Assembly: GCF_029850875.1 (NCBI RefSeq) | Contig: NZ_JAOVAM010000007.1 | Span: 62,001-126,000 of the forward strand | Origin: Rothia similimucilaginosa | Lineage (GTDB): Bacteria; Actinomycetota; Actinomycetes; Actinomycetales; Micrococcaceae | Direction: 5' to 3' | Length of the DNA: 64,000 bases | Part shown: positions 1 to 64,000 of the stretch, one piece after another | Layout of the letters: each line of letters begins with the position of its first letter | Position numbering within the stretch: the first letter of the stretch is position 1 | Notes under the pieces: generated by a model | What the model was told of the DNA's origin: nothing | Database searches by the model: none | The model's input: only the letters and a program-made list of their open reading frames with translations | Made by a program: the position numbers and the translations under genes

Positions 1-75
1 TCGGACATATATTAAGCGCACCTACGGAATGTAGCCCTGTTCTTATCAGCCCCGTTTTCAAAGGTTCCCGTCTTT

Positions 76-1068
76 ATGTCTGCCACCCCTCGCACTAGCG
101 TTATCATGCCGGTCTACAACACCGCCTCCACCGTCATTGCGGCGGTCGAGTCGGTGCTGGCGCAGACCGACCCCAATTTTGAGCTTCTGGTCATGATTGA
201 CGGCTCCCCGGATCATTCGGCGCACCTGATTGCCGAGTATCTGCAGCAGAACCCGGATGAGCGCGTGCGCGTGTTCAATAACCCCAAGAATCAGGGCCTG
301 TCTGCAATGCGTAACCAAGGTCTCGACCACGCACGTGGCGAGTGGGTGACTTTCCCCGATTCTGACGATGCTCTCTACCCGACCTTCCTGGAGCGCCTGC
401 ACTACCACGCCGAGCGTACTGGTGCGCAGGTGGTCAATTGCGCCCACAATATGGTGGCAACCAATGGTGCTAACAGGAAGCGTCTGAAGGGCTCCCCCGG
501 CACCATGACTGGTCAGGAGGCGGCATTTGCTCTACTCAAGGACGAGCTGTCTCCTTACGCCTGGGATAAGATTATTCGCCGCGAACTATTTGAGAACGTC
601 AGGTACCCCCAGATTGAACGTGCTGAGGACGAATGCGCGCTACTGGACTGCTACCTGCGAGCACAGAGCGTGACCATCATCGATGAGCCACTGTACGCTT
701 ACGCTGTGAGCGCGGCAAGCCTGACATGGAGCCGTATTACTCCCCTATCTGAGACTGCCCGCCTGCTGGAGTATTTTGAGAAGTCTCTGCAGCGTACGAG
801 CACGTATCATCTGCCTGCCGGTCAGGAGGCGCTGACGATTGCCCGGGTTCTTGCGTACCTGAATAATGCGCAGCAGGCACTGATTGTGGGCGGTGAGAGC
901 GCACCGGCTGTACTGGCGGGTTGCCGTAGTGGTTTTACGGTGCGCGATGCACTGCTTGCGTTGCCCATCCGCCCGGTTTTTGGTGCCGCCGGTCTACTGT
1001 TGAAGACCAGCACGACACTGTACCGTCTGCTGTATGGTGCGTACGTTAAGCGGGTCTATAACCTCTAG
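76..1068 (+). CDS. Family 2 glycosyltransferase
   Basis: A 330-residue GT-A fold glycosyltransferase that probably adds a sugar to a surface polysaccharide or teichoic-acid-like polymer on the cytoplasmic face of the membrane. The N-terminal nucleotide-binding half starts with SVIMPVYN (residues 8-15), has MIDGSPDHS near residue 40, NQGLSAMRNQG near 73-83 and the metal-binding acidic motif DSDD at 95-98. The C-terminal third shows no recognisable domain. It starts with ATG after a weak ribosome site. It is followed on the same strand by an acyltransferase, and the minus-strand genes beyond it are also glycan genes, so it probably belongs to one surface-glycan locus. Acceptor and donor cannot be read from the sequence. 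Confidence 0.85.
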   Translation: MSATPRTSVIMPVYNTASTVIAAVESVLAQTDPNFELLVMIDGSPDHSAHLIAEYLQQNPDERVRVFNNPKNQGLSAMRNQGLDHARGEWVTFPDSDDALYPTFLERLHYHAERTGAQVVNCAHNMVATNGANRKRLKGSPGTMTGQEAAFALLKDELSPYAWDKIIRRELFENVRYPQIERAEDECALLDCYLRAQSVTIIDEPLYAYAVSAASLTWSRITPLSETARLLEYFEKSLQRTSTYHLPAGQEALTIARVLAYLNNAQQALIVGGESAPAVLAGCRSGFTVRDALLALPIRPVFGAAGLLLKTSTTLYRLLYGAYVKRVYNL

Positions 1069-1129
1069 AATTCGGGTGCATGCACCCATTTTTCATCACA
1101 CTCACACACATTGATTGGAGCGGATTTTC

Positions 1130-2245
1130 ATGTCCTCCAAACCTGCATCGGCGCAGGTGGCGTTCTCTCAACCTGCGGATGCTCAGCCTGAGTCTCAGGT
1201 GCCTGCCGCGCGCCCCAGACCTGCGCGAAAGGTGTATCTGGACCTCATTAATGTTCTCGCCATTATCTGCGTGGTGGCGTTGCATGTGCGGTTCAACTAC
1301 CGGGTGGATTATGATTCGCCCGGTTGGGTTCTCGAGAATATCCTGTCGGGTACCGCGGTGGCTGCAGTGCCGCTTTTCTTCATGGCCTCGGGTATTACCC
1401 TGCTGAATTTCACGAACCGTGAGAGCGTCGGCACGTTCTATAAGAAGCGTTTCACGAAGATTCTGATTCCGCTACTGGTGTGGGGTCAGGTGTACCTCTT
1501 TGCGCGCAGCTGGTTTAAGCACACTCCCCTGCCCACGGGTGAGGAGATTCTGGCGGTGCTGTTGGCACCAAACAAGGTGGGCGTGACCCTCTGGTATTTG
1601 GAAGCACTCATCGGCGTGTACCTGGTGTTGCCGATCTTCTCGTACGCCCTGCGTGGTGCCGGTGAGAAGAAGGTGCAGCTGGCGTGGCTGATGGCGGCTT
1701 TGGGTCTGCTGATGCCCATTGCGACTGCTTCTCTGCAGAAGATTAACCCGCAGTTTATGCCGGAGTTCTCGGCACCCATCGTGGGGTATGTGGGCTTCTG
1801 CTTCCTGGGTTACGCGCTGGCGAATACGGAGTTTAGCCTGCCGTGGCGTCTGGTCATCTATGTGCTGGGTGTTGCCGGTTCGCTCACGCATATTCTGGTG
1901 GGCCCGTACCTGGTGCTGAACCACCAGGGCCTGGGCGGTTTGGCGACCGAGTACCTGTCTGTTCCGACGATTTTCTGGGCTTCGGCGGTTTTTGTATTCT
2001 TCAAGTCTCTGCCGCTGAATCGCCTGCCGGAGGCGGTTCAGACGGGTCTGCGTAAGCTCTCGGCTCTGACTTTTGGTGTGTACCTGATTCACCTGCTGAT
2101 TATTCAGGGCCTCGCCGCCTACGGTTGGCCGCTGGTGGATTACCGCCTGGAGGCACCCTACGCGCTGCTGGTGTGGGCTTCTTCGCTGGTTCTGGTGTGG
2201 CTACTGCGCTGGATTCCGCCGGTTCGTAAGTGGCTGATTCCCTAG
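1130..2245 (+). CDS. Acyltransferase 3 family membrane protein
   Basis: An integral membrane O-acyltransferase (371 residues) of the acyltransferase-3/OafA type, which usually acetylates or succinylates surface sugars. After a proline/alanine-rich N-terminus (about 30 residues) the family start KVYLDLINVLAIICVVALH is visible; the histidine of VALHVRF is the usual catalytic His. About ten hydrophobic segments follow, ending in a basic tail. The ATG at 1130 is preferred over a TTG at 1115 because GGAG at 1117-1120 gives good ribosome spacing for it and the longer form would start inside that site. It follows the glycosyltransferase by 61 bases and ends just before a strong two-way terminator. 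Substrate unknown. Confidence 0.85.
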   Translation: MSSKPASAQVAFSQPADAQPESQVPAARPRPARKVYLDLINVLAIICVVALHVRFNYRVDYDSPGWVLENILSGTAVAAVPLFFMASGITLLNFTNRESVGTFYKKRFTKILIPLLVWGQVYLFARSWFKHTPLPTGEEILAVLLAPNKVGVTLWYLEALIGVYLVLPIFSYALRGAGEKKVQLAWLMAALGLLMPIATASLQKINPQFMPEFSAPIVGYVGFCFLGYALANTEFSLPWRLVIYVLGVAGSLTHILVGPYLVLNHQGLGGLATEYLSVPTIFWASAVFVFFKSLPLNRLPEAVQTGLRKLSALTFGVYLIHLLIIQGLAAYGWPLVDYRLEAPYALLVWASSLVLVWLLRWIPPVRKWLIP

Positions 2246-2274
2246 CGGTGATCCGCCTACCGGGGTAAAACGTT

Positions 2275-2319
2275 GGGAGGGGAACGTACGTGACGTACGT
2301 ACCCCTCCCGTAGGTTTTT
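2275..2319. terminator. Bidirectional terminator between acyltransferase and flippase genes
   Basis: GGGAGGGG at 2275-2282 pairs with CCCCTCCC at 2302-2309, and the loop contains a second self-complementary ACGTACGT element. A T run follows on the plus strand (2315-2319) and an A run precedes it (AAAA at 2267-2270), so it can stop transcription from both convergent genes. Confidence 0.75.
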
Positions 2320-2335
2320 AATCAGAGGTTTTAAA

Positions 2336-3778
2336 CTACTCCGCGTGGGTTTCTTCGGCGCGAGCTTCTTTCGTGCGGGATGCCAAAGACACACCCACCA
2401 TGTGCACCACAAAACCGCAGACCGGGCCAACCGCCAGCGCCACAATAGCGCGCGGTACCAGCGGGGTGGGGACCAAGAATGCCAGGCTCAATGTCACCGC
2501 CGCGGCAACCACCCAGCCGGCAAGGTAGATGCGGTGCTGGTTCACTGCGAGCGCCATATTGCCCGAGAGGGTCATGAGCGCCAGCAGTGCCGAGGCGAAG
2601 ACCAGCGCACCCAGGGTGATGCCGGAGGCTGCCACCTCGTAGGCGGACTCTGCACCTGTAGCAGGCGGGTAAATCAGGCGGAACAGCAGCGGACCCACCA
2701 CGTACGCCGCCAACGCGCCTACAGCGCCCACAACCACCACGGCGGCGGCAGGCTTAATGAACGCCGCTACGGGGCGGTGGCTCTGCTTCAAGAAGGCAGA
2801 AACCGCCACACCCTGGAACGCCTGCAGGGGAATCATAATCGGCGAACGGGTAATGGAAATCGCCAGGATCAGGGTGCCCAGCACGACCGGTTCGCTCTCT
2901 GCGGTGCTGCTCGCCTTCAGCACGTTCGGGAAGCCCATCATCAGTACAGCCGCGGCGGCAGAGGACAGGAACGACCAGAGGATATTGGCGCTCAGACGGC
3001 GCGCGGGCACATCGGCGCGGGCAACCCACAGGCGGCGACCCGAGACGGTCGCGAGCGCCAGGATGAGCCACAGGCCCATCGGCACGACGATTGCCACCTC
3101 AAGACCGGCAAGAGAAGGAATCATGAGCGCAGCCGCAAGGATGAGGATGAGGCGCCCGACCGATTCCAGGCCGCCTACCGCCGCGAAAAGGTACCAGCGG
3201 TCCTCACCGGCGGTCACGCCACTGATGGTCGCCTGCAGGGCGTAGAGGAACACGCCCACCGCCATAACGATTACACCAATCGCCGCCGAATGCGGAATCT
3301 GCTGGTCTGCCCACAATGGGGAGCTCACCAGCACCAATGCGGCGGCGATAGCGCCCAAAGCCGCGGTTACCGTAATCACGAGAGCGCCCTGCGACACGGA
3401 ACCCTCAGCAGATGTAGCGCTGCCCGATACCGCCCTGTCAGTTACAGTATGAGTGCGTGCCGTACCCACCGCACGCGTAATCTCCGGCTGAATACCCGTG
3501 ATAATACCCGTCACCGTGAAAAGCGCCGCCCAAAAGAGCAGGAACTCCGTCAGCTCCGAACCGTTCAGGGCACGCTGAGCAATCATAGTCACCACCAGTG
3601 TGGAGACCGCCGCCAACAGGGACGAACCCAAAAGCGCCAGGGACTGGTAGCGGGTAACCGTGCCCGACAACTGAGTCTTTTCGGAGGTTTGTTCCTCCAC
3701 CCCACTCTTATCGGGGTGCTGCACCGACTCGCTCACTGCATCCTCCTCGTTCCAGGCCGCCAACATAGCCGCCAACAC
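2336..3778 (-). CDS. Polysaccharide flippase-like membrane protein
   Basis: A 480-residue polytopic membrane protein with about 12-14 hydrophobic segments, spaced like the Wzx/MurJ/MATE-like exporters that flip lipid-linked glycans. The N-terminal 40 residues are hydrophilic; the first membrane segment is SLALLGSSLLAAVSTLVVTM (about residues 47-66). No catalytic motif is expected. It is the last gene of a minus-strand run (glycosyltransferase 5160-5903, DUF2304, glycosyltransferase 3854-4729, then this gene), which supports a role in surface-glycan export. The family call rests on topology and context more than on motifs. Two ATG codons lie 5 codons apart at the start; the true start may be the second or further in. 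Confidence 0.65.
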   Translation of the reverse strand: MLAAMLAAWNEEDAVSESVQHPDKSGVEEQTSEKTQLSGTVTRYQSLALLGSSLLAAVSTLVVTMIAQRALNGSELTEFLLFWAALFTVTGIITGIQPEITRAVGTARTHTVTDRAVSGSATSAEGSVSQGALVITVTAALGAIAAALVLVSSPLWADQQIPHSAAIGVIVMAVGVFLYALQATISGVTAGEDRWYLFAAVGGLESVGRLILILAAALMIPSLAGLEVAIVVPMGLWLILALATVSGRRLWVARADVPARRLSANILWSFLSSAAAAVLMMGFPNVLKASSTAESEPVVLGTLILAISITRSPIMIPLQAFQGVAVSAFLKQSHRPVAAFIKPAAAVVVVGAVGALAAYVVGPLLFRLIYPPATGAESAYEVAASGITLGALVFASALLALMTLSGNMALAVNQHRIYLAGWVVAAAVTLSLAFLVPTPLVPRAIVALAVGPVCGFVVHMVGVSLASRTKEARAEETHAE

Positions 3779-3853
3779 AAATCATCATTACATACGCAGA
3801 TGCGCCGCACATCCATCGCAGGATGTACGACGCACCGCACACAAATATAGAGT

Positions 3854-4729
3854 TTACTTCACCACATGCTCAGCAAGGTTCTTAACACCCTGCCACTTCT
3901 TCGCCAGAGCCGCCTTCGGTAGCAGAGTCAGCGCGTGAGCACGCGAGGAGAAGCGAATACGCGCCACACGAGCAGCCTTCGTCCAACCCAGGGCAGTCAT
4001 CTCTTCAACCATGGTGTTGTAGTAGCGGCGCTCCTCCTCAAAGCGGGTACCCTCCAGGGCACGCCAGGACGAGTCAGAACCACCGTGGCGGCGGTACATG
4101 AACGCAACCTGCGGATCGTAGTACAGGGAGCCGCCGCGCATCGTAATGTCGAGGATCAGCGCCATGTCCTGGATAACGTTCAGGCCCTCACGGAAGCCGG
4201 TGCCCACGATAGCGTCCTTACGCCAACCCAGGGAGGGGAAGTAGAACCACGCGCCGCGCAGCAGGGAGGTAGCCAGCTCCTCCCCCTGCAGAACAGCCTC
4301 ACCCTTGGGGCGGTAGAACGCCTTAGTCTGCTCCACCAGAGTGTTCGACAGGCCGTTGTTCTCATCAATCACGACCACGCCGGGCTGGAAAATGGACGCC
4401 TCAGGGTGCTTAGCCGCCGCATCCACGAGCCACTGCACATAGTTGGGGAGCATGACGTCGTCAGCACCCATGACGGTGACCAGCTCGTTCTCCACAAAGG
4501 TCAGGCACTTGCAGTAGTTCGCGTTCGCACCCAGGTTGGTTTCATTACGCATATAGGTGATGCGCTCGTCCTTCAGCGACTCGAACCAGCCGGGAATCGA
4601 GTCGTCCGGGTAGCCGTCATCAACAACAATCAGGCGCCAGTCCGGGTTGGTCTGACCGACCACAGACAGCACAGCCTGCTTCATCATGGCGACGTCGCCG
4701 TAGTAGGGGAACAGAATATCAACGGTCAT
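3854..4729 (-). CDS. Family 2 glycosyltransferase
   Basis: A 291-residue GT-A glycosyltransferase. It opens directly with VDILFPYYGD, has VVDDG at 35-39 for nucleotide binding, RNETNLGANANY near 61-72 and the metal-binding GADD at 88-91. It is cytoplasmic and lacks a membrane anchor, though the C-terminal 40 residues are basic. It lies between the DUF2304 gene (51 bases away) and the flippase-like gene, so it probably builds the same surface glycan. It differs clearly from the other two glycosyltransferases here in length and in the acidic motif, so it is not a recent duplicate. Confidence 0.85.
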   Translation of the reverse strand: MTVDILFPYYGDVAMMKQAVLSVVGQTNPDWRLIVVDDGYPDDSIPGWFESLKDERITYMRNETNLGANANYCKCLTFVENELVTVMGADDVMLPNYVQWLVDAAAKHPEASIFQPGVVVIDENNGLSNTLVEQTKAFYRPKGEAVLQGEELATSLLRGAWFYFPSLGWRKDAIVGTGFREGLNVIQDMALILDITMRGGSLYYDPQVAFMYRRHGGSDSSWRALEGTRFEEERRYYNTMVEEMTALGWTKAARVARIRFSSRAHALTLLPKAALAKKWQGVKNLAEHVVK

Positions 4730-4779
4730 GAGGTATTACTCCAACTCACAAAGGGGTGAAAAGTTCGACAGTAAAGCTT

Positions 4780-5157
4780 TTAAGATTCCTGCTGGTTACG
4801 CTTTTTCGCACCGGCAGCGCCCTCCGGCTGCTCCTGAAGCGCCTTCAGGATGGCGACTTCCTCAGCCAGAATGCGGGTCTTCTCCGACAGGCGCGACAGC
4901 TCCAGAGTCAGGTGAATACTCACACCCATCAGCAGCAGAATAGACAGGAGGAACAGCAGATTCACCGGCAGGGCGACGCCCACAAAATGCGCCACACCAT
5001 TCAGAAGATTCGGGAAAACACCCAACACAATAATGGTGGTACCAATAATCAGCCATAGGGCGGCGTACCGCTCCTTCATGCGCTGGTTACGCACCTGAAT
5101 CACCACGAAAGTGCAGATCAGTACGGCAAGGATCAAGAAGAAAACACTGGCGCTCAC
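4780..5157 (-). CDS. DUF2304 small membrane protein
   Basis: A 125-residue protein with three hydrophobic segments (about 4-20, 33-53 and 64-85) followed by a charged, probably coiled-coil tail. This layout, the RNQRMKERYAALWL stretch after the first segment and its place immediately downstream of a dolichyl-phosphate mannosyltransferase-like gene (2 bases between stop and GTG start) match DUF2304 proteins, which accompany polyprenyl-phosphate glycosyltransferases. The molecular role is not established. The start is a GTG at 5157, tightly coupled to the upstream gene. Confidence 0.7.
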   Translation of the reverse strand: MSASVFFLILAVLICTFVVIQVRNQRMKERYAALWLIIGTTIIVLGVFPNLLNGVAHFVGVALPVNLLFLLSILLLMGVSIHLTLELSRLSEKTRILAEEVAILKALQEQPEGAAGAKKRNQQES

Positions 5158-5159
5158 GG

Positions 5160-5903
5160 CTACTTCTCCTCAGGACGGCGGCTCACCGAAATGCCGTAGG
5201 CAAACAGTGAACGAACCAGATAGACAGCAGACTTCAGCGGACCGGAGGAGGGGGTACCTCCCTGACGTTCACGCATATGCACCGGCACCTGACGCACCTT
5301 CAAGCCATTGTTAATAGCCATGGCGGTGATGTCGATCGTATCGCCCAGGTATTCGGCGGGCAGGTTACGGCAGTAGAAGTCGATACCGCGGCGGTTAGCG
5401 ATCTTAAAACCGCTCGTCACGTCCGTGAACGGGGTACCCGCCGAGCGGGTGAACAGGAACGACAGCAGGCCCATCGCCCACTTGCGCGGGCCGGACACCT
5501 CGTAGTCAGCCGCACCATCAGCGAAACGGGAACCAATCACGATGTCGTAACCCTGCACCGCCTCGATGAGTGAAGGGATACTCTCGGGGTGGTGCTGACC
5601 GTCCGAATCGACCTGCATGGCGTAGTCGTAGCCCATGCGCTGCGCGTACTTGTAGCCGGTGCGCATGGCGGCACCCACACCCATGTTGTAGGGCAGGTCA
5701 ATCACAAAAGCGCCCGCCTCACGAGCCACAGCGGAGGTGTTGTCGGTGGAGCCGTCATTGACCACCACCAGGTCCACGTAGGGTACCGTCTCCTTCAGTT
5801 CAGCGATGCTGCCGGGCAGTGCTTCTTCCTCGTTCCAGGCGGGCATAATCACCAGCGTACGAGGTGAAGTGAGTGGGGTGAGAGGCGGTGCGGGAGAACC
5901 CAT
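5160..5903 (-). CDS. Polyprenyl-phosphate glycosyltransferase (DPM1-like)
   Basis: A 247-residue GT2 enzyme of the dolichol/polyprenol-phosphate mannosyltransferase type, which would charge a polyprenyl phosphate carrier with a sugar on the inner membrane face. It shows LVIMPAWNEEEALP (17-30), VVVNDGSTDNT (46-56), YNMGVGAAMRTGYKYA (72-87) and the metal motif VDSDGQHHP (98-106). Unlike bacterial GtrB it has no C-terminal membrane segments; the adjacent DUF2304 protein may supply the anchor, which is an inference. GGAGGGG lies 12 bases before the ATG. It heads the minus-strand glycan run. Confidence 0.8.
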   Translation of the reverse strand: MGSPAPPLTPLTSPRTLVIMPAWNEEEALPGSIAELKETVPYVDLVVVNDGSTDNTSAVAREAGAFVIDLPYNMGVGAAMRTGYKYAQRMGYDYAMQVDSDGQHHPESIPSLIEAVQGYDIVIGSRFADGAADYEVSGPRKWAMGLLSFLFTRSAGTPFTDVTSGFKIANRRGIDFYCRNLPAEYLGDTIDITAMAINNGLKVRQVPVHMRERQGGTPSSGPLKSAVYLVRSLFAYGISVSRRPEEK

Positions 5904-6100
5904 AGGGCAGTTACCCCTCCTAATGAATGTGTCTTACCGTGCGTGTGAAAGCCGGTATGCCCTAGTGGACATACCGGTTTTCATCATATCAGTGGTTCCG
6001 CGGCATCTAAGATTTGGTGACAGATTGTAGACTGCACCACTTATTCTCTGAGATGCATACGCTCTATAAGGGGGTGTTGGCGCACCTTCTAGTTAGCGCA

Positions 6101-8101
6101 TTAGTTATCGCAGGCGCTAATGCGGTACAGAGTCATCGGGCCTGAGGAGTACACCGGGGTCAGAACGTCCGTGTCGATAGCAGCCACCAGGCCGTCATAG
6201 TTCTTCTGCTCGCTGGGGCCGAAGTTGCCCTGGTTCTCCAGGTGCACGTACCAGTGAGCCTTGTACTGGTTCACCTCGCGGCAGACTTCCGGGTTCGTGC
6301 GGGCGTCCTTCAAATCGTTCAGGATCGCCGCGTACTTCGGGGAGGTCTGGAACTCGAAGTGGTAGCTGGTCAGGTGGCGGTCAGCCAGCGCGTAAATGTA
6401 GGCGCTACCGTCCCAGGGGTTGTTCACGATGGTGTCGCCCTTGGGCACGATCTTCGGAATCTCGTTAATGACGTTCATCTCATCCTGGTTCAGGATGTCG
6501 GAGGTCGGGGTCACCTGGTACCTCTTCGCCACCTCGAGGGTTGCGTCATGCATTGCGGGGGTACGCGAGGACAGGCCCGCAACCGCGAGCACCAGCACCA
6601 TGGCGGCACCCATCATTGCCGGGGCGACCTTCGCGTGCTTCTCACGCGGAATAGCGTGCATGATGCGCACGAAGATGCCCTCCACGGCACCGCCCAGGCC
6701 AATACCGGCAAGAAGCACGGAGGGGAACACCACCAGCGCCGCCAGGCGGAAGTGGTCGGTGTACCAGGGGCCTACCATCAGCAGGCGGAAGTCACCGCGC
6801 GGCACCGAAGCCGCAATAATCCACATGTAGCCGACCAGCATCCAGCTGCCAATCAGCCACAGGTTACGGCGCTTATACAGCAGGTAGCCAACGCCCCACA
6901 GCGCCAAGAAACCGACCAGGTAGGCGGGAGCAAAATTACCACCCAGCGGGTTCGCGTTCTCCAGGCCCAGGAACAGGAACTGGTAGACCGCCTCGCCTTC
7001 GCCCATGATGGAGGTCCACAGTTCGCTCGCCTCCTGGCTCGGGCGCAGCACGGACCAGGCGGTGACGCATCCGGCGATCAGGGCAACCAGCACGCCGGTA
7101 CCCACCAGACGCTCACGCGTGGACGCGCCACGAGTCCGCAGAACCTGCACCACGCCGCCCAGAAGCATGGGCACCGCAAACACTGCGGCAGAAACCACCG
7201 CGTTCGGATGCACCAGAGCCAAACCGCCCAGACCCACCAGAATCGTCAGCGACAGGGACAGCACGAGGGAGTACTCGCGGCGCGCCATTACCTGAATCAT
7301 GTGCGACAGCAGCGCCACGAACGCGGGTAGTAGGGCGTAACCAAGAAGGTTCGGGAACAGCACGCCCCAGAACAGCAACAGACCGGGGAACGCAAAGAAA
7401 CCGCAGGTCAGTGCCGGAATGGCGAGCGCCTGCAGGCGGCGCAGATGCGGAATGCTCAAGCACATTGCCACCAGGGAGCAAGGCCAGATAATGCCCGCCA
7501 CCAGCAGAATCATGACGATGGTTGCCGTAGCAATGCTCGTGCCGGTGGTGTTGTAAATCAGGTACACGAAATCGTGCCAACCGGCGGGGTAGAAGTACGG
7601 CTCCTGGTTCATGCCGGAGACAGCGCCCATGGTCAGGCTGGAGGCGTCGCCGTGCTCCTGAATCCAGCGGATCGCGTTCATGTGGTAGGAGTTATCGAGG
7701 GTCTGCGAGAACGCCTCCGGACCGAACACCATGTCCTCGGTCATGTGCAGTACCAGGAAACCCCCCAGTACTGCACCCACCACCGGCCACGCGACAGGAA
7801 CATCATTACCCGGCCACGAAACAGACGCCAGAGCAGGCCAACGGCGACCCACCAGCCACATGAGACCAGCAGCCGCAGCCACCAGCACTGCAGCGACCAG
7901 CACGAAAGAAATCAGGCTCCACGGAATACCGGTCTTACCCAGCACAATCGCAGAGACAGTCACTAGGGCAAACGTCAGCAACGGTGCGTAAAAAACACGC
8001 AGACGTGCAGGAACACGCAACGCCCAGCCCATTGCATAGCCGGGGCCAAAAGCCAACATGACCGCAAAAAGGAGTAGCGGAATAGTTGCCAACCAGCTCA
8101 T
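6101..8101 (-). CDS. DUF6541 family large membrane protein
   Basis: A 666-residue protein with about 14-16 hydrophobic segments in its first 520 residues and a soluble C-terminal domain of about 150 residues, predicted to face outside. This is the layout of actinobacterial DUF6541 proteins, found in glycan loci and built like GT-C lipid-linked-sugar glycosyltransferases. No catalytic residue can be assigned with certainty; an acidic loop after the third or fourth segment (MTEDMVFGPEAFS) fits a GT-C active site but this is inference. It sits about 200 bases upstream of the DPM1-like gene on the same strand, and a DPM1-like enzyme would supply the lipid-linked donor a GT-C enzyme uses. Confidence 0.65.
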   Translation of the reverse strand: MSWLATIPLLLFAVMLAFGPGYAMGWALRVPARLRVFYAPLLTFALVTVSAIVLGKTGIPWSLISFVLVAAVLVAAAAGLMWLVGRRWPALASVSWPGNDVPVAWPVVGAVLGGFLVLHMTEDMVFGPEAFSQTLDNSYHMNAIRWIQEHGDASSLTMGAVSGMNQEPYFYPAGWHDFVYLIYNTTGTSIATATIVMILLVAGIIWPCSLVAMCLSIPHLRRLQALAIPALTCGFFAFPGLLLFWGVLFPNLLGYALLPAFVALLSHMIQVMARREYSLVLSLSLTILVGLGGLALVHPNAVVSAAVFAVPMLLGGVVQVLRTRGASTRERLVGTGVLVALIAGCVTAWSVLRPSQEASELWTSIMGEGEAVYQFLFLGLENANPLGGNFAPAYLVGFLALWGVGYLLYKRRNLWLIGSWMLVGYMWIIAASVPRGDFRLLMVGPWYTDHFRLAALVVFPSVLLAGIGLGGAVEGIFVRIMHAIPREKHAKVAPAMMGAAMVLVLAVAGLSSRTPAMHDATLEVAKRYQVTPTSDILNQDEMNVINEIPKIVPKGDTIVNNPWDGSAYIYALADRHLTSYHFEFQTSPKYAAILNDLKDARTNPEVCREVNQYKAHWYVHLENQGNFGPSEQKNYDGLVAAIDTDVLTPVYSSGPMTLYRISACDN

Positions 8102-8494
8102 TAATCCTCATCTCACCACAGTTCACGCACCAAAAAACCCTCAAATACGGGGCACGAAACGCTTTCAAGTACCTAGCAAGGATACCTCAGAGGCCTCTAC
8201 ACCCCGCGAAACCCCGCAGAAGAGAGAGGGATAGCACCCACAACCCGCTACTCAGGCCCTAATGCGGGGCAATCGGCAAAGTGCATCTTCGAAGCTCCCA
8301 AAAGACGAAGATTATGACGTAATATTTCACACCCAATGTCACGAAAGGTTCGCCTAAGAAACATAGGGCAATAAATAAGGTGTTCGGCATCCTTTACCTT
8401 TACTCTGAACATATCTCCCCTTAACTAAAGGGTCGCCCAGAGCAAACACCACAGGACGAACCCTCAAACGCAGCCGCAGAAGAAAGGGTCGATT
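8102..8494. other. Divergent intergenic region
   Basis: About 390 bases between the divergent DUF6541 and flavin reductase genes. It must hold both promoters, but I see no confident -35/-10 pair, no strong hairpin and no convincing small gene. Confidence 0.4.
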
Positions 8495-9037
8495 ATGACC
8501 GAAACCGTTGCAGCACAGGCGCTCATCGCCGATACCTCCGAACAATTCAAACTAGCCTTCGGCCACCAGCCCGCAGGCGTCGCCATCATCACCGCAACCG
8601 ACGAAAACGGTGAACCGGCAGGCTTCACCGCCTCCTCCCTGACCTCCGTGTCCGCAGACCCCGCCATCATCGCCTTCTCCCTGAAGGCAAATAGCGGATC
8701 CGCAGCAAAGATCGCTGCCTCCTCCTCCTTCCTCGTGCACATGCTCGACGCTGAGAATGTCACCATCGCCAAGAACTTCGCCACCCACGATTACCCCCGC
8801 TTCGAAGACACTAGCGCCTGGGAATTCGTCCACACCGGCGAGCCACTCGTCCACGGCGTACGCCGCGTTCTGCGCGCAACCCCGCTCAGCCGCGTTGAGG
8901 CTGGTCCCGCAATCGTCTTCACCGCCCAGGTTGAAGAGTTCATCCGTAACGATTGCGAAGGCACCCCGCTGGTCTACCACTCGCGTAACTTCCACGCGCT
9001 GGGTGACCACTCCAACGTGAACAACTACAGCATCTAA
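8495..9037 (+). CDS. Flavin reductase family protein
   Basis: A 180-residue FMN-binding split-barrel protein of the flavin reductase (HpaC/RutF-like) family, which uses NAD(P)H to reduce free flavin for a partner oxygenase or other acceptor. Family marks are FGHQPAGVAIITATDENG near the start, GFTASSLTSVSADP (43-56) with the flavin-contact TASSxxSVS pattern, and SAAKIAASSSFLVHML. The start follows an AGAAAGG site. No partner monooxygenase is adjacent and the gene stands alone between a divergent gene and its own terminator, so the physiological acceptor is unknown. Confidence 0.85.
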   Translation: MTETVAAQALIADTSEQFKLAFGHQPAGVAIITATDENGEPAGFTASSLTSVSADPAIIAFSLKANSGSAAKIAASSSFLVHMLDAENVTIAKNFATHDYPRFEDTSAWEFVHTGEPLVHGVRRVLRATPLSRVEAGPAIVFTAQVEEFIRNDCEGTPLVYHSRNFHALGDHSNVNNYSI

Positions 9038-9054
9038 CCCCCGCGCAGGGGTCA

Positions 9055-9097
9055 CGGGGCGGTATTCGACGACCATGAAGCGACGAATACCGCCCCG
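9055..9097 (+). terminator. Hairpin after flavin reductase gene
   Basis: A 14-bp perfect stem (9055-9068 with 9084-9097) beginning 17 bases after the stop codon. It lacks a clear T run, so it may be a terminator or a 3-prime stabilising hairpin. Confidence 0.55.
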
Positions 9098-9173
9098 CGG
9101 CGTACCCTAAACATAAAAGCGCATACGGCACACGATGGCACAGCGCACCCAATACAGCTCAGAAGGAACAGTC

Positions 9174-10403
9174 ATGACGGCTCAGACTACCCAGCCCGCA
9201 TCCCTCCCCTGGCTCGAAAAGCTCATCGCGATCCCCACTGTCTCCGGAACCTCCAACCTGGAACTCATTGAGCTCGTCGAAGCCGAATTTGCCCGCTACG
9301 GCTACAGCGGTGTGCGCACCTACAATGAGGACGGCACCCGCGCTAACCTACTGGTCACGATTCCCGCTACTGACGGCACCACCCGCGGCGGCGTTATCCT
9401 CTCCGGCCACACGGACGTTGTACCCGTTGCGGGTCAGGCATGGGACGCAGACCCGTTCACCCTGCGCGTGGAGGGTACCCGCGCTTACGGCCGCGGTGTA
9501 TGCGACATGAAAGGCTTCCTCGCCGTGGCGCTCTGGCTGCTGCCGCGCGTTGCCGAGGCGAAGCTGCGCACTCCCCTGCACTTCGCGTTCTCCTACGATG
9601 AAGAAATCGGTTGCATCGGTGCGCCCTCCCTCATTGAGGAGTTCGTGGCGCGCGACCTCGCCCCCGACTACGCGATTGTTGGTGAGCCCTCCAGCATGCG
9701 CATTATCTCCGCGCACAAGGGCGCGCACCGCGGCCGCGTCACCTTCACCGGCGTGCCCAAACACGGCTCCCTGGCAACCCACGGCGTGAATGCGGTCGCC
9801 GCAGCCGGCGAATTCATCACCTTCTTCACCGACATGGCGGACCAGTGGGAAGAAGAAGGCCCCTACGACGAGTCGTTCATCATTCCCCACTCCACCGGTA
9901 GCGTGAACCTGGCTACTGGCGGTCTGCAGTACAACATCGTCGCCGAGCAGGCGGTCGTAGAGTACGATGTGCGCACCCTGCCGCAGGTGACCACCGAGTC
10001 CTTCGTGGAGCGCATTGACCGCGAGCTTTCAGAGGTGATCCTGCCGGATTTGCAGGCACGCGCCGCACGCGCCGAGAAGCTGACCGGCGCACAGCCCGGT
10101 AGCCTCACCTCACGCGTGAGTGTGAAGCACGAGCTACTCGCCGCCGTGCCGGGCCTGGGTACCGCCGATGACGCGCCGCTCATTCACCTGGTGCACGAGT
10201 GGCTGGGCACCGACGGTGCACCGCAGAAGGTCACCTACGGCACCGAGGCGGGCCAGTTCCAGCGTGCCGGCGTGCAGAGCATCATTTGCGGCCCCGGCGA
10301 TATTGCCCAGGCGCACACTCCGAACGAGTGGATTGAGCTGGAGCAGTTGAGCGAATGTGAGCGCTTCTTCGAGGCGATTCTCGACTGGGCGAGCGCCAAG
10401 TAG
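9174..10403 (+). CDS. argE: Acetylornithine deacetylase (M20 peptidase family)
   Basis: A 409-residue zinc hydrolase predicted to remove acetate from N-acetylornithine in arginine synthesis. Metal ligands of the M20 family are visible: GHTDVVP, the bridging Asp in CDMKG, the catalytic EE of YDEEIG, VGEPS, and the last His in AHTPNEW near the C-terminus. The dimerisation lid lies about residues 170-290. ATG 9174 is chosen over ATG 9135 because AGAAGGA at 9161-9167 serves it and the extra 13 residues are unconserved in character. Related M20 members (succinyl-diaminopimelate desuccinylase, dipeptidase) cannot be excluded by eye. It is not beside other arginine genes here. Confidence 0.8.
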   Translation: MTAQTTQPASLPWLEKLIAIPTVSGTSNLELIELVEAEFARYGYSGVRTYNEDGTRANLLVTIPATDGTTRGGVILSGHTDVVPVAGQAWDADPFTLRVEGTRAYGRGVCDMKGFLAVALWLLPRVAEAKLRTPLHFAFSYDEEIGCIGAPSLIEEFVARDLAPDYAIVGEPSSMRIISAHKGAHRGRVTFTGVPKHGSLATHGVNAVAAAGEFITFFTDMADQWEEEGPYDESFIIPHSTGSVNLATGGLQYNIVAEQAVVEYDVRTLPQVTTESFVERIDRELSEVILPDLQARAARAEKLTGAQPGSLTSRVSVKHELLAAVPGLGTADDAPLIHLVHEWLGTDGAPQKVTYGTEAGQFQRAGVQSIICGPGDIAQAHTPNEWIELEQLSECERFFEAILDWASAK

Positions 10404-10495
10404 TACAAGTAGCAACCGTGTAGCAGCGTAACAGCCAGTCCACGGCGGCTCGCACGAGTTGCCCAAAACCGCCATAACCTAGAAATTCTAGAATC

Positions 10496-10526
10496 TGCCC
10501 GGGCACCCCATTGGGGTGCCCGGGCA
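10496..10526 (+). terminator. Terminator-like hairpin after argE
   Basis: A 15-bp perfect GC-rich inverted repeat (TGCCCGGGCACCCCA and its complement) with almost no loop, 93 bases after the argE stop. The following TTCTGTG is only a weak U tract. Confidence 0.55.
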
Positions 10527-10577
10527 TTCTGTGCTGATGGCGGGGGCGAGTGTTGATTGAGCCGTGGAATCAACCAT

Positions 10578-10638
10578 GGGGAGAAACCGCGAACTGAGGG
10601 AGTGAGTCCACGGTATGGACTACGCCCGGTTTCTCCCT
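10578..10638. other. Structured intergenic element
   Basis: GGGGAGAAACCG (10578-10589) pairs with CGGTTTCTCCCT (10627-10638), enclosing a smaller hairpin (AGTCCA..TGGACT). It is followed by a T-rich stretch about 15 bases on. It could be a second terminator or a structured leader of the broken aquaporin gene. The rest of 10404-10849 shows nothing else. Confidence 0.4.
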
Positions 10639-10849
10639 CATCTTCCACATTTATTTTTAAATGAAAAACCCGAAAAATCGCTTATGTATAAGGGTGAAAT
10701 AACACTAAAGTATTGCCCTCCCAAGGTATTCAGGATTCCATAGATGCCGAAGGTTACACATGCTACCCATGTGGCATAGCCCACACAAAATCACACCCCC
10801 TCGCGCTCGGCACTGCACCACCTGCACTTCACTACCTGAAGGACATCCC

Positions 10850-11119
10850 GTGTACACCATCAGCCCCTACCTCGCCGAATTCCTCGGCACGCTCATCATG
10901 TGCACCATCGGCTGCGGCGTCATCGCCAACGTCGAACTTCGCCGATCCAAAGGCCACGGCGACAACTTCTTCACCATCGCCTTCGGTTGGGGATTCGCCG
11001 TCACCTTCGGTGTCTACGCCTCCCACGCATACTCCGGCGGCCACCTCAACCCCGCCCGTGACTTCGGTCCGCGCGGCAACATACACGCCGACCGGTTCCA
11101 TGCCGATCCTGATGCCTGA
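10850..11119 (+). pseudogene. Aquaporin/glycerol facilitator (MIP family) remnant
   Basis: A GTG start at 10850 with GAAGGA upstream opens YLAEFLGTLIMCTIGCGVIA, the first membrane helix of a MIP channel, then a second helix and SGGHLNPARDFGPR. In intact MIP channels the first NPA box reads HLNPAVT, while RDFGP follows the second NPA box, about 100 residues later. This copy therefore joins box 1 to the sequence after box 2, as if recombination between the two NPA-coding repeats deleted the middle. After FGPR the frame leaves the family and stops within 15 codons. With 89 residues instead of 230-300 it cannot form a channel. A neighbouring frame continues to 11177 without recognisable similarity. 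Confidence 0.75.
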
Positions 11120-11309
11120 GGAGATCAAGGGCAACCGTAGTATCCTCATCGTCAACCGGGTGACCGAAAACGGCTAGTCTTCCCGTTTGGGAACTTCTCT
11201 GTCTAAGGTTTCATCTAGCCGGGTATATCTGAGTAGATTTATCCGGCGAGGTTGCACCTAAAAACAGCGAACCCCTCGCGGAAGGGAGTTTGGGGAGTTC
11301 CAGAGGATT

Positions 11310-11951
11310 CTACGCGGCGGCGTTAGCCATTTCCAGCACCCGGTCATGCTTAGCCGTGCGGCGTTTCTGAATCGTGCGCACCGCCCAGATACAGGCCGCG
11401 CCAAGGACCGCGCCGGCAGTGTTATTCACAATGTCATCCACATCGAAGGTGCGGTAGGTGAAGCCCGCCAGACCCCAGTTACCGGTCAGCTGGCTCAACT
11501 CAATGAAGCTTGAGAGCGCGAAGCCGCTCAGCGCCGTAGCGCGCAGACCCCAGCGCAGGCAACCCGCGGTGAAGAAGCCCAGGGGGATGAACATTGCAAT
11601 ATTGAAGAAGAGCTGCGCATACACGGTGGTTGCGAAGCGGTTCAGACCCATGCCGGCAGTCAGCTCCCACGCCTGCTGCCAGCTCCAGCCCACATAGAAG
11701 CGCGGGTAGTACAGCTCAGGGTTCGTGACGCTATTTGCGCCACCAATCGGAGTTAGCGTCAGTGAAAGAATTGAGGCGAGAAACAGCGCGAAGGACGCAG
11801 TCAGCAGGTACTGGCGGACGCCGTACGTTCGACCGGTCTTCTTGGCACGCAGGCGCATACCAATAAATCCGATGATGGAGAGCGCGACTGTGAGTGCCGC
11901 AATCTCGATAGCGAAGGTGCCAATCATATGTTTACTGAGTAGTTCCTGCAT
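11310..11951 (-). CDS. VanZ-like membrane protein
   Basis: A 213-residue membrane protein with five hydrophobic segments. The VanZ-family pattern is present: LSLTLTPIGG in the second segment, NIAMFIPLGFF, then SSFIELSQL and FDVDDIVNNTAGAVLGA near the end. VanZ itself gives low-level teicoplanin resistance in enterococci, but most family members in actinobacteria are of unknown function, so resistance should not be assumed. It stands alone, with AAGGA ahead of its ATG, and no vancomycin-resistance genes are nearby. Confidence 0.75.
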   Translation of the reverse strand: MQELLSKHMIGTFAIEIAALTVALSIIGFIGMRLRAKKTGRTYGVRQYLLTASFALFLASILSLTLTPIGGANSVTNPELYYPRFYVGWSWQQAWELTAGMGLNRFATTVYAQLFFNIAMFIPLGFFTAGCLRWGLRATALSGFALSSFIELSQLTGNWGLAGFTYRTFDVDDIVNNTAGAVLGAACIWAVRTIQKRRTAKHDRVLEMANAAA

Positions 11952-12174
11952 GCTGTGTGTTCCTTGGGTCGTGAGAGTGATTTATATGAACTCCACATGT
12001 ATATATGGCTTTTCTGGCATATATTTTTGGTCGCATATAACGGGTTATTGTTCGTACCCGCCGCATATCGTTCACCACCAGTCTAAAAGACCGCTCTATG
12101 GCTCACCATAGGCGAAACTGTGAAAAAGCTGTACGGCACCCAACACGCCATGAGAACCACCACAGCTGGTCCCA

Positions 12175-12627
12175 TCAGTACAAAACATCCAACGGAAACA
12201 CCGGAGCAATATACCGCCCAAAAAGCAACACGAACACGAAGGCACCCGCAATCGCGGCCACCATCGCACCAAGCACCTGCACCAGCCAGAGCATCAGAAA
12301 CTTCACCATCTTCCCCTCAGAGCGGGCGGTCAGTGCTTCCACCATGGCGGTCGAAAATGTCGTAAAGCCACCCAGTAGACCGGTCGTAATCACCGTGCAC
12401 CAGAACGCCACCTGATCCGTAGCGTTATAGTGAACGCCCAGCGCACGAGGATTAGACACCGGCATAATCAGCAACCCATAGAAGAACGAACCCACCAGGT
12501 TAATGACGAACACCGGGCTAATAATCGACAACTCCGTACGCAGGCGAGGCGACATCGCCTTATCCACAAAGAAGCGGGCCATAGCGCCCAGACCGCCGCA
12601 GAGGAAAACCATCAGAGCAAAAAACAT
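12175..12627 (-). CDS. crcB: Fluoride channel subunit FluC/CrcB (second copy)
   Basis: A 150-residue four-helix protein of the FluC/CrcB family, which lets toxic fluoride leave the cell. It has GGLGAMARFFVDK near the start, the helix-2 Asn motif NLVGSFFYG and the helix-3 GLLGGFTTFSTAMVE motif whose Phe and Thr residues line the fluoride path. Its ATG overlaps the stop codon of the upstream crcB copy by one base (TAATG), so the two are translated together. Paired, non-identical copies are typical of Gram-positive bacteria and suggest a heterodimer. Confidence 0.9.
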   Translation of the reverse strand: MFFALMVFLCGGLGAMARFFVDKAMSPRLRTELSIISPVFVINLVGSFFYGLLIMPVSNPRALGVHYNATDQVAFWCTVITTGLLGGFTTFSTAMVEALTARSEGKMVKFLMLWLVQVLGAMVAAIAGAFVFVLLFGRYIAPVFPLDVLY

Positions 12628-13085
12628 TAGCAGCCCTCCTCAACATCACTGGCAGGCACCAGACGGGACCCCACAAAACGACCCATCAGCATGCCCGCAG
12701 CGGCGGCAACTAAACCACCCACAAGCAGCACCAGCACCGCCAACACCATATACCCGCTATGCACCGTGTACGGCAGAAAAATCGTCTGCGCTACTACCGC
12801 CGCAATTGAAGAATACGTTGTGTATCCACCCATCATACCGGCACCAAACAGTAGGCGGAACGAATGAATCCGATCCTCACCGTCACGGCGCGCGTAGGCA
12901 TTCCACACCACCGTCAATAGACCCAGCGTGAACGACCCCAGCAGGTTCGCCACCAGCACGCCGCCGGGGGTATACACGCGACACAGCGTACCCGTGCCAC
13001 CACCTAGAAAGACAAGAAAAGGGGCAGGCACACGGTTCAGAACGCTTCCTATCCTCTGTCGGATACTCGCGCGGCTCCTCATCAC
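12627..13085 (-). CDS. crcB: Fluoride channel subunit FluC/CrcB (first copy)
   Basis: A 152-residue CrcB-family protein with an unusually basic N-terminus (RSRASIRQRIGSVLNR) before the first helix LVFLGGGTGTLCRV. It shows NLLGSFTLG in helix 2 and AGMMGGYTTYSS in helix 3, where the usual Phe is replaced by Tyr, as often seen in one partner of a heterodimeric Fluc. The start is GTG 13085 or the ATG immediately after it. I looked upstream for a crcB-motif fluoride riboswitch and saw none. It is the first gene of a two-gene unit. Confidence 0.85.
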   Translation of the reverse strand: MMRSRASIRQRIGSVLNRVPAPFLVFLGGGTGTLCRVYTPGGVLVANLLGSFTLGLLTVVWNAYARRDGEDRIHSFRLLFGAGMMGGYTTYSSIAAVVAQTIFLPYTVHSGYMVLAVLVLLVGGLVAAAAGMLMGRFVGSRLVPASDVEEGC

Positions 13086-13111
13086 CGTGCACCTGCCCTT
13101 TCACATCGCAT

Positions 13112-13149
13112 AAGTATTTAGTGTGCGCTATAGCGCACACTAAATACTT
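13112..13149 (-). terminator. Perfect 38-bp palindrome after MMPL gene
   Basis: A fully symmetrical inverted repeat whose left arm is AAGTATTTAGTGTGCGCTA and whose centre lies between 13130 and 13131. It begins 6 bases past the MMPL stop and ends 26 bases before the first crcB start. It probably forms the MMPL terminator, but its perfect dyad symmetry with no spacer would also suit a dimeric repressor. Confidence 0.55.
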
Positions 13150-13154
13150 TACTC

Positions 13155-15950
13155 TTACCCGAGCTTGTTACCCGAGTCAGTAGCAGCAGAGTCGTGCCCA
13201 TGCTGAATCTTCTCACTCAGTGCGGCGCCCTCAACATCCATATTCGGAGTGAGGCGATCCAGCCACTTCGGCATCCACCACGCCTTATCGCCCAGCAGAG
13301 CCATAATCGCCGGGGTCAGCGTCATGCGAACAATGAACGCATCCACGAGCACACCGAACGCCAAACCAAAGCCCATCGGGCGGATCATGGTCGAATCAGC
13401 AAAGATGAAGCCACCAAACACTGAAATCATGATGATCGCGGCAGCCACCACCACACGCACCGCATGGTTGTAGCCGCTCACAATGGCGGTCGTCGCATCC
13501 TTGCCGTGCACGTACGCTTCACGCATACCGGTCACCAGGAACATCTGGTAATCCATGGCAAGACCGAAAAGAATACCGATGAGCAGGGTCGGCAGGAAAG
13601 ACAGCACCGGACCCGGGTGGTCAACCCCGAAGAGGAAGCTCATGAAGCCTAACTGGTAAATCGACACCACGGCGCCGAAGCTCGCCAGCACCGAGAAAAG
13701 GAAGCCCACCGAGGCAACCAGCGGAACCATAATCGAACGGAACACCAGAATCAGCACCAGGAAGGACAGCCCCATTACCACGCCCAGGTACAGGGGTAGC
13801 TTCTGGGCAAGCACCTCGGAGACGTCAATATTGCCGCTGGTCTGACCCGCAATGCCGAGAGACACCTTAGAGCCCTGAACCGGAACGGTCACGGAACGCA
13901 GCTCGTGGACGAGCTCTTCAGTCTCCACAGAGCTTGCGCTATAGGCAGGAATCACCTGGAAAATCATGAGGGTACGGTCATCGGTCATGCCGCCGGGAAC
14001 CACAGCCTGCACGTTCGCACCGCCGCGTTCCTTCACCGCAGAGGCGATATCAATTTGCGCCTGCTGAGCATGCTCCTCGCTCATGTTCGCGGGCGTGTGC
14101 GCGACCGCAATCAGCGGGGCACTCATACCCTCACCGAACTTGTCCTTGACCAGCGCATACGACTTGTACGCGGCGCTATCGGAGGGGTAGTTCGAGGCGT
14201 CCGGCAGGCCCAGGCGCATCTGAGACATGGGGGCGGCAACCGCCAGCAGCGCCAGCGTACCGACCACCAGAGTCAGTAGCGGACGCGCCAGCACGAGGCG
14301 CAACCAGCCGTTCGGCTTCTCGGTACGTTCGGCATCCCGCGCGCGGCGTTCCGCAATTTTCTGCGGGGTGTCTATGGAAGCCCACAGCTTCTTCGACATG
14401 ATTTTGGTACTTGCCATGGACAGCACCGCCGGGGTAAGCGTCACCGCGATTAGGGCGGCAACAACCACGCAGAACGCAGCGGCATTACCCATCACGCCCA
14501 GGAAGGGAATACCGGTCACATTTAGCGCTACGAGTGCAATAATCACAGTGCTCGCCGCAAAAATCACGGCGTTACCGCTCGTGCCGTTCGCCAGGGCAAT
14601 TGCCTGGATCTTCGGCATACCGTCCAGCAGGTTCGTGCGGTAGCGGTTCAGAATGAACAGCGAATAGTCGATACCGACCGCCAAGCCAAGCATCAGGCCC
14701 AGGGTGTAGGCTGTGGAGCTCATCTCCACAACGGAAGAGAGGGAAAGCGTACCGAGCACACCCACCACCACGCCCACCAGAGACATGAGAATCGGCAGGC
14801 CAGCAGCCACGAGGGTGCCGAGCATGACCATGAGCACGATGAAGGCGATGACCATGCCCGCAACCTCACCGGTGTGTGAGCCGCCGCCTAGCGCGGATTC
14901 ACTCAGATTCACGTCAAACTGGATGATCGCCCCGTGCAGGTTCGCCGACTCGAGATTGGACATGACCTTCTGCAGTTCAGTGGATGGCACCTCGTAAATC
15001 TTCTTCTTAAACGAGACAGTCGCAATCGCCGTGGACTGATCCTCAGAGACCATACGGTAGCCGGAGGCAAAGTCGTAGAGCTTCTGCTGGCGCTCTAACT
15101 GCTCACGCTGCGCCGGCAGCTCACTCTCAGTCTTCTGCAGCTGGTTGCGTTGCTCATCCAGCTTCTTCTGGCCCTCAGCCAGCTCGTCCTTCTTAGAGGC
15201 AATTTCTGCACGGCCCGCATCAACCTGCTTCTGGCTCTCGGTCAGGGTATCGCGTTGCTGATTGAGGGCATCCTGCTGCTCGGTCAGCTGCGCTTGCTGA
15301 GCATCGAGTTGCTCGATCGTGGCGGCGGGTGAGCCTGCCGCCTCCGCCTGGGCGTAGCCGCCCTTCAGCTGTGCCTGCGCGTCATCCAGCTGCTTCTGTG
15401 CAGAGGCGACCTGCTCCTGACCCGCACTAATCTGTGCTTGTGAGTCGTCGAGTTTCTTCTCGTTGTCGGCAATCTGCTTCATACCTACCTCAAGCTGCGA
15501 GGCGGCGGTATTCAGCTGCTTTTTGCCGTCCTCCATCTGGGAGGGGGCGGCGTCAATTTTGGCGTGCGCCTCGTCGAGCCGGGTTTTTGCTTCTGCAAGC
15601 TTGGAGGTGGTGGTGAACGGGTCGGTGACCGCATCCACAGAAGGTACCTCACTGGGCAGTGCACGCAGTGCGGTGGAGAATGCCTGCTTCTGCTCTTCGG
15701 TGAGGCCGGTGCCATCACCGGTCGTAAGAATGATCTGACCGGAGCCGCGGTTGGCGCTGGGGAAGCGCTGTGCAAGCTCATCGGAGAGCTGCTGGGTCTG
15801 CGTTCCAGGCATGGTGAAGGTATTGCTGAGCTTGCCGTGGAACACGGCATAGGCACCCGCTACACCGGCAATGATGAGTGCCCAGATAAGGATGACAGTC
15901 CATGCACGACGGGCAGCGGCTTCACCGATGCGGTAGAGCCATGTAGCCAT
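13155..15950 (-). CDS. MMPL family (RND) transporter with coiled-coil ectodomain
   Basis: A 931-residue RND-superfamily exporter with two six-helix halves. Helix 1 is at about 15-37. The first outside loop holds a glutamine/lysine-rich heptad region (about residues 110-295) that should form a long helical hairpin. Membrane helices resume with GMVIAFIVLMVMLGTLVAAG. The MMPL proton-relay motifs are GIDYSLFILNRYR in half one and GLAMDYQMFLVTGMREAY in half two. Members export lipids, siderophores or drugs; the coiled-coil subtype (YdfJ-like) has no settled substrate. The TetR gene upstream on the same strand is its likely regulator, which could sense the exported compound. Confidence 0.85.
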   Translation of the reverse strand: MATWLYRIGEAAARRAWTVILIWALIIAGVAGAYAVFHGKLSNTFTMPGTQTQQLSDELAQRFPSANRGSGQIILTTGDGTGLTEEQKQAFSTALRALPSEVPSVDAVTDPFTTTSKLAEAKTRLDEAHAKIDAAPSQMEDGKKQLNTAASQLEVGMKQIADNEKKLDDSQAQISAGQEQVASAQKQLDDAQAQLKGGYAQAEAAGSPAATIEQLDAQQAQLTEQQDALNQQRDTLTESQKQVDAGRAEIASKKDELAEGQKKLDEQRNQLQKTESELPAQREQLERQQKLYDFASGYRMVSEDQSTAIATVSFKKKIYEVPSTELQKVMSNLESANLHGAIIQFDVNLSESALGGGSHTGEVAGMVIAFIVLMVMLGTLVAAGLPILMSLVGVVVGVLGTLSLSSVVEMSSTAYTLGLMLGLAVGIDYSLFILNRYRTNLLDGMPKIQAIALANGTSGNAVIFAASTVIIALVALNVTGIPFLGVMGNAAAFCVVVAALIAVTLTPAVLSMASTKIMSKKLWASIDTPQKIAERRARDAERTEKPNGWLRLVLARPLLTLVVGTLALLAVAAPMSQMRLGLPDASNYPSDSAAYKSYALVKDKFGEGMSAPLIAVAHTPANMSEEHAQQAQIDIASAVKERGGANVQAVVPGGMTDDRTLMIFQVIPAYSASSVETEELVHELRSVTVPVQGSKVSLGIAGQTSGNIDVSEVLAQKLPLYLGVVMGLSFLVLILVFRSIMVPLVASVGFLFSVLASFGAVVSIYQLGFMSFLFGVDHPGPVLSFLPTLLIGILFGLAMDYQMFLVTGMREAYVHGKDATTAIVSGYNHAVRVVVAAAIIMISVFGGFIFADSTMIRPMGFGLAFGVLVDAFIVRMTLTPAIMALLGDKAWWMPKWLDRLTPNMDVEGAALSEKIQHGHDSAATDSGNKLG

Positions 15951-16151
15951 GATTTAGTCCTTTGAAGTTGAGTGAAGAGTAGGGAGCGGTGAGGTGGTTG
16001 GGTGCGTGTGGTGTTTGCCCTGCCGTTTTACCGAGCAGTTTTGCCCCGCACTACGAACGCTACTACCTGTTTTGGGCAAAAAATACCCCGCCCCGGGGAC
16101 CTGTAGATGAGTTGCCCGAGCGAGAGTGTTTGAGCGTTGAAGCTATGGGGC

Positions 16152-16853
16152 TTAGCTTGCGAATTCGCCCTGGACCAGACGACTCAGGTAATCGAGTGCT
16201 TCGAGTACGCACTGGCGCATTGTTTCAATGGCGAGCGCTTCGGGGTGGATGCTTTCGGGGGCTTCCACTGAGACCTTGGCGGTTATTTCTTCGGCGCGGG
16301 TGAGGTAGTAGTAGATGCCTTCACCAATGGTTTCGGAGAGGTTGGAGGCGAAGACTGCCACGCGCAGGTAGGGCAGGTCGGGGTATGCCGCGAGGTACTG
16401 TTCGAGGAAGATGTCGTAGGTGCGCTCAAGGATGACGTGCGAGTATTCTTCGAACTTCGCGGGGCTGTCCATTTCGAGGGCGTAGAGCAGGTGTACGAAG
16501 GGTGCGATGTACTCTTCGAGGGTGTTGCTCATGAAGACCTTGCGGGCGATGGAGAGCATTTCGGCTTCCATACTTGCGTTTTCACCGGAGACGGTGAAGT
16601 CGCATTTTTCGAAGATGCGATTGAAGTACTGGTTCATGCGGGTGACCAGCACGTCGTCTACGGAGGCGAAGTGGTTGAAGATGGTGCGGCGGGAGACGCC
16701 TGCGCGTTCTGCGAGTGCTTCTGTGTTGAGGGCGCCGTAGCCGCCCTCAAGGATGAGGGATTCTGCCGCCTCAACGATTGCAATGCGGTTCTCTGCCTTG
16801 CGGGCGGAACGCTTGTCCGTGATGTTTGCGGGGGATTCAACAAGATTAGCCAT
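16152..16853 (-). CDS. TetR family transcriptional regulator
   Basis: A 233-residue repressor. The N-terminal helix-turn-helix is clear: IVEAAESLILEGGYGALNTE followed by LAERAGVSRRTIFNHFASVDD (residues about 28-68). The C-terminal ligand domain is unlike any I can name. It lies 201 bases upstream of the MMPL exporter on the same strand and probably controls itself and that exporter. The ligand is unknown. ATG start; sequence upstream of it is AT-rich and probably holds the promoter and operator. Confidence 0.85.
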   Translation of the reverse strand: MANLVESPANITDKRSARKAENRIAIVEAAESLILEGGYGALNTEALAERAGVSRRTIFNHFASVDDVLVTRMNQYFNRIFEKCDFTVSGENASMEAEMLSIARKVFMSNTLEEYIAPFVHLLYALEMDSPAKFEEYSHVILERTYDIFLEQYLAAYPDLPYLRVAVFASNLSETIGEGIYYYLTRAEEITAKVSVEAPESIHPEALAIETMRQCVLEALDYLSRLVQGEFAS

Positions 16854-17103
16854 GCTTTTTACAATACGCGCAATGTTTCACTGAGAGTAACTATTTGGGG
16901 GTTAGATTCACCATATATTTGCACTCAAGGCAATAAACTTGAGGTGAAGATTTAATGTTTAATCAATATGTGATTTAGTATTTTAGCCTGCCAGAACGCT
17001 AGAACACCCTAAAAAACACACCAAAGGGGTGAGGAGCGCACAACACACCCCACCCTCGAGCGCTCACCCGGCTACCCGCTCAGCGAGCCACCAAGCAGGT
17101 GCA

Positions 17104-18759
17104 TTAGGCGCGCGCCGCTTCTAAAGGCAGACGCACCGTAAAGACCGTATGCCCAGGCTGGCTCTGCACCTGAATCGAACCGCCGTGCGCCTGCACAATC
17201 GCCTGCACAATCGCCAACCCCAGACCAGTGGTTCCAACCGAACCGGAGCGTGCCTTATCGGCGCGGGTGAAGCGGTCAAAAATCTTCGGCAAGAAGTCAG
17301 GGGCAATACCCGGACCGTTATCACTCACAGTCACTACAGCTTCACGGCGTGCAGTATCCACAGCCAGGCCCGCAGTCACACGCGTACCTTCATCGGCGTG
17401 CTTGCGGGCATTCGAGAGCAGGTTCAAGATGACGCGTTGAATCTGGGATCGATCCGCCACGACCTCAACCGGCTCGTCGGATAGGTTCAGGTGCCATTCG
17501 TGGGTGCGCGCGGCAGCCTGCATGTCGGAGGTACATTCAAGCACCAGTTCAGTCAGATCGACGAGCTCAAACTTGGGTTCACGGCCTTCATCCAGGCGAG
17601 CGAGGGTCAGCAGGTCCTCCACGAGGCGTGACATACGTTCGGTCTGCGAGTCGATACGCGCCAGGGAGGATTTACCGGATTCACTGAGCGGCTCGGTCCA
17701 GCGGAGCATGTCGGAGTACCCCTTAATGGCGGCAAGGGGCGTGCGCAGCTCGTGGGAGGCGTCCGCAATGAAGGCCCGAATCTGGTGTTCAGTCCGTTCG
17801 CGCACCTCGAGGGCGGAGTTCACGTTATCCAGCAGCTGATTGAGGGCGTAGCCCACGGCACCCACTTCGGTGCGCGGGTCGGAATCGCGCGGTTCCACTC
17901 GCACCGCCGAGGAGATGGTGTGCTCTTCCAGGTCCAGGTGCGCCACATCGGTTGCCACCGCGGAGACTCGCTCCAGGGGCTTCATGGTGCCGCGAATAAT
18001 GTAGGAGCCCGCTACACCGGCACCAACCATCACGGCAATGGAACCGAGGGCTACCACAATCACGAAGATAGTGAGGGTCTGTTGCACGTTGGCGAGCGGA
18101 ATACCAACCACCTGGGCGTCGGCGCTGCTATTAGCCTTCGGGGTGATTTTCACGAGGTACAGGCCGGATTCCAGCTTGATCTCTCGGACTTCCTCTTTGG
18201 TGGCGTTGAGTGCCATGGTTCCGAGGGTTACCTGGTCGTTGGTGGAGAGGGTTTGTACGGTGCCCTCCTTGGTGAGCTTGCTGGCGACTTCTACGGCACC
18301 TTCGGATTCCACGCAGGTGATGATAGTTCCGGACGCCTGACCGGGCGCAAAGAGGGAGCTGCTCTTCTGCAGGTCACTGCAGTCCACTTCTTCTCGCTTG
18401 CCGTCTCGGGAGGTCGGCTGCACTACGCGGTGGCTGGTTTCTTTGAGGTCGCTTTGTGCCTGCTGGTAGAGGGAGTTCTGCAGGGTCACGTAGGTGGACA
18501 GGCCGATGATGAGGCATGCAATGCCGAGGGCTGTCACGAGGATGGCGATAAGGCGCGAACGAAGGTGGGGCACGTACCCGAGTTCTTCGGGGGATGCCTC
18601 GGGGTTCCTCATACTCTTCCAGGCGGCGCGTAGGCGCACGAAGAAGTTCGTGCGGGAAGGTGCGGCACCGTCTCGTGCGGGGGTACCCGTGCGCAGGGAG
18701 CGGGTTGCTTCGTTATCCGGGGAGGCGGGTTCACCGGGTGAGTAGAAGCCCACAAACAT
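17104..18759 (-). CDS. Sensor histidine kinase
   Basis: A 551-residue membrane sensor kinase. After a hydrophilic N-terminus of about 65 residues come TM1 (RLIAILVTALGIACLIIG), an outside sensor domain of about 135 residues, TM2 (IFVIVVALGSIAVMVGAGVA), a HAMP linker with a long acidic insert, the HisKA box DASHELRTPLAAIKGYSD with the phosphate-accepting His, and the ATPase domain with N box LLSNARKHA, G1 SDNGPGIAP, F box and G2 TTGLGLAIVQ. It follows the response regulator gene by 93 bases and is its likely partner. The sensor domain has a cysteine pair, but the signal is unknown. Confidence 0.9.
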   Translation of the reverse strand: MFVGFYSPGEPASPDNEATRSLRTGTPARDGAAPSRTNFFVRLRAAWKSMRNPEASPEELGYVPHLRSRLIAILVTALGIACLIIGLSTYVTLQNSLYQQAQSDLKETSHRVVQPTSRDGKREEVDCSDLQKSSSLFAPGQASGTIITCVESEGAVEVASKLTKEGTVQTLSTNDQVTLGTMALNATKEEVREIKLESGLYLVKITPKANSSADAQVVGIPLANVQQTLTIFVIVVALGSIAVMVGAGVAGSYIIRGTMKPLERVSAVATDVAHLDLEEHTISSAVRVEPRDSDPRTEVGAVGYALNQLLDNVNSALEVRERTEHQIRAFIADASHELRTPLAAIKGYSDMLRWTEPLSESGKSSLARIDSQTERMSRLVEDLLTLARLDEGREPKFELVDLTELVLECTSDMQAAARTHEWHLNLSDEPVEVVADRSQIQRVILNLLSNARKHADEGTRVTAGLAVDTARREAVVTVSDNGPGIAPDFLPKIFDRFTRADKARSGSVGTTGLGLAIVQAIVQAHGGSIQVQSQPGHTVFTVRLPLEAARA

Positions 18760-18799
18760 CCTTTCTTTCTGTATTCGAAATACGGAATATAACTGATAC

Positions 18800-18830
18800 G
18801 GCGCGGCATAACCGAGTGTTATACCGCGCC
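18800..18830 (-). promoter_or_regulatory. Hairpin between response regulator and kinase genes
   Basis: GGCGCGGCATAAC pairs with GTTATACCGCGCC with one mismatch, in the 93-base gap of the two-gene unit. There is no U run, so it may lower kinase expression relative to the regulator or block decay rather than end the transcript. Confidence 0.4.
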
Positions 18831-18852
18831 ATATGAAGAGCAGAGAATAAAC

Positions 18853-19596
18853 TTAGACGGCGGGACGTAGCACGTAACCAGCACCGCGCACGGTGTGAAT
18901 CATTGGTTCACGGCCCACATCAATCTTCTTACGCAGGTACGAGATGTACAGCTCCACAATATTTGCCTGACCACCAAAATCGTAGTTCCAGACATTATCA
19001 AGAATCTGACTCTTGGAGACCACGCGCTTCGCGTTCTCCATGAGGTAGCGCAGCAGGTCGAACTGGGTTGCGGTGAGGTTGATCTGCTCACCACCGCGGG
19101 TCACCTCGCGGGTGTCCTGGTTCAGCACCAGATCGCCGACGACCAGCTCAGCGTCGTCAATGGCAGCAACACCTGAGCGCTGCACTAGGCGGTGCAGACG
19201 AATCATAACTTCTTCCATGGAGAAGGGCTTGGTCACGTAGTCGTCCGCACCGGCGGCAAGGCCTTCGATACGGTTATCGACTGAATCCTTAGCGGTCAGG
19301 AAGAGGCAGGGAACTTCGGGGTAGAACTTGCGGATACGGGAGAGCAACTCAAGGCCGTCGAAGCCGGGCATCATAATATCCAGCACGAGCACATCGGGAC
19401 GCCAATCGCGGGCAATCGCGAGCGCGGAGGGGCCATCACCTGCGGACTGCACCTCCCAGCCAATCATTTTCAAACCCATGCTGACGAGTTCTTTGAGCAT
19501 CTCCTCGTCGTCAACAACGAGGGCGCGGATGGGACTACCATCCGGGTGCTCTAGCGCGGGAAGACTCTTTGCGATTTCGGTTGCTTTACTGCTCAT
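18853..19596 (-). CDS. OmpR-family response regulator
   Basis: A 247-residue two-domain regulator. The receiver has the acidic pocket VVDDEE, the phosphorylated Asp in LVLDIMMPG, the Thr/Ser switch CLFLTAKDS and the conserved Lys in VTKPFS. The C-terminal winged helix has LTATQFDLLRYLMENAKRVV and the family end TVRGAGYVLRP. It resembles actinobacterial TcrX/TrcR/PrrA-type regulators in length. It is first in a unit with the kinase at 17104-18759 and diverges from the antiterminator gene; the 252-base gap between them should hold its promoter. The regulon is unknown. Confidence 0.9.
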   Translation of the reverse strand: MSSKATEIAKSLPALEHPDGSPIRALVVDDEEMLKELVSMGLKMIGWEVQSAGDGPSALAIARDWRPDVLVLDIMMPGFDGLELLSRIRKFYPEVPCLFLTAKDSVDNRIEGLAAGADDYVTKPFSMEEVMIRLHRLVQRSGVAAIDDAELVVGDLVLNQDTREVTRGGEQINLTATQFDLLRYLMENAKRVVSKSQILDNVWNYDFGGQANIVELYISYLRKKIDVGREPMIHTVRGAGYVLRPAV

Positions 19597-19848
19597 GTGA
19601 TTAAGGGTATCGCGATTTAGGGTTCGCGGCGGGGCGGGAGTCGGTTTTCAGCCGCAAACTTATGGAATGCTTACCCTCATCACAGTTGGGACACAGCTTT
19701 ACCCCACATTTGCGCGTTAACCCTTTATGACGGTTTCAAACTTTCGGTAGAATTTGTACTAGCTTAGGTAACACTCAATCACCTTGCGTATCTTTTGATT
19801 TTGCCATTTCTGCTCTGGCGACCCAACACCCATGAAGGAGGATGACGC

Positions 19849-20718
19849 ATGCGCATTAGCCGCATTTATAACAATAATGTTGTCCTCACTGTGGATCATT
19901 ACGGCAAGGAGTCCGTGATGATTGGTCGCGGCATTGCTTTTGGTAAGCGTAAGGGTCAGCTGATTGACCCGTCTGCGGTGGAGCAGACCTTTGTGCCGGA
20001 GCAGGGCATGTCGGGTGAGCGTCTGAGTATGACCCTGTCTGAGATTCCGGCGGAGATTCTGTCGATTGCCACTCTTCTGGAGTCGAAGGTGCGCGCCGAG
20101 GGTGTGTTGGAGCTATCGAACTCGTTTATTCTTCCGCTGGCTGATCACCTGCACTATGCGGTGGTTCGTGCGCGTGATGGAGTTCGGGTGGAGTATCCGC
20201 TTGCCCCGGAGGTGGCTGTTCTCTACCCGCGCGAGGTGGAGTACGGCCGCGCGGTTTTGAAGATGGTTCGCGAGCGCCTGCAGGTTGAGCTAGACCCGAA
20301 TGAGGCTATTCCTTTGGCGTTGCACCTTGTCAACGCACAATTTGCGACAGCGGATATGTCTCAGGCATTCCGCATGACTGAGGTTTTCGCGCAGGTTTTT
20401 GAAATTATTGAGGCAAGCTATGAGCGGACCATTAATCCCGACTCGATGAGCGCGGCACGTTTTGTGACGCATCTACGGTACTTATTTGTGCGGGCGAGCC
20501 GCACCTCCGCAAATCGCACCGAGGATGTTGATAAGGTGTCGCAGCCGAGTTTGTTGGCGGCTCTTCGTGCGGATGCACCGCGCGCCTACGCGTGTGCACA
20601 GAAGGTTTTGTTGGTGCTGCAGATGCAGTTGAAGCAGAGCCTGACTCGTGATGAGTTGACGTATTTGACGATTCATATTGCGCGTCTGGCACGGGATATG
20701 TGGGGCATTAACGCGTAG
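19849..20718 (+). CDS. BglG/LicT-type transcription antiterminator
   Basis: A 289-residue RNA-binding antiterminator. The CAT domain (about 1-58) starts with MRISRIYNNNVVLT and includes the GRGIAFGKRKGQ loop used to bind RAT RNA. Two PRD domains follow; their phosphorylatable histidines are seen in LADHLHYAV (PRD1), LALHLVNAQF, THLRYLF and YLTIHIARL (PRD2). Phosphorylation by HPr and a PTS IIB normally controls dimerisation. It has an excellent AAGGAGG site. The mannose-family PTS genes start 720 bases downstream, making them the natural target. Most BglG-type partners are glucoside IIABC permeases, so pairing with a mannose-family PTS would be unusual. Confidence 0.9.
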   Translation: MRISRIYNNNVVLTVDHYGKESVMIGRGIAFGKRKGQLIDPSAVEQTFVPEQGMSGERLSMTLSEIPAEILSIATLLESKVRAEGVLELSNSFILPLADHLHYAVVRARDGVRVEYPLAPEVAVLYPREVEYGRAVLKMVRERLQVELDPNEAIPLALHLVNAQFATADMSQAFRMTEVFAQVFEIIEASYERTINPDSMSAARFVTHLRYLFVRASRTSANRTEDVDKVSQPSLLAALRADAPRAYACAQKVLLVLQMQLKQSLTRDELTYLTIHIARLARDMWGINA

Positions 20719-20730
20719 CGCATGTACAGA

Positions 20731-20760
20731 AAGCAACCGGGGGCTCTCGGTCGCTTTTTC
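20731..20760 (+). terminator. Terminator after antiterminator gene
   Basis: A hairpin (AGCAACCG with CGGTCGCT, one mismatch) is followed by a run of five T, 12 bases past the stop codon. The PTS genes therefore need their own promoter or readthrough. Confidence 0.65.
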
Positions 20761-21438
20761 TATGCTCTGAAATATATACCCCGAATTCTATACTTCTGAA
20801 TCCTGGTGAGGAGTTCGGGCGGGGGATTTGGGAGTGAAGGTTTTAGAGAGGTGTTACCAGGCGGAACGTGCTATTCAAAAGTGAGCTGCTATTTATATAT
20901 ACAACCTGTCACTAAAATGCTGTTTACCGGGTTTTTCGCGCATTAGCGCATTGATTTAAATTTTTAAATGATGGTTCATGTCGGCACATTCCAGAAATAT
21001 CATTCTGTGGACAGGCCGCAAGAACATGTGGGTTTTTTATAAATCCCACACCTTTTGATCTGTGCGCCGATTTTTCATTCGATATTTTCATTGTAAATCT
21101 TTTTCTCGCACCCTTGGGATCCAAATATTGCACATCACGTGCCTCGTCAGTCCACTTGCAAAATGTCCAGGCTCTCAATTTTTCACAAAAATAACACTCC
21201 GCCTCTCACACTGGCAATCTTTTTCGGTGTTCTGTTTAAAATTTTTGGGCCCCGGTAATAAATACGTGTTCTGACATCAAAAACCCATATTCCAACACTT
21301 GAAAAAATGTCACCCGAACCTAAAGTGTGCATAGCCAGAAAAACCCCACAAAACACACAATATACGTGTTACTATCTGAGAATTATGAGGCTCCTCATGG
21401 GCCACTACACACCATGTCACGAACACGAGAGGACCACT
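20761..21438 (+). promoter_or_regulatory. Long AT-rich leader upstream of the mannose PTS genes
   Basis: About 680 bases without a gene. The base composition is clearly richer in A and T than the genes on either side, with repeated runs of T. It should hold the PTS promoter and, if the antiterminator acts here, a RAT/terminator pair. The best RAT-like stretch is GTGTTACCAGGCGGAAC at 20851-20867, which matches the consensus poorly. TGTGGG..CCCACA at 21029-21051 is a weak hairpin. No functional site is certain. Confidence 0.35.
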
Positions 21439-22419
21439 ATGGTCACTATCATTGTGGCGGCACACGGCGAGTCGGCTCCGGCTCTGCTGAAGACCGCCGG
21501 CATGATCCTCGGTAACTTCGAAAACGTCCACCCGGTCACGTTCCTGCCGGGTCAGGGCCCCGAAGATCTCATCGAAGAGTACACCCGCATAGTTGAGGCA
21601 TCTGAAGCAGAAGAAACCCTGCTGCTGGTCGACCTCTTCGGCGGTAGCCCCTACAACGCCGGTGCGCAGTTTGCAGCCACCCGCGAAGGTGTCGACGTCG
21701 TCTCCGGTGTCAACGTACCGATGCTTATCGAGGTCATCTCCAGCGCAGGCCGTAAGAACGCAACCCTCAAGTCCCTGGTCGCCAAGGCTCACAAGGCTGG
21801 CACTAAGGGTATTCGCTCCTTCCAGGAGGCAAACCAGCCCGTAGCCACTAAGCCCGCCGAGGCGAAGCCCGCAGAGACCAAGGCGGTCGAGGTTCCGGCT
21901 GCTCAACAGGTTCCCGGCGGCACCATGGACGCTATCTTCACCCGCATCGACTCCCGCCTGATTCACGGTCAGGTGGCAGGCACCTGGGTTCCCCATATCG
22001 CACCGCAGACCTTCATCGCGGCATCCGATAATGCGGCACACGATCAGCTGCGCAAGTCCCTGCTGTTGCAGGTCGCACCGACCAGCGTGAAGACCAACGT
22101 CCTGGACATCGCTAAGGCGGGCCGCGTGTACAACAACCCTAAGTACACCGGCATGAAGACCATGTTCGTCGTGGAATCCCCCGTTGACGTGGTGCGATTG
22201 CTCGACGAAGGTGTCAAAATCAACGAAGTGAACGTTGGTGGCGTCACCTTCAAGACCGGTATGGTTCAGCTTTCGGACGCGGTGTACGCCTCCGAGGAGC
22301 ATCTGGATGCTTACCGTGAACTTATTAAGCGCGGTGTGAAGCTGATGGTGCAGCAGCTGCCCAACCATTCCCCGGTTGATTTGAAAAAGATCCTCAAGCA
22401 GAAAGGCCTGGACGCATGA
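21439..22419 (+). CDS. PTS mannose-family EIIAB component
   Basis: A 326-residue fused IIA-IIB protein that passes phosphate from HPr to the incoming sugar. The IIA domain (1-128) has the phosphorylated His9 in VAAHGE and LLLVDLFGGSPYNA. An alanine/proline/lysine linker (131-160) leads to the IIB domain with FTRIDSRLIHGQV, whose His176 is the second phosphorylation site. ATG 21439 (with GAGAGGA upstream) is chosen because the residues upstream of it are unlike any IIA. Its stop overlaps the IIC start by 4 bases. Mannose-family PTS are uncommon in Actinobacteria; the sugar could be mannose, glucose, fructose or an amino sugar. Confidence 0.9.
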   Translation: MVTIIVAAHGESAPALLKTAGMILGNFENVHPVTFLPGQGPEDLIEEYTRIVEASEAEETLLLVDLFGGSPYNAGAQFAATREGVDVVSGVNVPMLIEVISSAGRKNATLKSLVAKAHKAGTKGIRSFQEANQPVATKPAEAKPAETKAVEVPAAQQVPGGTMDAIFTRIDSRLIHGQVAGTWVPHIAPQTFIAASDNAAHDQLRKSLLLQVAPTSVKTNVLDIAKAGRVYNNPKYTGMKTMFVVESPVDVVRLLDEGVKINEVNVGGVTFKTGMVQLSDAVYASEEHLDAYRELIKRGVKLMVQQLPNHSPVDLKKILKQKGLDA

Positions 22420-23285
22420 GCGCCCTGACGTTTATTCTCGTTGTTCTCGTGGCGTTCATTGCGGGCGTCGCATCCGTGGTGGACGAGCGTCAGTTCCACC
22501 GCCCTCTGGTCGCTTGTACCCTGATGGGCCTCGCACTGGGGGACCCGACTACCGGCATTATGCTCGGTGGCGCACTGGAGCTCATCGCCCTGGGCTGGAT
22601 GAATGTCGGTGCGGCGATGGCTCCCGACTCGGCTCTGGCATCCACCATCTCCGCTGTCGTTGTGATTCAGGGTCACCAGGACATCACCACCGGTATTGCT
22701 ATTGCTGTGCCGCTGGCTGCAGCAGGTCAGGTTCTGACCATTTTCGTTCGTACCATTACGGTGTTCTTCCAGCATCAGGCTGATAATTTCGCGAAGACGG
22801 CAAACTTCCGCGGTATTGAGTTGATGCATATCAGCGGTATGGCTCTGCAGGGTCTGCGTGTTGCTATTCCGACCGCTATTGTGGCTCTGATTAGCTCCGA
22901 TGAGCTGACCCGCCTGCTGGGCATGATTCCTGCCGAGGTGACCACCGGTCTGCGTATCGCCGGTGGCATGATTACCGTGGTCGGTTTCGCAATGGTTATC
23001 AACATGATGCGTTCGAAGGCTCTCATGCCCTTCTTCTTCCTTGGTTTCATCGCTGCTGCCGCTATCCCGGCAACCCAGTCGATTTCGATTGCTGGCGCCG
23101 AGGGCGCAAAGGACCTCATCGCAACCCTGTCCGGTCAGGCACAGTTCAACCTGGTTGCTATCGGTATTGTGGGCGCTTGCCTGGGTCTGCTGTACACCCA
23201 GCTGAACCCGCTCTTCCATAAGAGTGAGGCACCCGCCGTAGTACCGGCAGCCGCAGCAAACGACCTTGATAACGAGCTCGAGTAA
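22416..23285 (+). CDS. PTS mannose-family EIIC component
   Basis: A 289-residue membrane component of the sugar transporter. The family motif GLALGDPTTGIMLGGALELIALGW (given here only by its ends, GLALGDP and ELIALGW, residues 38-65) and NVGAAMAPDSALAS identify IIC. Eight to ten hydrophobic segments are visible. The ATG lies inside the IIAB stop (ATGA), so the two are coupled. The C-terminus is a short alanine- and acid-rich tail. Together with IID it forms the translocation channel. Confidence 0.9.
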   Translation: MSALTFILVVLVAFIAGVASVVDERQFHRPLVACTLMGLALGDPTTGIMLGGALELIALGWMNVGAAMAPDSALASTISAVVVIQGHQDITTGIAIAVPLAAAGQVLTIFVRTITVFFQHQADNFAKTANFRGIELMHISGMALQGLRVAIPTAIVALISSDELTRLLGMIPAEVTTGLRIAGGMITVVGFAMVINMMRSKALMPFFFLGFIAAAAIPATQSISIAGAEGAKDLIATLSGQAQFNLVAIGIVGACLGLLYTQLNPLFHKSEAPAVVPAAAANDLDNELE

Positions 23286-23296
23286 GGAGCATCATC

Positions 23297-24151
23297 ATGA
23301 CTGAGAACAAGAACGTCGAGCTCGTTGAAGTTCCCGAGCTCACACAGCGCGATAAGGTCGAAACCTACATCCGCTCCACCTTCCTGCTTGGTTCGTTCAA
23401 CTTTGAGCGTATGCAGTCCATCGGTTTCGCGGTTTCCATGATTCCGGCGATTAAGCGCTTCTACACCAAGAAGGAAGACCAGGCAGAGGCGCTGACCCGC
23501 CACCTGGAGTTCTTCAACACCCAGCCGTGGGTTGCATCCTCGATTATGGGTGTGACCGCTGCGATGGAACGTGAGAAGGCAGCCGGTAAGGACATTGACG
23601 AAGCCGCTATCACCAACGTGAAGGTGGGTCTGATGGGCCCGCTGGCTGGTGTCGGTGACCCGATTTACTGGGGTACCGCACGTATTGTGCTGGCTGCTCT
23701 GGGTGCTTCCCTGGCGGTGACCGGTAATATCCTGGGCCCGCTGCTGTTCTTCTTTGGTCTGACCGCGATTCGCTGGGCAACCCGCTGGTACGGCTTCAAG
23801 TACGGTTATGAGAAGGGTACCCAGATTGTGACTGAGGCGGGCGGTAATACCCTGCAGAAGATCACTCAGGGCGCTTCCGTGATGGGTCTGTTCGTGATGG
23901 GCGCGCTGGTGTACCGCTGGACAAGTGTGAACATTCCGTTGCCGCTGACCAGCTACAAGAACCAGGCGGGCGCTATGGTGGATGTGACCGTTCAGTCTGT
24001 GTTGAACGATCTGCTGCCGGGCCTTGCATCGCTGGGTCTGTGCTTCCTGTGCATGTGGCTACTGAAGAAGAAGGTCAATGCTATTTGGTTGATTTTCGCC
24101 CTGTTTGCCGTGGGTATCTTCGGTTCTTACCTGGGCTTCCTGGCTCTCTAA
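23297..24151 (+). CDS. PTS mannose-family EIID component
   Basis: A 284-residue IID protein with a hydrophilic N-terminal half followed by membrane segments, the pattern of ManZ. FLLGSFNFERMQSIGFAVSM and LEFFNTQPWVASSIMGVTAAME (ends LEFFNTQPW, GVTAAME) are family motifs, as is VGLMGPLAGVGDPIYWGT. It starts 11 bases after IIC with AAGGAGC upstream. It is the last gene before a strong terminator, so the transcription unit is IIAB-IIC-IID. Confidence 0.9.
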   Translation: MTENKNVELVEVPELTQRDKVETYIRSTFLLGSFNFERMQSIGFAVSMIPAIKRFYTKKEDQAEALTRHLEFFNTQPWVASSIMGVTAAMEREKAAGKDIDEAAITNVKVGLMGPLAGVGDPIYWGTARIVLAALGASLAVTGNILGPLLFFFGLTAIRWATRWYGFKYGYEKGTQIVTEAGGNTLQKITQGASVMGLFVMGALVYRWTSVNIPLPLTSYKNQAGAMVDVTVQSVLNDLLPGLASLGLCFLCMWLLKKKVNAIWLIFALFAVGIFGSYLGFLAL

Positions 24152-24220
24152 GAATTCGGGAATGAGCCCATTCACTCTTCATTGAAGGCGTGAAGTTCAC
24201 AGGCTATATCTCATATGGAG

Positions 24221-24267
24221 GGGATGCGGTCGGTACACTGAGAGGTGCCGGCCGCATCCCTATTTTT
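24221..24267 (+). terminator. Terminator after PTS operon
   Basis: A 16-bp stem (24221-24236 with 24245-24260, two G-U pairs) directly followed by TATTTTT. It separates the PTS genes from the HAD phosphatase gene. Confidence 0.8.
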
Positions 24268-24333
24268 GCGCAGGTTTATGCTGGGTGCGGTGTATGCGAA
24301 CTATTGGCGCAGCCCTCCCGCGAAGGAGTTTCG

Positions 24334-25107
24334 ATGACCAAGTTGATGGCTTTCGATCTTGACGGCACGATCCTGTTTAACCGTGCCGTGGACCCTGCCA
24401 ATGAGCAGGCGATTGCCCGCTGGCAGGCGGAGGGTAACCTGGCGGTCTCGTGCACGGGTAAGAGTATTTTTGCCGCTCAGCTGGCATTGAACCCGACCGC
24501 CATCCGCTTTGATTACCACGTGCTGTACACGGGTGCGGTGATTACTGACCGGCAGTACCGGGTAATTTACCATCAGCCTCTTCCGGTAAGTATTGTGCAG
24601 GCGTGCTACGAGCATTTCAGCACGGTGGACGGCGTGGCACTATTCGCGACCACCTTGGATAACGATTACAGCCTCTGCGATAGGGTGGGGTCCTCGACGA
24701 ATATTCTGCCGAAGTTCACTCCCCTACCGGCTAATGACCTGCAGAACCACGAGTACGTGGGTGTGCCCCTATGGATTCCGGATGCGCAGGTCCGCCAGGC
24801 AGCGTACACCTGGATTCTGGAGCGTTTTGGTGATTCGGTGGACTGCCATAAGAACCAGGATTTCCTGGATATTGTGCCGCCCACCTGCACCAAGGGCACC
24901 GGCCTGCAGTATCTGGTGGAGTACCTACAGACTGAGCGTCCGGGTAGCTCCTATGAAGTGCATACGATTGGTGATTCGTGGAACGATATCGACATGCACC
25001 GCTACGCTGACCGTTCGGCGTCGTTCAGTTACTCCCCCGATGATGTTAAAGCTGTCACCACCGATTGTGTGGATAAGGCGTACGAGTTTATTGAGACTTC
25101 CCTGTAG
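24334..25107 (+). CDS. HAD-superfamily (Cof/type IIB) phosphatase
   Basis: A 257-residue hydrolase. Motif I is MAFDLDGTIL with the nucleophile Asp; motif II is SCTGKS (usual T/S); the Lys before the last motif is in CTKGTGL; motif IV is TIGDSWNDIDM. The cap between residues about 85-185 is the IIB type, so small sugar phosphates or flavin nucleotides are likely substrates. GAAGGAG at 24322-24328 fixes ATG 24334. Its place right after the PTS operon suggests it removes phosphate from an accumulated sugar phosphate, though a terminator lies between them. Confidence 0.8.
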   Translation: MTKLMAFDLDGTILFNRAVDPANEQAIARWQAEGNLAVSCTGKSIFAAQLALNPTAIRFDYHVLYTGAVITDRQYRVIYHQPLPVSIVQACYEHFSTVDGVALFATTLDNDYSLCDRVGSSTNILPKFTPLPANDLQNHEYVGVPLWIPDAQVRQAAYTWILERFGDSVDCHKNQDFLDIVPPTCTKGTGLQYLVEYLQTERPGSSYEVHTIGDSWNDIDMHRYADRSASFSYSPDDVKAVTTDCVDKAYEFIETSL

Positions 25108-25209
25108 AAGCTCCCGAGGTGGCGTTCAGGCGCGGCAAGTACTGAACGCCTGCCAGCCGCTTCCGTGTACTTGTCGCTTCTCTCGCATGTACTCGCCGCC
25201 TACTCCCCC

Positions 25210-25225
25210 CGTTTCACGTGAAACA
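25210..25225. promoter_or_regulatory. parS site (distal)
   Basis: GTTTCACGTGAAAC at 25211-25224 is a perfect 14-base parS core; only the first of 16 consensus bases differs (C for T). It lies between genes, 59 bases before the membrane protein gene, and about 33 kb from parA, far from the other sites. Confidence 0.85.
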
Positions 25226-25268
25226 CCCACTTTCCCATTACTCCCCGTGTATCCCCGTAAGGTTTTCT

Positions 25269-25793
25269 ATGTGCCCTTCCGCTTCTCAGCCCCGTAAGAA
25301 CCAGACCGGCAAGTATCAGTATCCCAAGAGCCAGTCTCAGAAGAGCCCGCAGGTCGATTCTGCCCAGTCTTACGACCCATCCAGCTTCTCTGACACCTTC
25401 CGCGCTATGGCGCGTGAATCACTCGTGAAGAACCAGAAGAGCCGCCCGAACTCCCCCATCGTCTCGATTTCCCCGGCGCTGATTATTTTGAGCGCTATTA
25501 CGGCGGCACTGTACGGACTGTGGCAGAGCTGGGCGTGCCTCATCCCGCTGGTGCTGATTCTGGCGCTCATGTGGGTGCGGTACACAATGCAGCGTCAGGT
25601 GCTCAACGATTTTGCGGAGCTGGAGGCGGCACGCACCGCATGGAAAAAGACCCGCGACCGCCAATATCTGGAGCTGATGGCAGCGCAGTCAGCGCGCATC
25701 CTAGATGAGAATAAGGCGCTGACCAAGCAGGCTCGTGCACATGTGCAGGAGTACGCTGATTTCGCGGCACAGAAGCTGGGCACTCAGCGCTAA
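25269..25793 (+). CDS. Hypothetical membrane protein
   Basis: A 174-residue protein of unknown function. The first 70 residues are polar, rich in Ser, Gln and Lys. Two hydrophobic segments (about 78-93 and 96-112) form a hairpin, and the C-terminal 60 residues are charged and helical (ALTKQARAHVQEYADFAAQK), probably a coiled coil facing the cytoplasm. ATG 25269 has TAAGG upstream; a longer form from GTG 25218 would start inside the parS site and is less likely. It ends before a two-way terminator. Confidence 0.65.
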   Translation: MCPSASQPRKNQTGKYQYPKSQSQKSPQVDSAQSYDPSSFSDTFRAMARESLVKNQKSRPNSPIVSISPALIILSAITAALYGLWQSWACLIPLVLILALMWVRYTMQRQVLNDFAELEAARTAWKKTRDRQYLELMAAQSARILDENKALTKQARAHVQEYADFAAQKLGTQR

Positions 25794-25878
25794 AGACCCC
25801 GCTGCGCTAACTCGCCTCTCCCCCCCTCCAAAAAGTATTCGCCTAGCGTCGAGTGAGGTGAACGTTGAGGCACAATAC

Positions 25879-25925
25879 AAAAGACCGTAACCACTGCCCC
25901 ATACGGGGAGGCGGTTACGGTCTTT
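25879..25925. terminator. Bidirectional terminator
   Basis: AAAGACCGTAACC..GCCCC pairs with GGGG..GGTTACGGTCTTT around the loop ATAC. It serves the convergent genes ending at 25793 (plus) and 25946 (minus), with A and T runs on the outside. Confidence 0.8.
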
Positions 25926-25945
25926 ATGTCTTAGGGGAATACACC

Positions 25946-26290
25946 CTAGTTGGTCTTCTGCTCGGGTGCCTCGACGTGCTCTTCTGCGGATTCTTCGTCT
26001 GCTTCCTCAGTGACCGGGGTGTCGCCAGCAGCCGGAGCCTCGTCCACTCGTTGCACCACAGCGGAGCGGTAATCAAAGCTGCGGCGGGTGCCTCGGGTTA
26101 CCTTCGCGTCAAGGGTGTACAGCTGCTCGCGGTTCGTCAGCACCACCAGGGTCATGGCATTCAGGCAGACACCCACAATGCACAGAATCCAACCGATCAG
26201 CATGAACCGACCACCGGAAAGTACCGCTCCGGAAAGCATCAGGGCGATAGAGGCGAGATACGCCGGGGAGAGCAAAAACTTCGTATTCAC
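25946..26290 (-). CDS. Small membrane protein, paralogue A
   Basis: A 114-residue protein with two hydrophobic segments (about 8-27 and 30-50) joined by a short turn, followed by a polar, acidic C-terminal tail. It starts with FLLSPAYLASIALMLSG and is clearly related to the next upstream gene (SPAYL, then two helices ending in NxxxLxxLLS/T). I recognise no family. It lies 11 bases after that gene, so the two form one unit, presumably with a shared membrane role. Confidence 0.7.
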   Translation of the reverse strand: MNTKFLLSPAYLASIALMLSGAVLSGGRFMLIGWILCIVGVCLNAMTLVVLTNREQLYTLDAKVTRGTRRSFDYRSAVVQRVDEAPAAGDTPVTEEADEESAEEHVEAPEQKTN

Positions 26291-26301
26291 TACCGACCTA
26301 C

Positions 26302-26841
26302 CTAGCGTGCGTTGGAGCGAGGCTTAGGGGCGCGACCCGAACGGTGGCGCGAGGGCAGAACGCTCATGCGACCGGGGGCACGCTCAACAATCGGCTGGGA
26401 CTCGGTGGGCTCCTCCTCACGAACCTCGGTAGCCTCTGCAGTTTCAGCGTGCTCGGTTGCCTCAACAGCCTCAGCAGCTTCAGTTGGAGCCACTTCCTGA
26501 TCAGCCTCTGCGGTTGCTTCCACTGACTGCTCAGCAGCTTCGTGCTCAGCTGCTTCTCGTTCTTCGCGGCGGTGCTCAGCGCGCCCGCGGATGCGGTTCT
26601 CCACGGAGGACTCGAAACCGTCCAGGTTGGTAACCAGTGCGGGAGTCGGGTTACCCTTCGCCTTACCCACGGACAGCAGAAAAGCAAGAACGTTCAGACC
26701 CAATGCAAGGATGAGAAGGATCCAGCCGAACCAAAGAAGCCAGGGAATAGAGGATCCGACCATGAGCGCGCCACAAAAAATCACGCCGAGGGAGGTCAGG
26801 TACGCAGGCGAGAGAGTCTTGAAGTCCATATCTACTTTCAA
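26302..26841 (-). CDS. Small membrane protein, paralogue B
   Basis: A 179-residue protein with the same SPAYL start and two-helix hairpin as paralogue A (LSPAYLTSLGVIFCGALM and WFGWILLILALGLNVLAFLL), but with an additional tail of about 110 residues made mostly of Glu, Ala, Thr and Val repeats, ending in a short Arg/Pro-rich basic stretch. The acidic repeat is probably disordered. It is first of the pair. Function unknown. Confidence 0.7.
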   Translation of the reverse strand: MKVDMDFKTLSPAYLTSLGVIFCGALMVGSSIPWLLWFGWILLILALGLNVLAFLLSVGKAKGNPTPALVTNLDGFESSVENRIRGRAEHRREEREAAEHEAAEQSVEATAEADQEVAPTEAAEAVEATEHAETAEATEVREEEPTESQPIVERAPGRMSVLPSRHRSGRAPKPRSNAR

Positions 26842-27030
26842 TGTATTCGTGAGTTTGAGAGAGCTAACGTACGTTCACTACGTTTCCTGTCTCATTTTAG
26901 GTGATAGTTGAGGCTTAATCTGCCTCTGCCCCCGTCTATCGCCTGTGAGCTAAAGAGGAAGGACATTCTAACTTGCGGGCGGTAGGCAGGGACAGAAACG
27001 TGGCGTTCGGGTACGCGGTGAGGGTTCCCG

Positions 27031-28773
27031 CTAGGACTTGGGGGTTACCTCGCTGGTGACCAGGGGCGAGGCGGGCGCGTTCTCCACCACGGGGATTGCG
27101 CGGGTACTCAAGGTGCCCTGGTACTTCTTCCAGAGGTTGTAGCGTTCCATAGCGACCGCGCCGGCGGTCATAGCGGGCAGAATGAACACGCCGGAGGAGC
27201 GGATGCTTTCAGCCTGCGCCAGGATGTCCAGCTTACGCACCACGCGGGTCACGTCGTGGGAGTCGTAGCGGTCCTGCGCCGCAATGACCTCGTTCTGCGC
27301 GGCGACGAGGGCGGCATCACGCAGGCGCACGAAGTCATTTCTCTTGCCCTTGATTTTCTCCATGTGCTGCTTATATTCTTCGGGCAGTGCTTCACTGATT
27401 TCATCGCGGCGGGTAATGGCGGAGCACATTTCCATCACGCGAGCGTAGGTCTCAGGGTCGGTGCTTGCCTTCGCCTCTGCCTGCAGTGCTTCAAGGGCGG
27501 CGTCCTGCGCAATCTTGAGCAGTTCGGGTACTGCAGTTTCTTCTTCATGGTTAGCCCGCACGCCAAGGACCTTCACGAGCATGGGCAGAGTCAGGCCGGG
27601 CAGCACAAGGGTGAAGAAGAGTACGGAGAGCATCATGACGATAGCATCCTGGCGGACCTGTTCAGTGCCGTTGACCACGGGGTTGGACAGAGCAAGAATC
27701 AGGGTCACGAGGCCTCGCATGCCGGACCAGGTCATGACGATAACTTCGGCGAAACTTTCGGGGGCGCCCTCGTGGATGGGGCTCTTGCGTCCTGCCAGCC
27801 AGACAATGGTGAACCAAATGAGGCGTACCAGGATGGCGACCAGGGCGACCAGGGCACCGTCAGCGAGGAGGCCAGTGATGCGGGAGGGGTCGGCGGTGGC
27901 GATAATGTTGCTTTCCTGCAGGCCAATGAGACCGAAGGCGACACCGGTCATGAGCAGCTCAATAATCTGCCAGAAGGAAGTGGAGGAGAGGCGTTCTTCC
28001 GCTTCAAGTGCCGCCATGTACTTGGTGCTGGTGAACTGGATAGCGCCGATAACCACGGCAATAACGCCGGAGGCGTGCACACTTTCAGCAGCGAGGTAGG
28101 CACCGAAGGGAATCACGAGGGTCACGGCGTTGCTGGTGACCACGTCGTGGGCACGCTGGCGAACGTAGCCGCCGAGCCAACCGAAGATGTAACCAATAAT
28201 GACCGCCAGGATTGAGCCAAGCACAAAGTCTTTGGCAACGGAGAGCGGGTCAATGTGGTGGCCGCTGGTCATGGAGTGGATTGCGGCGTGGAAAAGAACG
28301 ATTGCGATAGCGTCGTTGAAGCTACCTTCGGTCTGCAGAGTGCCGATGAGGCGGCGGGGAATACCTACGGGCTCAGCCACTGCCTCCACGGCGACGGGGT
28401 CGGGTGGGGAAACGGCTGCGCCCACAGCAAGGGCGACGGCGGTGGTCATGCCGGGGACCCACCACATGGTGGCGCCGGCAATTGCCAGGGCGGAGACGGT
28501 GGTGAGCAGTACCGAGTAGAGCAGTACGGATTTCCAGCGGCGACGCAGGGTGCCCCAGGAGAATTTAACGCCAATGGCCCACAGCAGTGGCGGAAGGAAG
28601 ATTGGCAGGATGATGTCACTGTCGACAGTAAGGTCCGGTCGGTTGGGGATGAAGAGCGCGGCGGCACCGAGCAGGGTCATCATGACCGGCCAGGGGAGGT
28701 TGAGTCGATCACCGACGCTGACCATGAACACGGTCGCAATGAGGATGATGACGATAACGGAGAGGTAAAGCAT
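27031..28773 (-). CDS. CPA1 family Na+/H+ antiporter
   Basis: A 580-residue cation/proton antiporter. Twelve or so membrane segments fill residues 1-420. CPA1 marks are FLPPLLWAIG in helix 3, the ion-site SPPDPVAVEAV (usual form ATDPVA) and EGSFNDAIAIVLF with the ND pair, and SGMRGLVTLILAL near helix 11. The last 170 residues are a charged cytoplasmic tail, likely regulatory. It exports Na+ (or K+/Li+) for proton entry. It stands alone on the minus strand. The S-P-P-D variant of the ion-binding motif is slightly unusual. Confidence 0.88.
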   Translation of the reverse strand: MLYLSVIVIILIATVFMVSVGDRLNLPWPVMMTLLGAAALFIPNRPDLTVDSDIILPIFLPPLLWAIGVKFSWGTLRRRWKSVLLYSVLLTTVSALAIAGATMWWVPGMTTAVALAVGAAVSPPDPVAVEAVAEPVGIPRRLIGTLQTEGSFNDAIAIVLFHAAIHSMTSGHHIDPLSVAKDFVLGSILAVIIGYIFGWLGGYVRQRAHDVVTSNAVTLVIPFGAYLAAESVHASGVIAVVIGAIQFTSTKYMAALEAEERLSSTSFWQIIELLMTGVAFGLIGLQESNIIATADPSRITGLLADGALVALVAILVRLIWFTIVWLAGRKSPIHEGAPESFAEVIVMTWSGMRGLVTLILALSNPVVNGTEQVRQDAIVMMLSVLFFTLVLPGLTLPMLVKVLGVRANHEEETAVPELLKIAQDAALEALQAEAKASTDPETYARVMEMCSAITRRDEISEALPEEYKQHMEKIKGKRNDFVRLRDAALVAAQNEVIAAQDRYDSHDVTRVVRKLDILAQAESIRSSGVFILPAMTAGAVAMERYNLWKKYQGTLSTRAIPVVENAPASPLVTSEVTPKS

Positions 28774-28927
28774 TAGTCCGGTATTGTTCCTTTCGCGCGG
28801 CTAGGATTAGTCGGCTACGTCTTTCTACTCTACCGGAGCGGTGCATACCGCTTTTGGGATATGGGGTTTTGTAGCGTTTATTGTGGTGTTGTTTACCTCT
28901 AAGCCTAATGTCTTGTGTGGAATATAG

Positions 28928-28978
28928 AGTTTTCCCCTGAATATCCTTGCTTTTCGGCAGGTTATTCAGGGGAAAATT
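28928..28978 (-). terminator. Terminator after the cysteine-rich gene
   Basis: A 16-bp stem with one G-U pair (28928-28943 with 28963-28978), AT-rich at its base and GC-rich in the middle, placed 44 bases beyond the stop codon on the minus strand. Confidence 0.6.
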
Positions 28979-29021
28979 CCATATTTAGAATATGTCGATT
29001 AGGGTAGTTACCTTTAGCGGG

Positions 29022-29924
29022 CTACTTGGAGCCGCAACCGCCAGCGCCACAGCCGCAACCACCAACGGGAGCTTCCTCCACGACCGGCTCGGGCTCGTCG
29101 TGGCCGCCACAGCAGCCGCCATGGGAGTGGCCGTGAGGCTCAGCCGGAGCTTCAGCGGAGGAACCGCATCCGCCCGAGCCACAGCCGCAACCACCGGTGG
29201 AAGGTGCCGGCTCATCGTGGCTACCGCAGCCACCCGAACCGCAACCGCAGCCGCCACCGTCAACCGAGCCGCAGGCGGAGCCGCGTGCGTCGCGGTGACC
29301 CATGAGGTCCACGCCGAGGTCGGAGAGGTAGCGCAGGTAACCTGCAAGGGCGTCGCGTCCACCGGTGCCGGAAATGACGATGCCGCCGTGGCGTAGTGCC
29401 TTGAGCACCTCGTTGACCATGGGCCACTGCTCGATGTCGTCGGTAATGGTGATAGCGCTGACCACGTGCATTGCGAGGGAGGTCAGCGAGCGCAGGGACT
29501 GTTCGTAGCCTTCGGGCAGGTGAATGACCTTGGCGGGTGCTGCCAGGCGCAGGATGGACAGTACGCGCATGAGCATCATGGGCACTGCATTTTCGGGCAG
29601 CAGTACGGTCACGCCGATTGCGGAGGATTCTGCAATACGTTCGATGGCTGCCGCGAGTTCTTCGGAGTCGATGTCGCGGGAGATATCCAGAACTTCGTAG
29701 GATTCCACGGCGATGGAGCGGGTACCCAGCGCATCGGCGAGCGCTTCATCTTTAGTGTGGATCGCAATCATGTTGCGGAATTCGTTGCGGCGCACTACGG
29801 AGGCTGCCTCGATGAGAGCGAAGTCCTGGCCTTCACCGTCCACGAGGAGGGTGTGGATTTCTTCGCGGTTGAGGCCTTCGCCTGCGGTGGCGCGCTCGAT
29901 TAGTTCAGAAAATGCGTTGCTCAT
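29022..29924 (-). CDS. Cysteine-rich protein with degenerate biotin-synthase-like body
   Basis: A 300-residue protein I cannot assign. Residues 18-50 (LNREEIHTLLVDGEG..EAASVVRRNEFRN) resemble the start of BioB-type radical SAM enzymes, and KVIHLPEGYEQSLRSLTSLA (132-151) resembles the late BioB motif R-L-P-G-G-R..L..L..LA. The CxxxCxxC cluster motif that should follow residue 50 is missing; residues 1-217 have no cysteine at all. All 12 cysteines lie in a glycine-rich tail (218-297) with three copies of GGCGCG(S/A)GGCGS, plus GHSHGGCCGGH, which looks metal-binding. It may be a metal-carrying or regulatory relative of a radical SAM fold. It is transcribed alone. Confidence 0.6.
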   Translation of the reverse strand: MSNAFSELIERATAGEGLNREEIHTLLVDGEGQDFALIEAASVVRRNEFRNMIAIHTKDEALADALGTRSIAVESYEVLDISRDIDSEELAAAIERIAESSAIGVTVLLPENAVPMMLMRVLSILRLAAPAKVIHLPEGYEQSLRSLTSLAMHVVSAITITDDIEQWPMVNEVLKALRHGGIVISGTGGRDALAGYLRYLSDLGVDLMGHRDARGSACGSVDGGGCGCGSGGCGSHDEPAPSTGGCGCGSGGCGSSAEAPAEPHGHSHGGCCGGHDEPEPVVEEAPVGGCGCGAGGCGSK

Positions 29925-30216
29925 ACCGAATATTAAACACCCCCTTTTGCCCTGTGCGCCCGCGAGGTTTGCCTGTCTTGGCGGTTTTGGGCGGTTTAAG
30001 ACGTGTTTTTATGCCAAGAGCGTGGGAGTGGCTGTTTTTCTCTGCTTCTTGGGGTGCGCTCTGGTGCAAAACTACCCTTGAAACGCGAAACGTTCGCTCC
30101 GGGTGGGTGAGAATCGACATTCATTTTTGAGGTTATGCCGTGTATTTGCGCGATTTTTGTTTGCGGTGGGGTGCATCTTGCTCACGTTACAGATTTGAAC
30201 ACCCTAAAATGAAAGA

Positions 30217-30819
30217 GTGGTACTTTCCCGTGAAAAGATTCTAGATACCGCCTACGAGGTCTTGGCGACCTACGGTTTGGCGGACCTTTCCATGCGCCGA
30301 CTCGCTCAGGAGCTTCACGTGGCTCCCGGCGCTCTGTACTACCACGTGAAGAATAAGCAGCAGCTTCTGATTCTGTTGGCGGATTATATTCTGGCTCGTG
30401 CCCCGAAGTCGATGTCTGAGGAGGCTGAAGCGAATCCGGAGGCTATTCGTGCTTCAATGATTCGCCGCGGCGATACGCTGTTCTCCCTGCTCTACCCGAT
30501 TCGTGAATGCCCTGAGGTGGTGCGCTTGAGTTTGACTCTGCACCCGCGTGAGTTGAAGCCGGTGGTGGCGATGGCTCATGAGTTCCAGGCGCTTGGTTTG
30601 GGTCATGCGGAGGCGCTGCGTCGTGCTCGTTTGCTGACTCATATTGCGTTGAGCCTGGTGGAGGAGTATCAGACTCTGCCGCTGATTTCGCCTCAGGAGG
30701 CTGTGGCGAGTGGCGATGTTCCTCTGATTGAGAATGCGTTTACCCGTTACCGTCAGGATCTGCTATCTGCCATTGACACGATAATGGTGGTGCAGGAGCC
30801 CTATACGCAGGATGCGTAA
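30217..30819 (+). CDS. TetR family transcriptional regulator
   Basis: A 200-residue repressor. The DNA-binding part is ILDTAYEVLATYGLADLSMR with RRLAQELHVAPGALYYHVKNK (residues about 7-48), typical of the TetR/AcrR branch with a Tyr-Tyr-His recognition helix. The C-terminal domain resembles the TetR_C class only loosely. It starts at GTG 30217 with a GAAAGAG stretch very close, so the start is uncertain. Its neighbour downstream is galactokinase after a terminator and 257 bases; a direct link is not proven. Confidence 0.8.
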   Translation: MVLSREKILDTAYEVLATYGLADLSMRRLAQELHVAPGALYYHVKNKQQLLILLADYILARAPKSMSEEAEANPEAIRASMIRRGDTLFSLLYPIRECPEVVRLSLTLHPRELKPVVAMAHEFQALGLGHAEALRRARLLTHIALSLVEEYQTLPLISPQEAVASGDVPLIENAFTRYRQDLLSAIDTIMVVQEPYTQDA

Positions 30820-30858
30820 TCGCTTGACCCTTCTTTTGGTTTATTAGTTATGTATGGT

Positions 30859-30891
30859 GCCCCTTGCCCCCTTGTGGGGTGCGGGGCTTTT
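30859..30891 (+). terminator. Terminator after TetR gene
   Basis: GCCCC..GCCCC pairs with GGGG..GGGGC and is followed by TTTTG, 40 bases past the stop codon. Confidence 0.65.
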
Positions 30892-31076
30892 GCATGCGTT
30901 GGCTTTGAGTGCCCTGCCACACTCTGATACCGGTGCGGTTTGGTGACTGAGTCGATGTTCGCTGGTTTTCTGTTTTAGTCTAGATGTGACAGGTGCTTAT
31001 ATCCGGAGTGTATCGGGTATGGGCGGGGTGTCGTTTATGTCTTGGTGCCCTGTTGGGGCTTGATTAGAGGTGTTCC

Positions 31077-32474
31077 ATGTCGATGACCGCTACCGCCCAG
31101 TGGGCGGCTCTTCCGGACCATAGTGCGGAGATTGCGCGTGTACGTGAGGAGTTTATTACTGCGTATGGTTATGAGCCGGATGGTGTGTGGTCTGCGCCTG
31201 GGCGTCTGAATCTTTTGGGCGAGTACATTGATTTTTTGGGTGGTTCGTGCCTGCCGATGCCACTGCCGTACCGCACCTATGTGGCGGGTGCGTTGCGTCG
31301 TGATGGCGTGTTGCGTGCGGCTTCTTTACAGATGCCCGGCGATGAGCGCACGGTTGTGATTCGCGATATTCAGCCGGGTCATTTGAAGGGCTGGTTCACC
31401 TATGTGGCGGGTGTTGCGTGGGCGATGAATCAGGAGGGCGGCAGGGATATTATGCTGCCCGATGAGTTTGGTGCTGACCTACTGATTAATTCTCGTGTTC
31501 CGGTGGGTGGCGGTTTGTCGTCGTCAGCGGCTTTGGAGTGTTCTACTGCGTTGGCGTTGTTGGAACTCTCGTGTCCGGTGCGTAAGGATTGCCCGGAGGC
31601 GGATGCTACCCCGGCTGATAGTGATGCATTGCGTGCGCGTCTGGCTCAGGTGTGCATTACGGCTGAGAATAAGGTAGCTGGCGCGCATACGGGTGGCCTG
31701 GATCAGACGGCATCGTTGCGTTCGCATCCGGAGCAGGCTCTGGTGGTTGATTTCCGTGATTTTTCGATTGAGCCGGTTGCGGTGGATATTGCCCAGCATG
31801 GTCTGAGTTTTTTGGTGATCGATACGAACACTCCACATGAGCTGACGGATGGCGGTTTTGCGGCTCGTCGTGCGGCGTCTGAGGCGTGCGCTGACGCTTT
31901 GGGTCTGCGTTTTTTGCGTGATGCTTTGCCACAGGATTTGTCCTGCGGGGGTATGGATGCGCGTGTGGCGAAGGCGTGGCGTGCTGATTTGGTGGATTCT
32001 TCGGTGAATCGTGCCCTGGATGCTCTCGAGGACGCGGGTCGTCCGTGTTCGTTCCCGCGTGGTTGGGTACGTCATGCGTTCCACGATATGACTCTGGTGG
32101 GTCGTGCGAGCTATCTGTTGCAGCATACTGATGAGTTGGGTTACGCGGCGTTTGAGGAGGCGGGCCGTATTTTTATGGAGTCCTTTGTGTCGATGCGTGA
32201 TGAGTTGCGTGTTTCTCGCCCTGAGATTGATGTTGCGGTGCAGGTGTGTCTGGATCAGGGCGCGCTGGGTGCCCGTATTGTGGGTGGCGGTTTTGGTGGC
32301 GCGGTGATGGCGCTGATTCCGACCTCTCAGCTGGAGGTCACCGCGGATGCGGTAGCTACTGCATATGCGGTGCGGGGTTATGCAGCGCCTCGTTTTTTGC
32401 CGATGGTTGCTGGTTTTGCGGCGTCTCATGATTGGGCTGCGGGCGCTGATCCTACAGATATTCCGGTGTTGTAA
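31077..32474 (+). CDS. galK: Galactokinase (GHMP kinase)
   Basis: A 465-residue kinase that phosphorylates galactose at C1 for the Leloir pathway. Seen are the substrate signature PGRLNLLGEYIDFLGG near residue 42 (usual GRxNLIGEHxDY), the phosphate loop VPVGGGLSSSAALE, the catalytic Asp region GGLDQTASL, and the C-terminal motif GGGFGGAVMAL. It is somewhat longer than most galactokinases (380-430). No galT or galE is adjacent, so a related sugar kinase role is possible. AGAGG lies 7 bases before the ATG; a second ATG follows two codons later. Confidence 0.82.
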   Translation: MSMTATAQWAALPDHSAEIARVREEFITAYGYEPDGVWSAPGRLNLLGEYIDFLGGSCLPMPLPYRTYVAGALRRDGVLRAASLQMPGDERTVVIRDIQPGHLKGWFTYVAGVAWAMNQEGGRDIMLPDEFGADLLINSRVPVGGGLSSSAALECSTALALLELSCPVRKDCPEADATPADSDALRARLAQVCITAENKVAGAHTGGLDQTASLRSHPEQALVVDFRDFSIEPVAVDIAQHGLSFLVIDTNTPHELTDGGFAARRAASEACADALGLRFLRDALPQDLSCGGMDARVAKAWRADLVDSSVNRALDALEDAGRPCSFPRGWVRHAFHDMTLVGRASYLLQHTDELGYAAFEEAGRIFMESFVSMRDELRVSRPEIDVAVQVCLDQGALGARIVGGGFGGAVMALIPTSQLEVTADAVATAYAVRGYAAPRFLPMVAGFAASHDWAAGADPTDIPVL

Positions 32475-32912
32475 GGTTGAGTGCTGAGGTCTGTCATAAA
32501 TCGGCGGGGTGTCATAGAGGCATTTTTTCGGGGTTTGAACGAGATTCATAGCTGGAAGTTTCCTGCGAATCTCTGCAAATTTCCTCCGTTTATCCCCCAT
32601 AATAACGCGCTGATAAGCCATAATTTTTTTGGTCATTGATCAAAAGTGGTGTTACGTTTTCTGAGGGTGGTTTTTCTTTCCCTCGCGGGTATGTAGACTT
32701 ATCTATCGACGGACACAATCCGTGAGCTGTAAAGTTTCAATGCGTATAATCCGGCACATGGATAGTATCTGCACTTGGGTTCTACCGTCAGGCATAAACC
32801 CAGTTTGCAGGTTTCGTCTACCAAAGCATTACACTCCGATTTCGCCAGCACGGCGAATCACCCCTCACCACAAGTGAGGCTTAGAGCGCGAAAGTGCAGA
32901 AAGGAGGCCCCC
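32475..32912 (+). promoter_or_regulatory. Intergenic region with possible promoter
   Basis: About 440 bases between galK and a small gene. A perfect TATAAT sits at 32745-32750, but there is no good -35 box 17 bases before it. The stretch around 32580-32680 is T-rich. No hairpin terminator for galK is obvious. Confidence 0.35.
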
Positions 32913-33077
32913 GTGGGCTTCGACATCAAGGGCACCGTTGAGCAGGGTCTCGACAAGGCTAAGGAAGTTATCAACGACACGGCTGGCAAGGAGGTCGTCA
33001 CCGACGAGCAGATTGCCAAGGTTGAAGAGGTCGTGACCGACAACGTCTCCAAGCTGACCGAGAAGTTCGGCAAGTAA
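32913..33077 (+). CDS. Small amphipathic protein, Rv0909-like
   Basis: A 54-residue acidic/basic helical protein (GFDIKGTVEQGLDKAKEV, then two more helices). The start GTG 32913 has a near-perfect AAAGGAGG site at 32900-32907. Small proteins of this style are annotated in actinobacteria as Rv0909-family antitoxins, from a mycobacterial gene once listed as an antitoxin. No toxin gene lies beside it, so an antitoxin role is doubtful. It may instead be a small stress or membrane-surface protein. Confidence 0.55.
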   Translation: MGFDIKGTVEQGLDKAKEVINDTAGKEVVTDEQIAKVEEVVTDNVSKLTEKFGK

Positions 33078-33576
33078 GGTAACAGCATCCTTTGGATTGG
33101 CGCCTTACCTCACCTCCTCATGGGGTAGGGCACCATTCCTCTGGATTTGCATTTCAGGCTTTCGCTCAACATCTCTCTCGAATAATGGGGCGTTCTGCCC
33201 CACCTAGGTTCTTTCATTCACCAACTCACTCGGCTTATTGCTCAGCTTCAGTTACCACCGGGTAGCCTGTTTTCACTCTTCTTTTACTCTTACTCAGCAC
33301 AAGTGCTCGCACTTTCTCGCGAACTGTATACGCCCCGCATCATTGGTCCGGCAACCTTGGTGTGGGGCGTATGCCGTTAAAGCGCGGGGCGAAGACTTCT
33401 GGGAGAGTGTTGCGCGGGCTGGGGGGGGTACTGCTCGGATGTTCGCCCTATGAGGACCTCTCCCCCACCCCTGTAACCTCAGGCTATGCTTGATATGTCA
33501 ATTTTATTAAGCTACGCTCTCAGGCAGGTTTCAGCGCCTCCTGAAGACCGCGGAGCACCCCATCTATGGAGGAACC
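33078..33576 (+). other. Intergenic region with hairpin
   Basis: About 500 bases. ATACGCCCCGCA (33328-33339) pairs with TGTGGGGCGTAT (33361-33372), a 12-bp stem with a 21-base loop and no T run. A run of eight G lies at 33421-33428. No gene is convincing; the promoter of the glutaredoxin gene is presumably near its end. Confidence 0.35.
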
Positions 33577-33897
33577 ATGTTTGAACGTCAGCAGTCCGAT
33601 CAGCAGAAGGCGCGCGAGGTCATGAAGGATGGCGGCGTCGTCATTTATTGGCGTCCCGGCTGTCCTTATTGCGAGGCTCTGGATTCTAAGCTGGGTGAGC
33701 TGGGCGACCACGCTACTTGGGTCAACATTTGGGAAGACCCGCAGGCTGAGGCACACGTGAAGTCCCTCAACGACGGCAACGCAATCGTTCCCACCGTGGA
33801 CACCGGCGACACCCACTTTGTGGTTGCTGACCTGGTGAGCCGCAACAAGGTGAAGAAGCTGATTCAGAACACTCTCGACGCTGGCGGCGAGGCTTAA
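33577..33897 (+). CDS. Glutaredoxin-like thiol oxidoreductase (mycoredoxin type)
   Basis: A 106-residue thioredoxin-fold protein with active site RPGCPYCEALDSKL (Cys at about 29 and 32) and the cis-Pro loop IVPTVDTGD. Actinobacteria use mycothiol, so such CPYC proteins may act as mycoredoxins, reducing mycothiol-mixed disulfides; the classic mycoredoxin has CGYC, so assignment is not certain. ATGGAGGAACC directly precedes its start. The shikimate dehydrogenase-like gene begins 1 base after its stop, so both are co-transcribed. Confidence 0.8.
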   Translation: MFERQQSDQQKAREVMKDGGVVIYWRPGCPYCEALDSKLGELGDHATWVNIWEDPQAEAHVKSLNDGNAIVPTVDTGDTHFVVADLVSRNKVKKLIQNTLDAGGEA

Positions 33898-33898
33898 G

Positions 33899-34717
33899 AT
33901 GGCTCGCCCTGCGCTGAACCGCGATACGGCGATCTGTATTTCTCTGTCTGGTCATCCGTCAAATCACGGCATTAAGTTCCATAACTATCTGTATGAGAAG
34001 CACGGTCTGGATTATCTATACAAGGCGATGACCACCACTGATATTGAGGGTGCTATCGCCGGCGTGCGTGCACTGGGTATTCGCGGCTGCTCGGTGTCTA
34101 TGCCGTTCAAGCAGGCTGTTATTCCGCTGATAGACGATATGGATCACTCGGCTGCGGTTATTGGTGCAGTAAACACGATTATGAACACTGACGGCTTCTT
34201 GAAAGCGTACAACACGGATATGATTGCGGTAGCTTCCCTGCTGCGTTCGCATAATGTGGATCCGTCGCTACCGTTCCTGCTGCGTGGTTCGGGCGGTATG
34301 GCGGCGGCTGTGGCTGGCGCGTTCTTTGACGCAGGCTTCTCGCAGGGCATGATTATAGCCCGCAACGAGAAGACCGGCCGTGCGCTGGCTGAGCGTTACG
34401 AGTACGCCTGGGCACCGGAGGTGGGCAATCTGCGAGCGCCAATTCTGGTGAACGTAACTCCGATTGGCATGGCTGGCGGTGAGGAGAGCGAGGAGCTGTC
34501 TTACCCGCAGGAGGCTATTGCTGAGGCGCAGGTGGTCTTTGATGTGGTGGCGATGCCCGTTGAGACTCCACTGGTGCGTGCAGCTCGCGCGGCAGGTAAG
34601 GAAGTTATTCACGGCGGTGAGGTGATTGCTCTGCAGGCTGCTGAGCAGTTCCGTCTGTACACCGGTGTGGAGCTCACTCCCGAGGAGGTTGAGGAGGCGG
34701 AGGCTCAGGCAAATTAG
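33899..34717 (+). CDS. Shikimate 5-dehydrogenase-like protein
   Basis: A 272-residue two-domain dehydrogenase of the AroE/YdiB superfamily. The substrate domain has SLSGHPSNHG (the usual SxSxSPxxHN is altered), the catalytic Lys in SVSMPFKQAV and AVNTIMN with NTD; the nucleotide domain starts with LRGSGGMAAAV. The altered serine motif suggests the substrate may be quinate or another hydroxycyclohexene acid rather than shikimate. It is coupled to the glutaredoxin gene and ended by a strong terminator. No other aromatic pathway genes are nearby. Confidence 0.78.
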   Translation: MARPALNRDTAICISLSGHPSNHGIKFHNYLYEKHGLDYLYKAMTTTDIEGAIAGVRALGIRGCSVSMPFKQAVIPLIDDMDHSAAVIGAVNTIMNTDGFLKAYNTDMIAVASLLRSHNVDPSLPFLLRGSGGMAAAVAGAFFDAGFSQGMIIARNEKTGRALAERYEYAWAPEVGNLRAPILVNVTPIGMAGGEESEELSYPQEAIAEAQVVFDVVAMPVETPLVRAARAAGKEVIHGGEVIALQAAEQFRLYTGVELTPEEVEEAEAQAN

Positions 34718-34762
34718 GTTCGCACCCGCTGCTTCTTTGCCCCGTGAGGGGCTCGATACGTG

Positions 34763-34803
34763 AAAGTGCCCGGAAAGTTGATCTGTCCGGGCACTTTTTA
34801 TTT
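34763..34803 (+). terminator. Terminator after shikimate dehydrogenase-like gene
   Basis: AAAGTGCCCGGA pairs with TCCGGGCACTTT around a 12-base loop, followed by a long T run into 34804. Confidence 0.85.
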
Positions 34804-34830
34804 TCTCCGGTGCATAGCACCGGAATTTTT

Positions 34831-34840
34831 TGTAATTACA
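34831..34840. promoter_or_regulatory. TGTAATTACA palindrome, copy 1
   Basis: A perfect 10-bp palindrome 20 bases from the first DnaA box of the intergenic cluster. Partial copies (TGTAATT at 34904 and 34918, AATTACA at 34977) follow. Three further perfect copies flank dnaA and dnaN. The binding protein is unknown. Confidence 0.55.
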
Positions 34841-34859
34841 CACACCCTGGTGTTTAAAG

Positions 34860-35024
34860 TTTTCCACATCTGTGGAGAAATCTGGGGAAAACTCTTACAC
34901 CCGTGTAATTCAGCCTGTGTAATTCGATTGTTTTAGCCTGTATCTACAGATTTTTAACCTACACTCACAATCGTGGAATTACACGAATGTAGTTATACAC
35001 AGTGTGGAAAACTACTGTGGATAA
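34860..35024. promoter_or_regulatory. DnaA-box cluster in a convergent intergenic region
   Basis: Five matches to the DnaA box in 165 bases: TTTTCCACA 34860-34868, TGTGGAGAA 34871-34879, TTATACACA 34993-35001 (exact TTATNCACA), TGTGGAAAA 35003-35011 and TGTGGATAA 35016-35024 (exact). The genes on both sides point toward this gap, so it is unlikely to be a promoter. This fits a DnaA-titrating or DnaA-reactivating locus such as datA or DARS of E. coli, 16-17 kb from the dnaA-dnaN gap. Function is inferred. Confidence 0.65.
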
Positions 35025-35092
35025 CGTATATCAGTGTCGGATTTCGCGGTTTTTCAGGCTCAATACCTGCCGTTGAGCCACTCTTGAGGGCT

Positions 35093-35905
35093 TTACGGCA
35101 GCGGATTCGAGGACTCGGGCTTCTTCGCAAAAGGAAAAAGTAGCAGCGTCAGCAGTACGCCGCCTATAAAGCCACCCGCGTGGCACGCGTGGGAAATATT
35201 TGACGAAGTCAAAAGGCTATAGATGACATTTACCGCGGTAATCATGGCAAACACACGGGCGGTGTCCTTCTGCTTCATGATGATCAGTAGGGTCAAGAAC
35301 GAACCCATCAGGCCAAAAATACCTCCGGAGGCACCCACCACACTGGTTGCAGGAGCCAATACATACACGCCGATGGCTCCAAAGACGATTGAGCCCAGAT
35401 ACACGAAGAGGAACTTCCAGCGGCCCATCATGCGTTCGAGGGACACGCCGTAGATAAACAGATTAATCACGTTCCACACCAGGTGCATCGGGTCATTCTG
35501 CGAATGCAGAAAACCGTAGCTAATGATGCGGTAGTACTCGCCGTGCTGGACGTAGGGCCACCAGATGGCGCCATGTTTAACGACCCATTGGCTGGGGATG
35601 ATCTGTTGCAGGCCGTAAATCGTAGCGGTTATCAAAATGAGCGTGTAGCTAATATGCCAATGGTGCGCCAGGAAGGAGCCCTGCGCCTTCGAGCTGCCGC
35701 CCGTGAGATCGCGGTAGCAATCGGGGCAGACCATCCCCACGTCCAGTGCCACCTGGCATTCGCCGCAGACAGTTCGATTGCAGCGCCCACACTGGGCGTA
35801 GCTCACGCGGTTGGGGTGGTTGATGCAGACCGTGGGGGTCTGTGCATAGCCTGCGTAGTTGGGAAAGTTCTCCACTGAACCTCCAAAGGTTGTGTACCAG
35901 TTCAT
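35093..35905 (-). CDS. Rhomboid intramembrane serine protease with N-terminal zinc finger
   Basis: A 270-residue rhomboid protease that cuts membrane proteins within the bilayer. Residues about 26-65 form a B-box-like zinc-binding domain (CINHP, CGRCNRTVCGEC, CPDC). Six membrane segments follow. Catalytic residues are the Ser of VVGASGGIFGLMG and the His of CHAGGFIGG; HLVWNVINL carries the conserved Asn. Zinc-finger rhomboids of this build are common in actinobacteria. No good ribosome site precedes the ATG, so the start may differ. Its substrates are unknown. Confidence 0.88.
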   Translation of the reverse strand: MNWYTTFGGSVENFPNYAGYAQTPTVCINHPNRVSYAQCGRCNRTVCGECQVALDVGMVCPDCYRDLTGGSSKAQGSFLAHHWHISYTLILITATIYGLQQIIPSQWVVKHGAIWWPYVQHGEYYRIISYGFLHSQNDPMHLVWNVINLFIYGVSLERMMGRWKFLFVYLGSIVFGAIGVYVLAPATSVVGASGGIFGLMGSFLTLLIIMKQKDTARVFAMITAVNVIYSLLTSSNISHACHAGGFIGGVLLTLLLFPFAKKPESSNPLP

Positions 35906-35935
35906 CCGAAGGTGGTGTATGTGGGCATATAAGCG

Positions 35936-35970
35936 CAGGGGCCCACCGGAAGAATCCTGGCGGGCCCCTG
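35936..35970 (-). terminator. Hairpin after cyclophilin gene
   Basis: CAGGGGCCCACCGG pairs with CTGGCGGGCCCCTG. It lies 64 bases beyond the cyclophilin stop on the minus strand and has no strong T run. Confidence 0.55.
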
Positions 35971-36033
35971 AACTATACGTGTTTTCTCAATACCTTCAGC
36001 AGAATGCTTGTATGAGCTTTCTGATCGGGTTTG

Positions 36034-36561
<528 letters not shown>

Positions 36562-36734
36562 GGCTCTATTGTGGCACGGGGCGGTGCTCATTCGCCATCT
36601 AACATATTTTTTCGCCCCGGGCGCACCGTTGAGCGGGCTTTTTGGGCGGGAATTGAATATCCTGAGAGGTGAACACTACGCGCGCGGCGGCGTTTTCTGG
36701 TTGCTAGCGCATTTTAACCGATGGAGGTCACCCT

Positions 36735-37070
36735 ATGTTCTGCTGCAAGAAGCGTAAGGCACGCAAGGCCGCTAAGGCTCAGGCTATCGTCTCTTCTCTG
36801 GCTGCTGTTGAATCCGCGCTGGAAGGCAAGACCGCTGAGATGTTCGCTGAGAAGCTGACCGGCAACAAGAAGGCCCTGAACAAGGCTCGTAAGGCTACCG
36901 CGAAGACCGTTCGTTCCGCTGAGAAGGAACTGGCTCGTATTGAGCGTAACGGCGGCAAGCGCCCCCGTAAGGGGCTGGCGTTCCTGGGTCTGCTGGTTGC
37001 TCTGGGTGTTGCGGGCGCTGCAGCCTATAACGCAGCTCGCCCCGTGGAGGACCCCTGGAAGAACGCATAA
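36735..37070 (+). CDS. Small basic membrane-anchored hypothetical protein
   Basis: A 111-residue protein starting MFCCKKRKARKAAKAQ, with two adjacent cysteines and a dense lysine/arginine patch. A helical middle (about 15-80) rich in Ala and Lys leads to one hydrophobic segment (GLAFLGLLVALGVAGAAAY, about 83-101) and a short outside tail. ATGGAGGTCACCCT gives a good ribosome site. I recognise no family. The basic N-terminus could contact DNA, RNA or lipid; this is speculation. It ends with a strong terminator. Confidence 0.65.
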   Translation: MFCCKKRKARKAAKAQAIVSSLAAVESALEGKTAEMFAEKLTGNKKALNKARKATAKTVRSAEKELARIERNGGKRPRKGLAFLGLLVALGVAGAAAYNAARPVEDPWKNA

Positions 37071-37145
37071 GCGTTATATTCCCCGTTTTTCCTCTCTACA
37101 CGTTCTGAGACGCCGCTAGCGGCGTGAGGGAGTGCTTTATGAAAG

Positions 37146-37198
37146 ATAGCCGCCCGCTAGAGTTGTGCTCTGGTGGGCGGCTATTTATTTATTTTTTT
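37146..37198 (+). terminator. Terminator after small basic protein gene
   Basis: ATAGCCGCCCGC pairs with GTGGGCGGCTAT; the T-rich tail continues to 37198. Confidence 0.85.
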
Positions 37199-37292
37199 AG
37201 GGGGGCAGAGGCAAAAGGAGGCGCTAGAGATAGAGCACTAAATCTCCTTGGGTGCACCCTGCTGTATTTCCCTGAGATACCCGGATATACAA

Positions 37293-37322
37293 AGAACCCC
37301 ATGTCTTTCAACATGGGGTTCT
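37293..37322 (-). terminator. Terminator after 5S rRNA copy 1
   Basis: AGAACCCCATGT pairs with ACATGGGGTTCT around CTTTCA, 13 bases past the 5S 3-prime end on the minus strand, followed by TTTGTAT. Confidence 0.7.
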
Positions 37323-37336
37323 CGGTTCAAAAATAA

Positions 37337-37452
37337 ACCGGCAATAACCTACTCTCCCACACCCTCAAAAGTGCAGTACCATCGGCGCGAAGAGTCTTAG
37401 CTTCTGGGTTCGGAATGGAGCCAGGCGTTTCCCTCTTGCTATAATCACCGGA
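37337..37452 (-). rRNA. 5S ribosomal RNA, copy 1 (orphan)
   Basis: About 116 bases. On the minus strand the ends CCGGTGAT and ATTGCCGG pair as helix I, and conserved 5S stretches GGGAAACGCC, CCATTCCGAACCC, GAAGCTAAG, GCGCCGATGGTACTGCA and GGGTGTGGGAGAGTAGGT are present. No 16S or 23S gene is in the window. It begins about 3 bases after the tRNA-Ala 3-prime end, an unusual arrangement. It has its own terminator. Confidence 0.9.
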
Positions 37453-37455
37453 AAG

Positions 37456-37528
37456 TGGAGGCGAGGGGACTCGAACCCCTAACCCTCTGCTTGCAAAGCA
37501 GATGCGCTACCAATTGCGCCACGCCCCC
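37456..37528 (-). tRNA. tRNA-Ala (anticodon TGC), copy 1
   Basis: 73 bases. Acceptor GGGGGCG pairs with CGCCTCC (one G-U), the D arm has GGCGCAATTGGTAGCGC, the anticodon arm CTGCTTTGCAAGCAG holds TGC, and the T arm has GGTTCGAGTCC. The CCA end is not encoded. It directly precedes a 5S gene on the same strand. Confidence 0.95.
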
Positions 37529-37619
37529 GTGGTGCCCTACTAGTCTATAACAACTTTTACGACTTCACCAAATCCTCAGGTGCATTTTTTTAGTTAAACC
37601 CATCACATTACTGAGGGAT

Positions 37620-38801
37620 TTAGGTAATAACCTCACCCGGCACTGTCGCCTCACGCTTCGTCAGAGCCTGCAGGGAGGCACTAACTTCCTGCAGGTACTT
37701 ACGAACCGCAGTGCGTTGTGCCTCCTTCACAGTCTCCTCCTTCGACTCAGGAGCCGTGAAACCCACCTTAAACCCATCCCACTGGCTCGCCGACGGATAT
37801 TTCTCGCGAGCATTCCACACCAGCGAGAACGACGCCAAAGTGTTGAGCTCCTTCTTCGTGGCAGCCTTCGACAACACATCAGTGACCGTTGCCACACGCG
37901 AAGACTCGGCAACACTCACCGAAATCTTCGACTGCGCACCCGAGGGCAGGCTCAGTGCCTTCTCCGGAGCCAACTGAATATTCAGGTGAATCTGCTGTAC
38001 CCTCTCGTTCTTCAAATCCAGCTCAGCCAGAGTACGGAAACGCTTCATCAGGGATTCATAGTTCTCATCAATCACTGCAGTATTCAGATGCAGCTCATCT
38101 GCCAGCAGGCCCACCTGGGCGTAGCTCGCAGTCGTTCCCAGAGCCGCGTTAGCGGTCAGCACCTTCAGCCACTGCTCTTCCTTCAGGATTGCCGATTCGT
38201 TCACGCGTAGCGGGCTCACCGGCGCATCCGTCACCGTATGAGCAATATTCTGCGGGTCATTCGCCAAGTCCACACCTCCGTAGGTGACGCTCAGCCGATT
38301 CAAAGAACCGTAGACAGACAGGTTTGTCAGCGCTGTAGCAGCCACCGGCAAATCGGCCTGTGCCGCCTCCGTGAGGGAGAAAGAACCCACCAGACGCAGA
38401 TCCTGCTCACGGCGCCCCTGACCCACATAGATACGCCCCAGCGACTCAATCTTCAGGTAGCGGGTATCGATATTTTCACGAATCAGACGCTCGCGGCGCA
38501 CCAACAGCTTCTCGGTTGAAACCACCGCTGCCGCATCCTCGCCCAGCACTCCGGTTGCCGCAATCTGCGGCATTGCGGCGAGCACCCCGGTGGCGGCAAC
38601 CACGCCGCCTGTCAGAAGCAGTGAGCGGCGGGGCACCACGAGGTGGCGCATCTGCCCGGCAATAGCCTTGCGAGCGGCATTTACGCGAGTAGATGGGGTC
38701 TGAGCAACAGAGTCCTCAGCGGCAACCGATGCCGCCTCAGAAGAGCCCTGAGCGGATGTAATGTGAGAGTTCTCGGGTTCAGGGGTAGGTGAAGAAGACA
38801 C
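37620..38801 (-). CDS. Hypothetical signal-anchored protein
   Basis: A 393-residue protein of unknown function. A polar, Ser/Glu-rich N-terminus (about 60 residues) is followed by VVPRRSLLLTGGVVAATGVL, a basic-then-hydrophobic segment resembling a twin-arginine-like signal or membrane anchor, then a mostly beta-looking outside domain of about 300 residues without cysteines. GTG 38801 is chosen because GGAG lies 5 bases before it; a longer form from 38918 has no ribosome site. It is a single gene inside the segment flanked by the tRNA-Ala/5S repeats. The domain was not recognised. Confidence 0.65.
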   Translation of the reverse strand: MSSSPTPEPENSHITSAQGSSEAASVAAEDSVAQTPSTRVNAARKAIAGQMRHLVVPRRSLLLTGGVVAATGVLAAMPQIAATGVLGEDAAAVVSTEKLLVRRERLIRENIDTRYLKIESLGRIYVGQGRREQDLRLVGSFSLTEAAQADLPVAATALTNLSVYGSLNRLSVTYGGVDLANDPQNIAHTVTDAPVSPLRVNESAILKEEQWLKVLTANAALGTTASYAQVGLLADELHLNTAVIDENYESLMKRFRTLAELDLKNERVQQIHLNIQLAPEKALSLPSGAQSKISVSVAESSRVATVTDVLSKAATKKELNTLASFSLVWNAREKYPSASQWDGFKVGFTAPESKEETVKEAQRTAVRKYLQEVSASLQALTKREATVPGEVIT

Positions 38802-38933
38802 AGAATCTCCATAGTGAGAGCGAGCGCAAAGCCCACCGGCGGTTTGAGGGGAGTGAAGTCCCTCTAGAATACCGCTCGCGTCCTTACATCTGCTAAAGAA
38901 TCGCGGCGCATCAATCACAAGGGCATAAAGAAA

Positions 38934-38966
38934 ATCTATGGGGTGGACTCAGTCCACCCCATAGAT
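38934..38966 (-). terminator. Terminator of phosphate transporter operon
   Basis: A 16-bp perfect stem (ATCTATGGGGTGGACT with its complement) around one base, 41 bases past the DUF3349 gene stop on the minus strand, with a short T-rich tail. Confidence 0.75.
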
Positions 38967-39007
38967 CATAAGCTTCATGAGAGCTCTGAACTCTCAGCAC
39001 AGATTAT

Positions 39008-39460
39008 TTAGGCTTCCTCAACCGAAGCAGCGTTCGGAGCCGGGATATTAGCCGACTCAGCAGCAAGCTCCGCAATGCGAATCTCACCGGTCGTCGGATC
39101 CTCATACGCAACATACTCGGTGCCGCCTGCGAGGGGCTCTGCATCCTCGTTCACGTGATTCTCCGCAATTAGGAAACCGTGAGCACCAAGAATCTTAGCG
39201 ACACGATCAATATCCTGAGGAGTCGGAGTATGGTCCACCACGCGACGCATGTACTCATTAATGCGCTGGTCACTGACATATGCCTCACCACGGGCAGCGC
39301 GAGACTGCATGAGCTGACGAACAACTTCTTGCAGCTGCTCATCGGTCAGACGCATCTTCAAAATAGCCATCACTGCCGCACGGTCCTGCACCGGAACATC
39401 CTTGGGATACCCGATGCTCAGCCAGTCGATTACTCGAGAGATTATGCTCTTATCAGGCAC
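39008..39460 (-). CDS. DUF3349 family protein
   Basis: A 150-residue protein. The first 100 residues fit DUF3349, a small helical fold known from mycobacteria: VIDWLSIGYPKDVPVQDRAAVMAILKMRLTDEQ (marked by WLSIGYP and VPVQDR), then VVRQLM and a second helical half ending GAHGFLIA. The acidic C-terminal tail (about 45 residues) adds VAYEDPTTGEIRIAEL. Function unknown. It is third in a minus-strand unit after the phosphate transporter and its small membrane partner. Confidence 0.7.
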   Translation of the reverse strand: MPDKSIISRVIDWLSIGYPKDVPVQDRAAVMAILKMRLTDEQLQEVVRQLMQSRAARGEAYVSDQRINEYMRRVVDHTPTPQDIDRVAKILGAHGFLIAENHVNEDAEPLAGGTEYVAYEDPTTGEIRIAELAAESANIPAPNAASVEEA

Positions 39461-39510
39461 CGAGCCCCTCCTTCAAAGCAGTCATCATATGCAATTTAGT
39501 GTTCACGGGA

Positions 39511-39816
39511 TTAGTGGCCTCCACCGGTTACGCCGAAGATATTCCAGCCGAAAGTGTGGTCGATAAAGTCCTTAGCGACCCAGAGAATACCGATGATTAC
39601 GATTGCTACGATAATAGCAAAAATGCAGGACGCGGCAATCTTCGCCATCGTTCCCGGAGGCTCAATTTCCACAAGCTTGCCGTCCGCCGTGTATTCGGTA
39701 CGACCGGCCAGCAGACGCAGACCCATCGCATACAGTGCCGGAAGGCCCGCACCGAAGAACAGACCGGCGATAAACACCGGAATGACCTTATCTAGAATGT
39801 CGATTACGTACTGCAT
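39511..39816 (-). CDS. Small membrane protein next to phosphate transporter
   Basis: A 101-residue protein with two membrane segments (VIPVFIAGLFFGAGLPALYAM near 10-31 and AASCIFAIIVAIVIIGILWV near 61-80) joined by a polar loop (GRTEYTADGKLVEIEPPG). It begins 2 bases after the PiT gene stop. Small proteins of this kind accompany PiT transporters in several actinobacteria and may be a subunit or regulator; this is inference from position. Confidence 0.7.
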   Translation of the reverse strand: MQYVIDILDKVIPVFIAGLFFGAGLPALYAMGLRLLAGRTEYTADGKLVEIEPPGTMAKIAASCIFAIIVAIVIIGILWVAKDFIDHTFGWNIFGVTGGGH

Positions 39817-39818
39817 GG

Positions 39819-41048
39819 CTACGAACCTGCCTTCTCAGTAGCAAGAGTCTGAGCTTCTGCGGATACTTCAGCGCTGGTGACTGCAGCGCCTTCCTTTTCA
39901 TCCCAGTCGCCAGTCACATTCGAAGCATCAATGTTGTCCTTCCGGGAATGGCGCCACATCAGGAAGCAGAAGATAATCAGCAACGCAAACACGGTCATTT
40001 CGCCAACAAACTGAGTACCGCTCAGAGTATTCAGGCCGTGACCAATCAACCAGGTCAGCGCACCTACAATTGCAGCAGCCGGCAGAGTAATCAGCCAAGC
40101 AACCACCATACGGCCAGCAACGTACCAGCGAACCTCAGCGCCCTTACGACCCAGGCCACTACCCAGAATCGAGCCGGATGCCACGTGAGTGGTGGACAGT
40201 GCCATACCGAAGTGCGAAGAGGTCAGAATAATCGCAGCAGACGCGCCATCAGCAGCAACGCCCTGAGGGGTATCCACCTCAACAATGCCCTTACCGAGGG
40301 TACGGATAATGCGCCAGCCGCCCAGGTAAGTACCCAGGGCAATAGCAACAGCACAGGATGCCTTCACCCACATGGGAATCGCATCGTCATTGTTCAGGGT
40401 GCCCGAAGCAACCAGAGCCAGGAAAATCACGCCCATGGTCTTCTGCGCATCGTTGGTACCGTGTGCCAGAGACATCAGGGAGGCGGTCGCAATCTGTCCC
40501 TTGCGGAAACCACCGTGCTTACGGTCATCAGCAACCGGAGCAGCAATACGGTAAACCAGCCAGGTACCGGTTGCTGCCACGATAGCCGCGATGACGGGGG
40601 AGAGAACCGCGGGAACAATAATCTTGGACAGAACGCCCATCCACTGCACTCCGTCAAAGCCGATAGCGACAATAGCCGAACCAATCAGGCCACCGAACAG
40701 AGCGTGCGACGAGGAGGAGGGAAGACCCAAAAGCCAGGTCAAAACGTTCCAGAGGATGCCGCCAACCAGGCCGGTAAAGACGATGAGCATCAGCGCTGAA
40801 CCATCCGTCGCTACATCGATACGGTCTAGGTTCACGATACCGCTACCGACCGAGCGTGCCACCTCAACGGAGAGGAATGCGCCCACAAGGTTCAGGGACG
40901 CAGAAAGCGCCACGGCGGTCTTAGGCTTCAGAGCACCGGTTGCAATGGAGGTTGCCATCGCGTTACCGGTGTCATGGAAGCCATTCGTAAAGTCGAAGGC
41001 GAGCGCGGTAAGCACCACGATCACGAGAATAATGAGTTCTGTAGTCAC
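39819..41048 (-). CDS. pit: Inorganic phosphate transporter, PiT family
   Basis: A 409-residue low-affinity phosphate/metal-phosphate symporter. Both inverted-repeat family signatures are visible: FDFTNGFHDTGNAMATSIAT near the N-terminus and SLAHGTNDAQKTMGVIFLAL in the second half. Ten or so membrane segments lie between, with a central polar loop and an acidic C-terminal tail. It heads the unit pit-small membrane protein-DUF3349. A PHO-box-like direct repeat lies about 250 bases upstream, hinting at PhoP control. Confidence 0.9.
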   Translation of the reverse strand: MTTELIILVIVVLTALAFDFTNGFHDTGNAMATSIATGALKPKTAVALSASLNLVGAFLSVEVARSVGSGIVNLDRIDVATDGSALMLIVFTGLVGGILWNVLTWLLGLPSSSSHALFGGLIGSAIVAIGFDGVQWMGVLSKIIVPAVLSPVIAAIVAATGTWLVYRIAAPVADDRKHGGFRKGQIATASLMSLAHGTNDAQKTMGVIFLALVASGTLNNDDAIPMWVKASCAVAIALGTYLGGWRIIRTLGKGIVEVDTPQGVAADGASAAIILTSSHFGMALSTTHVASGSILGSGLGRKGAEVRWYVAGRMVVAWLITLPAAAIVGALTWLIGHGLNTLSGTQFVGEMTVFALLIIFCFLMWRHSRKDNIDASNVTGDWDEKEGAAVTSAEVSAEAQTLATEKAGS

Positions 41049-41295
41049 AAGAAAATTATCTGTCGGTTTTCGCGAAATCTAAAGTATTCCGGATTAACAC
41101 GAAATAACAGATGAACCCATATCTATTTACGGGTTTTCGTGAGGGTTTCACTGGAGAGCCTACATTTTAGGAGCAAAAACACTGAAATTCCGCGGCAGGA
41201 TAGGTGCACCCAACAGAATATTTAAGTTGGTTTATGTGGCTTAAGCGTAGACGTGGGGGAGAGGGGCGATTATATCCATCGATAGGCTAAAGTGT
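41049..41295 (-). promoter_or_regulatory. Leader region of the phosphate transporter operon
   Basis: About 250 bases between the PiT start and the PHO-box-like repeat. It is AT-rich near 41090-41120 and presumably holds the promoter. I see no clear terminator, riboswitch or small gene in it or in the rest of the gap to 41562. Confidence 0.35.
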
Positions 41296-41313
41296 GTTCA
41301 CCAAGTGTTCACC
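41296..41313 (-). promoter_or_regulatory. PHO-box-like direct repeat (putative PhoP site)
   Basis: GTTCACC repeated with exactly 11-base spacing: 41296-41302 and 41307-41313. This is the layout of PhoP sites in Streptomyces and relatives (direct 11-base units starting GTTCACC). It is upstream of a phosphate transporter. The distance to the gene and the absence of a mapped promoter keep this tentative. Confidence 0.45.
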
Positions 41314-41562
41314 TTCAGGAACCTCCCAGCTTTCTTTTTTGTGACTCATCTTTATTATTCAGACCTCATTTATCCCTCATTCACGCCCAAGCAGCACCCT
41401 TTTCGCTGCAGATGTGGGTTTCGATCAACTGTACTTGCCATCACACGCCAAGATCACCAAGCTACAGTCAAGAGCTCCCCTCAAAGACCGCAAGCATACA
41501 TAGGTCAGATACAACATGGGACAGATGCCCAGATTGCCATATACCAGCTTCAGCATACAACA

Positions 41563-41595
41563 AAAGACCCCGCATCTTTCGATACGGGGTCTTTT
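41563..41595 (-). terminator. Terminator after 5S rRNA copy 2
   Basis: AAAGACCCCG pairs with CGGGGTCTTT around a loop, 11 bases past the 5S 3-prime end. Minus-strand transcripts end in TTTTGTTG after it. Its sequence is unrelated to the terminator after 5S copy 1. Confidence 0.75.
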
Positions 41596-41605
41596 TCAAA
41601 AAGAA

Positions 41606-41721
41606 ACCGGCAATGACCTACTCTCCCACACCCTCAAAAGTGCAGTACCATCGGCGCGAAGAGTCTTAGCTTCTGGGTTCGGAATGGAGCCAGGCGTTTC
41701 CCTCTTGCTATAATCACCGGA
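41606..41721 (-). rRNA. 5S ribosomal RNA, copy 2 (orphan)
   Basis: Same sequence as copy 1 apart from one base in the 3-prime strand of helix I (a G in the plus-strand sequence at 41615). It is the last gene of tRNA-Ile, tRNA-Ala, 5S. The usual 23S gene between tRNA-Ala and 5S is absent. Confidence 0.9.
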
Positions 41722-41724
41722 AAG

Positions 41725-41797
41725 TGGAGGCGAGGGGACTCGAACCCCTAACCCTCTGCTTGCAAAGCAGATGCGCTACCAATTGCGCCACGCCCCC
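41725..41797 (-). tRNA. tRNA-Ala (anticodon TGC), copy 2
   Basis: Identical to copy 1. It lies 144 bases downstream of tRNA-Ile(GAT), the same pair that follows gyrA in mycobacteria and other actinobacteria. Confidence 0.95.
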
Positions 41798-41941
41798 GTC
41801 TCAGCGGAAACCACTGTTTAGTTATTCTTCCAAGCCTTCACGACTTCATTGCTCTGATACTTCTTCAAGATCTTCACAGTGACACACGAAATAACAGTAA
41901 GAATCAATAATCTCTTCATTATTGCCTTTCATAGTGTGGAG

Positions 41942-42015
41942 TGGGCGTACCAAGAATCGAACTTGGGACCTCTTCGTTATCAGCGAAGCGCTCTAACCGT
42001 CTGAGCTATACGCCC
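41942..42015 (-). tRNA. tRNA-Ile (anticodon GAT)
   Basis: 74 bases. Acceptor GGGCGTA pairs with TACGCCC, D arm AGCTCAGACGGTTAGAGCG, anticodon loop CTGATAA holds GAT, and T arm has GTTCGATTC. Only one copy is present in the window, so it was not part of the repeat that carries tRNA-Ala and 5S. Confidence 0.95.
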
Positions 42016-42157
42016 TCCCTCTGCGGAATTTCTTCCGTAGAACGAAATATAACTATACAGGTTTTTGAAGGTAACACCAAACCAAAAAAGCATGTTCTGC
42101 ATCACATTTAATATCGAAGGTTCCCGAGCATACAGAACGGGGACATACAGAACGAGC

Positions 42158-42187
42158 GGCACCGTCTCCATCGGAGACAGTACCGCC
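42158..42187 (-). terminator. Hairpin after DUF3566 gene
   Basis: GGCACCGTCTCC pairs imperfectly with GGAGACAGTACCGCC, 28 bases beyond the DUF3566 stop on the minus strand. A near-repeat ACAGAACGGGGACATACAGAACGAG is next to it. Confidence 0.5.
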
Positions 42188-42214
42188 CGCACACAAAGCT
42201 CAAAAAGCTACAAA

Positions 42215-42796
42215 CTAGGACTCATCGCTCAGAGTCAAGGTCACGCCACCAACCAGCTTCGCAGCCAGGTTGTAAAGAATCGCGCCAATCATACCCAGCA
42301 GAGTAAAGACCACAGTATTGGCCACAGCAAAAATAGTAGTCACCAAAGCAACCTGACCCAGCGAAATCATCTGCGAAATATCTACAGCAGTCGAACCGGT
42401 ACCCAGAGAGCTAATCAGCTGGTTCACACCGACAAACGCGCCAGAAGCCTGCAGGAACAGCCACAGAATCACCGAAGCCACCACAGTCACAATGCCCAGA
42501 GCAATAGACAGCAGGAAGATCAGCTTAGCCACCGACCACGTATCAACCTTCTGAACCACCAAACGCGCGCGACGAATCTTCGAACGCGGCGCCGGACGCA
42601 CCAACTGACGGCGCGAACCGGTCGGACGCTTAGTCTTTACAGGGCGCTTGCCAGCAGGACGCTTAGCGGTACCGCCAGGACGAGCCTGACCCGAACGCGA
42701 CTGAGCCGGGCGACGCGCACCAGCCTTAGCCGCACCCGAAGACTTGGATGCGCCAGCCGACGCCGAACGCTGTGTCGACGCAGGAGTGCTGCTCAT
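42215..42796 (-). CDS. DUF3566 membrane protein
   Basis: A 193-residue protein, the usual neighbour of gyrA in actinobacteria (as Rv0007 in M. tuberculosis). About 75 N-terminal residues are disordered and rich in Ala, Arg, Ser and Pro, then ARLVVQKVDTWSVAKLIFLL starts the DUF3566 core with two membrane segments and a polar loop between them. Its ATG shares one base with the gyrA stop codon, so it is translationally coupled. A link to cell envelope or division is suspected but not proven. Confidence 0.85.
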   Translation of the reverse strand: MSSTPASTQRSASAGASKSSGAAKAGARRPAQSRSGQARPGGTAKRPAGKRPVKTKRPTGSRRQLVRPAPRSKIRRARLVVQKVDTWSVAKLIFLLSIALGIVTVVASVILWLFLQASGAFVGVNQLISSLGTGSTAVDISQMISLGQVALVTTIFAVANTVVFTLLGMIGAILYNLAAKLVGGVTLTLSDES

Positions 42797-45426
42797 TAGT
42801 TACCTCCAGTAGCGGTGAGATCGGCAGTTGCCGCTTCACCCTCGTTGTCCGTACCGGGCGTCTCAGAAGACTCCGAAGCCTCGGTGTTCTCAGTGGTTTC
42901 ATCGTCGCTATCATCCAGCTGACGATCCTGGTTGCGCGCAACACCAATAATAGAATCGCCCTTACTGGGCTTTGCAAAGATAACACCCATAGTATCGCGT
43001 CCCTTCGCGGGAACCTCATTCACGTTCGAGCGAACGACCTTACCGCTGGCCATAACCACCAGCACCTCGTCCTCTTCATCCACAATGAGGCCACCCACCA
43101 GGGCGCCACGATCCTCAACTAGCTTAGCAACCTTAATGCCAAAACCGTTACGGCCCTGCACGCGATACTCATCCACGCTCGTACGCTTCGCGTAACCACC
43201 CTCAGTGACCACGAAGACGAAGGAGCCCTCAGTGACCACATTCGCAGAAATCAGCTCATCGCCCTCACGGAACTTCATACCGGTCACACCGGAAGTGGAG
43301 CGACCCATCGGACGCAGCGACTCATCATCAGCGTGGAAGCGCAGCGACATACCGTTACGCGACACCAGCAGAATATCGTCCTGAGCCGACACAGTGAACG
43401 CCGAAACAACCTCATCGCCCTCACGCAGGTTAATCGCAATCAGGCCGGCAGTACGGTTCGTATCGTAATCGCTCAGGCGGCTCTTCTTCACCATACCGCC
43501 GCGAGTAGCAAGCACCAGGTACTCAGCATCGTCGTAATTCTTCAGCTCCATGACCTGAGCAATATGCTCGCCGCCCTGGAACTCCAGCAGGTTCGCAATG
43601 TGCTGGCCCTTCGCGTCACGGCCAGCTTCCTGCAGCTCGTAACCCTTCGCACGGTACACGCGACCCAGGTTCGTGAAGAACAGAATCCAGCTGTGCGTAG
43701 TGGTCACAAAGAAATGCTCCACCACATCATCACCGCGCAGAGAGGCACCCTTAATACCCTTACCACCTCGGTGCTGGCTACGGTACTGATCACTGCGGGT
43801 GCGCTTAATGTAGCCGCCGCGAGTAATCGTAACCATGACCTCCTCCTCAGGGATGAGGTCCTCCATGGACATGTCACCGTTGTAGCCGTACATAATCTGG
43901 GTGCGACGCTCATCGCCGTAGCGATTCACAATCTCGCCCAGCTCCTCAGAGATAATCTCGCGCTGGCGAATCTCCGAGGCAATAATCGCGTTGTACTCAG
44001 CAATCATACGCATCAGCTCATCGTGGCGATCCTGAATCTTCTGACGCTCCAACGCAGCCAGACGACGCAGCTGCATGTTCAGAATTGCCTGGGCCTGAGC
44101 CTCATCAATCTGCAGGAACTCCATCAGGCTGCTACGCGCCTCATCAGCGGTGGGGGAGCGGCGAATCAAGGCGATAACCTCATCCAAAGCATCCAGAGCC
44201 TTCAGTAGGCCACGCAGGATGTGTGCCTCTTCCTCCGCCTGACGCAGACGGTAACGGGTACGACGAACGACAACGTCCATCTGGTGATCCACCCAGTGAC
44301 GCACAAACGCGTCCAGGGACAGGGTACGCGGCACACCATCAACAATGGCGAGCATATTCGCGGAGAAGTTTTCCTGCAGCTGGGTGTGCTTGTACAGGTT
44401 GTTCAACACAACCTTCGGGGAAGCATCACGCTTGAGCACAATCACCAGACGCTGACCGGTACGACCCGACGTCTCATCGCGCAAATCCGCGATGCCGCTG
44501 ACCTTACCGTCCTTGATGAGCTCAGCAATCTTAATTGCTAGGTTATCCGGGTTTGCCTGGTACGGCAGCTCGGTCACCACGAGACAGGTACGACCGTGGA
44601 TTTCTTCCACGTTGACCACCGCGCGCATGGTAATGGAACCACGACCGGTACGGTACGCATCCTCAATGCCCTTGGTGCCCAGAATCTGTGCACCGGTGGG
44701 GAAGTCGGGGCCCTTAATGCGCGCCATCAGCGCGTTCAGCAGCTCATCATTGGTGGCGTGCGGGTTCTTCAGGAACCACTCCACACCCTCGGCAACCTCA
44801 CGCAGGTTATGCGGCGGAATATTAGTCGCCATACCCACAGCAATACCCGAAGAACCGTTAACCAGCAGGTTCGGGATGCGTGAGGGTAGAACGGTAGGCT
44901 CCAGGGACTTGCCGTCGTAGTTGGGCTGGAAATCAACGGTGTCTTCGTTGATATCACGCACCATCTCCAAGGCAATGGGAGCCATCTTGGTCTCGGTGTA
45001 TCGAGGCGCTGCAGCACCGTCATTACCCGGAGAGCCGAAGTTACCCTGACCCAGTGCCAGCGGATAACGCATAATCCAGCTCTGAATCAGACGCACCAGA
45101 GTGTCGTAGATAGCGCTGTCACCGTGGGGGTGGAACTGACCCATCACATCGCCGACCACGCGGGCGCATTTGTTGAAGGATCGGTCCGGACGGTAGCCGC
45201 CATCGTACATCGCGTAGATCACACGGCGGTGCACCGGCTTGAGGCCGTCACGCACATCCGGCAGGGCACGACCGATAATAACCGCCATCGCATAGTCCAG
45301 GTAGGAACGCTGCATTTCAGTCTGCAGGTCCACCTGCTCAATGTGACCGTGGTGGTCTACGCTTTCAGCACCACCATTGCTGACTACGTCAACCTCGGTG
45401 GTCTCATTCTGGTGTTCTTCGCTCAT
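42796..45426 (-). CDS. gyrA: DNA gyrase subunit A
   Basis: The 876-residue breakage-reunion subunit of DNA gyrase, which introduces negative supercoils. The catalytic Tyr lies in [10 protein letters not shown]. The quinolone-resistance region reads [14 protein letters not shown], with Ser and Asp at the two hot-spot sites, so no classic resistance change is seen. C-terminal blades include the GyrA box [10 protein letters not shown]. The last 50 residues are acidic, rich in Glu, Asp and Thr, and unlike E. coli GyrA. It follows gyrB by 79 bases; MSEEHQNET is the start with GAGAAAG upstream. Confidence 0.97.
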
Positions 45427-45505
45427 AACTTTCTCATTTGTTTATGCCCCATAGAGTCATATACCTCATTTGACATATGTCATATGGGGTATATACCCTT
45501 TCGGG

Positions 45506-47952
<2,447 letters not shown>

Positions 47953-48648
47953 CTACCCGTATGTGTCACGTACACCGCGCATGCCGGTAGCGCGCCGATA
48001 GCCTCGCTGATTCCAGTGTCCGTTATTCGGACCCAGTACTCGAACTTGAGCTACGATACCTTCACCCAGTTCGTGGCGGAATAGTTCAATGAGGTGCCCC
48101 TGCATCAGGCGCAGCTGAGTCGTCCAGGCGGTAGAGTCGCATTGGACTTCAACAATGGAGTTTTCGAAGCTGATCGGGCGGGTGTGCGCCGCGATTTCAG
48201 GGCCCACCAGCTCTGCCCAGCGAGCCAGCACACTAGAGACTGCCACGGGCTCTTTCCATCCGCGAGAACGCATCAGAGCACTGACGATACCACCGAGGGG
48301 TTTGGGATCGCGAGAGCTCTCTCCGGGGCCGCTATAGCCGCCCATAACGCGGGGGTCCCAGCCCTGCGCTCGCAGTGATTTCTTCTTCGAGGCGGTGCCG
48401 GACATGACCGCACCAAAATCGCGCATAATTTTATTCGCTGAGAAGACGTTCAGGGGCGCCTCGCCGCGTTCTTGAGCTGCCACTCGCATGCGGGTCAGCA
48501 GGGCGGAGGGGGCATCCACCTCGTCACGGTAGAACTCACCTACGCAGTCAACCTCGCGCGGATTTTGAGTCTCCACAAACTGCGATTCCGCGAATTCATC
48601 GAATGTTTCACGTGAAACATGGTTTTGGGGACGGGTGGGGTTACTCAT
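47953..48648 (-). CDS. dciA: DciA-like helicase-loader protein (DUF721)
   Basis: A 231-residue protein. Its C-terminal half is the KH-like DUF721 domain: SSVLARWAELVGPEIAAHTRP, then VEVQCDSTAWTTQLRLMQ and the end VRVLGPNNG. DUF721/DciA proteins help load the replicative helicase in bacteria that lack DnaC, and actinobacterial forms sit between recF and gyrB as here. ATG 48648 lies inside the end of recF (8-base overlap), so the two are coupled. The N-terminal 90 residues are variable, and codons for HVSRETF carry a parS site. Confidence 0.82.
   Translation of the reverse strand: MSNPTRPQNHVSRETFDEFAESQFVETQNPREVDCVGEFYRDEVDAPSALLTRMRVAAQERGEAPLNVFSANKIMRDFGAVMSGTASKKKSLRAQGWDPRVMGGYSGPGESSRDPKPLGGIVSALMRSRGWKEPVAVSSVLARWAELVGPEIAAHTRPISFENSIVEVQCDSTAWTTQLRLMQGHLIELFRHELGEGIVAQVRVLGPNNGHWNQRGYRRATGMRGVRDTYG
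48604..48619. promoter_or_regulatory. parS site inside dciA
   Basis: TGTTTCACGTGAAACA, a perfect 16-base parS match, within the N-terminal coding part of dciA where it encodes the peptide VSRET. Confidence 0.95.
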
Positions 48649-49882
48649 TGCCGTCACTCTCCTCGAGCGCAGAATCGGTTGAGCTCGACCGTCCCGCAGA
48701 GTCAGTGACAGAGTCGGTGGCAGGATGCGCATACTCGGCGTGTCCCGCGGTCACCGACACCAGCCGGTAGTCGCCCAGCTCCTCCGGAATATCACTAAGT
48801 ACCGCGCAGGTAATCAGCACCTGCTCCGCGCCAGCAACCATCGCACCCAGGCGGTGGCGGCGCGCAGAATCCAGCTCCGCAAACACATCATCAAGAATCA
48901 GAATCGGCGAAGAACCCACCGAGGAGTCATCCTCAACATGCACAAACCAGGACGCCAATTTCAGTGCCAGCGCAAAAGACCAGCTCTCCCCGTGCGAGGC
49001 AAAATGCTTCACCGGCATGCCGCCGAGAAGCAGGGTAATATCCTCACGGTGCGGACCCACCAGGGTCACGCCACGCTCAATCTCATCGCGCCTACGCTCC
49101 GCAAAACCACGCATCAAAGCCTCCTTGAGGTCCTCAATGCGCATCAGCGCCGCATGCTCGATTGAGCGCTCGCCCATGCTCGAAAAAACAGTCGACTCAT
49201 AGTTGAACCCGACCTCTTTAGAGCCGTCCGTCAGCCCCGCATAGGCACGGCGAAGCTGCGGCAAAAAACGCTGCAGCAGACGAAAACGCGCAGAAAGCAG
49301 CTGGGCGCCCAGAGTCGACAGCTGCTCATCCCACACCAAGAGTGTGCTCAAAGCGTTCTCGTCCCGCGCCTTACGCTGCATGGATTTCAGCAGCGAATTA
49401 CGCTGCCGCAAAATCCGCTCATACTCGCTACGGTAGCCGGCAACCACCGGACGCAAAGAGATAGCCAGCTCATCCACAAAACGACGACGACCCGCAGGAT
49501 CCCCCTTCACCAATTGAAGATCCTCCGGAGAAAACAGCACCGTGCGGGCAATACCCAGCGCCTCCTTAGCACGCACCGGCGCGGCACGATTAATGCGCAC
49601 CCGGTTACTCTGCCCCGGAGCAATCTCAAACTCAGTCACCGTCTGCTGCGAACCACGCACCGTACGGGTGCGAATATAAGCTCGCAAAGCGCCCATCCGC
49701 ACCAGCGGCCCGTCATAACTTACACGGTGCGAAGATAGCGACGCTGCATAGTCGATCGCCTCAACAATGTTGGTTTTCCCCACACCATTCGAGCCCAGAA
49801 ACACCGTAACTCCCGCCGAAAGAGGCAGACTCAGCAGAGCGTAGGTGCGGTAATCCAACAACGAAATATGGTCGATATACAC
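48641..49882 (-). CDS. recF: DNA replication and repair protein RecF
   Basis: A 413-residue SMC-like ATPase that helps load RecA at gaps. Walker A is FLGSNGVGKTNIVEAIDY near residue 30, the signature and Walker B regions include SWSFALALK and ILILDDVFAELDSARR. The C-terminal 30 residues are Ser/Asp-rich and variable. It follows dnaN by 205 bases and overlaps dciA. The usual order dnaA-dnaN-recF is kept. Confidence 0.95.
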   Translation of the reverse strand: MYIDHISLLDYRTYALLSLPLSAGVTVFLGSNGVGKTNIVEAIDYAASLSSHRVSYDGPLVRMGALRAYIRTRTVRGSQQTVTEFEIAPGQSNRVRINRAAPVRAKEALGIARTVLFSPEDLQLVKGDPAGRRRFVDELAISLRPVVAGYRSEYERILRQRNSLLKSMQRKARDENALSTLLVWDEQLSTLGAQLLSARFRLLQRFLPQLRRAYAGLTDGSKEVGFNYESTVFSSMGERSIEHAALMRIEDLKEALMRGFAERRRDEIERGVTLVGPHREDITLLLGGMPVKHFASHGESWSFALALKLASWFVHVEDDSSVGSSPILILDDVFAELDSARRHRLGAMVAGAEQVLITCAVLSDIPEELGDYRLVSVTAGHAEYAHPATDSVTDSAGRSSSTDSALEESDGNE

Positions 49883-50087
49883 CGGAAGCTCCTTTCACGG
49901 GGTTTCATACGCGGGTTCTTAGCTAGGGTTCTTATCTTAGGGCTTCACGGCACCCTGCTGGAAGGCACAGTGAGAGGTCACAATACTAGGTTTTTCCGCG
50001 CGGATGAGCACAGAAAAAACAGCGCAACCCCGCACATACTCGCGGCGCATGGGCGCCGAAAGACGTACGGGGCGGCAAAGGCTGGAC

Positions 50088-51212
50088 CTAGTTCGACGGC
50101 AGGCGAACCGGCATCAGCAGGTAACGGTAGTTGCGGTCATCCTCAGCCAGAGGCTCGTTCTGACCGGAAATCACGGCGGGCTTCGGCGCATCGGTGAAGG
50201 AGAAACGAACAAACTCAGTACCGAAAACCTTCAAACCATCCGAGAGGTAGGCGGGGTTGTACGCAACGGTGATGTCATTACCGGACAGGTGCGCCTGCAG
50301 AGTCTCGGAAGCCTGAGCCTCATCACCGCGGCCGGCATCAATAGCAACCGAACCCTGAGTGAATTTCAGACGCAGGGGAGTGTTGCGCTCCGCCACGAGG
50401 GAGATACGTCGAGCAGCCTCAGCCAGATCGGAGGTGCGAACAACTGCGTGGATCGGGGTCTGCTCCGGGAACAGTGCGCGGATGTTGGGGTAGTCACCGT
50501 CCATCAGAACACTGGTGGTGCGGCGGGAGCCGGCAGTAAAGCCGATCAGCTCGCCGGCGGCGGGCAGAGCGATAGACAGTTCACCAGATCCGGAGAGGGT
50601 GCTACCGACCTCGGAGACGGTCTTAGCCTTCAGCAGCACAGCCGCCTGAACATCGGGGTTGACCGGGTTCCACTTAATTTCGCGCATTGCCAGGCGATAG
50701 CGGTCGGTGGCAAGCAGGGTCATGGTGTCGCCATTAATTTCTACGCGGATACCGGTCAGCAGCGGCAGGGTCTCATCTTTGGACACCGCAATCTGAACCT
50801 GCTTAACGGCTTCAGCGAACTCAGCACCGTCCACGGTACCGGAAATTTCGGGAAGCTCGGGAAGCTCGGGGTAGTCCACGACCGGCATGCCAGCCAGCTG
50901 GAAGTTAGCGGAACGGCAGTGAATACGAATAACGGACTCATCTGCAGTGAACTCGACGGGCGAGTTCGGCAAAGAACGGCAAATTTCTGCCAGGATTTTG
51001 CCGGGAACCAGGCAAACGCCTTCTACTTCAACATCGGCTGCAATGACCTGACGGGCGCTGGTCTCGTGATCGAAGCTTGCGATGCTAACCTCACCTGCGG
51101 AGGCGGTAATCAGCAGACCGTTGAGTACGGGGGAGGTGGGACGCAACGGAAGTGAGCGTGCCGTCCAGCCGACTGCTTCGGCAAGGACATCGCGTTCAAC
51201 GGTGAATTTCAT
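50088..51212 (-). CDS. dnaN: DNA polymerase III beta sliding clamp
   Basis: A 374-residue clamp of three similar domains that rings DNA and tethers the polymerase. MKFTVERDVLAEAVGWTARSL is the standard N-terminus of actinobacterial clamps, and the C-terminus ends RYLLMPVRL. ATG 51212 is chosen over 51230 because the family begins MKF. It is 788 bases from the dnaA stop, a gap that includes part of the origin. It is the last gene before a 205-base gap to recF. Confidence 0.96.
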   Translation of the reverse strand: MKFTVERDVLAEAVGWTARSLPLRPTSPVLNGLLITASAGEVSIASFDHETSARQVIAADVEVEGVCLVPGKILAEICRSLPNSPVEFTADESVIRIHCRSANFQLAGMPVVDYPELPELPEISGTVDGAEFAEAVKQVQIAVSKDETLPLLTGIRVEINGDTMTLLATDRYRLAMREIKWNPVNPDVQAAVLLKAKTVSEVGSTLSGSGELSIALPAAGELIGFTAGSRRTTSVLMDGDYPNIRALFPEQTPIHAVVRTSDLAEAARRISLVAERNTPLRLKFTQGSVAIDAGRGDEAQASETLQAHLSGNDITVAYNPAYLSDGLKVFGTEFVRFSFTDAPKPAVISGQNEPLAEDDRNYRYLLMPVRLPSN

Positions 51213-51348
51213 CGAGAAGGCGCCTTTCACGGAATTAGATAGTAGTTTTTGGGCGCACGTAAAACTTTGGACGATAGAGCCGGAAATACCGCGTGCTCTG
51301 ATGCGCAGTGAATCTTCCGCGCGCGCGTCTATCCATCCTACCGGATTT

Positions 51349-51358
51349 TGTAATTACA
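51349..51358. promoter_or_regulatory. TGTAATTACA palindrome, copy 2
   Basis: A perfect copy 136 bases upstream of the dnaN start, in the dnaA-dnaN gap. Confidence 0.55.
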
Positions 51359-51427
51359 CAGAGACTCGAAGGTCAATCCTGTAGTGAAAAATTGGGTGGG
51401 GTAAGGCATTAAGGGCCGCTGTATTTT

Positions 51428-51437
51428 TGTAATTACA
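51428..51437. promoter_or_regulatory. TGTAATTACA palindrome, copy 3
   Basis: A perfect copy 69 bases beyond copy 2 (start to start 79), preceded by TTTT as copies 1 and 2 are. Confidence 0.55.
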
Positions 51438-51639
51438 AAGATAGGTGGAAGATGCAGTGAATCCAGTCGAAAAAAGATTCGAACTAGATGATGATTCAGT
51501 GTTGGTTTCTTATGCAAACCCAAGCTCAGAGATAGCATGCAGCGATCAATCCAAATCCGCAAAAATCTACGATTTTCAGTAGGGACACATAGAAAAACCT
51601 GAACCAACCCGGTTTGCTGAGCAGAACGACTTGTTATGG

Positions 51640-51999
51640 GGAGGATTTTTTCTTTAAGTATAGTAGTATTGTTAACGCTTGTGGAAACGGTGGAAAACCC
51701 CTTCCTTGCCTGCAATGACACGGAAGTAGCCTGTGGACATTAAGTGGAAGAATCCACTCAGTGCTGAGGATGCATTGTGTATGGATATTTATACATTTTC
51801 TCAATTCCACACCTTTTGAATATTCATGCACTTAACGTCCACACGAATGCATGAGTTAAAGCACAGCTTATCCACACCCCGAAAATCCACTTTTTCGAGT
51901 CACTAAAATCCTTGAATCCAGCGTGAATGCTCGCCCGGAATCCCATAAAACATCTAGTCGAGGCGTAAAATAAGCTACGGAACGGGGAGAAAAGCACAT
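51640..51999. other. oriC: Probable origin of replication, dnaA-dnaN side
   Basis: An AT-rich 769-base gap between dnaN and dnaA. DnaA boxes: TTATCCACA 51868-51876 (exact), TGTGGAAAC 51680-51688, TGTGGACAT 51732-51740 (reverse of ATGTCCACA) and weaker AATTCCACA near 51804 and ACGTCCACA 51835-51843. The stretch 51645-51675 is very rich in T and A and could be the unwinding element. This position is the usual actinobacterial oriC. Exact limits need experiment. Confidence 0.7.
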
Positions 52000-53700
52000 T
52001 TAGCCGGCGGCGCGCTGCTCCTGGCGGATCAAATTCGTCAGTTCAGTCACCTGGTTGAAAATTGTCTGACGTTCAGCCATCTGTGCGCTCACCTTACGCA
52101 CCGCGTGCATCACCGTCGTATGGTCGCGGCCACCCAAATCGTTGCCAATACGCGGTAGAGACATCTCGGTCAGCTCACGCAGAAGATACATCGCCACCTG
52201 ACGCGCATTCGTGAGTGTACGGGTGCGAGACTTCGACTGCATATCCTCAATGGAGACATCAAAATACTTCGCCACCGTCGCCAAAACCAGTGCTGATGTA
52301 ATCTCCGCGCCACCGGTATCAGAGAGCAAATCCTTCAGATAAGTCTCAGCCTCAGCCAGGGTAATGGGCTCCGGCGGCTTCTTCATCGAGGCGGCAGCGC
52401 TCGCACGAATTAGCGCGCCCTCCAACTCGCGAATATTGGCCGTGACATGGGACGCAATGTATTCCATGACGTCATCGCGCACCGGCAAAATCTCGTTCTG
52501 AGCCTTCTTCCGCAGAATCGCGATACGAGTCTCCAGCTCCGGAGGCTGCACATCCACATTCAGGCCTGAACCGAACCGTGAACGCATACGCTCAGCAAAA
52601 CCGGTCAGCTGCTTCGGCGGCAAATCAGAGGTAATCACGATCTGCTTCTGGTGGTTATACAGGGCGTTAAACGTATGGAAGAACTCTTCCATCGTCGCCT
52701 CTTTACCCGCCAAAAACTGGATATCGTCAATCAGCAGAACATCGACATTGCGGTAAATCTGCTTGAACGACGAACCCTCATCGTCACGAATCGAGTTAAT
52801 GAAGTCATTCGTGAACTCCTCAGAATTCACGTAGCGCACCCGCAAATTCGGGTACAGATACTTGGTGTAGTGGCCGATCGCGTGCAGCAGGTGGGTCTTA
52901 CCCAGACCCGAACCGCCGTAGATGAACAGCGGGTTGTAGACAATGCCGGGTTGCTCCGCCACTGCGAAAGCGCTTGCGTGCGCAAAGCGGTTGGACTGAC
53001 CAATCACGAAGGTGTCGAAGGTGTAATTCGGGTTCAGTCGGGCAGAGCTATCCCAAGTCGGCGCGTTTTCCGGGTCTTCATGCGGATGCACCTGCTGAGC
53101 CTCCGGTACCGCCGGGGCGTCCGGAACGAAAGAAGGTGTCGGGTATTCGCGAGGAGATGGCGCCTCAACAGGAGCTGTCGGAGCGGGCTGCTGTACGGAG
53201 GGGAATCCGGCACGCTCCGCCTCCAAAGCATGCATAGAGGGGCGGGTGACCTGCTCATCAGCGGGCACCTCGTAGTGGTCCGGACCCGGATGCGGCTCCG
53301 TGTAGTACTCAAAGGCACGCGAGCCAGCGGGCGTCTCGGGATGCACAGAAGCCGTCGTTATCGAAGGGGTTGGCTGGTGCTCAACAGGAACCTCACGCTC
53401 ACCCTGGAAAACGTCCTGACTTGCAGGTTCAACCGGAAGCATCGACTCATTCACATCGAAAAGCGCGGTGGTTGAGGGGCCAAAAGCCTCGTGCAGAGCC
53501 GCACGGAACGAAGCACTAATCTGTTCCTCGAAGACTGCACGGGTCAGCTTATTCGGCACCTCAATGATGAGACGAGAAGAACCCATCAGACCCTGAGGCT
53601 GCGCAAGATTCACGAAACCACGCTGACGTGCCGTCACTGCCGGATCAGCGGCAAGAATAGAGATCAGATGCGCCCAGCGCGCCTGAAGGGAGTCGGTCAT
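52000..53700 (-). CDS. dnaA: Chromosomal replication initiator DnaA
   Basis: A 566-residue initiator. Domain I (1-85) starts [20 protein letters not shown]; domain II (about 90-240) is a long Pro/Glu/Thr-rich linker, longer than in many bacteria; domain III has Walker [18 protein letters not shown] and Walker [14 protein letters not shown]; domain IV ends with [16 protein letters not shown], the DnaA-box-binding helix. ATG 53700 gives the standard MTDS-like start; a GTG at 53718 is possible. The region upstream holds several DnaA boxes, so it is probably self-regulated. Confidence 0.97.
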
Positions 53701-53812
53701 GGAATTCTTTACTTTCACTCGATGTGAAGCGGTGGTTCAGTAAAGAAAATCATGCCGGAAACCACCGCGAGGTCATTAAGATTCTACCCGCTTAATGCAC
53801 AGGGGAGGAAAG

Positions 53813-53998
53813 TTATCCACAAGAGTTTTCCACACGGTGGAAAACTTGTAATTACAGAGGTGGATAAGTAGTTGGAATTGAGCGTGTAGCAAGGCTTCTT
53901 CCTTGATATTTAGCGGAACAGCCTGGTGATGCATGGGTGTGGATAACTCACTAATAATAGAAGGGCTGGATGAGATATACACCGTGGTGGATATTGTG
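53813..53998. promoter_or_regulatory. DnaA-box cluster upstream of dnaA
   Basis: TTATCCACA 53813-53821 and TGTGGATAA 53938-53946 are exact boxes on opposite strands; TTTTCCACA 53826-53834, GGTGGAAAA 53836-53844, GGTGGATAA 53859-53867 and GGTGGATAT near 53987 are close. This can be both a dnaA autoregulatory site and the second half of a two-part origin. Confidence 0.75.
53847..53856. promoter_or_regulatory. TGTAATTACA palindrome, copy 4
   Basis: A perfect copy lying among the DnaA boxes upstream of dnaA, 12 bases from TTTTCCACA and 2 bases from GGTGGATAA. Confidence 0.55.
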
Positions 53999-54272
53999 TC
54001 GCCGTAAATATCCTCAGATTTGCACCCCATGAGCTAGTAGTGTCTCCGCATCCTTAATACCCACTGAAACCCCCGCCTCCTCAGAACAAACGAGCCTGGA
54101 ATCACGCGGAAAAAAGCGTCAAGAACTTGATTTACGCCCTCCACTCTTCTAAAGTTGTGCTGTTGTGTGTGCACCGTCTACTGCGAATAGTCGCGGTACC
54201 CCCGTGCACCAAGAAGCGTACGGTTCCGATACCTGTGAGGGCACGAACCGCAAAAAATCAAGGAGACAAAGT
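53999..54272. promoter_or_regulatory. Divergent promoter region of dnaA and rpmH
   Basis: This is the rpmH-proximal half of the dnaA-rpmH gap. It has no DnaA box or parS and no strong hairpin. Promoters for rpmH (rightward) are expected; none is certain by eye. Confidence 0.35.
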
Positions 54273-54410
54273 ATGAGCAAGCGTACTTTCCAGCCGAACA
54301 ACCGCCGTCGCGCTAAGAAGCACGGCTTCCGTCTGCGTATGCGTACCCGTGCAGGCCGCGCGATTCTGTCGAGCCGCCGCGGTAAGGGCCGCGCAAAGCT
54401 CTCGGCCTAA
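54273..54410 (+). CDS. rpmH: 50S ribosomal protein L34
   Basis: A 45-residue very basic ribosomal protein. [18 protein letters not shown] and [17 protein letters not shown] match L34 throughout. AAGGAGACAAAGT precedes the ATG. It diverges from dnaA, the classic arrangement, and starts the rightward unit rpmH-rnpA-yidD-yidC-jag-rsmG. Confidence 0.97.
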
Positions 54411-54419
54411 TCACGGCAT

Positions 54420-54461
54420 ATAGTTCGCCCGCCGATGCACACGCATCGGCGGGCGAACTAT
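54420..54461 (+). terminator. Hairpin between rpmH and rnpA
   Basis: A 19-bp perfect stem around ACAC, 9 bases after the rpmH stop. With only ATCATT after it, it may act as a partial terminator or protect the abundant rpmH message from decay. Confidence 0.6.
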
Positions 54462-54536
54462 CATTAAGCGTGAAATACATGCGGAGATTAGCTCACCACA
54501 AGAGCCGAATCTCCCACACTACGTAAAGGGGAACAC

Positions 54537-54902
54537 GTGCTGCCTCAACGGCACCGTATGCGCACCAGCGCTGAATTCTCCCACGCCTTCCGTTCCGGCA
54601 TCCGTACAGGACGTCGGAACATCCTTATATCTACGGCGAAAAATCCTGGAAAAACAACCCAGGTAGGTTTTATTGTGTCGAAGGCGGTGGGCAACGCAGT
54701 CACACGCAATCTGGTCAAACGCCGGTTGCGTGAACTTGCTGCGTTCACCTGCGCCGCGCATCCGGAAGGCTACGCCATCGCGGTGCGAGCGCTTCCCGCC
54801 TCCGCGAGCGCCAGCTGGGATCAGCTGCGGCGTGATTACGAATCGGCACTCGAGGCTGCTTTCGCTAAGCTCGACCTGCCTCAGAGTAAGGAGAAGCCGT
54901 GA
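54537..54902 (+). CDS. rnpA: Ribonuclease P protein component
   Basis: A 121-residue RNase P protein that helps the catalytic RNA mature tRNA 5-prime ends. It has RMRTSAEFSHAFRSG at the start and the family RNR box KAVGNAVTRNLVKRRLRE. GTG start at 54537 after AAAGGGGAACAC. The last base group overlaps the yidD start (GTGA). Confidence 0.95.
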   Translation: MLPQRHRMRTSAEFSHAFRSGIRTGRRNILISTAKNPGKTTQVGFIVSKAVGNAVTRNLVKRRLRELAAFTCAAHPEGYAIAVRALPASASASWDQLRRDYESALEAAFAKLDLPQSKEKP

Positions 54903-55372
54903 GTCGTCCCCAGCGTAAGCGCTGTGAAGAACGCTTCCACGCGCATAACAGCGGCACCTATAGCGCCTCTGCCGAGATTCTGGGCCCCGACGAGTTGCTG
55001 GCTCTAGCACCTAACGAATTCGTGAGGGCTGAAACTTTCCTACAGGCACTCTACGTTCTACCGCAGAACCTGCTGATTGCGTGTATGAAGGCCTACCGCA
55101 AGGTCGTCTCCCCCCTCTATGGGGATGTGTGCCGCTACTACCCGACCTGCTCAGCCTACGCCCTGGAGGCGCTGACTACCCACGGCGCGATGCGCGGGCT
55201 TTCCCTGACGGTGCGCCGTATTCTGCGGTGTGTTCCCTGGGCGACCGGAGGTATCGACCCAGTTCCGGAGGGGAAGCGTACTTTCGCTCCCGGAGCAGAA
55301 CCGAAAATTATTCTGCTCAACCACCCCCATCTTTATAACCCTCACACCGGCGGTGACGCCTGCCCTGAGTAG
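54899..55372 (+). CDS. yidD: Membrane protein insertion efficiency factor YidD
   Basis: A 157-residue protein, longer than usual YidD (about 80-110). The YidD core is residues about 60-125: MKAYRKVVSPLYGDVCRYYP, TCSAYALEALTTHGAMRG and RRILRCVPWATGG, with the three conserved cysteines. A 55-residue N-terminal extension and a 30-residue tail are extra. It aids YidC-dependent insertion. Overlap with rnpA and closeness to yidC (51 bases) fit the conserved cluster. Confidence 0.93.
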   Translation: MSRPQRKRCEERFHAHNSGTYSASAEILGPDELLALAPNEFVRAETFLQALYVLPQNLLIACMKAYRKVVSPLYGDVCRYYPTCSAYALEALTTHGAMRGLSLTVRRILRCVPWATGGIDPVPEGKRTFAPGAEPKIILLNHPHLYNPHTGGDACPE

Positions 55373-55423
55373 GCGGTGCCTCCCACACAATGACTTAGCC
55401 GAGTCCTTAAGGAGTATTCCCGC

Positions 55424-56413
55424 GTGAATATTTTTGATTTGATTCTTTGGCCGTTTAAATGGATCGTCTCCGTGGTCCTATGGCTGTTCCACACTCTTTT
55501 CACCTCGCTGGGCATGGACCCGGCTTCCGGTCTGACTTGGGTTCTGTGCATTATCTTCCTGACCCTGGTGATGCGTACCCTGACCATTCCGCTGTTCGTC
55601 AAGCAGATTAAGGCTATGCGCGGTATGACCGCGATGCAGGGCGATATGGCGAAGCTGCAGGAGAAGTACAAGGGTAAGAAGGACCAGCTCTCCCGCCAGG
55701 CTATGGCTCAGGAGCAGATGGAAATGTACCGTAAGCACGGTACGAACCCCTTCGCTTCCTGCTTGCCGATTCTGGCGCAGATGCCGATTTTCTTCGGTCT
55801 GTACCAGGTTCTGATGGGTATTCCCAACGCGGCGCAGCACAATGAGAGCCTGCTGATGCTGCCGGCTGACCTGGTTTCTCAGTTCAATGGCTCGCAGATT
55901 TTTGGTGCGCAGCTGTTCGCGACCATGCTGCACCCGGGTGCTGGTGACGCTACCGCTACTGTCGTTCAGGCTGTCATCATGATTGTTCTGATGAGTGCGA
56001 CCCAGTTCTACATTCAGAAGCAACTGAGTGTGAAGAACATGTCAGAGGCGGCTCTGAACTCTCCGATGTTCCGTCAGCAGCAGATGATCATGTACATCTT
56101 CCCGATCATTTTCGCTGTCTCCGGTATTAACTTCCCGCTGGGTGTTATGTACTACTGGACTGTTTCGAACATCTGGTCGCTGGGCCAGCAGTGGTGGGTT
56201 ATCCGCAATAACCCGACCCCCGGTTCTCAGGCTGAGCGTGAGCTGAATGCCCGCCGGGCAGCGAAGGGCCTGCCCCCGATTGGTAAGACCCGTGAGCAGC
56301 ACGAGAAGGACTTGCAGGAGGCTCGTGAGCGTGCCGCAGCTGGTCAGCGTCAGCAACCGGTTGGTAAGAAGCGCCAGAAGCAGCAACGCAATAAGCAAAA
56401 CGGAAAGAAATAG
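55424..56413 (+). CDS. yidC: Membrane protein insertase YidC/Oxa1
   Basis: A 329-residue insertase that places proteins in the membrane with or after SecYEG. Five hydrophobic segments: about 9-27, a helical cytoplasmic hairpin (KQIKAMRGMTAMQGDMAKLQ), then FASCLPILAQMPIFFGLYQV and three more. The conserved central Arg of helix 1-2 is present in VMRTLTIPL. The C-terminal 60 residues are basic and Lys/Gln-rich, able to bind ribosomes. The Gram-negative periplasmic domain is absent, as expected. GTG start. Confidence 0.95.
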   Translation: MNIFDLILWPFKWIVSVVLWLFHTLFTSLGMDPASGLTWVLCIIFLTLVMRTLTIPLFVKQIKAMRGMTAMQGDMAKLQEKYKGKKDQLSRQAMAQEQMEMYRKHGTNPFASCLPILAQMPIFFGLYQVLMGIPNAAQHNESLLMLPADLVSQFNGSQIFGAQLFATMLHPGAGDATATVVQAVIMIVLMSATQFYIQKQLSVKNMSEAALNSPMFRQQQMIMYIFPIIFAVSGINFPLGVMYYWTVSNIWSLGQQWWVIRNNPTPGSQAERELNARRAAKGLPPIGKTREQHEKDLQEARERAAAGQRQQPVGKKRQKQQRNKQNGKK

Positions 56414-56524
56414 TTTCTTTCCTTGACTCGGGCCGGGTTCTCGCCGTTGTTGGCGCGGGCCCGGCACCGTGTATGAGATACTTTTTACCCCTATGACACC
56501 CCTCCTAATACCCCGAGGACAATC

Positions 56525-57091
56525 GTGACTGAAGCTATGGAATATGAGGACGAGCAGCTCGTTGAGGAGCAGCTTGTAGAGGAGCCCCTTGAGGGCGAAG
56601 TAGACGATTTTGAGGACATCGACGAGGAAGGTGATATTGCCGCTGACTACCTCGAAGAGCTTCTTGATATTGTCGATATGGATGGCGACATCGATATTGA
56701 GGTGCGCAATAACCGCATCTACCTGTCGGTCGTCAATGAGGATGATGACAATGAGGAACTGCGCCACCTGGTTGGTCGCCACGGCGAGGTTCTGGAGGCT
56801 TTGCAGGAGCTGGTGCGTCTCTCAGTCCTGGCTGGTAACGGCACCCGTTCCCGCCTGATCCTGGACATTGCTGGTTATCGTGCTGAGCGTCGTGAGCAGC
56901 TGGAGAAGCTTGCCGCTGACGCGATTGAGAAGGTGCGCGCTACCGGTCGTGATGAGCACATGAAGCCGCTGAGTGCGTATGAGCGTAAGGTGGTCCACGA
57001 TGTGGTGGCTGCCGCTGGCTTGTACAGTGAGTCTGAGGGCGAAGGCCCCCGTCGTCACGTGGTGATTTCTCTTCCCGAGGCAGGAGCCTAG
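56525..57091 (+). CDS. jag: Jag/KhpB-like RNA-binding protein
   Basis: A 188-residue protein. An acidic N-terminus (about 1-40, many Glu and Asp) precedes a KH-like domain (LEELLDIVDMDGDIDIEV, then GRHGEVLEALQELVRLSV) and a C-terminal R3H domain (LSAYERKVVHDVVAAAGL with RRHVVISL). It binds RNA with KhpA-type partners in other bacteria. It starts with GTG at 56525. The acidic start replaces the Jag_N domain of firmicutes. Confidence 0.9.
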   Translation: MTEAMEYEDEQLVEEQLVEEPLEGEVDDFEDIDEEGDIAADYLEELLDIVDMDGDIDIEVRNNRIYLSVVNEDDDNEELRHLVGRHGEVLEALQELVRLSVLAGNGTRSRLILDIAGYRAERREQLEKLAADAIEKVRATGRDEHMKPLSAYERKVVHDVVAAAGLYSESEGEGPRRHVVISLPEAGA

Positions 57092-57092
57092 T

Positions 57093-57734
57093 ATGGAGAC
57101 TTCGATGATTACTCTCAACGAGAGTGAGCGCGCCGCAGCGGAGACTGTGTTCGGTGAGCGCCTGCCTTTGGCGGAGCGTTACGTGCAGCACCTGGCGACG
57201 ACCGGTATTGAGCGTGGTCTGATTGGCCCGCGTGAGGTGCCGCGCCTATGGGCTCGCCACGTGCTGAACTGTGCCGTGGTGCAGGAGTACATCGCACTGA
57301 ACGCGTCGGTGGCTGATGTTGGCTCTGGTGCCGGCCTGCCCGGTCTGTGTCTGGCGATTGCCCGCCCGGATTTGAAGCTGACCCTGATTGAACCTCTGGA
57401 GCGCCGCGTGATTTGGCTGAATGAGGTTGTTGAGGATCTGGGGCTGGAGAACGTGATCGTGCTGCGCTCGCGTGCTGAGCAGGCTGTGGGTGCTGTGGAG
57501 GCCGATGTGGTGACTGCGCGTGCTGTGTCCGCTCTGGTGGGTCTGCTGGACATCACTCTGCCGATTCTGCGCGGCACCGGTGAGCTGCTGGCTCTGAAGG
57601 GTCGTAGTGCCGCGGAGGAGATTACTAAGGCAAAGAAGAAGCTGAACCGTTACGGTGCGCGTGAGACCGAGATCCTCACCGCCGGCGGTGATCTGCTGGA
57701 AGAGCCGACGACGGTGGTTCGAGTTCGCCTCTAA
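57093..57734 (+). CDS. rsmG: 16S rRNA m7G527 methyltransferase RsmG
   Basis: A 213-residue SAM-dependent methylase that modifies G527 of 16S rRNA. VADVGSGAGLPGLCLAIARP is the SAM-binding loop (about 70-89), with IEPLERRVIWLNEV and VTARAVSAL after it. GGAG lies 6 bases before the ATG; it starts 1 base after jag, so they are coupled. Loss of this gene gives low-level streptomycin resistance in many bacteria. Confidence 0.95.
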   Translation: METSMITLNESERAAAETVFGERLPLAERYVQHLATTGIERGLIGPREVPRLWARHVLNCAVVQEYIALNASVADVGSGAGLPGLCLAIARPDLKLTLIEPLERRVIWLNEVVEDLGLENVIVLRSRAEQAVGAVEADVVTARAVSALVGLLDITLPILRGTGELLALKGRSAAEEITKAKKKLNRYGARETEILTAGGDLLEEPTTVVRVRL

Positions 57735-57748
57735 AGGTTTCGTCCTGA

Positions 57749-57807
57749 GTGGGCGGTGCCGCAATGAGCTGGTGAATATACTGGCTTACGCGGTGCCGCC
57801 CATTTTT
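57749..57807 (+). terminator. Terminator after rsmG
   Basis: GTGGGCGG pairs with CCGCCCAT across a long loop and is followed by TTTTT, closing the rpmH-to-rsmG run. Confidence 0.6.
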
Positions 57808-57995
57808 GTGCGCCTACTTGCCGGGTGCGCGCAGCAATTGCATCTGTAGAGTACATAGAATGACCTCTCGCGTGGAGTATTGACCTGATGCCGGGTACCC
57901 TTAAGGAAGGACTGAAACCTTAGACTCTTCTATATCAAAGCCTGCTGGTTCACCAAGGGCCCCGAACCCTTCACAAACCATTCAGGTATCACTAA

Positions 57996-58011
57996 TGTTT
58001 CACGTGAAACA
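57996..58011. promoter_or_regulatory. parS site upstream of parA (first)
   Basis: TGTTTCACGTGAAACA, perfect match, in the 455-base gap between rsmG and parA. Apart from the two parS sites and the rsmG terminator nothing else is seen in that gap. Confidence 0.95.
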
Positions 58012-58038
58012 CTGCAGGCTTCATTACCTCACGGAGTA

Positions 58039-58054
58039 TGTTTCACGTGAAACA
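58039..58054. promoter_or_regulatory. parS site upstream of parA (second)
   Basis: A second perfect 16-base site, 43 bases (start to start, about four helical turns) after the first, so both face the same side of DNA. Confidence 0.95.
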
Positions 58055-58189
58055 TGCTGAGATGAGTGAATGGTGGGGGAGCGGAGGTTGAATCCTCCTT
58101 GCGTACACATATCGCAGAGTGTTGCCACACGCGAGGCATTAGAAGAAGTATCACCGTAGACGCACCACCCGAATTATGGAAGGCACCCG

Positions 58190-59032
58190 ATGACTCCTCA
58201 AGCTCAGAAATCTGTTGCAGATTTGCTCCCCAAGCCTGTGCATACGCGTGTCTTCACCGTGTCGAACCAGAAGGGCGGCGTGGGTAAAACCAGTACTGCA
58301 GTGAACCTCGCAGCTGCACTCGCGGAGGCTGGTCTCAACGTCCTGGTGATCGATAACGACCCGCAGGGTAACGCCTCAACCGCACTGGGTATTGAGCACG
58401 GCGTGGATGTTCTCAGTGTCTACAATGTCCTGATTGAGGATAAGCCGCTTTCTGAAATTGTTCAGGAATGTCCCGATATGCCCGGCCTGTTCTGTGCCCC
58501 CGCCAATATCGACCTCGCTGGCGCGGAGATTGAGCTGGTCTCTCTGGTCGCACGTGAGACTCGCCTCAAGAACGCCCTGATGGACTACACTGAATGGCGC
58601 GAGAAGCAGGGTATGGAGCGTCTAGACTATGTCTTCATCGATTGCCCGCCGAGCCTCGGCCTGCTGACCGTCAACGCCTTCGTCGCGGCAGAAGAGATTC
58701 TGATTCCGATTCAGTGCGAGTACTACGCACTGGAAGGCCTGAGCCAGCTGCTGAAGAATATTCAGATGATTCAGAAGCACCTGAACTCTAAGCTGCGCAT
58801 CAGCACGATCCTGCTGACCATGTACGATGCCCGTACCAACTTGGCGTTCCAGGTGGCAGAGGAGGTGCGCGAGCACTTCCCGGAGGAGACTCTGAGCGTG
58901 AAGATTCCTCGCTCGGTTCGTATTTCTGAGGCTCCCAGCTATCAGCAGACCGTCATCACCTACGATTCTTCGTCGACTGGTGCACGCGCTTACCGCGAGG
59001 CGGCACAGGAACTCTCACGCCGATTTGCATAA
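58190..59032 (+). CDS. parA: Chromosome partitioning ATPase ParA
   Basis: A 280-residue ATPase that forms the DNA-bound gradient used to move origins apart. Deviant Walker A NQKGGVGKTSTAVNLA, second switch VIDNDPQGNASTALG, Walker B FIDCPPSLGLLT, and the C-terminal RTNLAFQVAEEVREHF. It has a 20-residue N-terminal extension before the ATPase fold. GGAAGGCACCCG precedes the ATG. It is 236 bases from parB. Confidence 0.96.
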   Translation: MTPQAQKSVADLLPKPVHTRVFTVSNQKGGVGKTSTAVNLAAALAEAGLNVLVIDNDPQGNASTALGIEHGVDVLSVYNVLIEDKPLSEIVQECPDMPGLFCAPANIDLAGAEIELVSLVARETRLKNALMDYTEWREKQGMERLDYVFIDCPPSLGLLTVNAFVAAEEILIPIQCEYYALEGLSQLLKNIQMIQKHLNSKLRISTILLTMYDARTNLAFQVAEEVREHFPEETLSVKIPRSVRISEAPSYQQTVITYDSSSTGARAYREAAQELSRRFA

Positions 59033-59045
59033 TCTAAATCTTTTG

Positions 59046-59094
59046 AAATGAGCCTTTTTGAAGTGTCTATTGATGATTCAAAAGGGTTCATTTT
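59046..59094 (+). terminator. Terminator-like hairpin between parA and parB
   Basis: AAATGAGCCTTTTTGAA (59046-59062) pairs with TTCAAAAGGGTTCATTTT (59077-59094) through G-U pairs, with T tail. It starts 14 bases after parA, so parB may be transcribed partly from its own promoter in the AT-rich gap that follows. Confidence 0.55.
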
Positions 59095-59268
59095 GTGCGG
59101 TATTTTCTGGGTTAAACCCAAGAAAACATCCTTAAAGAATTAATTATCAGGAATAATTCGGATTATGTGCTGTGCAGTTTTCTCTCCTGCTTTCGAGTGC
59201 TTATTTCGTTTACACTAGATGAAGAAGAAAAAATGAGCGGGCTCGTCCGGGAGTCCTAAGGAGTAACG

Positions 59269-60552
59269 ATGGCTGAAAAGCGACGCGGCTTGGGTCGTGG
59301 CCTGGGGGCGCTGATCCCTCAGAGTACGAAGAATTCTGGTAATGCTGAGGCGAAGGCATCTGAAAAGACTGCACCCAAGAAAGCATCTACTCCGATTGAA
59401 GAGCCGATGAGTGATGGCCTCTTCGAAATGGCTCATGAGGCCAAGCCGGAGAAGCAGCGCAAGAGTGCTAAAGCTGAGTCTGTAGAAGATAAGCCTGCTG
59501 AAGCTGTACCTGCTCAGGAAAAGCCTGTTGAAGTTCAGAGGGTAGAGGAGAAGGTCGAAGCTCCCGCCTCCTCGCAGAATGTTTCACGTGAAACATTGAA
59601 GAAGAAATCCCGTGTGGACATGGGTGCGGCACTGCGCAATACCACCCTGACTCGCCGTCCGGTGGACTTCTTCTTTGGTGAAGATGTTTCCACCCCGCAG
59701 TCTGCTTCCGAAGAGCGGGGCGGTCTGGTCCCGGTTCCCGGCGCCCAGTTTGCTGAGCTGAATGTTCGTGATATTCACCCCAACCGCAAGCAGCCCCGCA
59801 CCGATTTTGATGAGCAGGATATGGAAGAGCTCATACATTCGGTACGTGAGATTGGCGTTCTACAGCCGATTGTCGTGCGTCCCTCGCGTGAAAACGGTGC
59901 TGAAAAGTATGAACTGGTCATGGGTGAGCGCCGCTGGCGTGCAACCCAGGCAGCTGGCCTGAGCACCATCCCGGCGATTGTTCGTGAGACTGAAGACGGC
60001 GATCTGCTCCGTGACGCCCTGCTGGAGAACCTGCACCGCAGTCAGCTGAACCCCATTGAAGAAGCGGCGGCGTACCAGCAGCTCATGGAGGAGTTTGACA
60101 CTACTCAGGAGCAGCTGGCTAAGCGCATTGGTCGTTCTCGCCCCCAGATTTCAAATACGATTCGTCTGCTGAAGCTGCCAGCTCTGGTGCAGCGTCGCGT
60201 TGCGGCGGGTATTCTTTCTGCCGGTCACGCTCGTGCCCTGCTGTCTCTGACAGACCAGGCTCAGATTGAGACTCTCGCACAGAAGATTGTGAATGAGGGA
60301 CTGTCGGTTCGTGCAACCGAGGAGCTGGTGAACCACGCATCCGGCACTGCAGAGGTGAAAGAACGTAAGACTCCTCAACCCCAGAAGCACCGTGAGCGTC
60401 TGGACTATATTGCGGAGGCTTTCGCTGATAAGCTCGATACTTCGGTGAAGATTTCGCTGGGGGCCCGCAAGGGTAAGATGACCATCGAGTTCGCGAATGT
60501 CGAGGACTTGAACCGCATTATCCGCGTTTTGGATTCTGATTTCTCGGGCTAA
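59269..60552 (+). CDS. parB: Chromosome partitioning protein ParB
   Basis: A 427-residue ParB CTPase that loads at parS and spreads. The first 165 residues are a long charged linker (the family usually has 20-40), after a conserved [14 protein letters not shown] ParA-contact start. The CTP domain has [17 protein letters not shown] and GERRWRATQ (GERR motif); the HTH region has [20 protein letters not shown]; the C-terminal dimer domain ends [10 protein letters not shown] parS site lies in its own coding sequence. AAGGAGTAACG precedes the ATG. Confidence 0.95.
59580..59595. promoter_or_regulatory. parS site inside parB
   Basis: TGTTTCACGTGAAACA in the linker-coding part of parB, again encoding VSRET. 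ParB bound here could affect its own gene. Confidence 0.95.
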
Positions 60553-60598
60553 ATTTTCGCATAAAAAATATTTAACAACTGATATCAGTTGTATATAT

Positions 60599-60644
60599 AA
60601 AAACCCTCGGTGATGTTTCACGTGAAACATCACCGAGGGTTTTT
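60599..60644. terminator. Perfect 46-bp palindrome: bidirectional terminator with central parS
   Basis: The palindrome runs from AAAAACCCTCGGTGATG to its exact complement, centred between 60621 and 60622. Outer A/T runs and a GC-rich stem make a two-way intrinsic terminator for the convergent parB (+) and trxA (-) genes. Confidence 0.85.
60614..60629. promoter_or_regulatory. parS site in the centre of the parB-trxA terminator
   Basis: TGTTTCACGTGAAACA, perfect, lying exactly at the centre of the 46-bp palindrome. Confidence 0.95.
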
Positions 60645-60662
60645 CTCTAGATTCTCGAAAGA

Positions 60663-60989
60663 TTAGCCCAGGTGCTCGGAGAACTCGGCCAGCAGAGCGG
60701 ACTTCGTCTTAGCACCTACGGTCTTCTTGACCACCTCGCCACCCTTGAAAAGGTAGATGGCAGGAATAGAGGTAATGCCGTACTTCATGGCGGTATCGCC
60801 ATTTGCTTCAACATCCACCTTGACCACATCGACCTGACCGGCGTACTCACCAGCAATCTCGTCGATCACGGGGCCAACCATGCGGCAGGGGCCACACCAT
60901 TCAGCCCAGAAGTCTACGATAACGGGCTTGTCGTTCTTCAGAACCAGTTCGTCAAAAGTAGTATCAGTTGCCTGCTGTGCACTGCTCAC
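60663..60989 (-). CDS. trxA: Thioredoxin
   Basis: A 108-residue thioredoxin with active site WAEWCGPCRMVGP (Cys at about 32 and 35), the buried Asp in VIVDFWAEW and cis-Pro in TSIPAIYLF. It reduces protein disulfides using electrons from TrxB. GTG start at 60989 with AGAAAGGAGC upstream. It lies 53 bases after trxB on the same strand, forming a trxB-trxA unit, the usual neighbour of parAB in actinobacteria. Confidence 0.95.
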   Translation of the reverse strand: MSSAQQATDTTFDELVLKNDKPVIVDFWAEWCGPCRMVGPVIDEIAGEYAGQVDVVKVDVEANGDTAMKYGITSIPAIYLFKGGEVVKKTVGAKTKSALLAEFSEHLG

Positions 60990-61042
60990 GGAGTGCTCCT
61001 TTCTGACACGGGGCGGATTCCCCTGCGAGTAATACGAATAGT

Positions 61043-62077
61043 TTAGAGGTTTTCGAGGTAGTGCTGCGCGTCCAGAGCGGCAACAGCACCGGAACCAGCG
61101 GCAATAATTGCCTGGCGGTAGGTCGGGTCAATTACGTCACCGGCAGCAAAAATGCCGGGAACGGAAGTCTTCGACGAACGACCCTGAACTGCGATGGTGT
61201 GGTTCTCGGTAATCTCCAGCTGGTCACGTACCAGTTCCACGCGAGGGTCGGATCCAATAGCGATGAACAGACCCTGAACGGCCAGCTGACGCTCAGAACC
61301 GTCCTTGGTGTTGGTCAGAGTAATCGACTCGAGGTTGTTCTCACCGTGAACGGCAGTGACAGCCGAGTCCCAGACAACCTCAATCTTCGGGTTGTTGAAA
61401 GCGCGGGTCTGCATGATTTCCGAAGCACGGAAAGAATCACGACGGTGCACCAGGTACACCTTGGAGGCGAAGGTCGTCAGGAACAGTGCCTCCTCCAGTG
61501 CAGAGTCGCCACCACCGACCACTGCGATTTCCTTGTCCTTGAAGAAGAAGCCATCGCAGGTTGCGCACCAGGAGACGCCGTAACCGGAGAGTCGATCTTC
61601 GCCCTCGATGTTGAGCTTACGAACCTGAGAACCGGTGGTCATGATGACGGTCTTCGCCAGGTGAACAGCACCATCTGCGGTGTAGACCTTCTTCACGTCG
61701 CCGGTGAGCTCGACCTTTTCCACGTCCTGGTAGCGGATGTCCGTACCGAAACGCTCAGCCTGCTGGCCAATGTTCTCCATCAGCTCGGGGCCCTGGATAC
61801 CCTGAATGAAACCGGGGAAGTTCTCCACCTCGGTGGTATTCATGAGGGAGCCGCCGGGTGCCAGAGAGCTGGCGAAGAGGACGGGCTTCAGCTCGGCGCG
61901 TGCCGCGTAGATTGCCGCGGTGTAGCCCGCGGGGCCGGAGCCCACAATAATGACGTTGTGGACGGTTGCGTCGGCCTCAACCTCGGCAGTCGGTGCCGCT
62001 TCGGTGGCGGGTGCGGATGCCAGGTTCAGGTTGCCCAGGGCGGCGCCTCCGAAGAGGCCTCCCAGATTCTCAGTCAT
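61043..62077 (-). CDS. trxB: Thioredoxin reductase
   Basis: A 344-residue flavoenzyme passing electrons from NADPH to thioredoxin. The FAD loop VGSGPAGYTAAIYAARAEL starts near residue 46; WCATCDGFFFKD holds the redox Cys pair; VGGGDSALEEALFL binds NADPH; GIFAAGDVIDPTYRQ is the C-terminal FAD motif. A 40-residue Ala/Glu-rich N-terminal extension before the FAD loop is extra, so a later start is possible, although none with a good ribosome site was found. Confidence 0.94.
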   Translation of the reverse strand: MTENLGGLFGGAALGNLNLASAPATEAAPTAEVEADATVHNVIIVGSGPAGYTAAIYAARAELKPVLFASSLAPGGSLMNTTEVENFPGFIQGIQGPELMENIGQQAERFGTDIRYQDVEKVELTGDVKKVYTADGAVHLAKTVIMTTGSQVRKLNIEGEDRLSGYGVSWCATCDGFFFKDKEIAVVGGGDSALEEALFLTTFASKVYLVHRRDSFRASEIMQTRAFNNPKIEVVWDSAVTAVHGENNLESITLTNTKDGSERQLAVQGLFIAIGSDPRVELVRDQLEITENHTIAVQGRSSKTSVPGIFAAGDVIDPTYRQAIIAAGSGAVAALDAQHYLENL

Positions 62078-62233
62078 CGGATATGTCTTTCCCTTGTAGG
62101 TCTTTCGTTATGCCCCTATAACAGGGCTTTATCCTCGATTATTCCATTTTTGGGGGACCCTTATCCAGATACTCCGCGCACTGTGAATCTTTGAGTAGCG
62201 GCCCTGCCATAAAGAGTCATAAATGGACATCAA

Positions 62234-62278
62234 AAAGGGCGGGGTTTCCGAACTGTTGAGTTCAGAAACCCCGCCCTT
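62234..62278 (-). terminator. Terminator after pseudokinase-like gene
   Basis: A 20-bp stem (AAGGGCGGGGTTT..CGAACT with its near-complement) around GTTG. On the minus strand it is followed by TTTTT. It separates the pseudokinase-like gene from trxB. Confidence 0.85.
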
Positions 62279-62323
62279 ATGTCTGGGGTGCGAGCGCCCT
62301 GTCGGCGTCGCGTTATGGGTTGA

Positions 62324-63538
62324 TTAGTCCACCTTGATTTCGTTGATGCGCAGACCGTAATTCCAAGTTCCAATCGGCAGGGTGAGGCGGGGTAGTTCGT
62401 TGACCACGATGATCACGTAGGCGCCCTTTTCAATGCTCTGCTTGGAGGTGTCCAGGGTGACGACTGCATCCTTGCCTTCAAAGGTGCCCTTGCCGACCTC
62501 AACCGCGCCGTTTAGGGATGCGGAGCTATTGGTGTAGACGGTGAAGGAGCCGCCGACGCCGGTGTTCTGCTGGATGGTCAGCTTGGAGACTACGGTGGGG
62601 GTCTGCAGCTTCAGCGCCAGACCGAATTCCTTGATGGTGCCGGCGTAGTTGGCGGTGCCGAAGCCGTAGCTGATCCATGCGGTGTTGGCGTTACCGTCGG
62701 TCAGGTGGGGGATGAGGGTGTCCATGTCGTTCATGAACGTGGGGTTCGAGGGCGCGAAACGAGCCACGGATGCGATTTTAGCCGGGTCGTTTGATGCCTT
62801 AGCGGTTGGGGATGCCGATGCGCTGGCGCCTGCCGCAGCCGATTCGGATGCCGAGGCGGGAGACTTGGGGGTGTGTGGTGCGGCTGTCTGGTTGGAGCCG
62901 ATTGCACCCAGGGAGGTGAGGATACTGCCTGCGACAATGACGAGTAGCAGGACTGCTGCCAGGGCGACTGCCCAGGTACCGCGGCTGCCGTCTTCTTCGT
63001 CTTCGTCATCTTCGTAGATGCTGGTGGGCTCGGAGTATGCGGTCACTGCCGCACCGCCGGATGATCTCCAGTTCTTGGCGGCGGTGATGCTCTCCTGGTT
63101 AGCGGCGGAGGAAGAGACCTTCTCGTAGGTGTTGGGGGAGCTGCTGCTCTCGAAGTCACCGAAGATTTCGGTGCCCAGTGCGTCTTCTGCGTTGGAGAGT
63201 GCGTGGTTTTCGATCAGCAGGGTGTCCAGCAGGGTGTCGGGGCGGGTGTGGGAGGTGACGAGGTAGCGGCTACCTTCGGGGGTGATGCCCAGGTCGAGGA
63301 TTTGGATGTTGCCGCGTGCGTTGGTTGCGAGCGCGCGGGAGTTTGCTTCCAGCAGTGCGCTGCGGCTGGGCGATGCGATGACGACCGAGACCTTACGGTT
63401 GAGAACCTGGTCGGTGCCTTCAAGCACCATGTCGGATTCTGCCGTAATAATGATGTGTGTGGTGATCTCGTAGCGGCCTCCGAGGACCGATCCGACCGGA
63501 AACTGTTGCGACAACGTGTTCTCCCGAGGTGGTTTCAT
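62324..63538 (-). CDS. Kinase-N-lobe-like membrane protein with discoidin-like C-terminal domain
   Basis: A 404-residue protein found next to murJ in many actinobacteria; in mycobacteria the same parts are fused to MurJ/MviN. Residues about 12-115 look like the N-lobe of a PknB-type kinase (VLGGRYEITTHI, GNIQILDLGITPEGSRYLV), but the catalytic Lys position in SVVIAS is lost and there is no C-lobe, HRD or DFG. A single membrane segment spans about 188-210. A Ser/Ala/Thr-rich outside linker leads to a beta-rich domain (about 250-404) with HLTDGNANTAWISYG, the discoidin/F5-8C pattern. Likely a regulator or sensor for lipid II flipping. Confidence 0.72.
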   Translation of the reverse strand: MKPPRENTLSQQFPVGSVLGGRYEITTHIIITAESDMVLEGTDQVLNRKVSVVIASPSRSALLEANSRALATNARGNIQILDLGITPEGSRYLVTSHTRPDTLLDTLLIENHALSNAEDALGTEIFGDFESSSSPNTYEKVSSSAANQESITAAKNWRSSGGAAVTAYSEPTSIYEDDEDEEDGSRGTWAVALAAVLLLVIVAGSILTSLGAIGSNQTAAPHTPKSPASASESAAAGASASASPTAKASNDPAKIASVARFAPSNPTFMNDMDTLIPHLTDGNANTAWISYGFGTANYAGTIKEFGLALKLQTPTVVSKLTIQQNTGVGGSFTVYTNSSASLNGAVEVGKGTFEGKDAVVTLDTSKQSIEKGAYVIIVVNELPRLTLPIGTWNYGLRINEIKVD

Positions 63539-63710
63539 AGTGCCTGCCGTGTGGCGGGCCCTGACTATTAGATTCTACCCGGCATTGAAGGATACCGGGG
63601 CTGAGTGATAGTTTGTTGCGTTCGGGTGGTTGCCTATGTCCTCTGCGGGCCCTGGTGTGGGGTGCGGTGGGTACACGGACAGCTACCCTGGTTGGGCGTT
63701 GTGTGCTGCC

Positions 63711-64000
63711 TTAGCGGCGGGCAAAATGCTCAAGTTTCGAGGTTAGGGGTGCCAGTAGTGCGTTGGCTTCCTTGACGCGGAAGATTTGTATGCCGGCGAG
63801 GTATGCGAGGCCCATGACGGTGCCGCATACGGCGAGGGTGATGATTGCGGTGAGCTTGGATGCCCAGGCAAATCCGTCGAGCTGGTAGCCGCCGAGCAGC
63901 CAGAGTGCAATGGCCGTGATGCCTCCGGCGAAGAGGGAGGCGAGGGTTGTGCGGGCGTAAGTGCTGACGATGCCGCGCTGGCCGTAGTAGCCGAGGCGGC
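63711..64000 (-). CDS. murJ: Lipid II flippase MurJ (C-terminal part)
   Basis: The final 96 residues of a membrane protein that runs off the window edge. The visible part reads RLGYYGQRGIVSTYARTTLA, two membrane segments (ASLFAGGITAIALWLLGG and AIITLAVCGTVMGLAYLAG) and a basic end finishing EHFARR. Its position beside the pseudokinase/discoidin gene and trxBA matches murJ (mviN), which moves lipid II across the membrane for cell-wall synthesis. The identity leans on context since only the end is visible. Confidence 0.8.
   Translation of the reverse strand, partial: RLGYYGQRGIVSTYARTTLASLFAGGITAIALWLLGGYQLDGFAWASKLTAIITLAVCGTVMGLAYLAGIQIFRVKEANALLAPLTSKLEHFARR

What the first reader, a model, noticed from the sequence alone, without database searches (positions are those of the whole stretch)
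34831..53856. TGTAATTACA palindrome found only beside DnaA-box clusters
Perfect copies at 34831, 51349, 51428 and 53847 all lie within or beside the three DnaA-box regions; I noticed none elsewhere in 64 kb. A 10-mer this AT-rich should be rare in such DNA. An unknown protein may bind these palindromes and coordinate replication start at oriC and at the distant cluster.
Basis: seen in the sequence. Interest (0 to 1): 0.75.

Follow-up and report, generated by a model that had tools for sequence, protein, structure and literature searches.

The report
Regulator sites wired into DnaA-box loci
Short TTACA/TGTAA palindromes sit at fixed distances beside DnaA boxes at the replication origin and at a second conserved spot on the chromosome in many actinobacteria, suggesting that a cell-division regulator (the ResR/McdR type known from the tuberculosis bacillus) is built directly into the control of DNA replication.

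Summary
In detail: four exact TGTAATTACA in the window (0.02 expected), all in three DnaA-box regions of a Rothia chromosome. Genome-wide there are 12 copies; 5 lie beside DnaA boxes, including a fourth cluster near sodA.

The real unit is a pair of half-sites, TTACA and TGTAA. In DnaA-box regions they occur chiefly as TTACA-N4-TGTAA or as TGTAA-N0/1-TTACA. The N4 form matches the published ResR/McdR (MerR-family) operator AATnACAnnnnTGTnATT and also lies upstream of whiB genes in Kocuria and some Rothia. At the distal cluster, the sodA cluster and upstream of dnaA, the operator centre lies 21.5-22.5 bp from a DnaA box, with a second box usually 13 bp on. A pattern for this module hit 66 of 396 genomes of the order (one hit for the reversed control). 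In 29 of 30 fetched loci it lies beside a rhomboid gene, in 24 also ppiA: the same place as the window's distal cluster.

Best reading: an ancient datA/DARS-like DnaA locus plus oriC sites where a ResR/McdR-type regulator binds next to DnaA. Motifs, geometry and conservation are shown; the protein and its effect on replication are inferred.

The parts
34831..34840 (.). TGTAATTACA palindrome in the distal DnaA-box cluster
34860..34868 (+). DnaA box TTTTCCACA
34895..34908 (.). TTACA-N4-TGTAA operator (TTACACCCGTGTAA), exact
34974..34983 (.). TGGAATTACA, one-mismatch palindrome overlapping the next operator
34977..34994 (.). ResR/McdR-type operator AATTACACGAATGTAGTT
34993..35001 (+). DnaA box TTATACACA
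35003..35011 (-). DnaA box TTTTCCACA, centre 21.5 bp from the operator centre
35016..35024 (-). DnaA box TTATCCACA, 13 bp further
34977..35024 (+). composite operator-DnaA module; the order-wide pattern finds its counterpart beside rhomboid/ppiA genes
33899..34717 (+). shikimate 5-dehydrogenase-like gene, left flank of the distal cluster
35093..35905 (-). rhomboid protease gene, right flank of the distal cluster
36034..36591 (-). cyclophilin-type peptidyl-prolyl isomerase gene (ppiA)
50088..51230 (-). dnaN (sliding clamp)
51349..51358 (.). TGTAATTACA palindrome just upstream of a putative dnaN -10 (TAGGAT on the minus strand)
51428..51437 (.). second TGTAATTACA palindrome upstream of dnaN
51868..51876 (+). 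DnaA box TTATCCACA in the dnaA-dnaN part of oriC
52000..53718 (-). dnaA
53813..53821 (+). DnaA box TTATCCACA upstream of dnaA, centre 34.5 bp from the palindrome centre
53826..53834 (+). DnaA box TTTTCCACA upstream of dnaA, centre 21.5 bp from the palindrome centre
53847..53856 (.). TGTAATTACA palindrome upstream of dnaA, in the place the N4 operator takes in the other modules
53938..53946 (-). DnaA box TTATCCACA in the rpmH-dnaA region
54273..54410 (+). rpmH, other border of the rpmH-dnaA intergenic region
   Evidence: read from sequence

Best explanation
TGTAATTACA and the related TTACA-N4-TGTAA sites are binding sites of a sequence-specific regulator, most likely the MerR-family protein ResR/McdR (orthologue of M. 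tuberculosis Rv1830; in this genome at contig C6:43159-43617). They are combined with DnaA boxes into composite elements at four places: upstream of dnaA, between dnaA and dnaN near the AT-rich unwinding region, at a conserved DnaA-box locus 17-19 kb away beside rhomboid and ppiA, and at a cluster near sodA. The regulator would bind about two helical turns from a DnaA box pair, on the same face, and help or hinder DnaA assembly there. At oriC and the dnaA and dnaN promoters this would tune initiation and gene expression; at the outlying clusters it would tune DnaA titration or recycling, as IHF and Fis do at datA and DARS in E. coli. Because ResR/McdR also represses the division gene whiB2 in mycobacteria, this would couple replication to division. 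Shown here: the sites, their fixed geometry, their conservation, and N4 operators upstream of whiB genes in related genomes. Inferred: the identity of the protein, co-binding with DnaA, and the effect on replication.
For: (1) Half-site identity: McdR binds AATnACAnnnnTGTnATT, and EMSA shows both halves and the 4-nt spacer are needed (PMC9040748). (2) Spacer scan over 0-12: in the distal and sodA clusters TTACA..TGTAA peaks at spacer 4 (21 vs 0 in 58 kb background; at most 3 at any other spacer) and TGTAA..TTACA at spacer 0 (15 vs 0; at most 4 elsewhere); at spacer 0 Rothia oriC flanks 21 vs 2 and Kocuria 9 vs 1. (3) N4 operators upstream of WhiB-family genes in six Kocuria-group and four same-genus loci. 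(4) Fixed geometry: operator centre to DnaA-box centre 21.5-22.5 bp with the CACA end inward in 17 N4-box pairs, next box usually 13 bp further; upstream of dnaA the spacer-0 palindrome takes the same place. (5) Upstream of dnaA (mostly -150 to -285) different genera carry different arrangements of the same half-sites: N4 in Kocuria, TGTAAGTTACA in the R. nasimurium clade, TGTAATTACA in R. mucilaginosa, fused forms in K. massiliensis and Sinomonas. (6) A module pattern hits 66 of 396 genomes with one reversed-control hit; 29 of 30 fetched loci have a rhomboid match and 24 also ppiA; DnaA-like boxes 101 within 500 bp of the module vs 3 in the rest. (7) Genus g6 has usually one TGTAATTACA per genome; in the loci checked it lies in the promoter of the mcdR orthologue. 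(8) McdR overexpression in M. smegmatis raises origin-proximal copy number and induces dnaN (PMC9040748). (9) The Rothia protein's best PDB match is CvkR, reported as 33% identical to McdR (PMC9938897).
Against: In M. smegmatis changing the spacer abolished McdR binding, so the spacer-0 palindrome needs another binding mode or another protein; outer half-sites are not enriched around isolated TGTAATTACA. Rothia and Kocuria mcdR promoters lack the motif. In the window's own clade no N4 site was found near whiB2. The M. smegmatis McdR DIP-seq targets named in the text are whiB2, MSMEG_0833 and MSMEG_5468, not oriC. Seven of 12 palindromes in this genome are not near DnaA boxes. The second cluster in R. 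nasimurium-type genomes has DnaA boxes but no operator (L221, L222). The order-wide pattern includes the operator, so absence in other genomes is not informative. No binding data exist for Rothia or Kocuria.
Confidence: 0.55

Rival explanations
1. The half-sites are bound by a different, still unidentified DNA-binding protein that works with DnaA at these loci; the resemblance to the McdR operator reflects a half-site common in the MerR fold, or convergence.
For: The spacer-0/1 palindrome is not the tested McdR operator, its flanks lack outer half-sites, and Rothia and Kocuria mcdR promoters carry no copy. The closest solved MerR structures after CvkR are GlnR proteins; from general knowledge GlnR/TnrA sites are built from TGTNA half-sites, so the half-site is not unique to McdR.
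Against: N4 sites sit upstream of whiB genes, the tested McdR target; N4 and palindrome occupy the same place relative to the DnaA boxes; in genus g6 the palindrome is in the mcdR promoter.
Confidence: 0.3
2. The palindromes are ordinary operators that regulate dnaN, dnaA and other promoters; their closeness to DnaA boxes follows from dnaA and dnaN sharing the oriC region.
For: Palindromes lie upstream of a putative dnaN -10 and in the dnaA promoter region; other copies are in intergenic regions, e.g. before purC and near pta.
Against: The distal cluster lies between convergent genes, with no evident promoter to serve, and is conserved with the operator beside rhomboid/ppiA; distance to the putative dnaN -10 varies widely (about 8 to 61 bp) while spacing to the AATAACA element (45-51 bp in most) and to DnaA boxes is fixed.
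Confidence: 0.1
3. TGTAATTACA marks an origin-proximal chromosome domain, like Noc, RacA or ParB sites, and is bound by a segregation or nucleoid-occlusion protein.
For: In chromosome-scale Rothia assemblies the exact copies lie in the origin-proximal part (e.g. G014: all 12 within about 320 kb of oriC on a 2.29 Mb chromosome; G003 and G005 similar; positions).
Against: Only one ParB-family protein in the genome, so no Noc-like paralogue was seen; the motif is tied to DnaA boxes with fixed spacing; about one copy per genome in most of genus g5, which includes the Kocuria genomes.
Confidence: 0.05

Closest known systems
ResR/McdR (Rv1830) operator, MerR family, mycobacteria
   Same: Same half-sites and 4-nt spacer in the N4 sites; N4 sites upstream of whiB genes in Kocuria and some Rothia; an orthologue is encoded in the genome; published overexpression raises origin-proximal copy number and dnaN (PMC9040748).
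   Different: Here sites are fused to DnaA boxes at oriC and at outlying DnaA loci; the most visible form (TGTAATTACA) has reversed half-site order and no spacer, which has not been tested for McdR binding.
datA and DARS loci of E. coli (DnaA boxes plus IHF and Fis sites)
   Same: Non-coding DnaA-box clusters outside oriC at a conserved place, with a second protein's site at fixed spacing.
   Different: The partner site is a MerR-type operator; effect on DnaA-ATP turnover unknown; different phylum.
Chromosomal DnaA-box clusters of Streptomyces coelicolor and Bacillus subtilis
   Same: Clusters outside oriC that repress untimely initiation (cited in PMC5742627).
   Different: No associated MerR-type operator was found described in the papers read; whether the Streptomyces cluster is the rhomboid-side locus was not tested.
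oriC-binding regulators MtrA, AdpA, IciA
   Same: Second-protein sites between or near DnaA boxes at actinobacterial oriC.
   Different: MtrA boxes are direct repeats of GTCACAgcg-like sequence and AdpA sites are TGGCSNGWWY (PMC4285127); these are inverted TTACA/TGTAA pairs.

Membership tests
ResR/McdR operator | Inverted half-sites AATnACA / TGTnATT with a spacer of exactly 4 | tested here: met
   N4 sites in the distal and sodA clusters and upstream of dnaA, mostly 1-2 mismatches to the 18-mer; spacer scan peaks at 4 for this order of half-sites
ResR/McdR operator | Same arrangement for TGTAATTACA | tested here: not met
   The half-sites are in reverse order with spacer 0; outer half-sites not enriched
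ResR/McdR operator | Operator upstream of whiB2 | tested here: met
   Upstream of WhiB-family genes in six Kocuria-group and four same-genus loci; not found near whiB2 in the window's own clade
ResR/McdR operator | Cognate regulator encoded in the genome | tested here: met
   C6:43159-43617, MerR_1 domain, FtsR-like gene next to it; orthology to Rv1830 rests on synteny, the CvkR match and recall
ResR/McdR operator | Protein binds the site | not testable with these tools
   needs EMSA or ChIP
datA/DARS-like DnaA locus | Non-coding DnaA-box cluster outside oriC at a conserved place | tested here: met
   window 34831-35024; beside rhomboid/ppiA across families
datA/DARS-like DnaA locus | Partner-protein site at fixed spacing to DnaA boxes | tested here: met
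   21.5-22.5 bp, then usually 13 bp
datA/DARS-like DnaA locus | Changes DnaA nucleotide state or initiation timing | not testable with these tools
   needs deletion and flow cytometry or in vitro DnaA assays
Noc/ParB-type origin-domain sites | ParB-family paralogue as binder | tested here: not met
   one ParB-family protein only
Noc/ParB-type origin-domain sites | Sites concentrated in the origin domain | tested here: inconclusive
   exact copies are origin-proximal in chromosome-scale Rothia assemblies, without a matched control

The most novel reading that the evidence does not exclude
An order-wide actinobacterial replication-control system in which a ResR/McdR-type MerR protein takes the part of IHF and Fis: it docks beside DnaA at oriC, at the dnaA and dnaN promoters and at an ancient rhomboid-side DnaA locus, and so couples initiation to division (whiB2).
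Probability: 0.45. Interest if true: 0.9.

Novelty: new variant of a known kind. Interest (0 to 1): 0.78.

Why it matters
How actinobacteria time DNA replication is poorly understood. The sites give a concrete, testable link between DnaA and a regulator described as essential in mycobacteria and implicated in drug resilience of M. tuberculosis, whose overexpression is reported to raise origin copy number by an unexplained route. They also point to a conserved non-coding DnaA locus, traceable across several families, that can be deleted and studied in harmless relatives.

Tried and rejected
Noc-like ParB paralogue as binder: only one ParB-family protein. FtsR (Rv1828-like MerR) as binder: its published motif is a different 25-bp repeat (PMC6683498). 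The published MtrA and AdpA sites at oriC differ (PMC4285127). Literature search for the 10-mer: no bacterial operator of this kind evident among the 11 papers listed. Tandem McdR dimers explaining every TGTAATTACA (outer half-sites at spacer 4): not enriched over 93 distinct sites, though overlaps do occur in the distal cluster. Autoregulation of mcdR in Rothia and Kocuria: no motif. Isolated DnaA-box pairs elsewhere in the genome (L270-L273) carry no half-site pairs. The treS-like palindrome is in coding sequence (TGT AAT TAC AAG = CNYK, read from the sequence) and is probably not a site. Structure prediction of McdR was not attempted because the protein is not of the window and came from a search outside the tool's allowed list.
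Full report
What was checked. The window lies on contig C11 of a 2.05 Mb genome; its DnaA is 83% identical to that of Rothia mucilaginosa. TGTAATTACA occurs exactly at 34831, 51349, 51428 and 53847 (0.02 expected), in the convergent intergenic region between a shikimate 5-dehydrogenase-like and a rhomboid gene, between dnaA and dnaN (two copies), and between rpmH and dnaA. DnaA boxes cluster there. In the whole genome there are 12 copies and none of the reversed control. Five are beside DnaA-box clusters: four here and one at C9:163205 near sodA; seven are not.

Conservation. In 80 dnaA loci from genome contigs, one or two exact copies lie shortly upstream of dnaN in the Rothia loci and one in most Kocuria; two Kocuria loci (L024, L034) lack an exact copy. 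Where an upstream AATAACA-type element could be recognised, the first downstream palindrome starts 45-51 bp from it in most loci (57-58 in two) although the sequence between differs. The window's own clade departs from this spacing. Across 248 genomes of the family the 10-mer is concentrated in Rothia (up to 12 copies), in genus g5, which includes the Kocuria genomes (0-3, mostly one), and in genus g6 (usually exactly one). In the g6 loci examined with care the single copy lies in the promoter of a MerR-family gene orthologous to Rv1830.

The operator. The published McdR/ResR operator AATnACAnnnnTGTnATT (PMC9040748) is built from the same half-sites. A search for it with up to one mismatch hit the distal and sodA DnaA-box clusters in most of the Rothia genomes searched, and in two Kocuria-group genomes it hit a place 13-14 kb from the oriC palindrome. 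TTACANNNNTGTAA exact is present at the distal position in 10 of 11 palindrome-bearing Rothia genomes searched (R. aeria, G001, has only a one-mismatch form) and in three Kocuria-group genomes. A second N4 site lies upstream of WhiB-family genes in six Kocuria-group loci and four same-genus loci; no such site was found near whiB2 in the window's own clade. The same 18-mer, at up to two mismatches, occurs 29 times in oriC flanks and 6 times in the rest of the 80 loci, mainly about 180 bp upstream of dnaA. A spacer scan shows the preferred arrangements: TTACA-N4-TGTAA and TGTAA-N0/1-TTACA.

Geometry. In the distal cluster, in both halves of the sodA cluster and upstream of dnaA, the operator centre is 21.5-22.5 bp from a DnaA-box centre with the CACA end facing the operator, and a second box usually follows 13 bp on. 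At 53847 the TGTAATTACA palindrome takes the place the N4 operator has in the other modules, with the same 21.5 and 34.5 bp distances as the module at 34977. This is the best evidence that the palindrome and the N4 operator do the same work. These instances are orthologous between species, but there are four separate copies per genome in the window's clade. Four isolated pairs of DnaA boxes elsewhere in the genome have no such half-sites.

Age. A 32-bp pattern of the module, up to two mismatches, hit 66 of 396 genomes of the order in 18 genera, with one hit for the reversed control. Thirty loci from other families (f3, f4, f6, f9) were fetched: 29 have a rhomboid match and 24 also a ppiA match; 101 DnaA-like boxes lie within 500 bp of the module and 3 in the remaining sequence. 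In three Micrococcaceae assemblies that start at dnaA the module lies at 15-17.6 kb, after ppiA and the rhomboid gene. The window's distal cluster is therefore one copy of an old, conserved DnaA locus.

Mechanism. I infer that a regulator, most likely ResR/McdR, binds beside DnaA at these loci and modulates DnaA assembly, in the way IHF and Fis act at datA and DARS (PMC5742627), while also acting on dnaA, dnaN and whiB2 transcription. In M. smegmatis McdR overexpression raises origin-proximal copy number and induces dnaN (PMC9040748). The Rothia protein has a MerR_1 domain, an FtsR-like gene beside it, and CvkR as its best structural match; CvkR is reported to be 33% identical to McdR (PMC9938897). 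I put about 0.7 on McdR as binder of the N4 sites and about 0.5 for TGTAATTACA itself: the spacer-0 form has not been tested, spacer changes abolished binding in M. smegmatis, and outer half-sites are not enriched.

Open points. Non-DnaA copies of TGTAATTACA lie in the origin-proximal part of chromosome-scale Rothia assemblies; I could not run a matched control. Whether Mycobacteriales and Streptomycetales have the rhomboid-side locus was not tested. I found no earlier description in the papers searched, but most subscription journals are not held.

Noticed in passing
whole genome G000 and relatives G014, G003, G005, G006, G028: Copies of TGTAATTACA without DnaA boxes also lie in the origin-proximal part of the chromosome, as if marking an origin domain.
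   Followed up: partly
L275:12819-13311 (G000:C9:162818-163310): A second DnaA-box cluster beside sodA, six boxes within 500 bp, with two operator-DnaA modules and one palindrome; related clusters in R. aeria and others, and a version without operators in R. nasimurium-type genomes (L221, L222).
   Followed up: partly
L271, L272, L273: Isolated inverted pairs of TTATCCACA 27-35 bp apart at three places in the genome, two with identical geometry, without half-site pairs.
   Followed up: no
L251:1224 and L251:3532: Two identical TATTACATATATGTAATA sites 2.3 kb apart in R. aeria, about 25 kb from oriC.
   Followed up: no
L043 and L070: Records titled Vibrio cholerae strain 35D and a Proteobacteria MAG carry actinobacterial dnaA loci; the titles look wrong or the assemblies contaminated.
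   Followed up: no
L072:11203: Buchananella hordeovulneris has a 22-bp perfect palindrome AAAGCTTGTAATTACAAGCTTT between dnaA and dnaN.
   Followed up: no
L306 and L308: In family f9 the rhomboid-side cluster appears to have operators on both sides of the DnaA boxes.
   Followed up: no

Follow-up and report, generated by a model that had tools for sequence, protein, structure and literature searches.

Two direct copies of a module consisting of tRNA-Ala(UGC) and a complete 5S rRNA gene, differing from each other by one base, were found on the minus strand of the window, the whole 64-kb stretch of Rothia DNA that was analysed. Judged by comparison with related genomes, the arrangement is conserved and very probably represents a functional, rearranged 5S supply, part of which appears to have moved from an rRNA operon to a tRNA gene. 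We consider it likely that each module acts as a dicistronic tRNA-Ala–5S gene which supplies 5S rRNA, with 3'-processing of the tRNA probably freeing the 5' end of the 5S.

Structure of the tRNA-Ala–5S modules

In module 1, a tRNA-Ala(TGC) of 73 nt (41725-41797, called by ARAGORN and Rfam at 41724-41797) is followed by the spacer CTT (3 nt, 41722-41724), counted from tRNA base 73 to the start of the 5S model, and by a complete 5S rRNA gene (41605-41721; RF00001, 87.0 bits, model positions 1-120). A terminator-like hairpin, visible in the sequence and by folding, lies immediately 3' of this gene (41562-41595). Module 2 shows the same order on the same strand, with tRNA-Ala(TGC) at 37456-37528 (called by both programs at 37455-37528), the 3-nt CTT spacer, measured likewise, at 37453-37455, a complete 5S at 37336-37452 (RF00001, 85.8 bits, model positions 1-120) that carries the single differing base, and a terminator-like hairpin, recognized in the sequence, at 37293-37322. 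Both 5S scores lie far above the RF00001 gathering score of 38 bits. The tRNA has a cloverleaf and the UGC anticodon; its CCA end is not encoded, while several sister species lacking the module do encode it. The copies agree at 73/73 positions of the tRNA and at 119/120 positions of spacer plus 5S, and the flanks agree at 17/60 positions upstream, which is chance level, and at 25/60 downstream. The first-pass annotation had described a directly repeated tRNA-Ala(TGC) and complete 5S about three bases apart, and this description was confirmed. It had also reported that 16S and 23S genes accompany neither copy; none was found by Rfam search within the 64-kb window, so the locus is not a canonical rrn operon. 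An exact 37-base pattern of the tRNA–5S junction gave two matches each in R. mucilaginosa 141_RMUC and in a Rothia MAG, which identifies the host as R. mucilaginosa or a species close to it.

A promoter-like element, TTGGTG-16-TATAGA (37544-37571, minus strand), is situated 15 nt upstream of the tRNA of module 2, and a TATAGA/TATAGT-type box occurs at a similar place in several relatives. Simple consensus scans called no promoter or terminator at either module, the promoter-like element being too weak for them. Upstream of module 1 lies tRNA-Ile(GAT) (41942-42015, minus strand; ARAGORN and Rfam), its ancestral neighbour, as sister Rothia and outgroups show. Since module 1 follows about 140 nt after this gene, it is probably read from upstream, in the same transcript as tRNA-Ile.

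Genomic context, distribution and origin

The minus-strand order at the locus is dnaA, dnaN, recF, gyrB, gyrA, DUF3566, tRNA-Ile(GAT), module 1, a PHO4/Pit transporter, a small membrane protein, a DUF3349 protein, a 432-aa protein and module 2, with recF, gyrA and gyrB named from sequence and position. Beyond module 2 a short plus-strand ORF precedes cyclophilin and rhomboid genes. The modules, 10-16 kb away from dnaA, are separated by 4.1 kb of ordinary genes, namely those for the 432-aa protein, the DUF3349 protein, the small membrane protein and the PHO4/Pit phosphate transporter. The span 37335-41799 given in the first-pass annotation for the duplicated unit does contain both copies, but it takes in these 4.1 kb as well.

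The 35 Rothia genomes fall into 25 in which modules occupy the same two sites, one on each side of the pit gene, eight whose tRNA-Ala at this locus is followed by no 5S, and two (G024 and G031) too incomplete to be scored. Full-length modules could be read in 24 of the 25, the assembly of G004 being broken at contig ends inside the repeat. The representatives of 29 other Micrococcaceae genera have gyrA–tRNA-Ile–tRNA-Ala, without a 5S gene there. By gene order, the module locus is thus the ancestral gyrA–tRNA-Ile–tRNA-Ala locus of the Micrococcaceae, and the earlier suggestion that the units are remains of an rrn operon fails on the lack of any rRNA at this place in the eight sister species and the 29 outgroup genera.

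In a gyrA tree with the 29 outgroup genera, the 25 species with modules formed one clade (support 0.94) and the eight without them its sister clade (support 1.0). A broad tRNA–5S pattern, which fits all 24 genomes with full-length modules, was run against 346 genomes of the actinomycete class and matched none but that of the window. A narrower pattern, which missed some known Rothia modules, found the fusion only in Rothia among 398 genomes of the family. Given the one-clade distribution and pattern matches confined to Rothia, sequence comparison indicates that the fusion is of single origin as far as sampled. The spacer measures 3 nt in all 48 modules of the 24 genomes; its bases vary (CTT, CGT, CTC), its length never.

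A third tRNA–5S unit was found in G002 on another contig (L073 6393-6585), where the 5S follows tRNA-Ala(GGC). This 5S does not differ from the one in the gyrA-locus module and stands behind the same 3-nt spacer, and the tRNA matches tRNA-Ala(TGC) at 63/73 positions, which suggests that recombination through the 3' part of the tRNA can move the 5S onto another tRNA-Ala. An apparent decayed third 5S in the same genome (L072 6684-6778) proved to be a 5S truncated by an assembly gap (a run of N). In two module-less species, G012 (L095 13327-13399) and G023 (L097 4618-4690), a second tRNA-Ala-like gene lies about 155-165 nt downstream of tRNA-Ala. It is conserved between the two species, has a UUCG tetraloop where the anticodon loop would be and carries its own terminator-like hairpin, with no 5S behind it.

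Two other accounts of the duplication were weighed. The genome of the window is a 13-contig draft with collapsed rrn operons, so the layout could in principle be an artefact of assembly in repeated DNA. The same layout, with each copy in different flanks, is present in single-contig genomes of several species, among them the close relatives G014, G015, G001 and G006, which carry both copies. The second copy is thus real, and we give the artefact a negligible probability and regard it as ruled out. Direct repeats flanking about 4 kb, together with the frequent use of tRNA genes as insertion sites, might also point to the relic of a mobile element or rrn insertion at tRNA-Ala, the copies being its flanking repeats. 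But the block of pit, small protein and DUF3349 genes has the same position in most sister species without modules, where it comes after the single tRNA-Ala. The block is therefore old and was not inserted, module 2 having been placed behind it, and the similarity between the copies coincides exactly with the two genes, joined in some species by the terminator. On this synteny of the block between the copies we reject a mobile-element or rrn-remnant origin, which we hold to be very improbable.

Homogenisation of the module copies

The two modules of one genome differ at 0-1 of 120 bases (24 genomes, mean 0.2), compared with 4-28 of 120 for modules at the same position in different subclades, from which it follows that the copies are homogenised. 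Between species, the distance was 13.35 both for same-position and for cross-position comparisons, i.e. without positional signal. Since both sites are occupied throughout the clade, the near-identity reflects concerted evolution and not the recent copying proposed in the first-pass annotation; its other proposal, ongoing gene conversion, agrees with these distances. That gene conversion keeps the modules alike is well supported by the sequence comparisons. The similarity ends with the two genes, except that in some species it extends to the terminator (up to 60/60 in the 60 nt downstream).

rRNA operons and the missing 5S gene

In seven of the eight genomes with all rrn operons resolved (G001, G003, G005, G006, G014, G015 and G028), the operon nearest to oriC stops after 23S and has no 5S according to cmscan. 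These seven genomes each contain three 16S/23S pairs and four 5S genes, two of them linked to rrn operons and two in the modules. The 5S-less operon is located about 35-55 kb from the modules, at one conserved place by its flanking genes (five species compared), and its 23S trailer runs directly into a terminator. In G014, its homology with the other operons ends just before the expected start of 5S. The genome of the window, at the corresponding contig end, has the same junction without 5S (G000:C9:188675-189092), continuously matching the trailer and the downstream DNA; in the same assembly, contig C6 has a 5S after the trailer and contig C10 starts inside a 5S. The absence of 5S from one rrn operon supports the first-pass idea that the modules are an alternative to operon-borne 5S. 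With four 5S genes per three 23S genes there is a surplus, which means that compensation need not be strict, and rrn-linked 5S genes are still present in all adequately assembled genomes.

The exception among the eight is G027, in which all four rrn operons (L191, L192, L193 and L194), including the oriC-proximal one, carry an identical 5S in addition to the modules. The downstream neighbours of this operon match those of the 5S-less operon in the other genomes. Loss of the rrn 5S is therefore not a strict result of having modules; in G027 either the 5S was regained by conversion between operons, or 5S was lost more than once in the clade. The rrn 5S of G027 is unusual, with 75% identity to the 5S of its modules. 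In the sister clade, G025 has three rrn operons, all with 5S, and the third is at another place than the 5S-less operon. The latter may therefore have been born without 5S, and the oriC-proximal operon either lost its 5S or was formed without one. Behind one rrn operon of the module-less G022 (L103), two different 5S genes lie in tandem (C18:35414-35531 and 35647-35764), the outer of which resembles a separate 5S in G009.

Conservation and divergence of the 5S genes

When the 16 distinct module 5S sequences were placed on the 34-pair Rfam structure, 94.3% of the cells were paired, against at most 49% for slid control structures. Six pairs had changed on both sides, accounting for 23 such cells, a number reached in 0/500 shuffles, with the reservation that related species do not contribute independent counts. 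The compensatory changes argue for selection on the 5S itself. Every intact module 5S is full length and scores 84.9-109.2 bits, and in most species it outscores its rrn-linked counterpart within the genome (e.g. 108 versus 99-101 bits). In the genome of the window the module copies reach 87.0 and 85.8 bits versus 88.7 bits for the rrn 5S, and some other genomes also have about equal or slightly lower module scores.

Within a genome, module and rrn 5S differ by 3-26% and are kept apart in most species; in R. mucilaginosa, several positions separate the two. A 5S tree mixes module and rrn types, and no module-specific signature is common across the clade. The rrn 5S is very divergent in G001 (58.6 bits versus 89.4 for the module) and in G006 (59.8 versus 88.3), possibly because the modules supply 5S and selection on the rrn copies has relaxed. 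The divergent loci (G006 L064 5705-5823 and L120 684-802; G001 L067 5585-5701 and L132 2-118) share about 74% identity with the module 5S of their own genomes, with changes in helices II/III and in loops.

In G029, the tRNA of module 1 (L085 7792-7862) is broken: its anticodon loop has 6 nt, it scores 51.9 bits with Rfam and ARAGORN gives it no name. It still folds as a cloverleaf, and the 5S behind it is 120/120 identical to the other copy. A tRNA kept as a processing tag may be expected to look like this; early decay would look alike, and the case is single.

That the module 5S genes are non-functional extras, copied by chance behind tRNA-Ala with selection acting on the tRNA alone, would be compatible with the persistence of rrn-linked 5S in all adequately assembled genomes, as extra copies could be neutral. 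This reading is quite unlikely in our estimation, because it does not account for compensatory changes in the 5S helices across species, for intact modules of full length that mostly score above the rrn copy, for a 5S that stayed intact while its tRNA decayed in G029, or for an rrn operon without 5S. Only a little more probable, and still unlikely, is that the module 5S is a specialised variant, made for different ribosomes in some condition, instead of belonging to the ordinary supply. The 3-26% divergence from rrn 5S within genomes, the separation of the types in most species, the homogenisation of the module copies and the strongly divergent rrn 5S of G001 and G006 would all suit a specialised variant; yet it is the module 5S that is the more consensus-like type, and the clade has no common module signature in a tree that mixes both types. 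Ordinary supply of 5S from a dicistronic gene is the reading that we develop below.

Proposed expression and processing

The unit tRNA-Ala(UGC)–3 nt–5S rRNA–terminator would be transcribed into one precursor, seemingly from its own promoter in the case of module 2 and probably after tRNA-Ile in the case of module 1. The precursor would be cut by RNase P at the 5' end of the tRNA and by RNase Z or an equivalent enzyme at its 3' end. The mature 5S of E. coli and Micrococcus luteus, which we take to begin 2 nt before the Rfam model start, places the predicted start of the mature module 5S roughly 1 nt beyond tRNA base 73. The cut at the tRNA 3' end would thus release a 5S with an almost mature 5' end, both ends being made at once. 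RNase E/G is encoded in the genome, and an RNase Z-like ORF was recognized as two matching parts of one 301-aa frame, with a score below the curated cut-off. Through their position near oriC, the modules would provide 5S at high gene dosage and make good the 5S absent from the ori-proximal 16S-23S operon, and gene conversion would keep both copies alike. From sequence we infer transcription of the modules, the processing route, use of the product in ribosomes and compensation for the missing rrn 5S.

A wider reading, which we put forward tentatively and consider rather doubtful, is that tRNA genes of this Rothia clade are taking over the main 5S supply from the rrn operons. The tRNA would then serve as a processing tag, one rrn 5S would already have been lost and the rrn-linked 5S would be drifting, strongly so in G001 and G006; the tag might lose decoding and yet stay, as in G029, and the 5S could spread to other tRNA-Ala genes, as in G002.

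Comparison with known systems

Acker et al. are reported to have described, in 2008, dicistronic tRNA–5S rRNA genes in the yeast Yarrowia lipolytica. Such genes are transcribed by RNA polymerase III, with the tRNA supplying the promoter, while a bacterial tRNA could help only in processing. As in the yeast, the 5S of Rothia stands behind a tRNA gene, outside the rRNA operon, and is apparently expressed through that gene, tRNA and 5S being adjacent as one unit with one terminator (in Rothia with a 3-nt spacer and a hairpin after the 5S). Rothia is a bacterium, so its modules are not RNA polymerase III genes read from a promoter inside the tRNA, and, unlike in Yarrowia, the module tRNA is always tRNA-Ala; the likeness is one of layout and not of membership. 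The paper on the Yarrowia genes (doi 10.1093/nar/gkn549) is cited in PMC5014426. In the distal part of E. coli rrnD, rrfD–thrV–rrfF, a 5S gene (rrfF) also lies downstream of a tRNA gene (thrV), but the gap there is 37 nt and the genes belong to a full rrn operon, unlike the 3 nt and the lack of an rrn operon in Rothia.

The unlinked rRNA genes of bacteria treated by Brewer et al. in 2020 reportedly concern chiefly the separation of 16S and 23S. The modules resemble them, and orphan 5S genes, in placing rRNA away from the canonical 16S-23S-5S operon; they differ in that 16S and 23S of Rothia stay linked, with the 5S of one operon missing and 5S genes found behind tRNA-Ala. Unlinked rRNA genes occur widely among bacteria (Brewer et al. 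2020, doi 10.1038/s41396-019-0552-3, as cited in PMC7761764). The open-licence papers searched did not mention tRNA–5S units in Rothia, nor did they describe a free-standing bacterial tRNA–5S unit that is duplicated clade-wide and accompanied by an rrn operon without 5S.

The 5S gene is as a rule coupled to 23S, an arrangement that serves to produce the components of the large subunit in equal numbers. The modules would mean that one bacterial clade has long uncoupled part of its 5S synthesis and transferred this part to the control of a tRNA gene beside oriC. With species from before and after the change, the clade would offer a natural system for asking whether bacteria need 5S to be linked to 23S, and it may also bear on how a 5S 5' end is made without the usual rRNA processing and on how dispersed RNA genes are homogenised.
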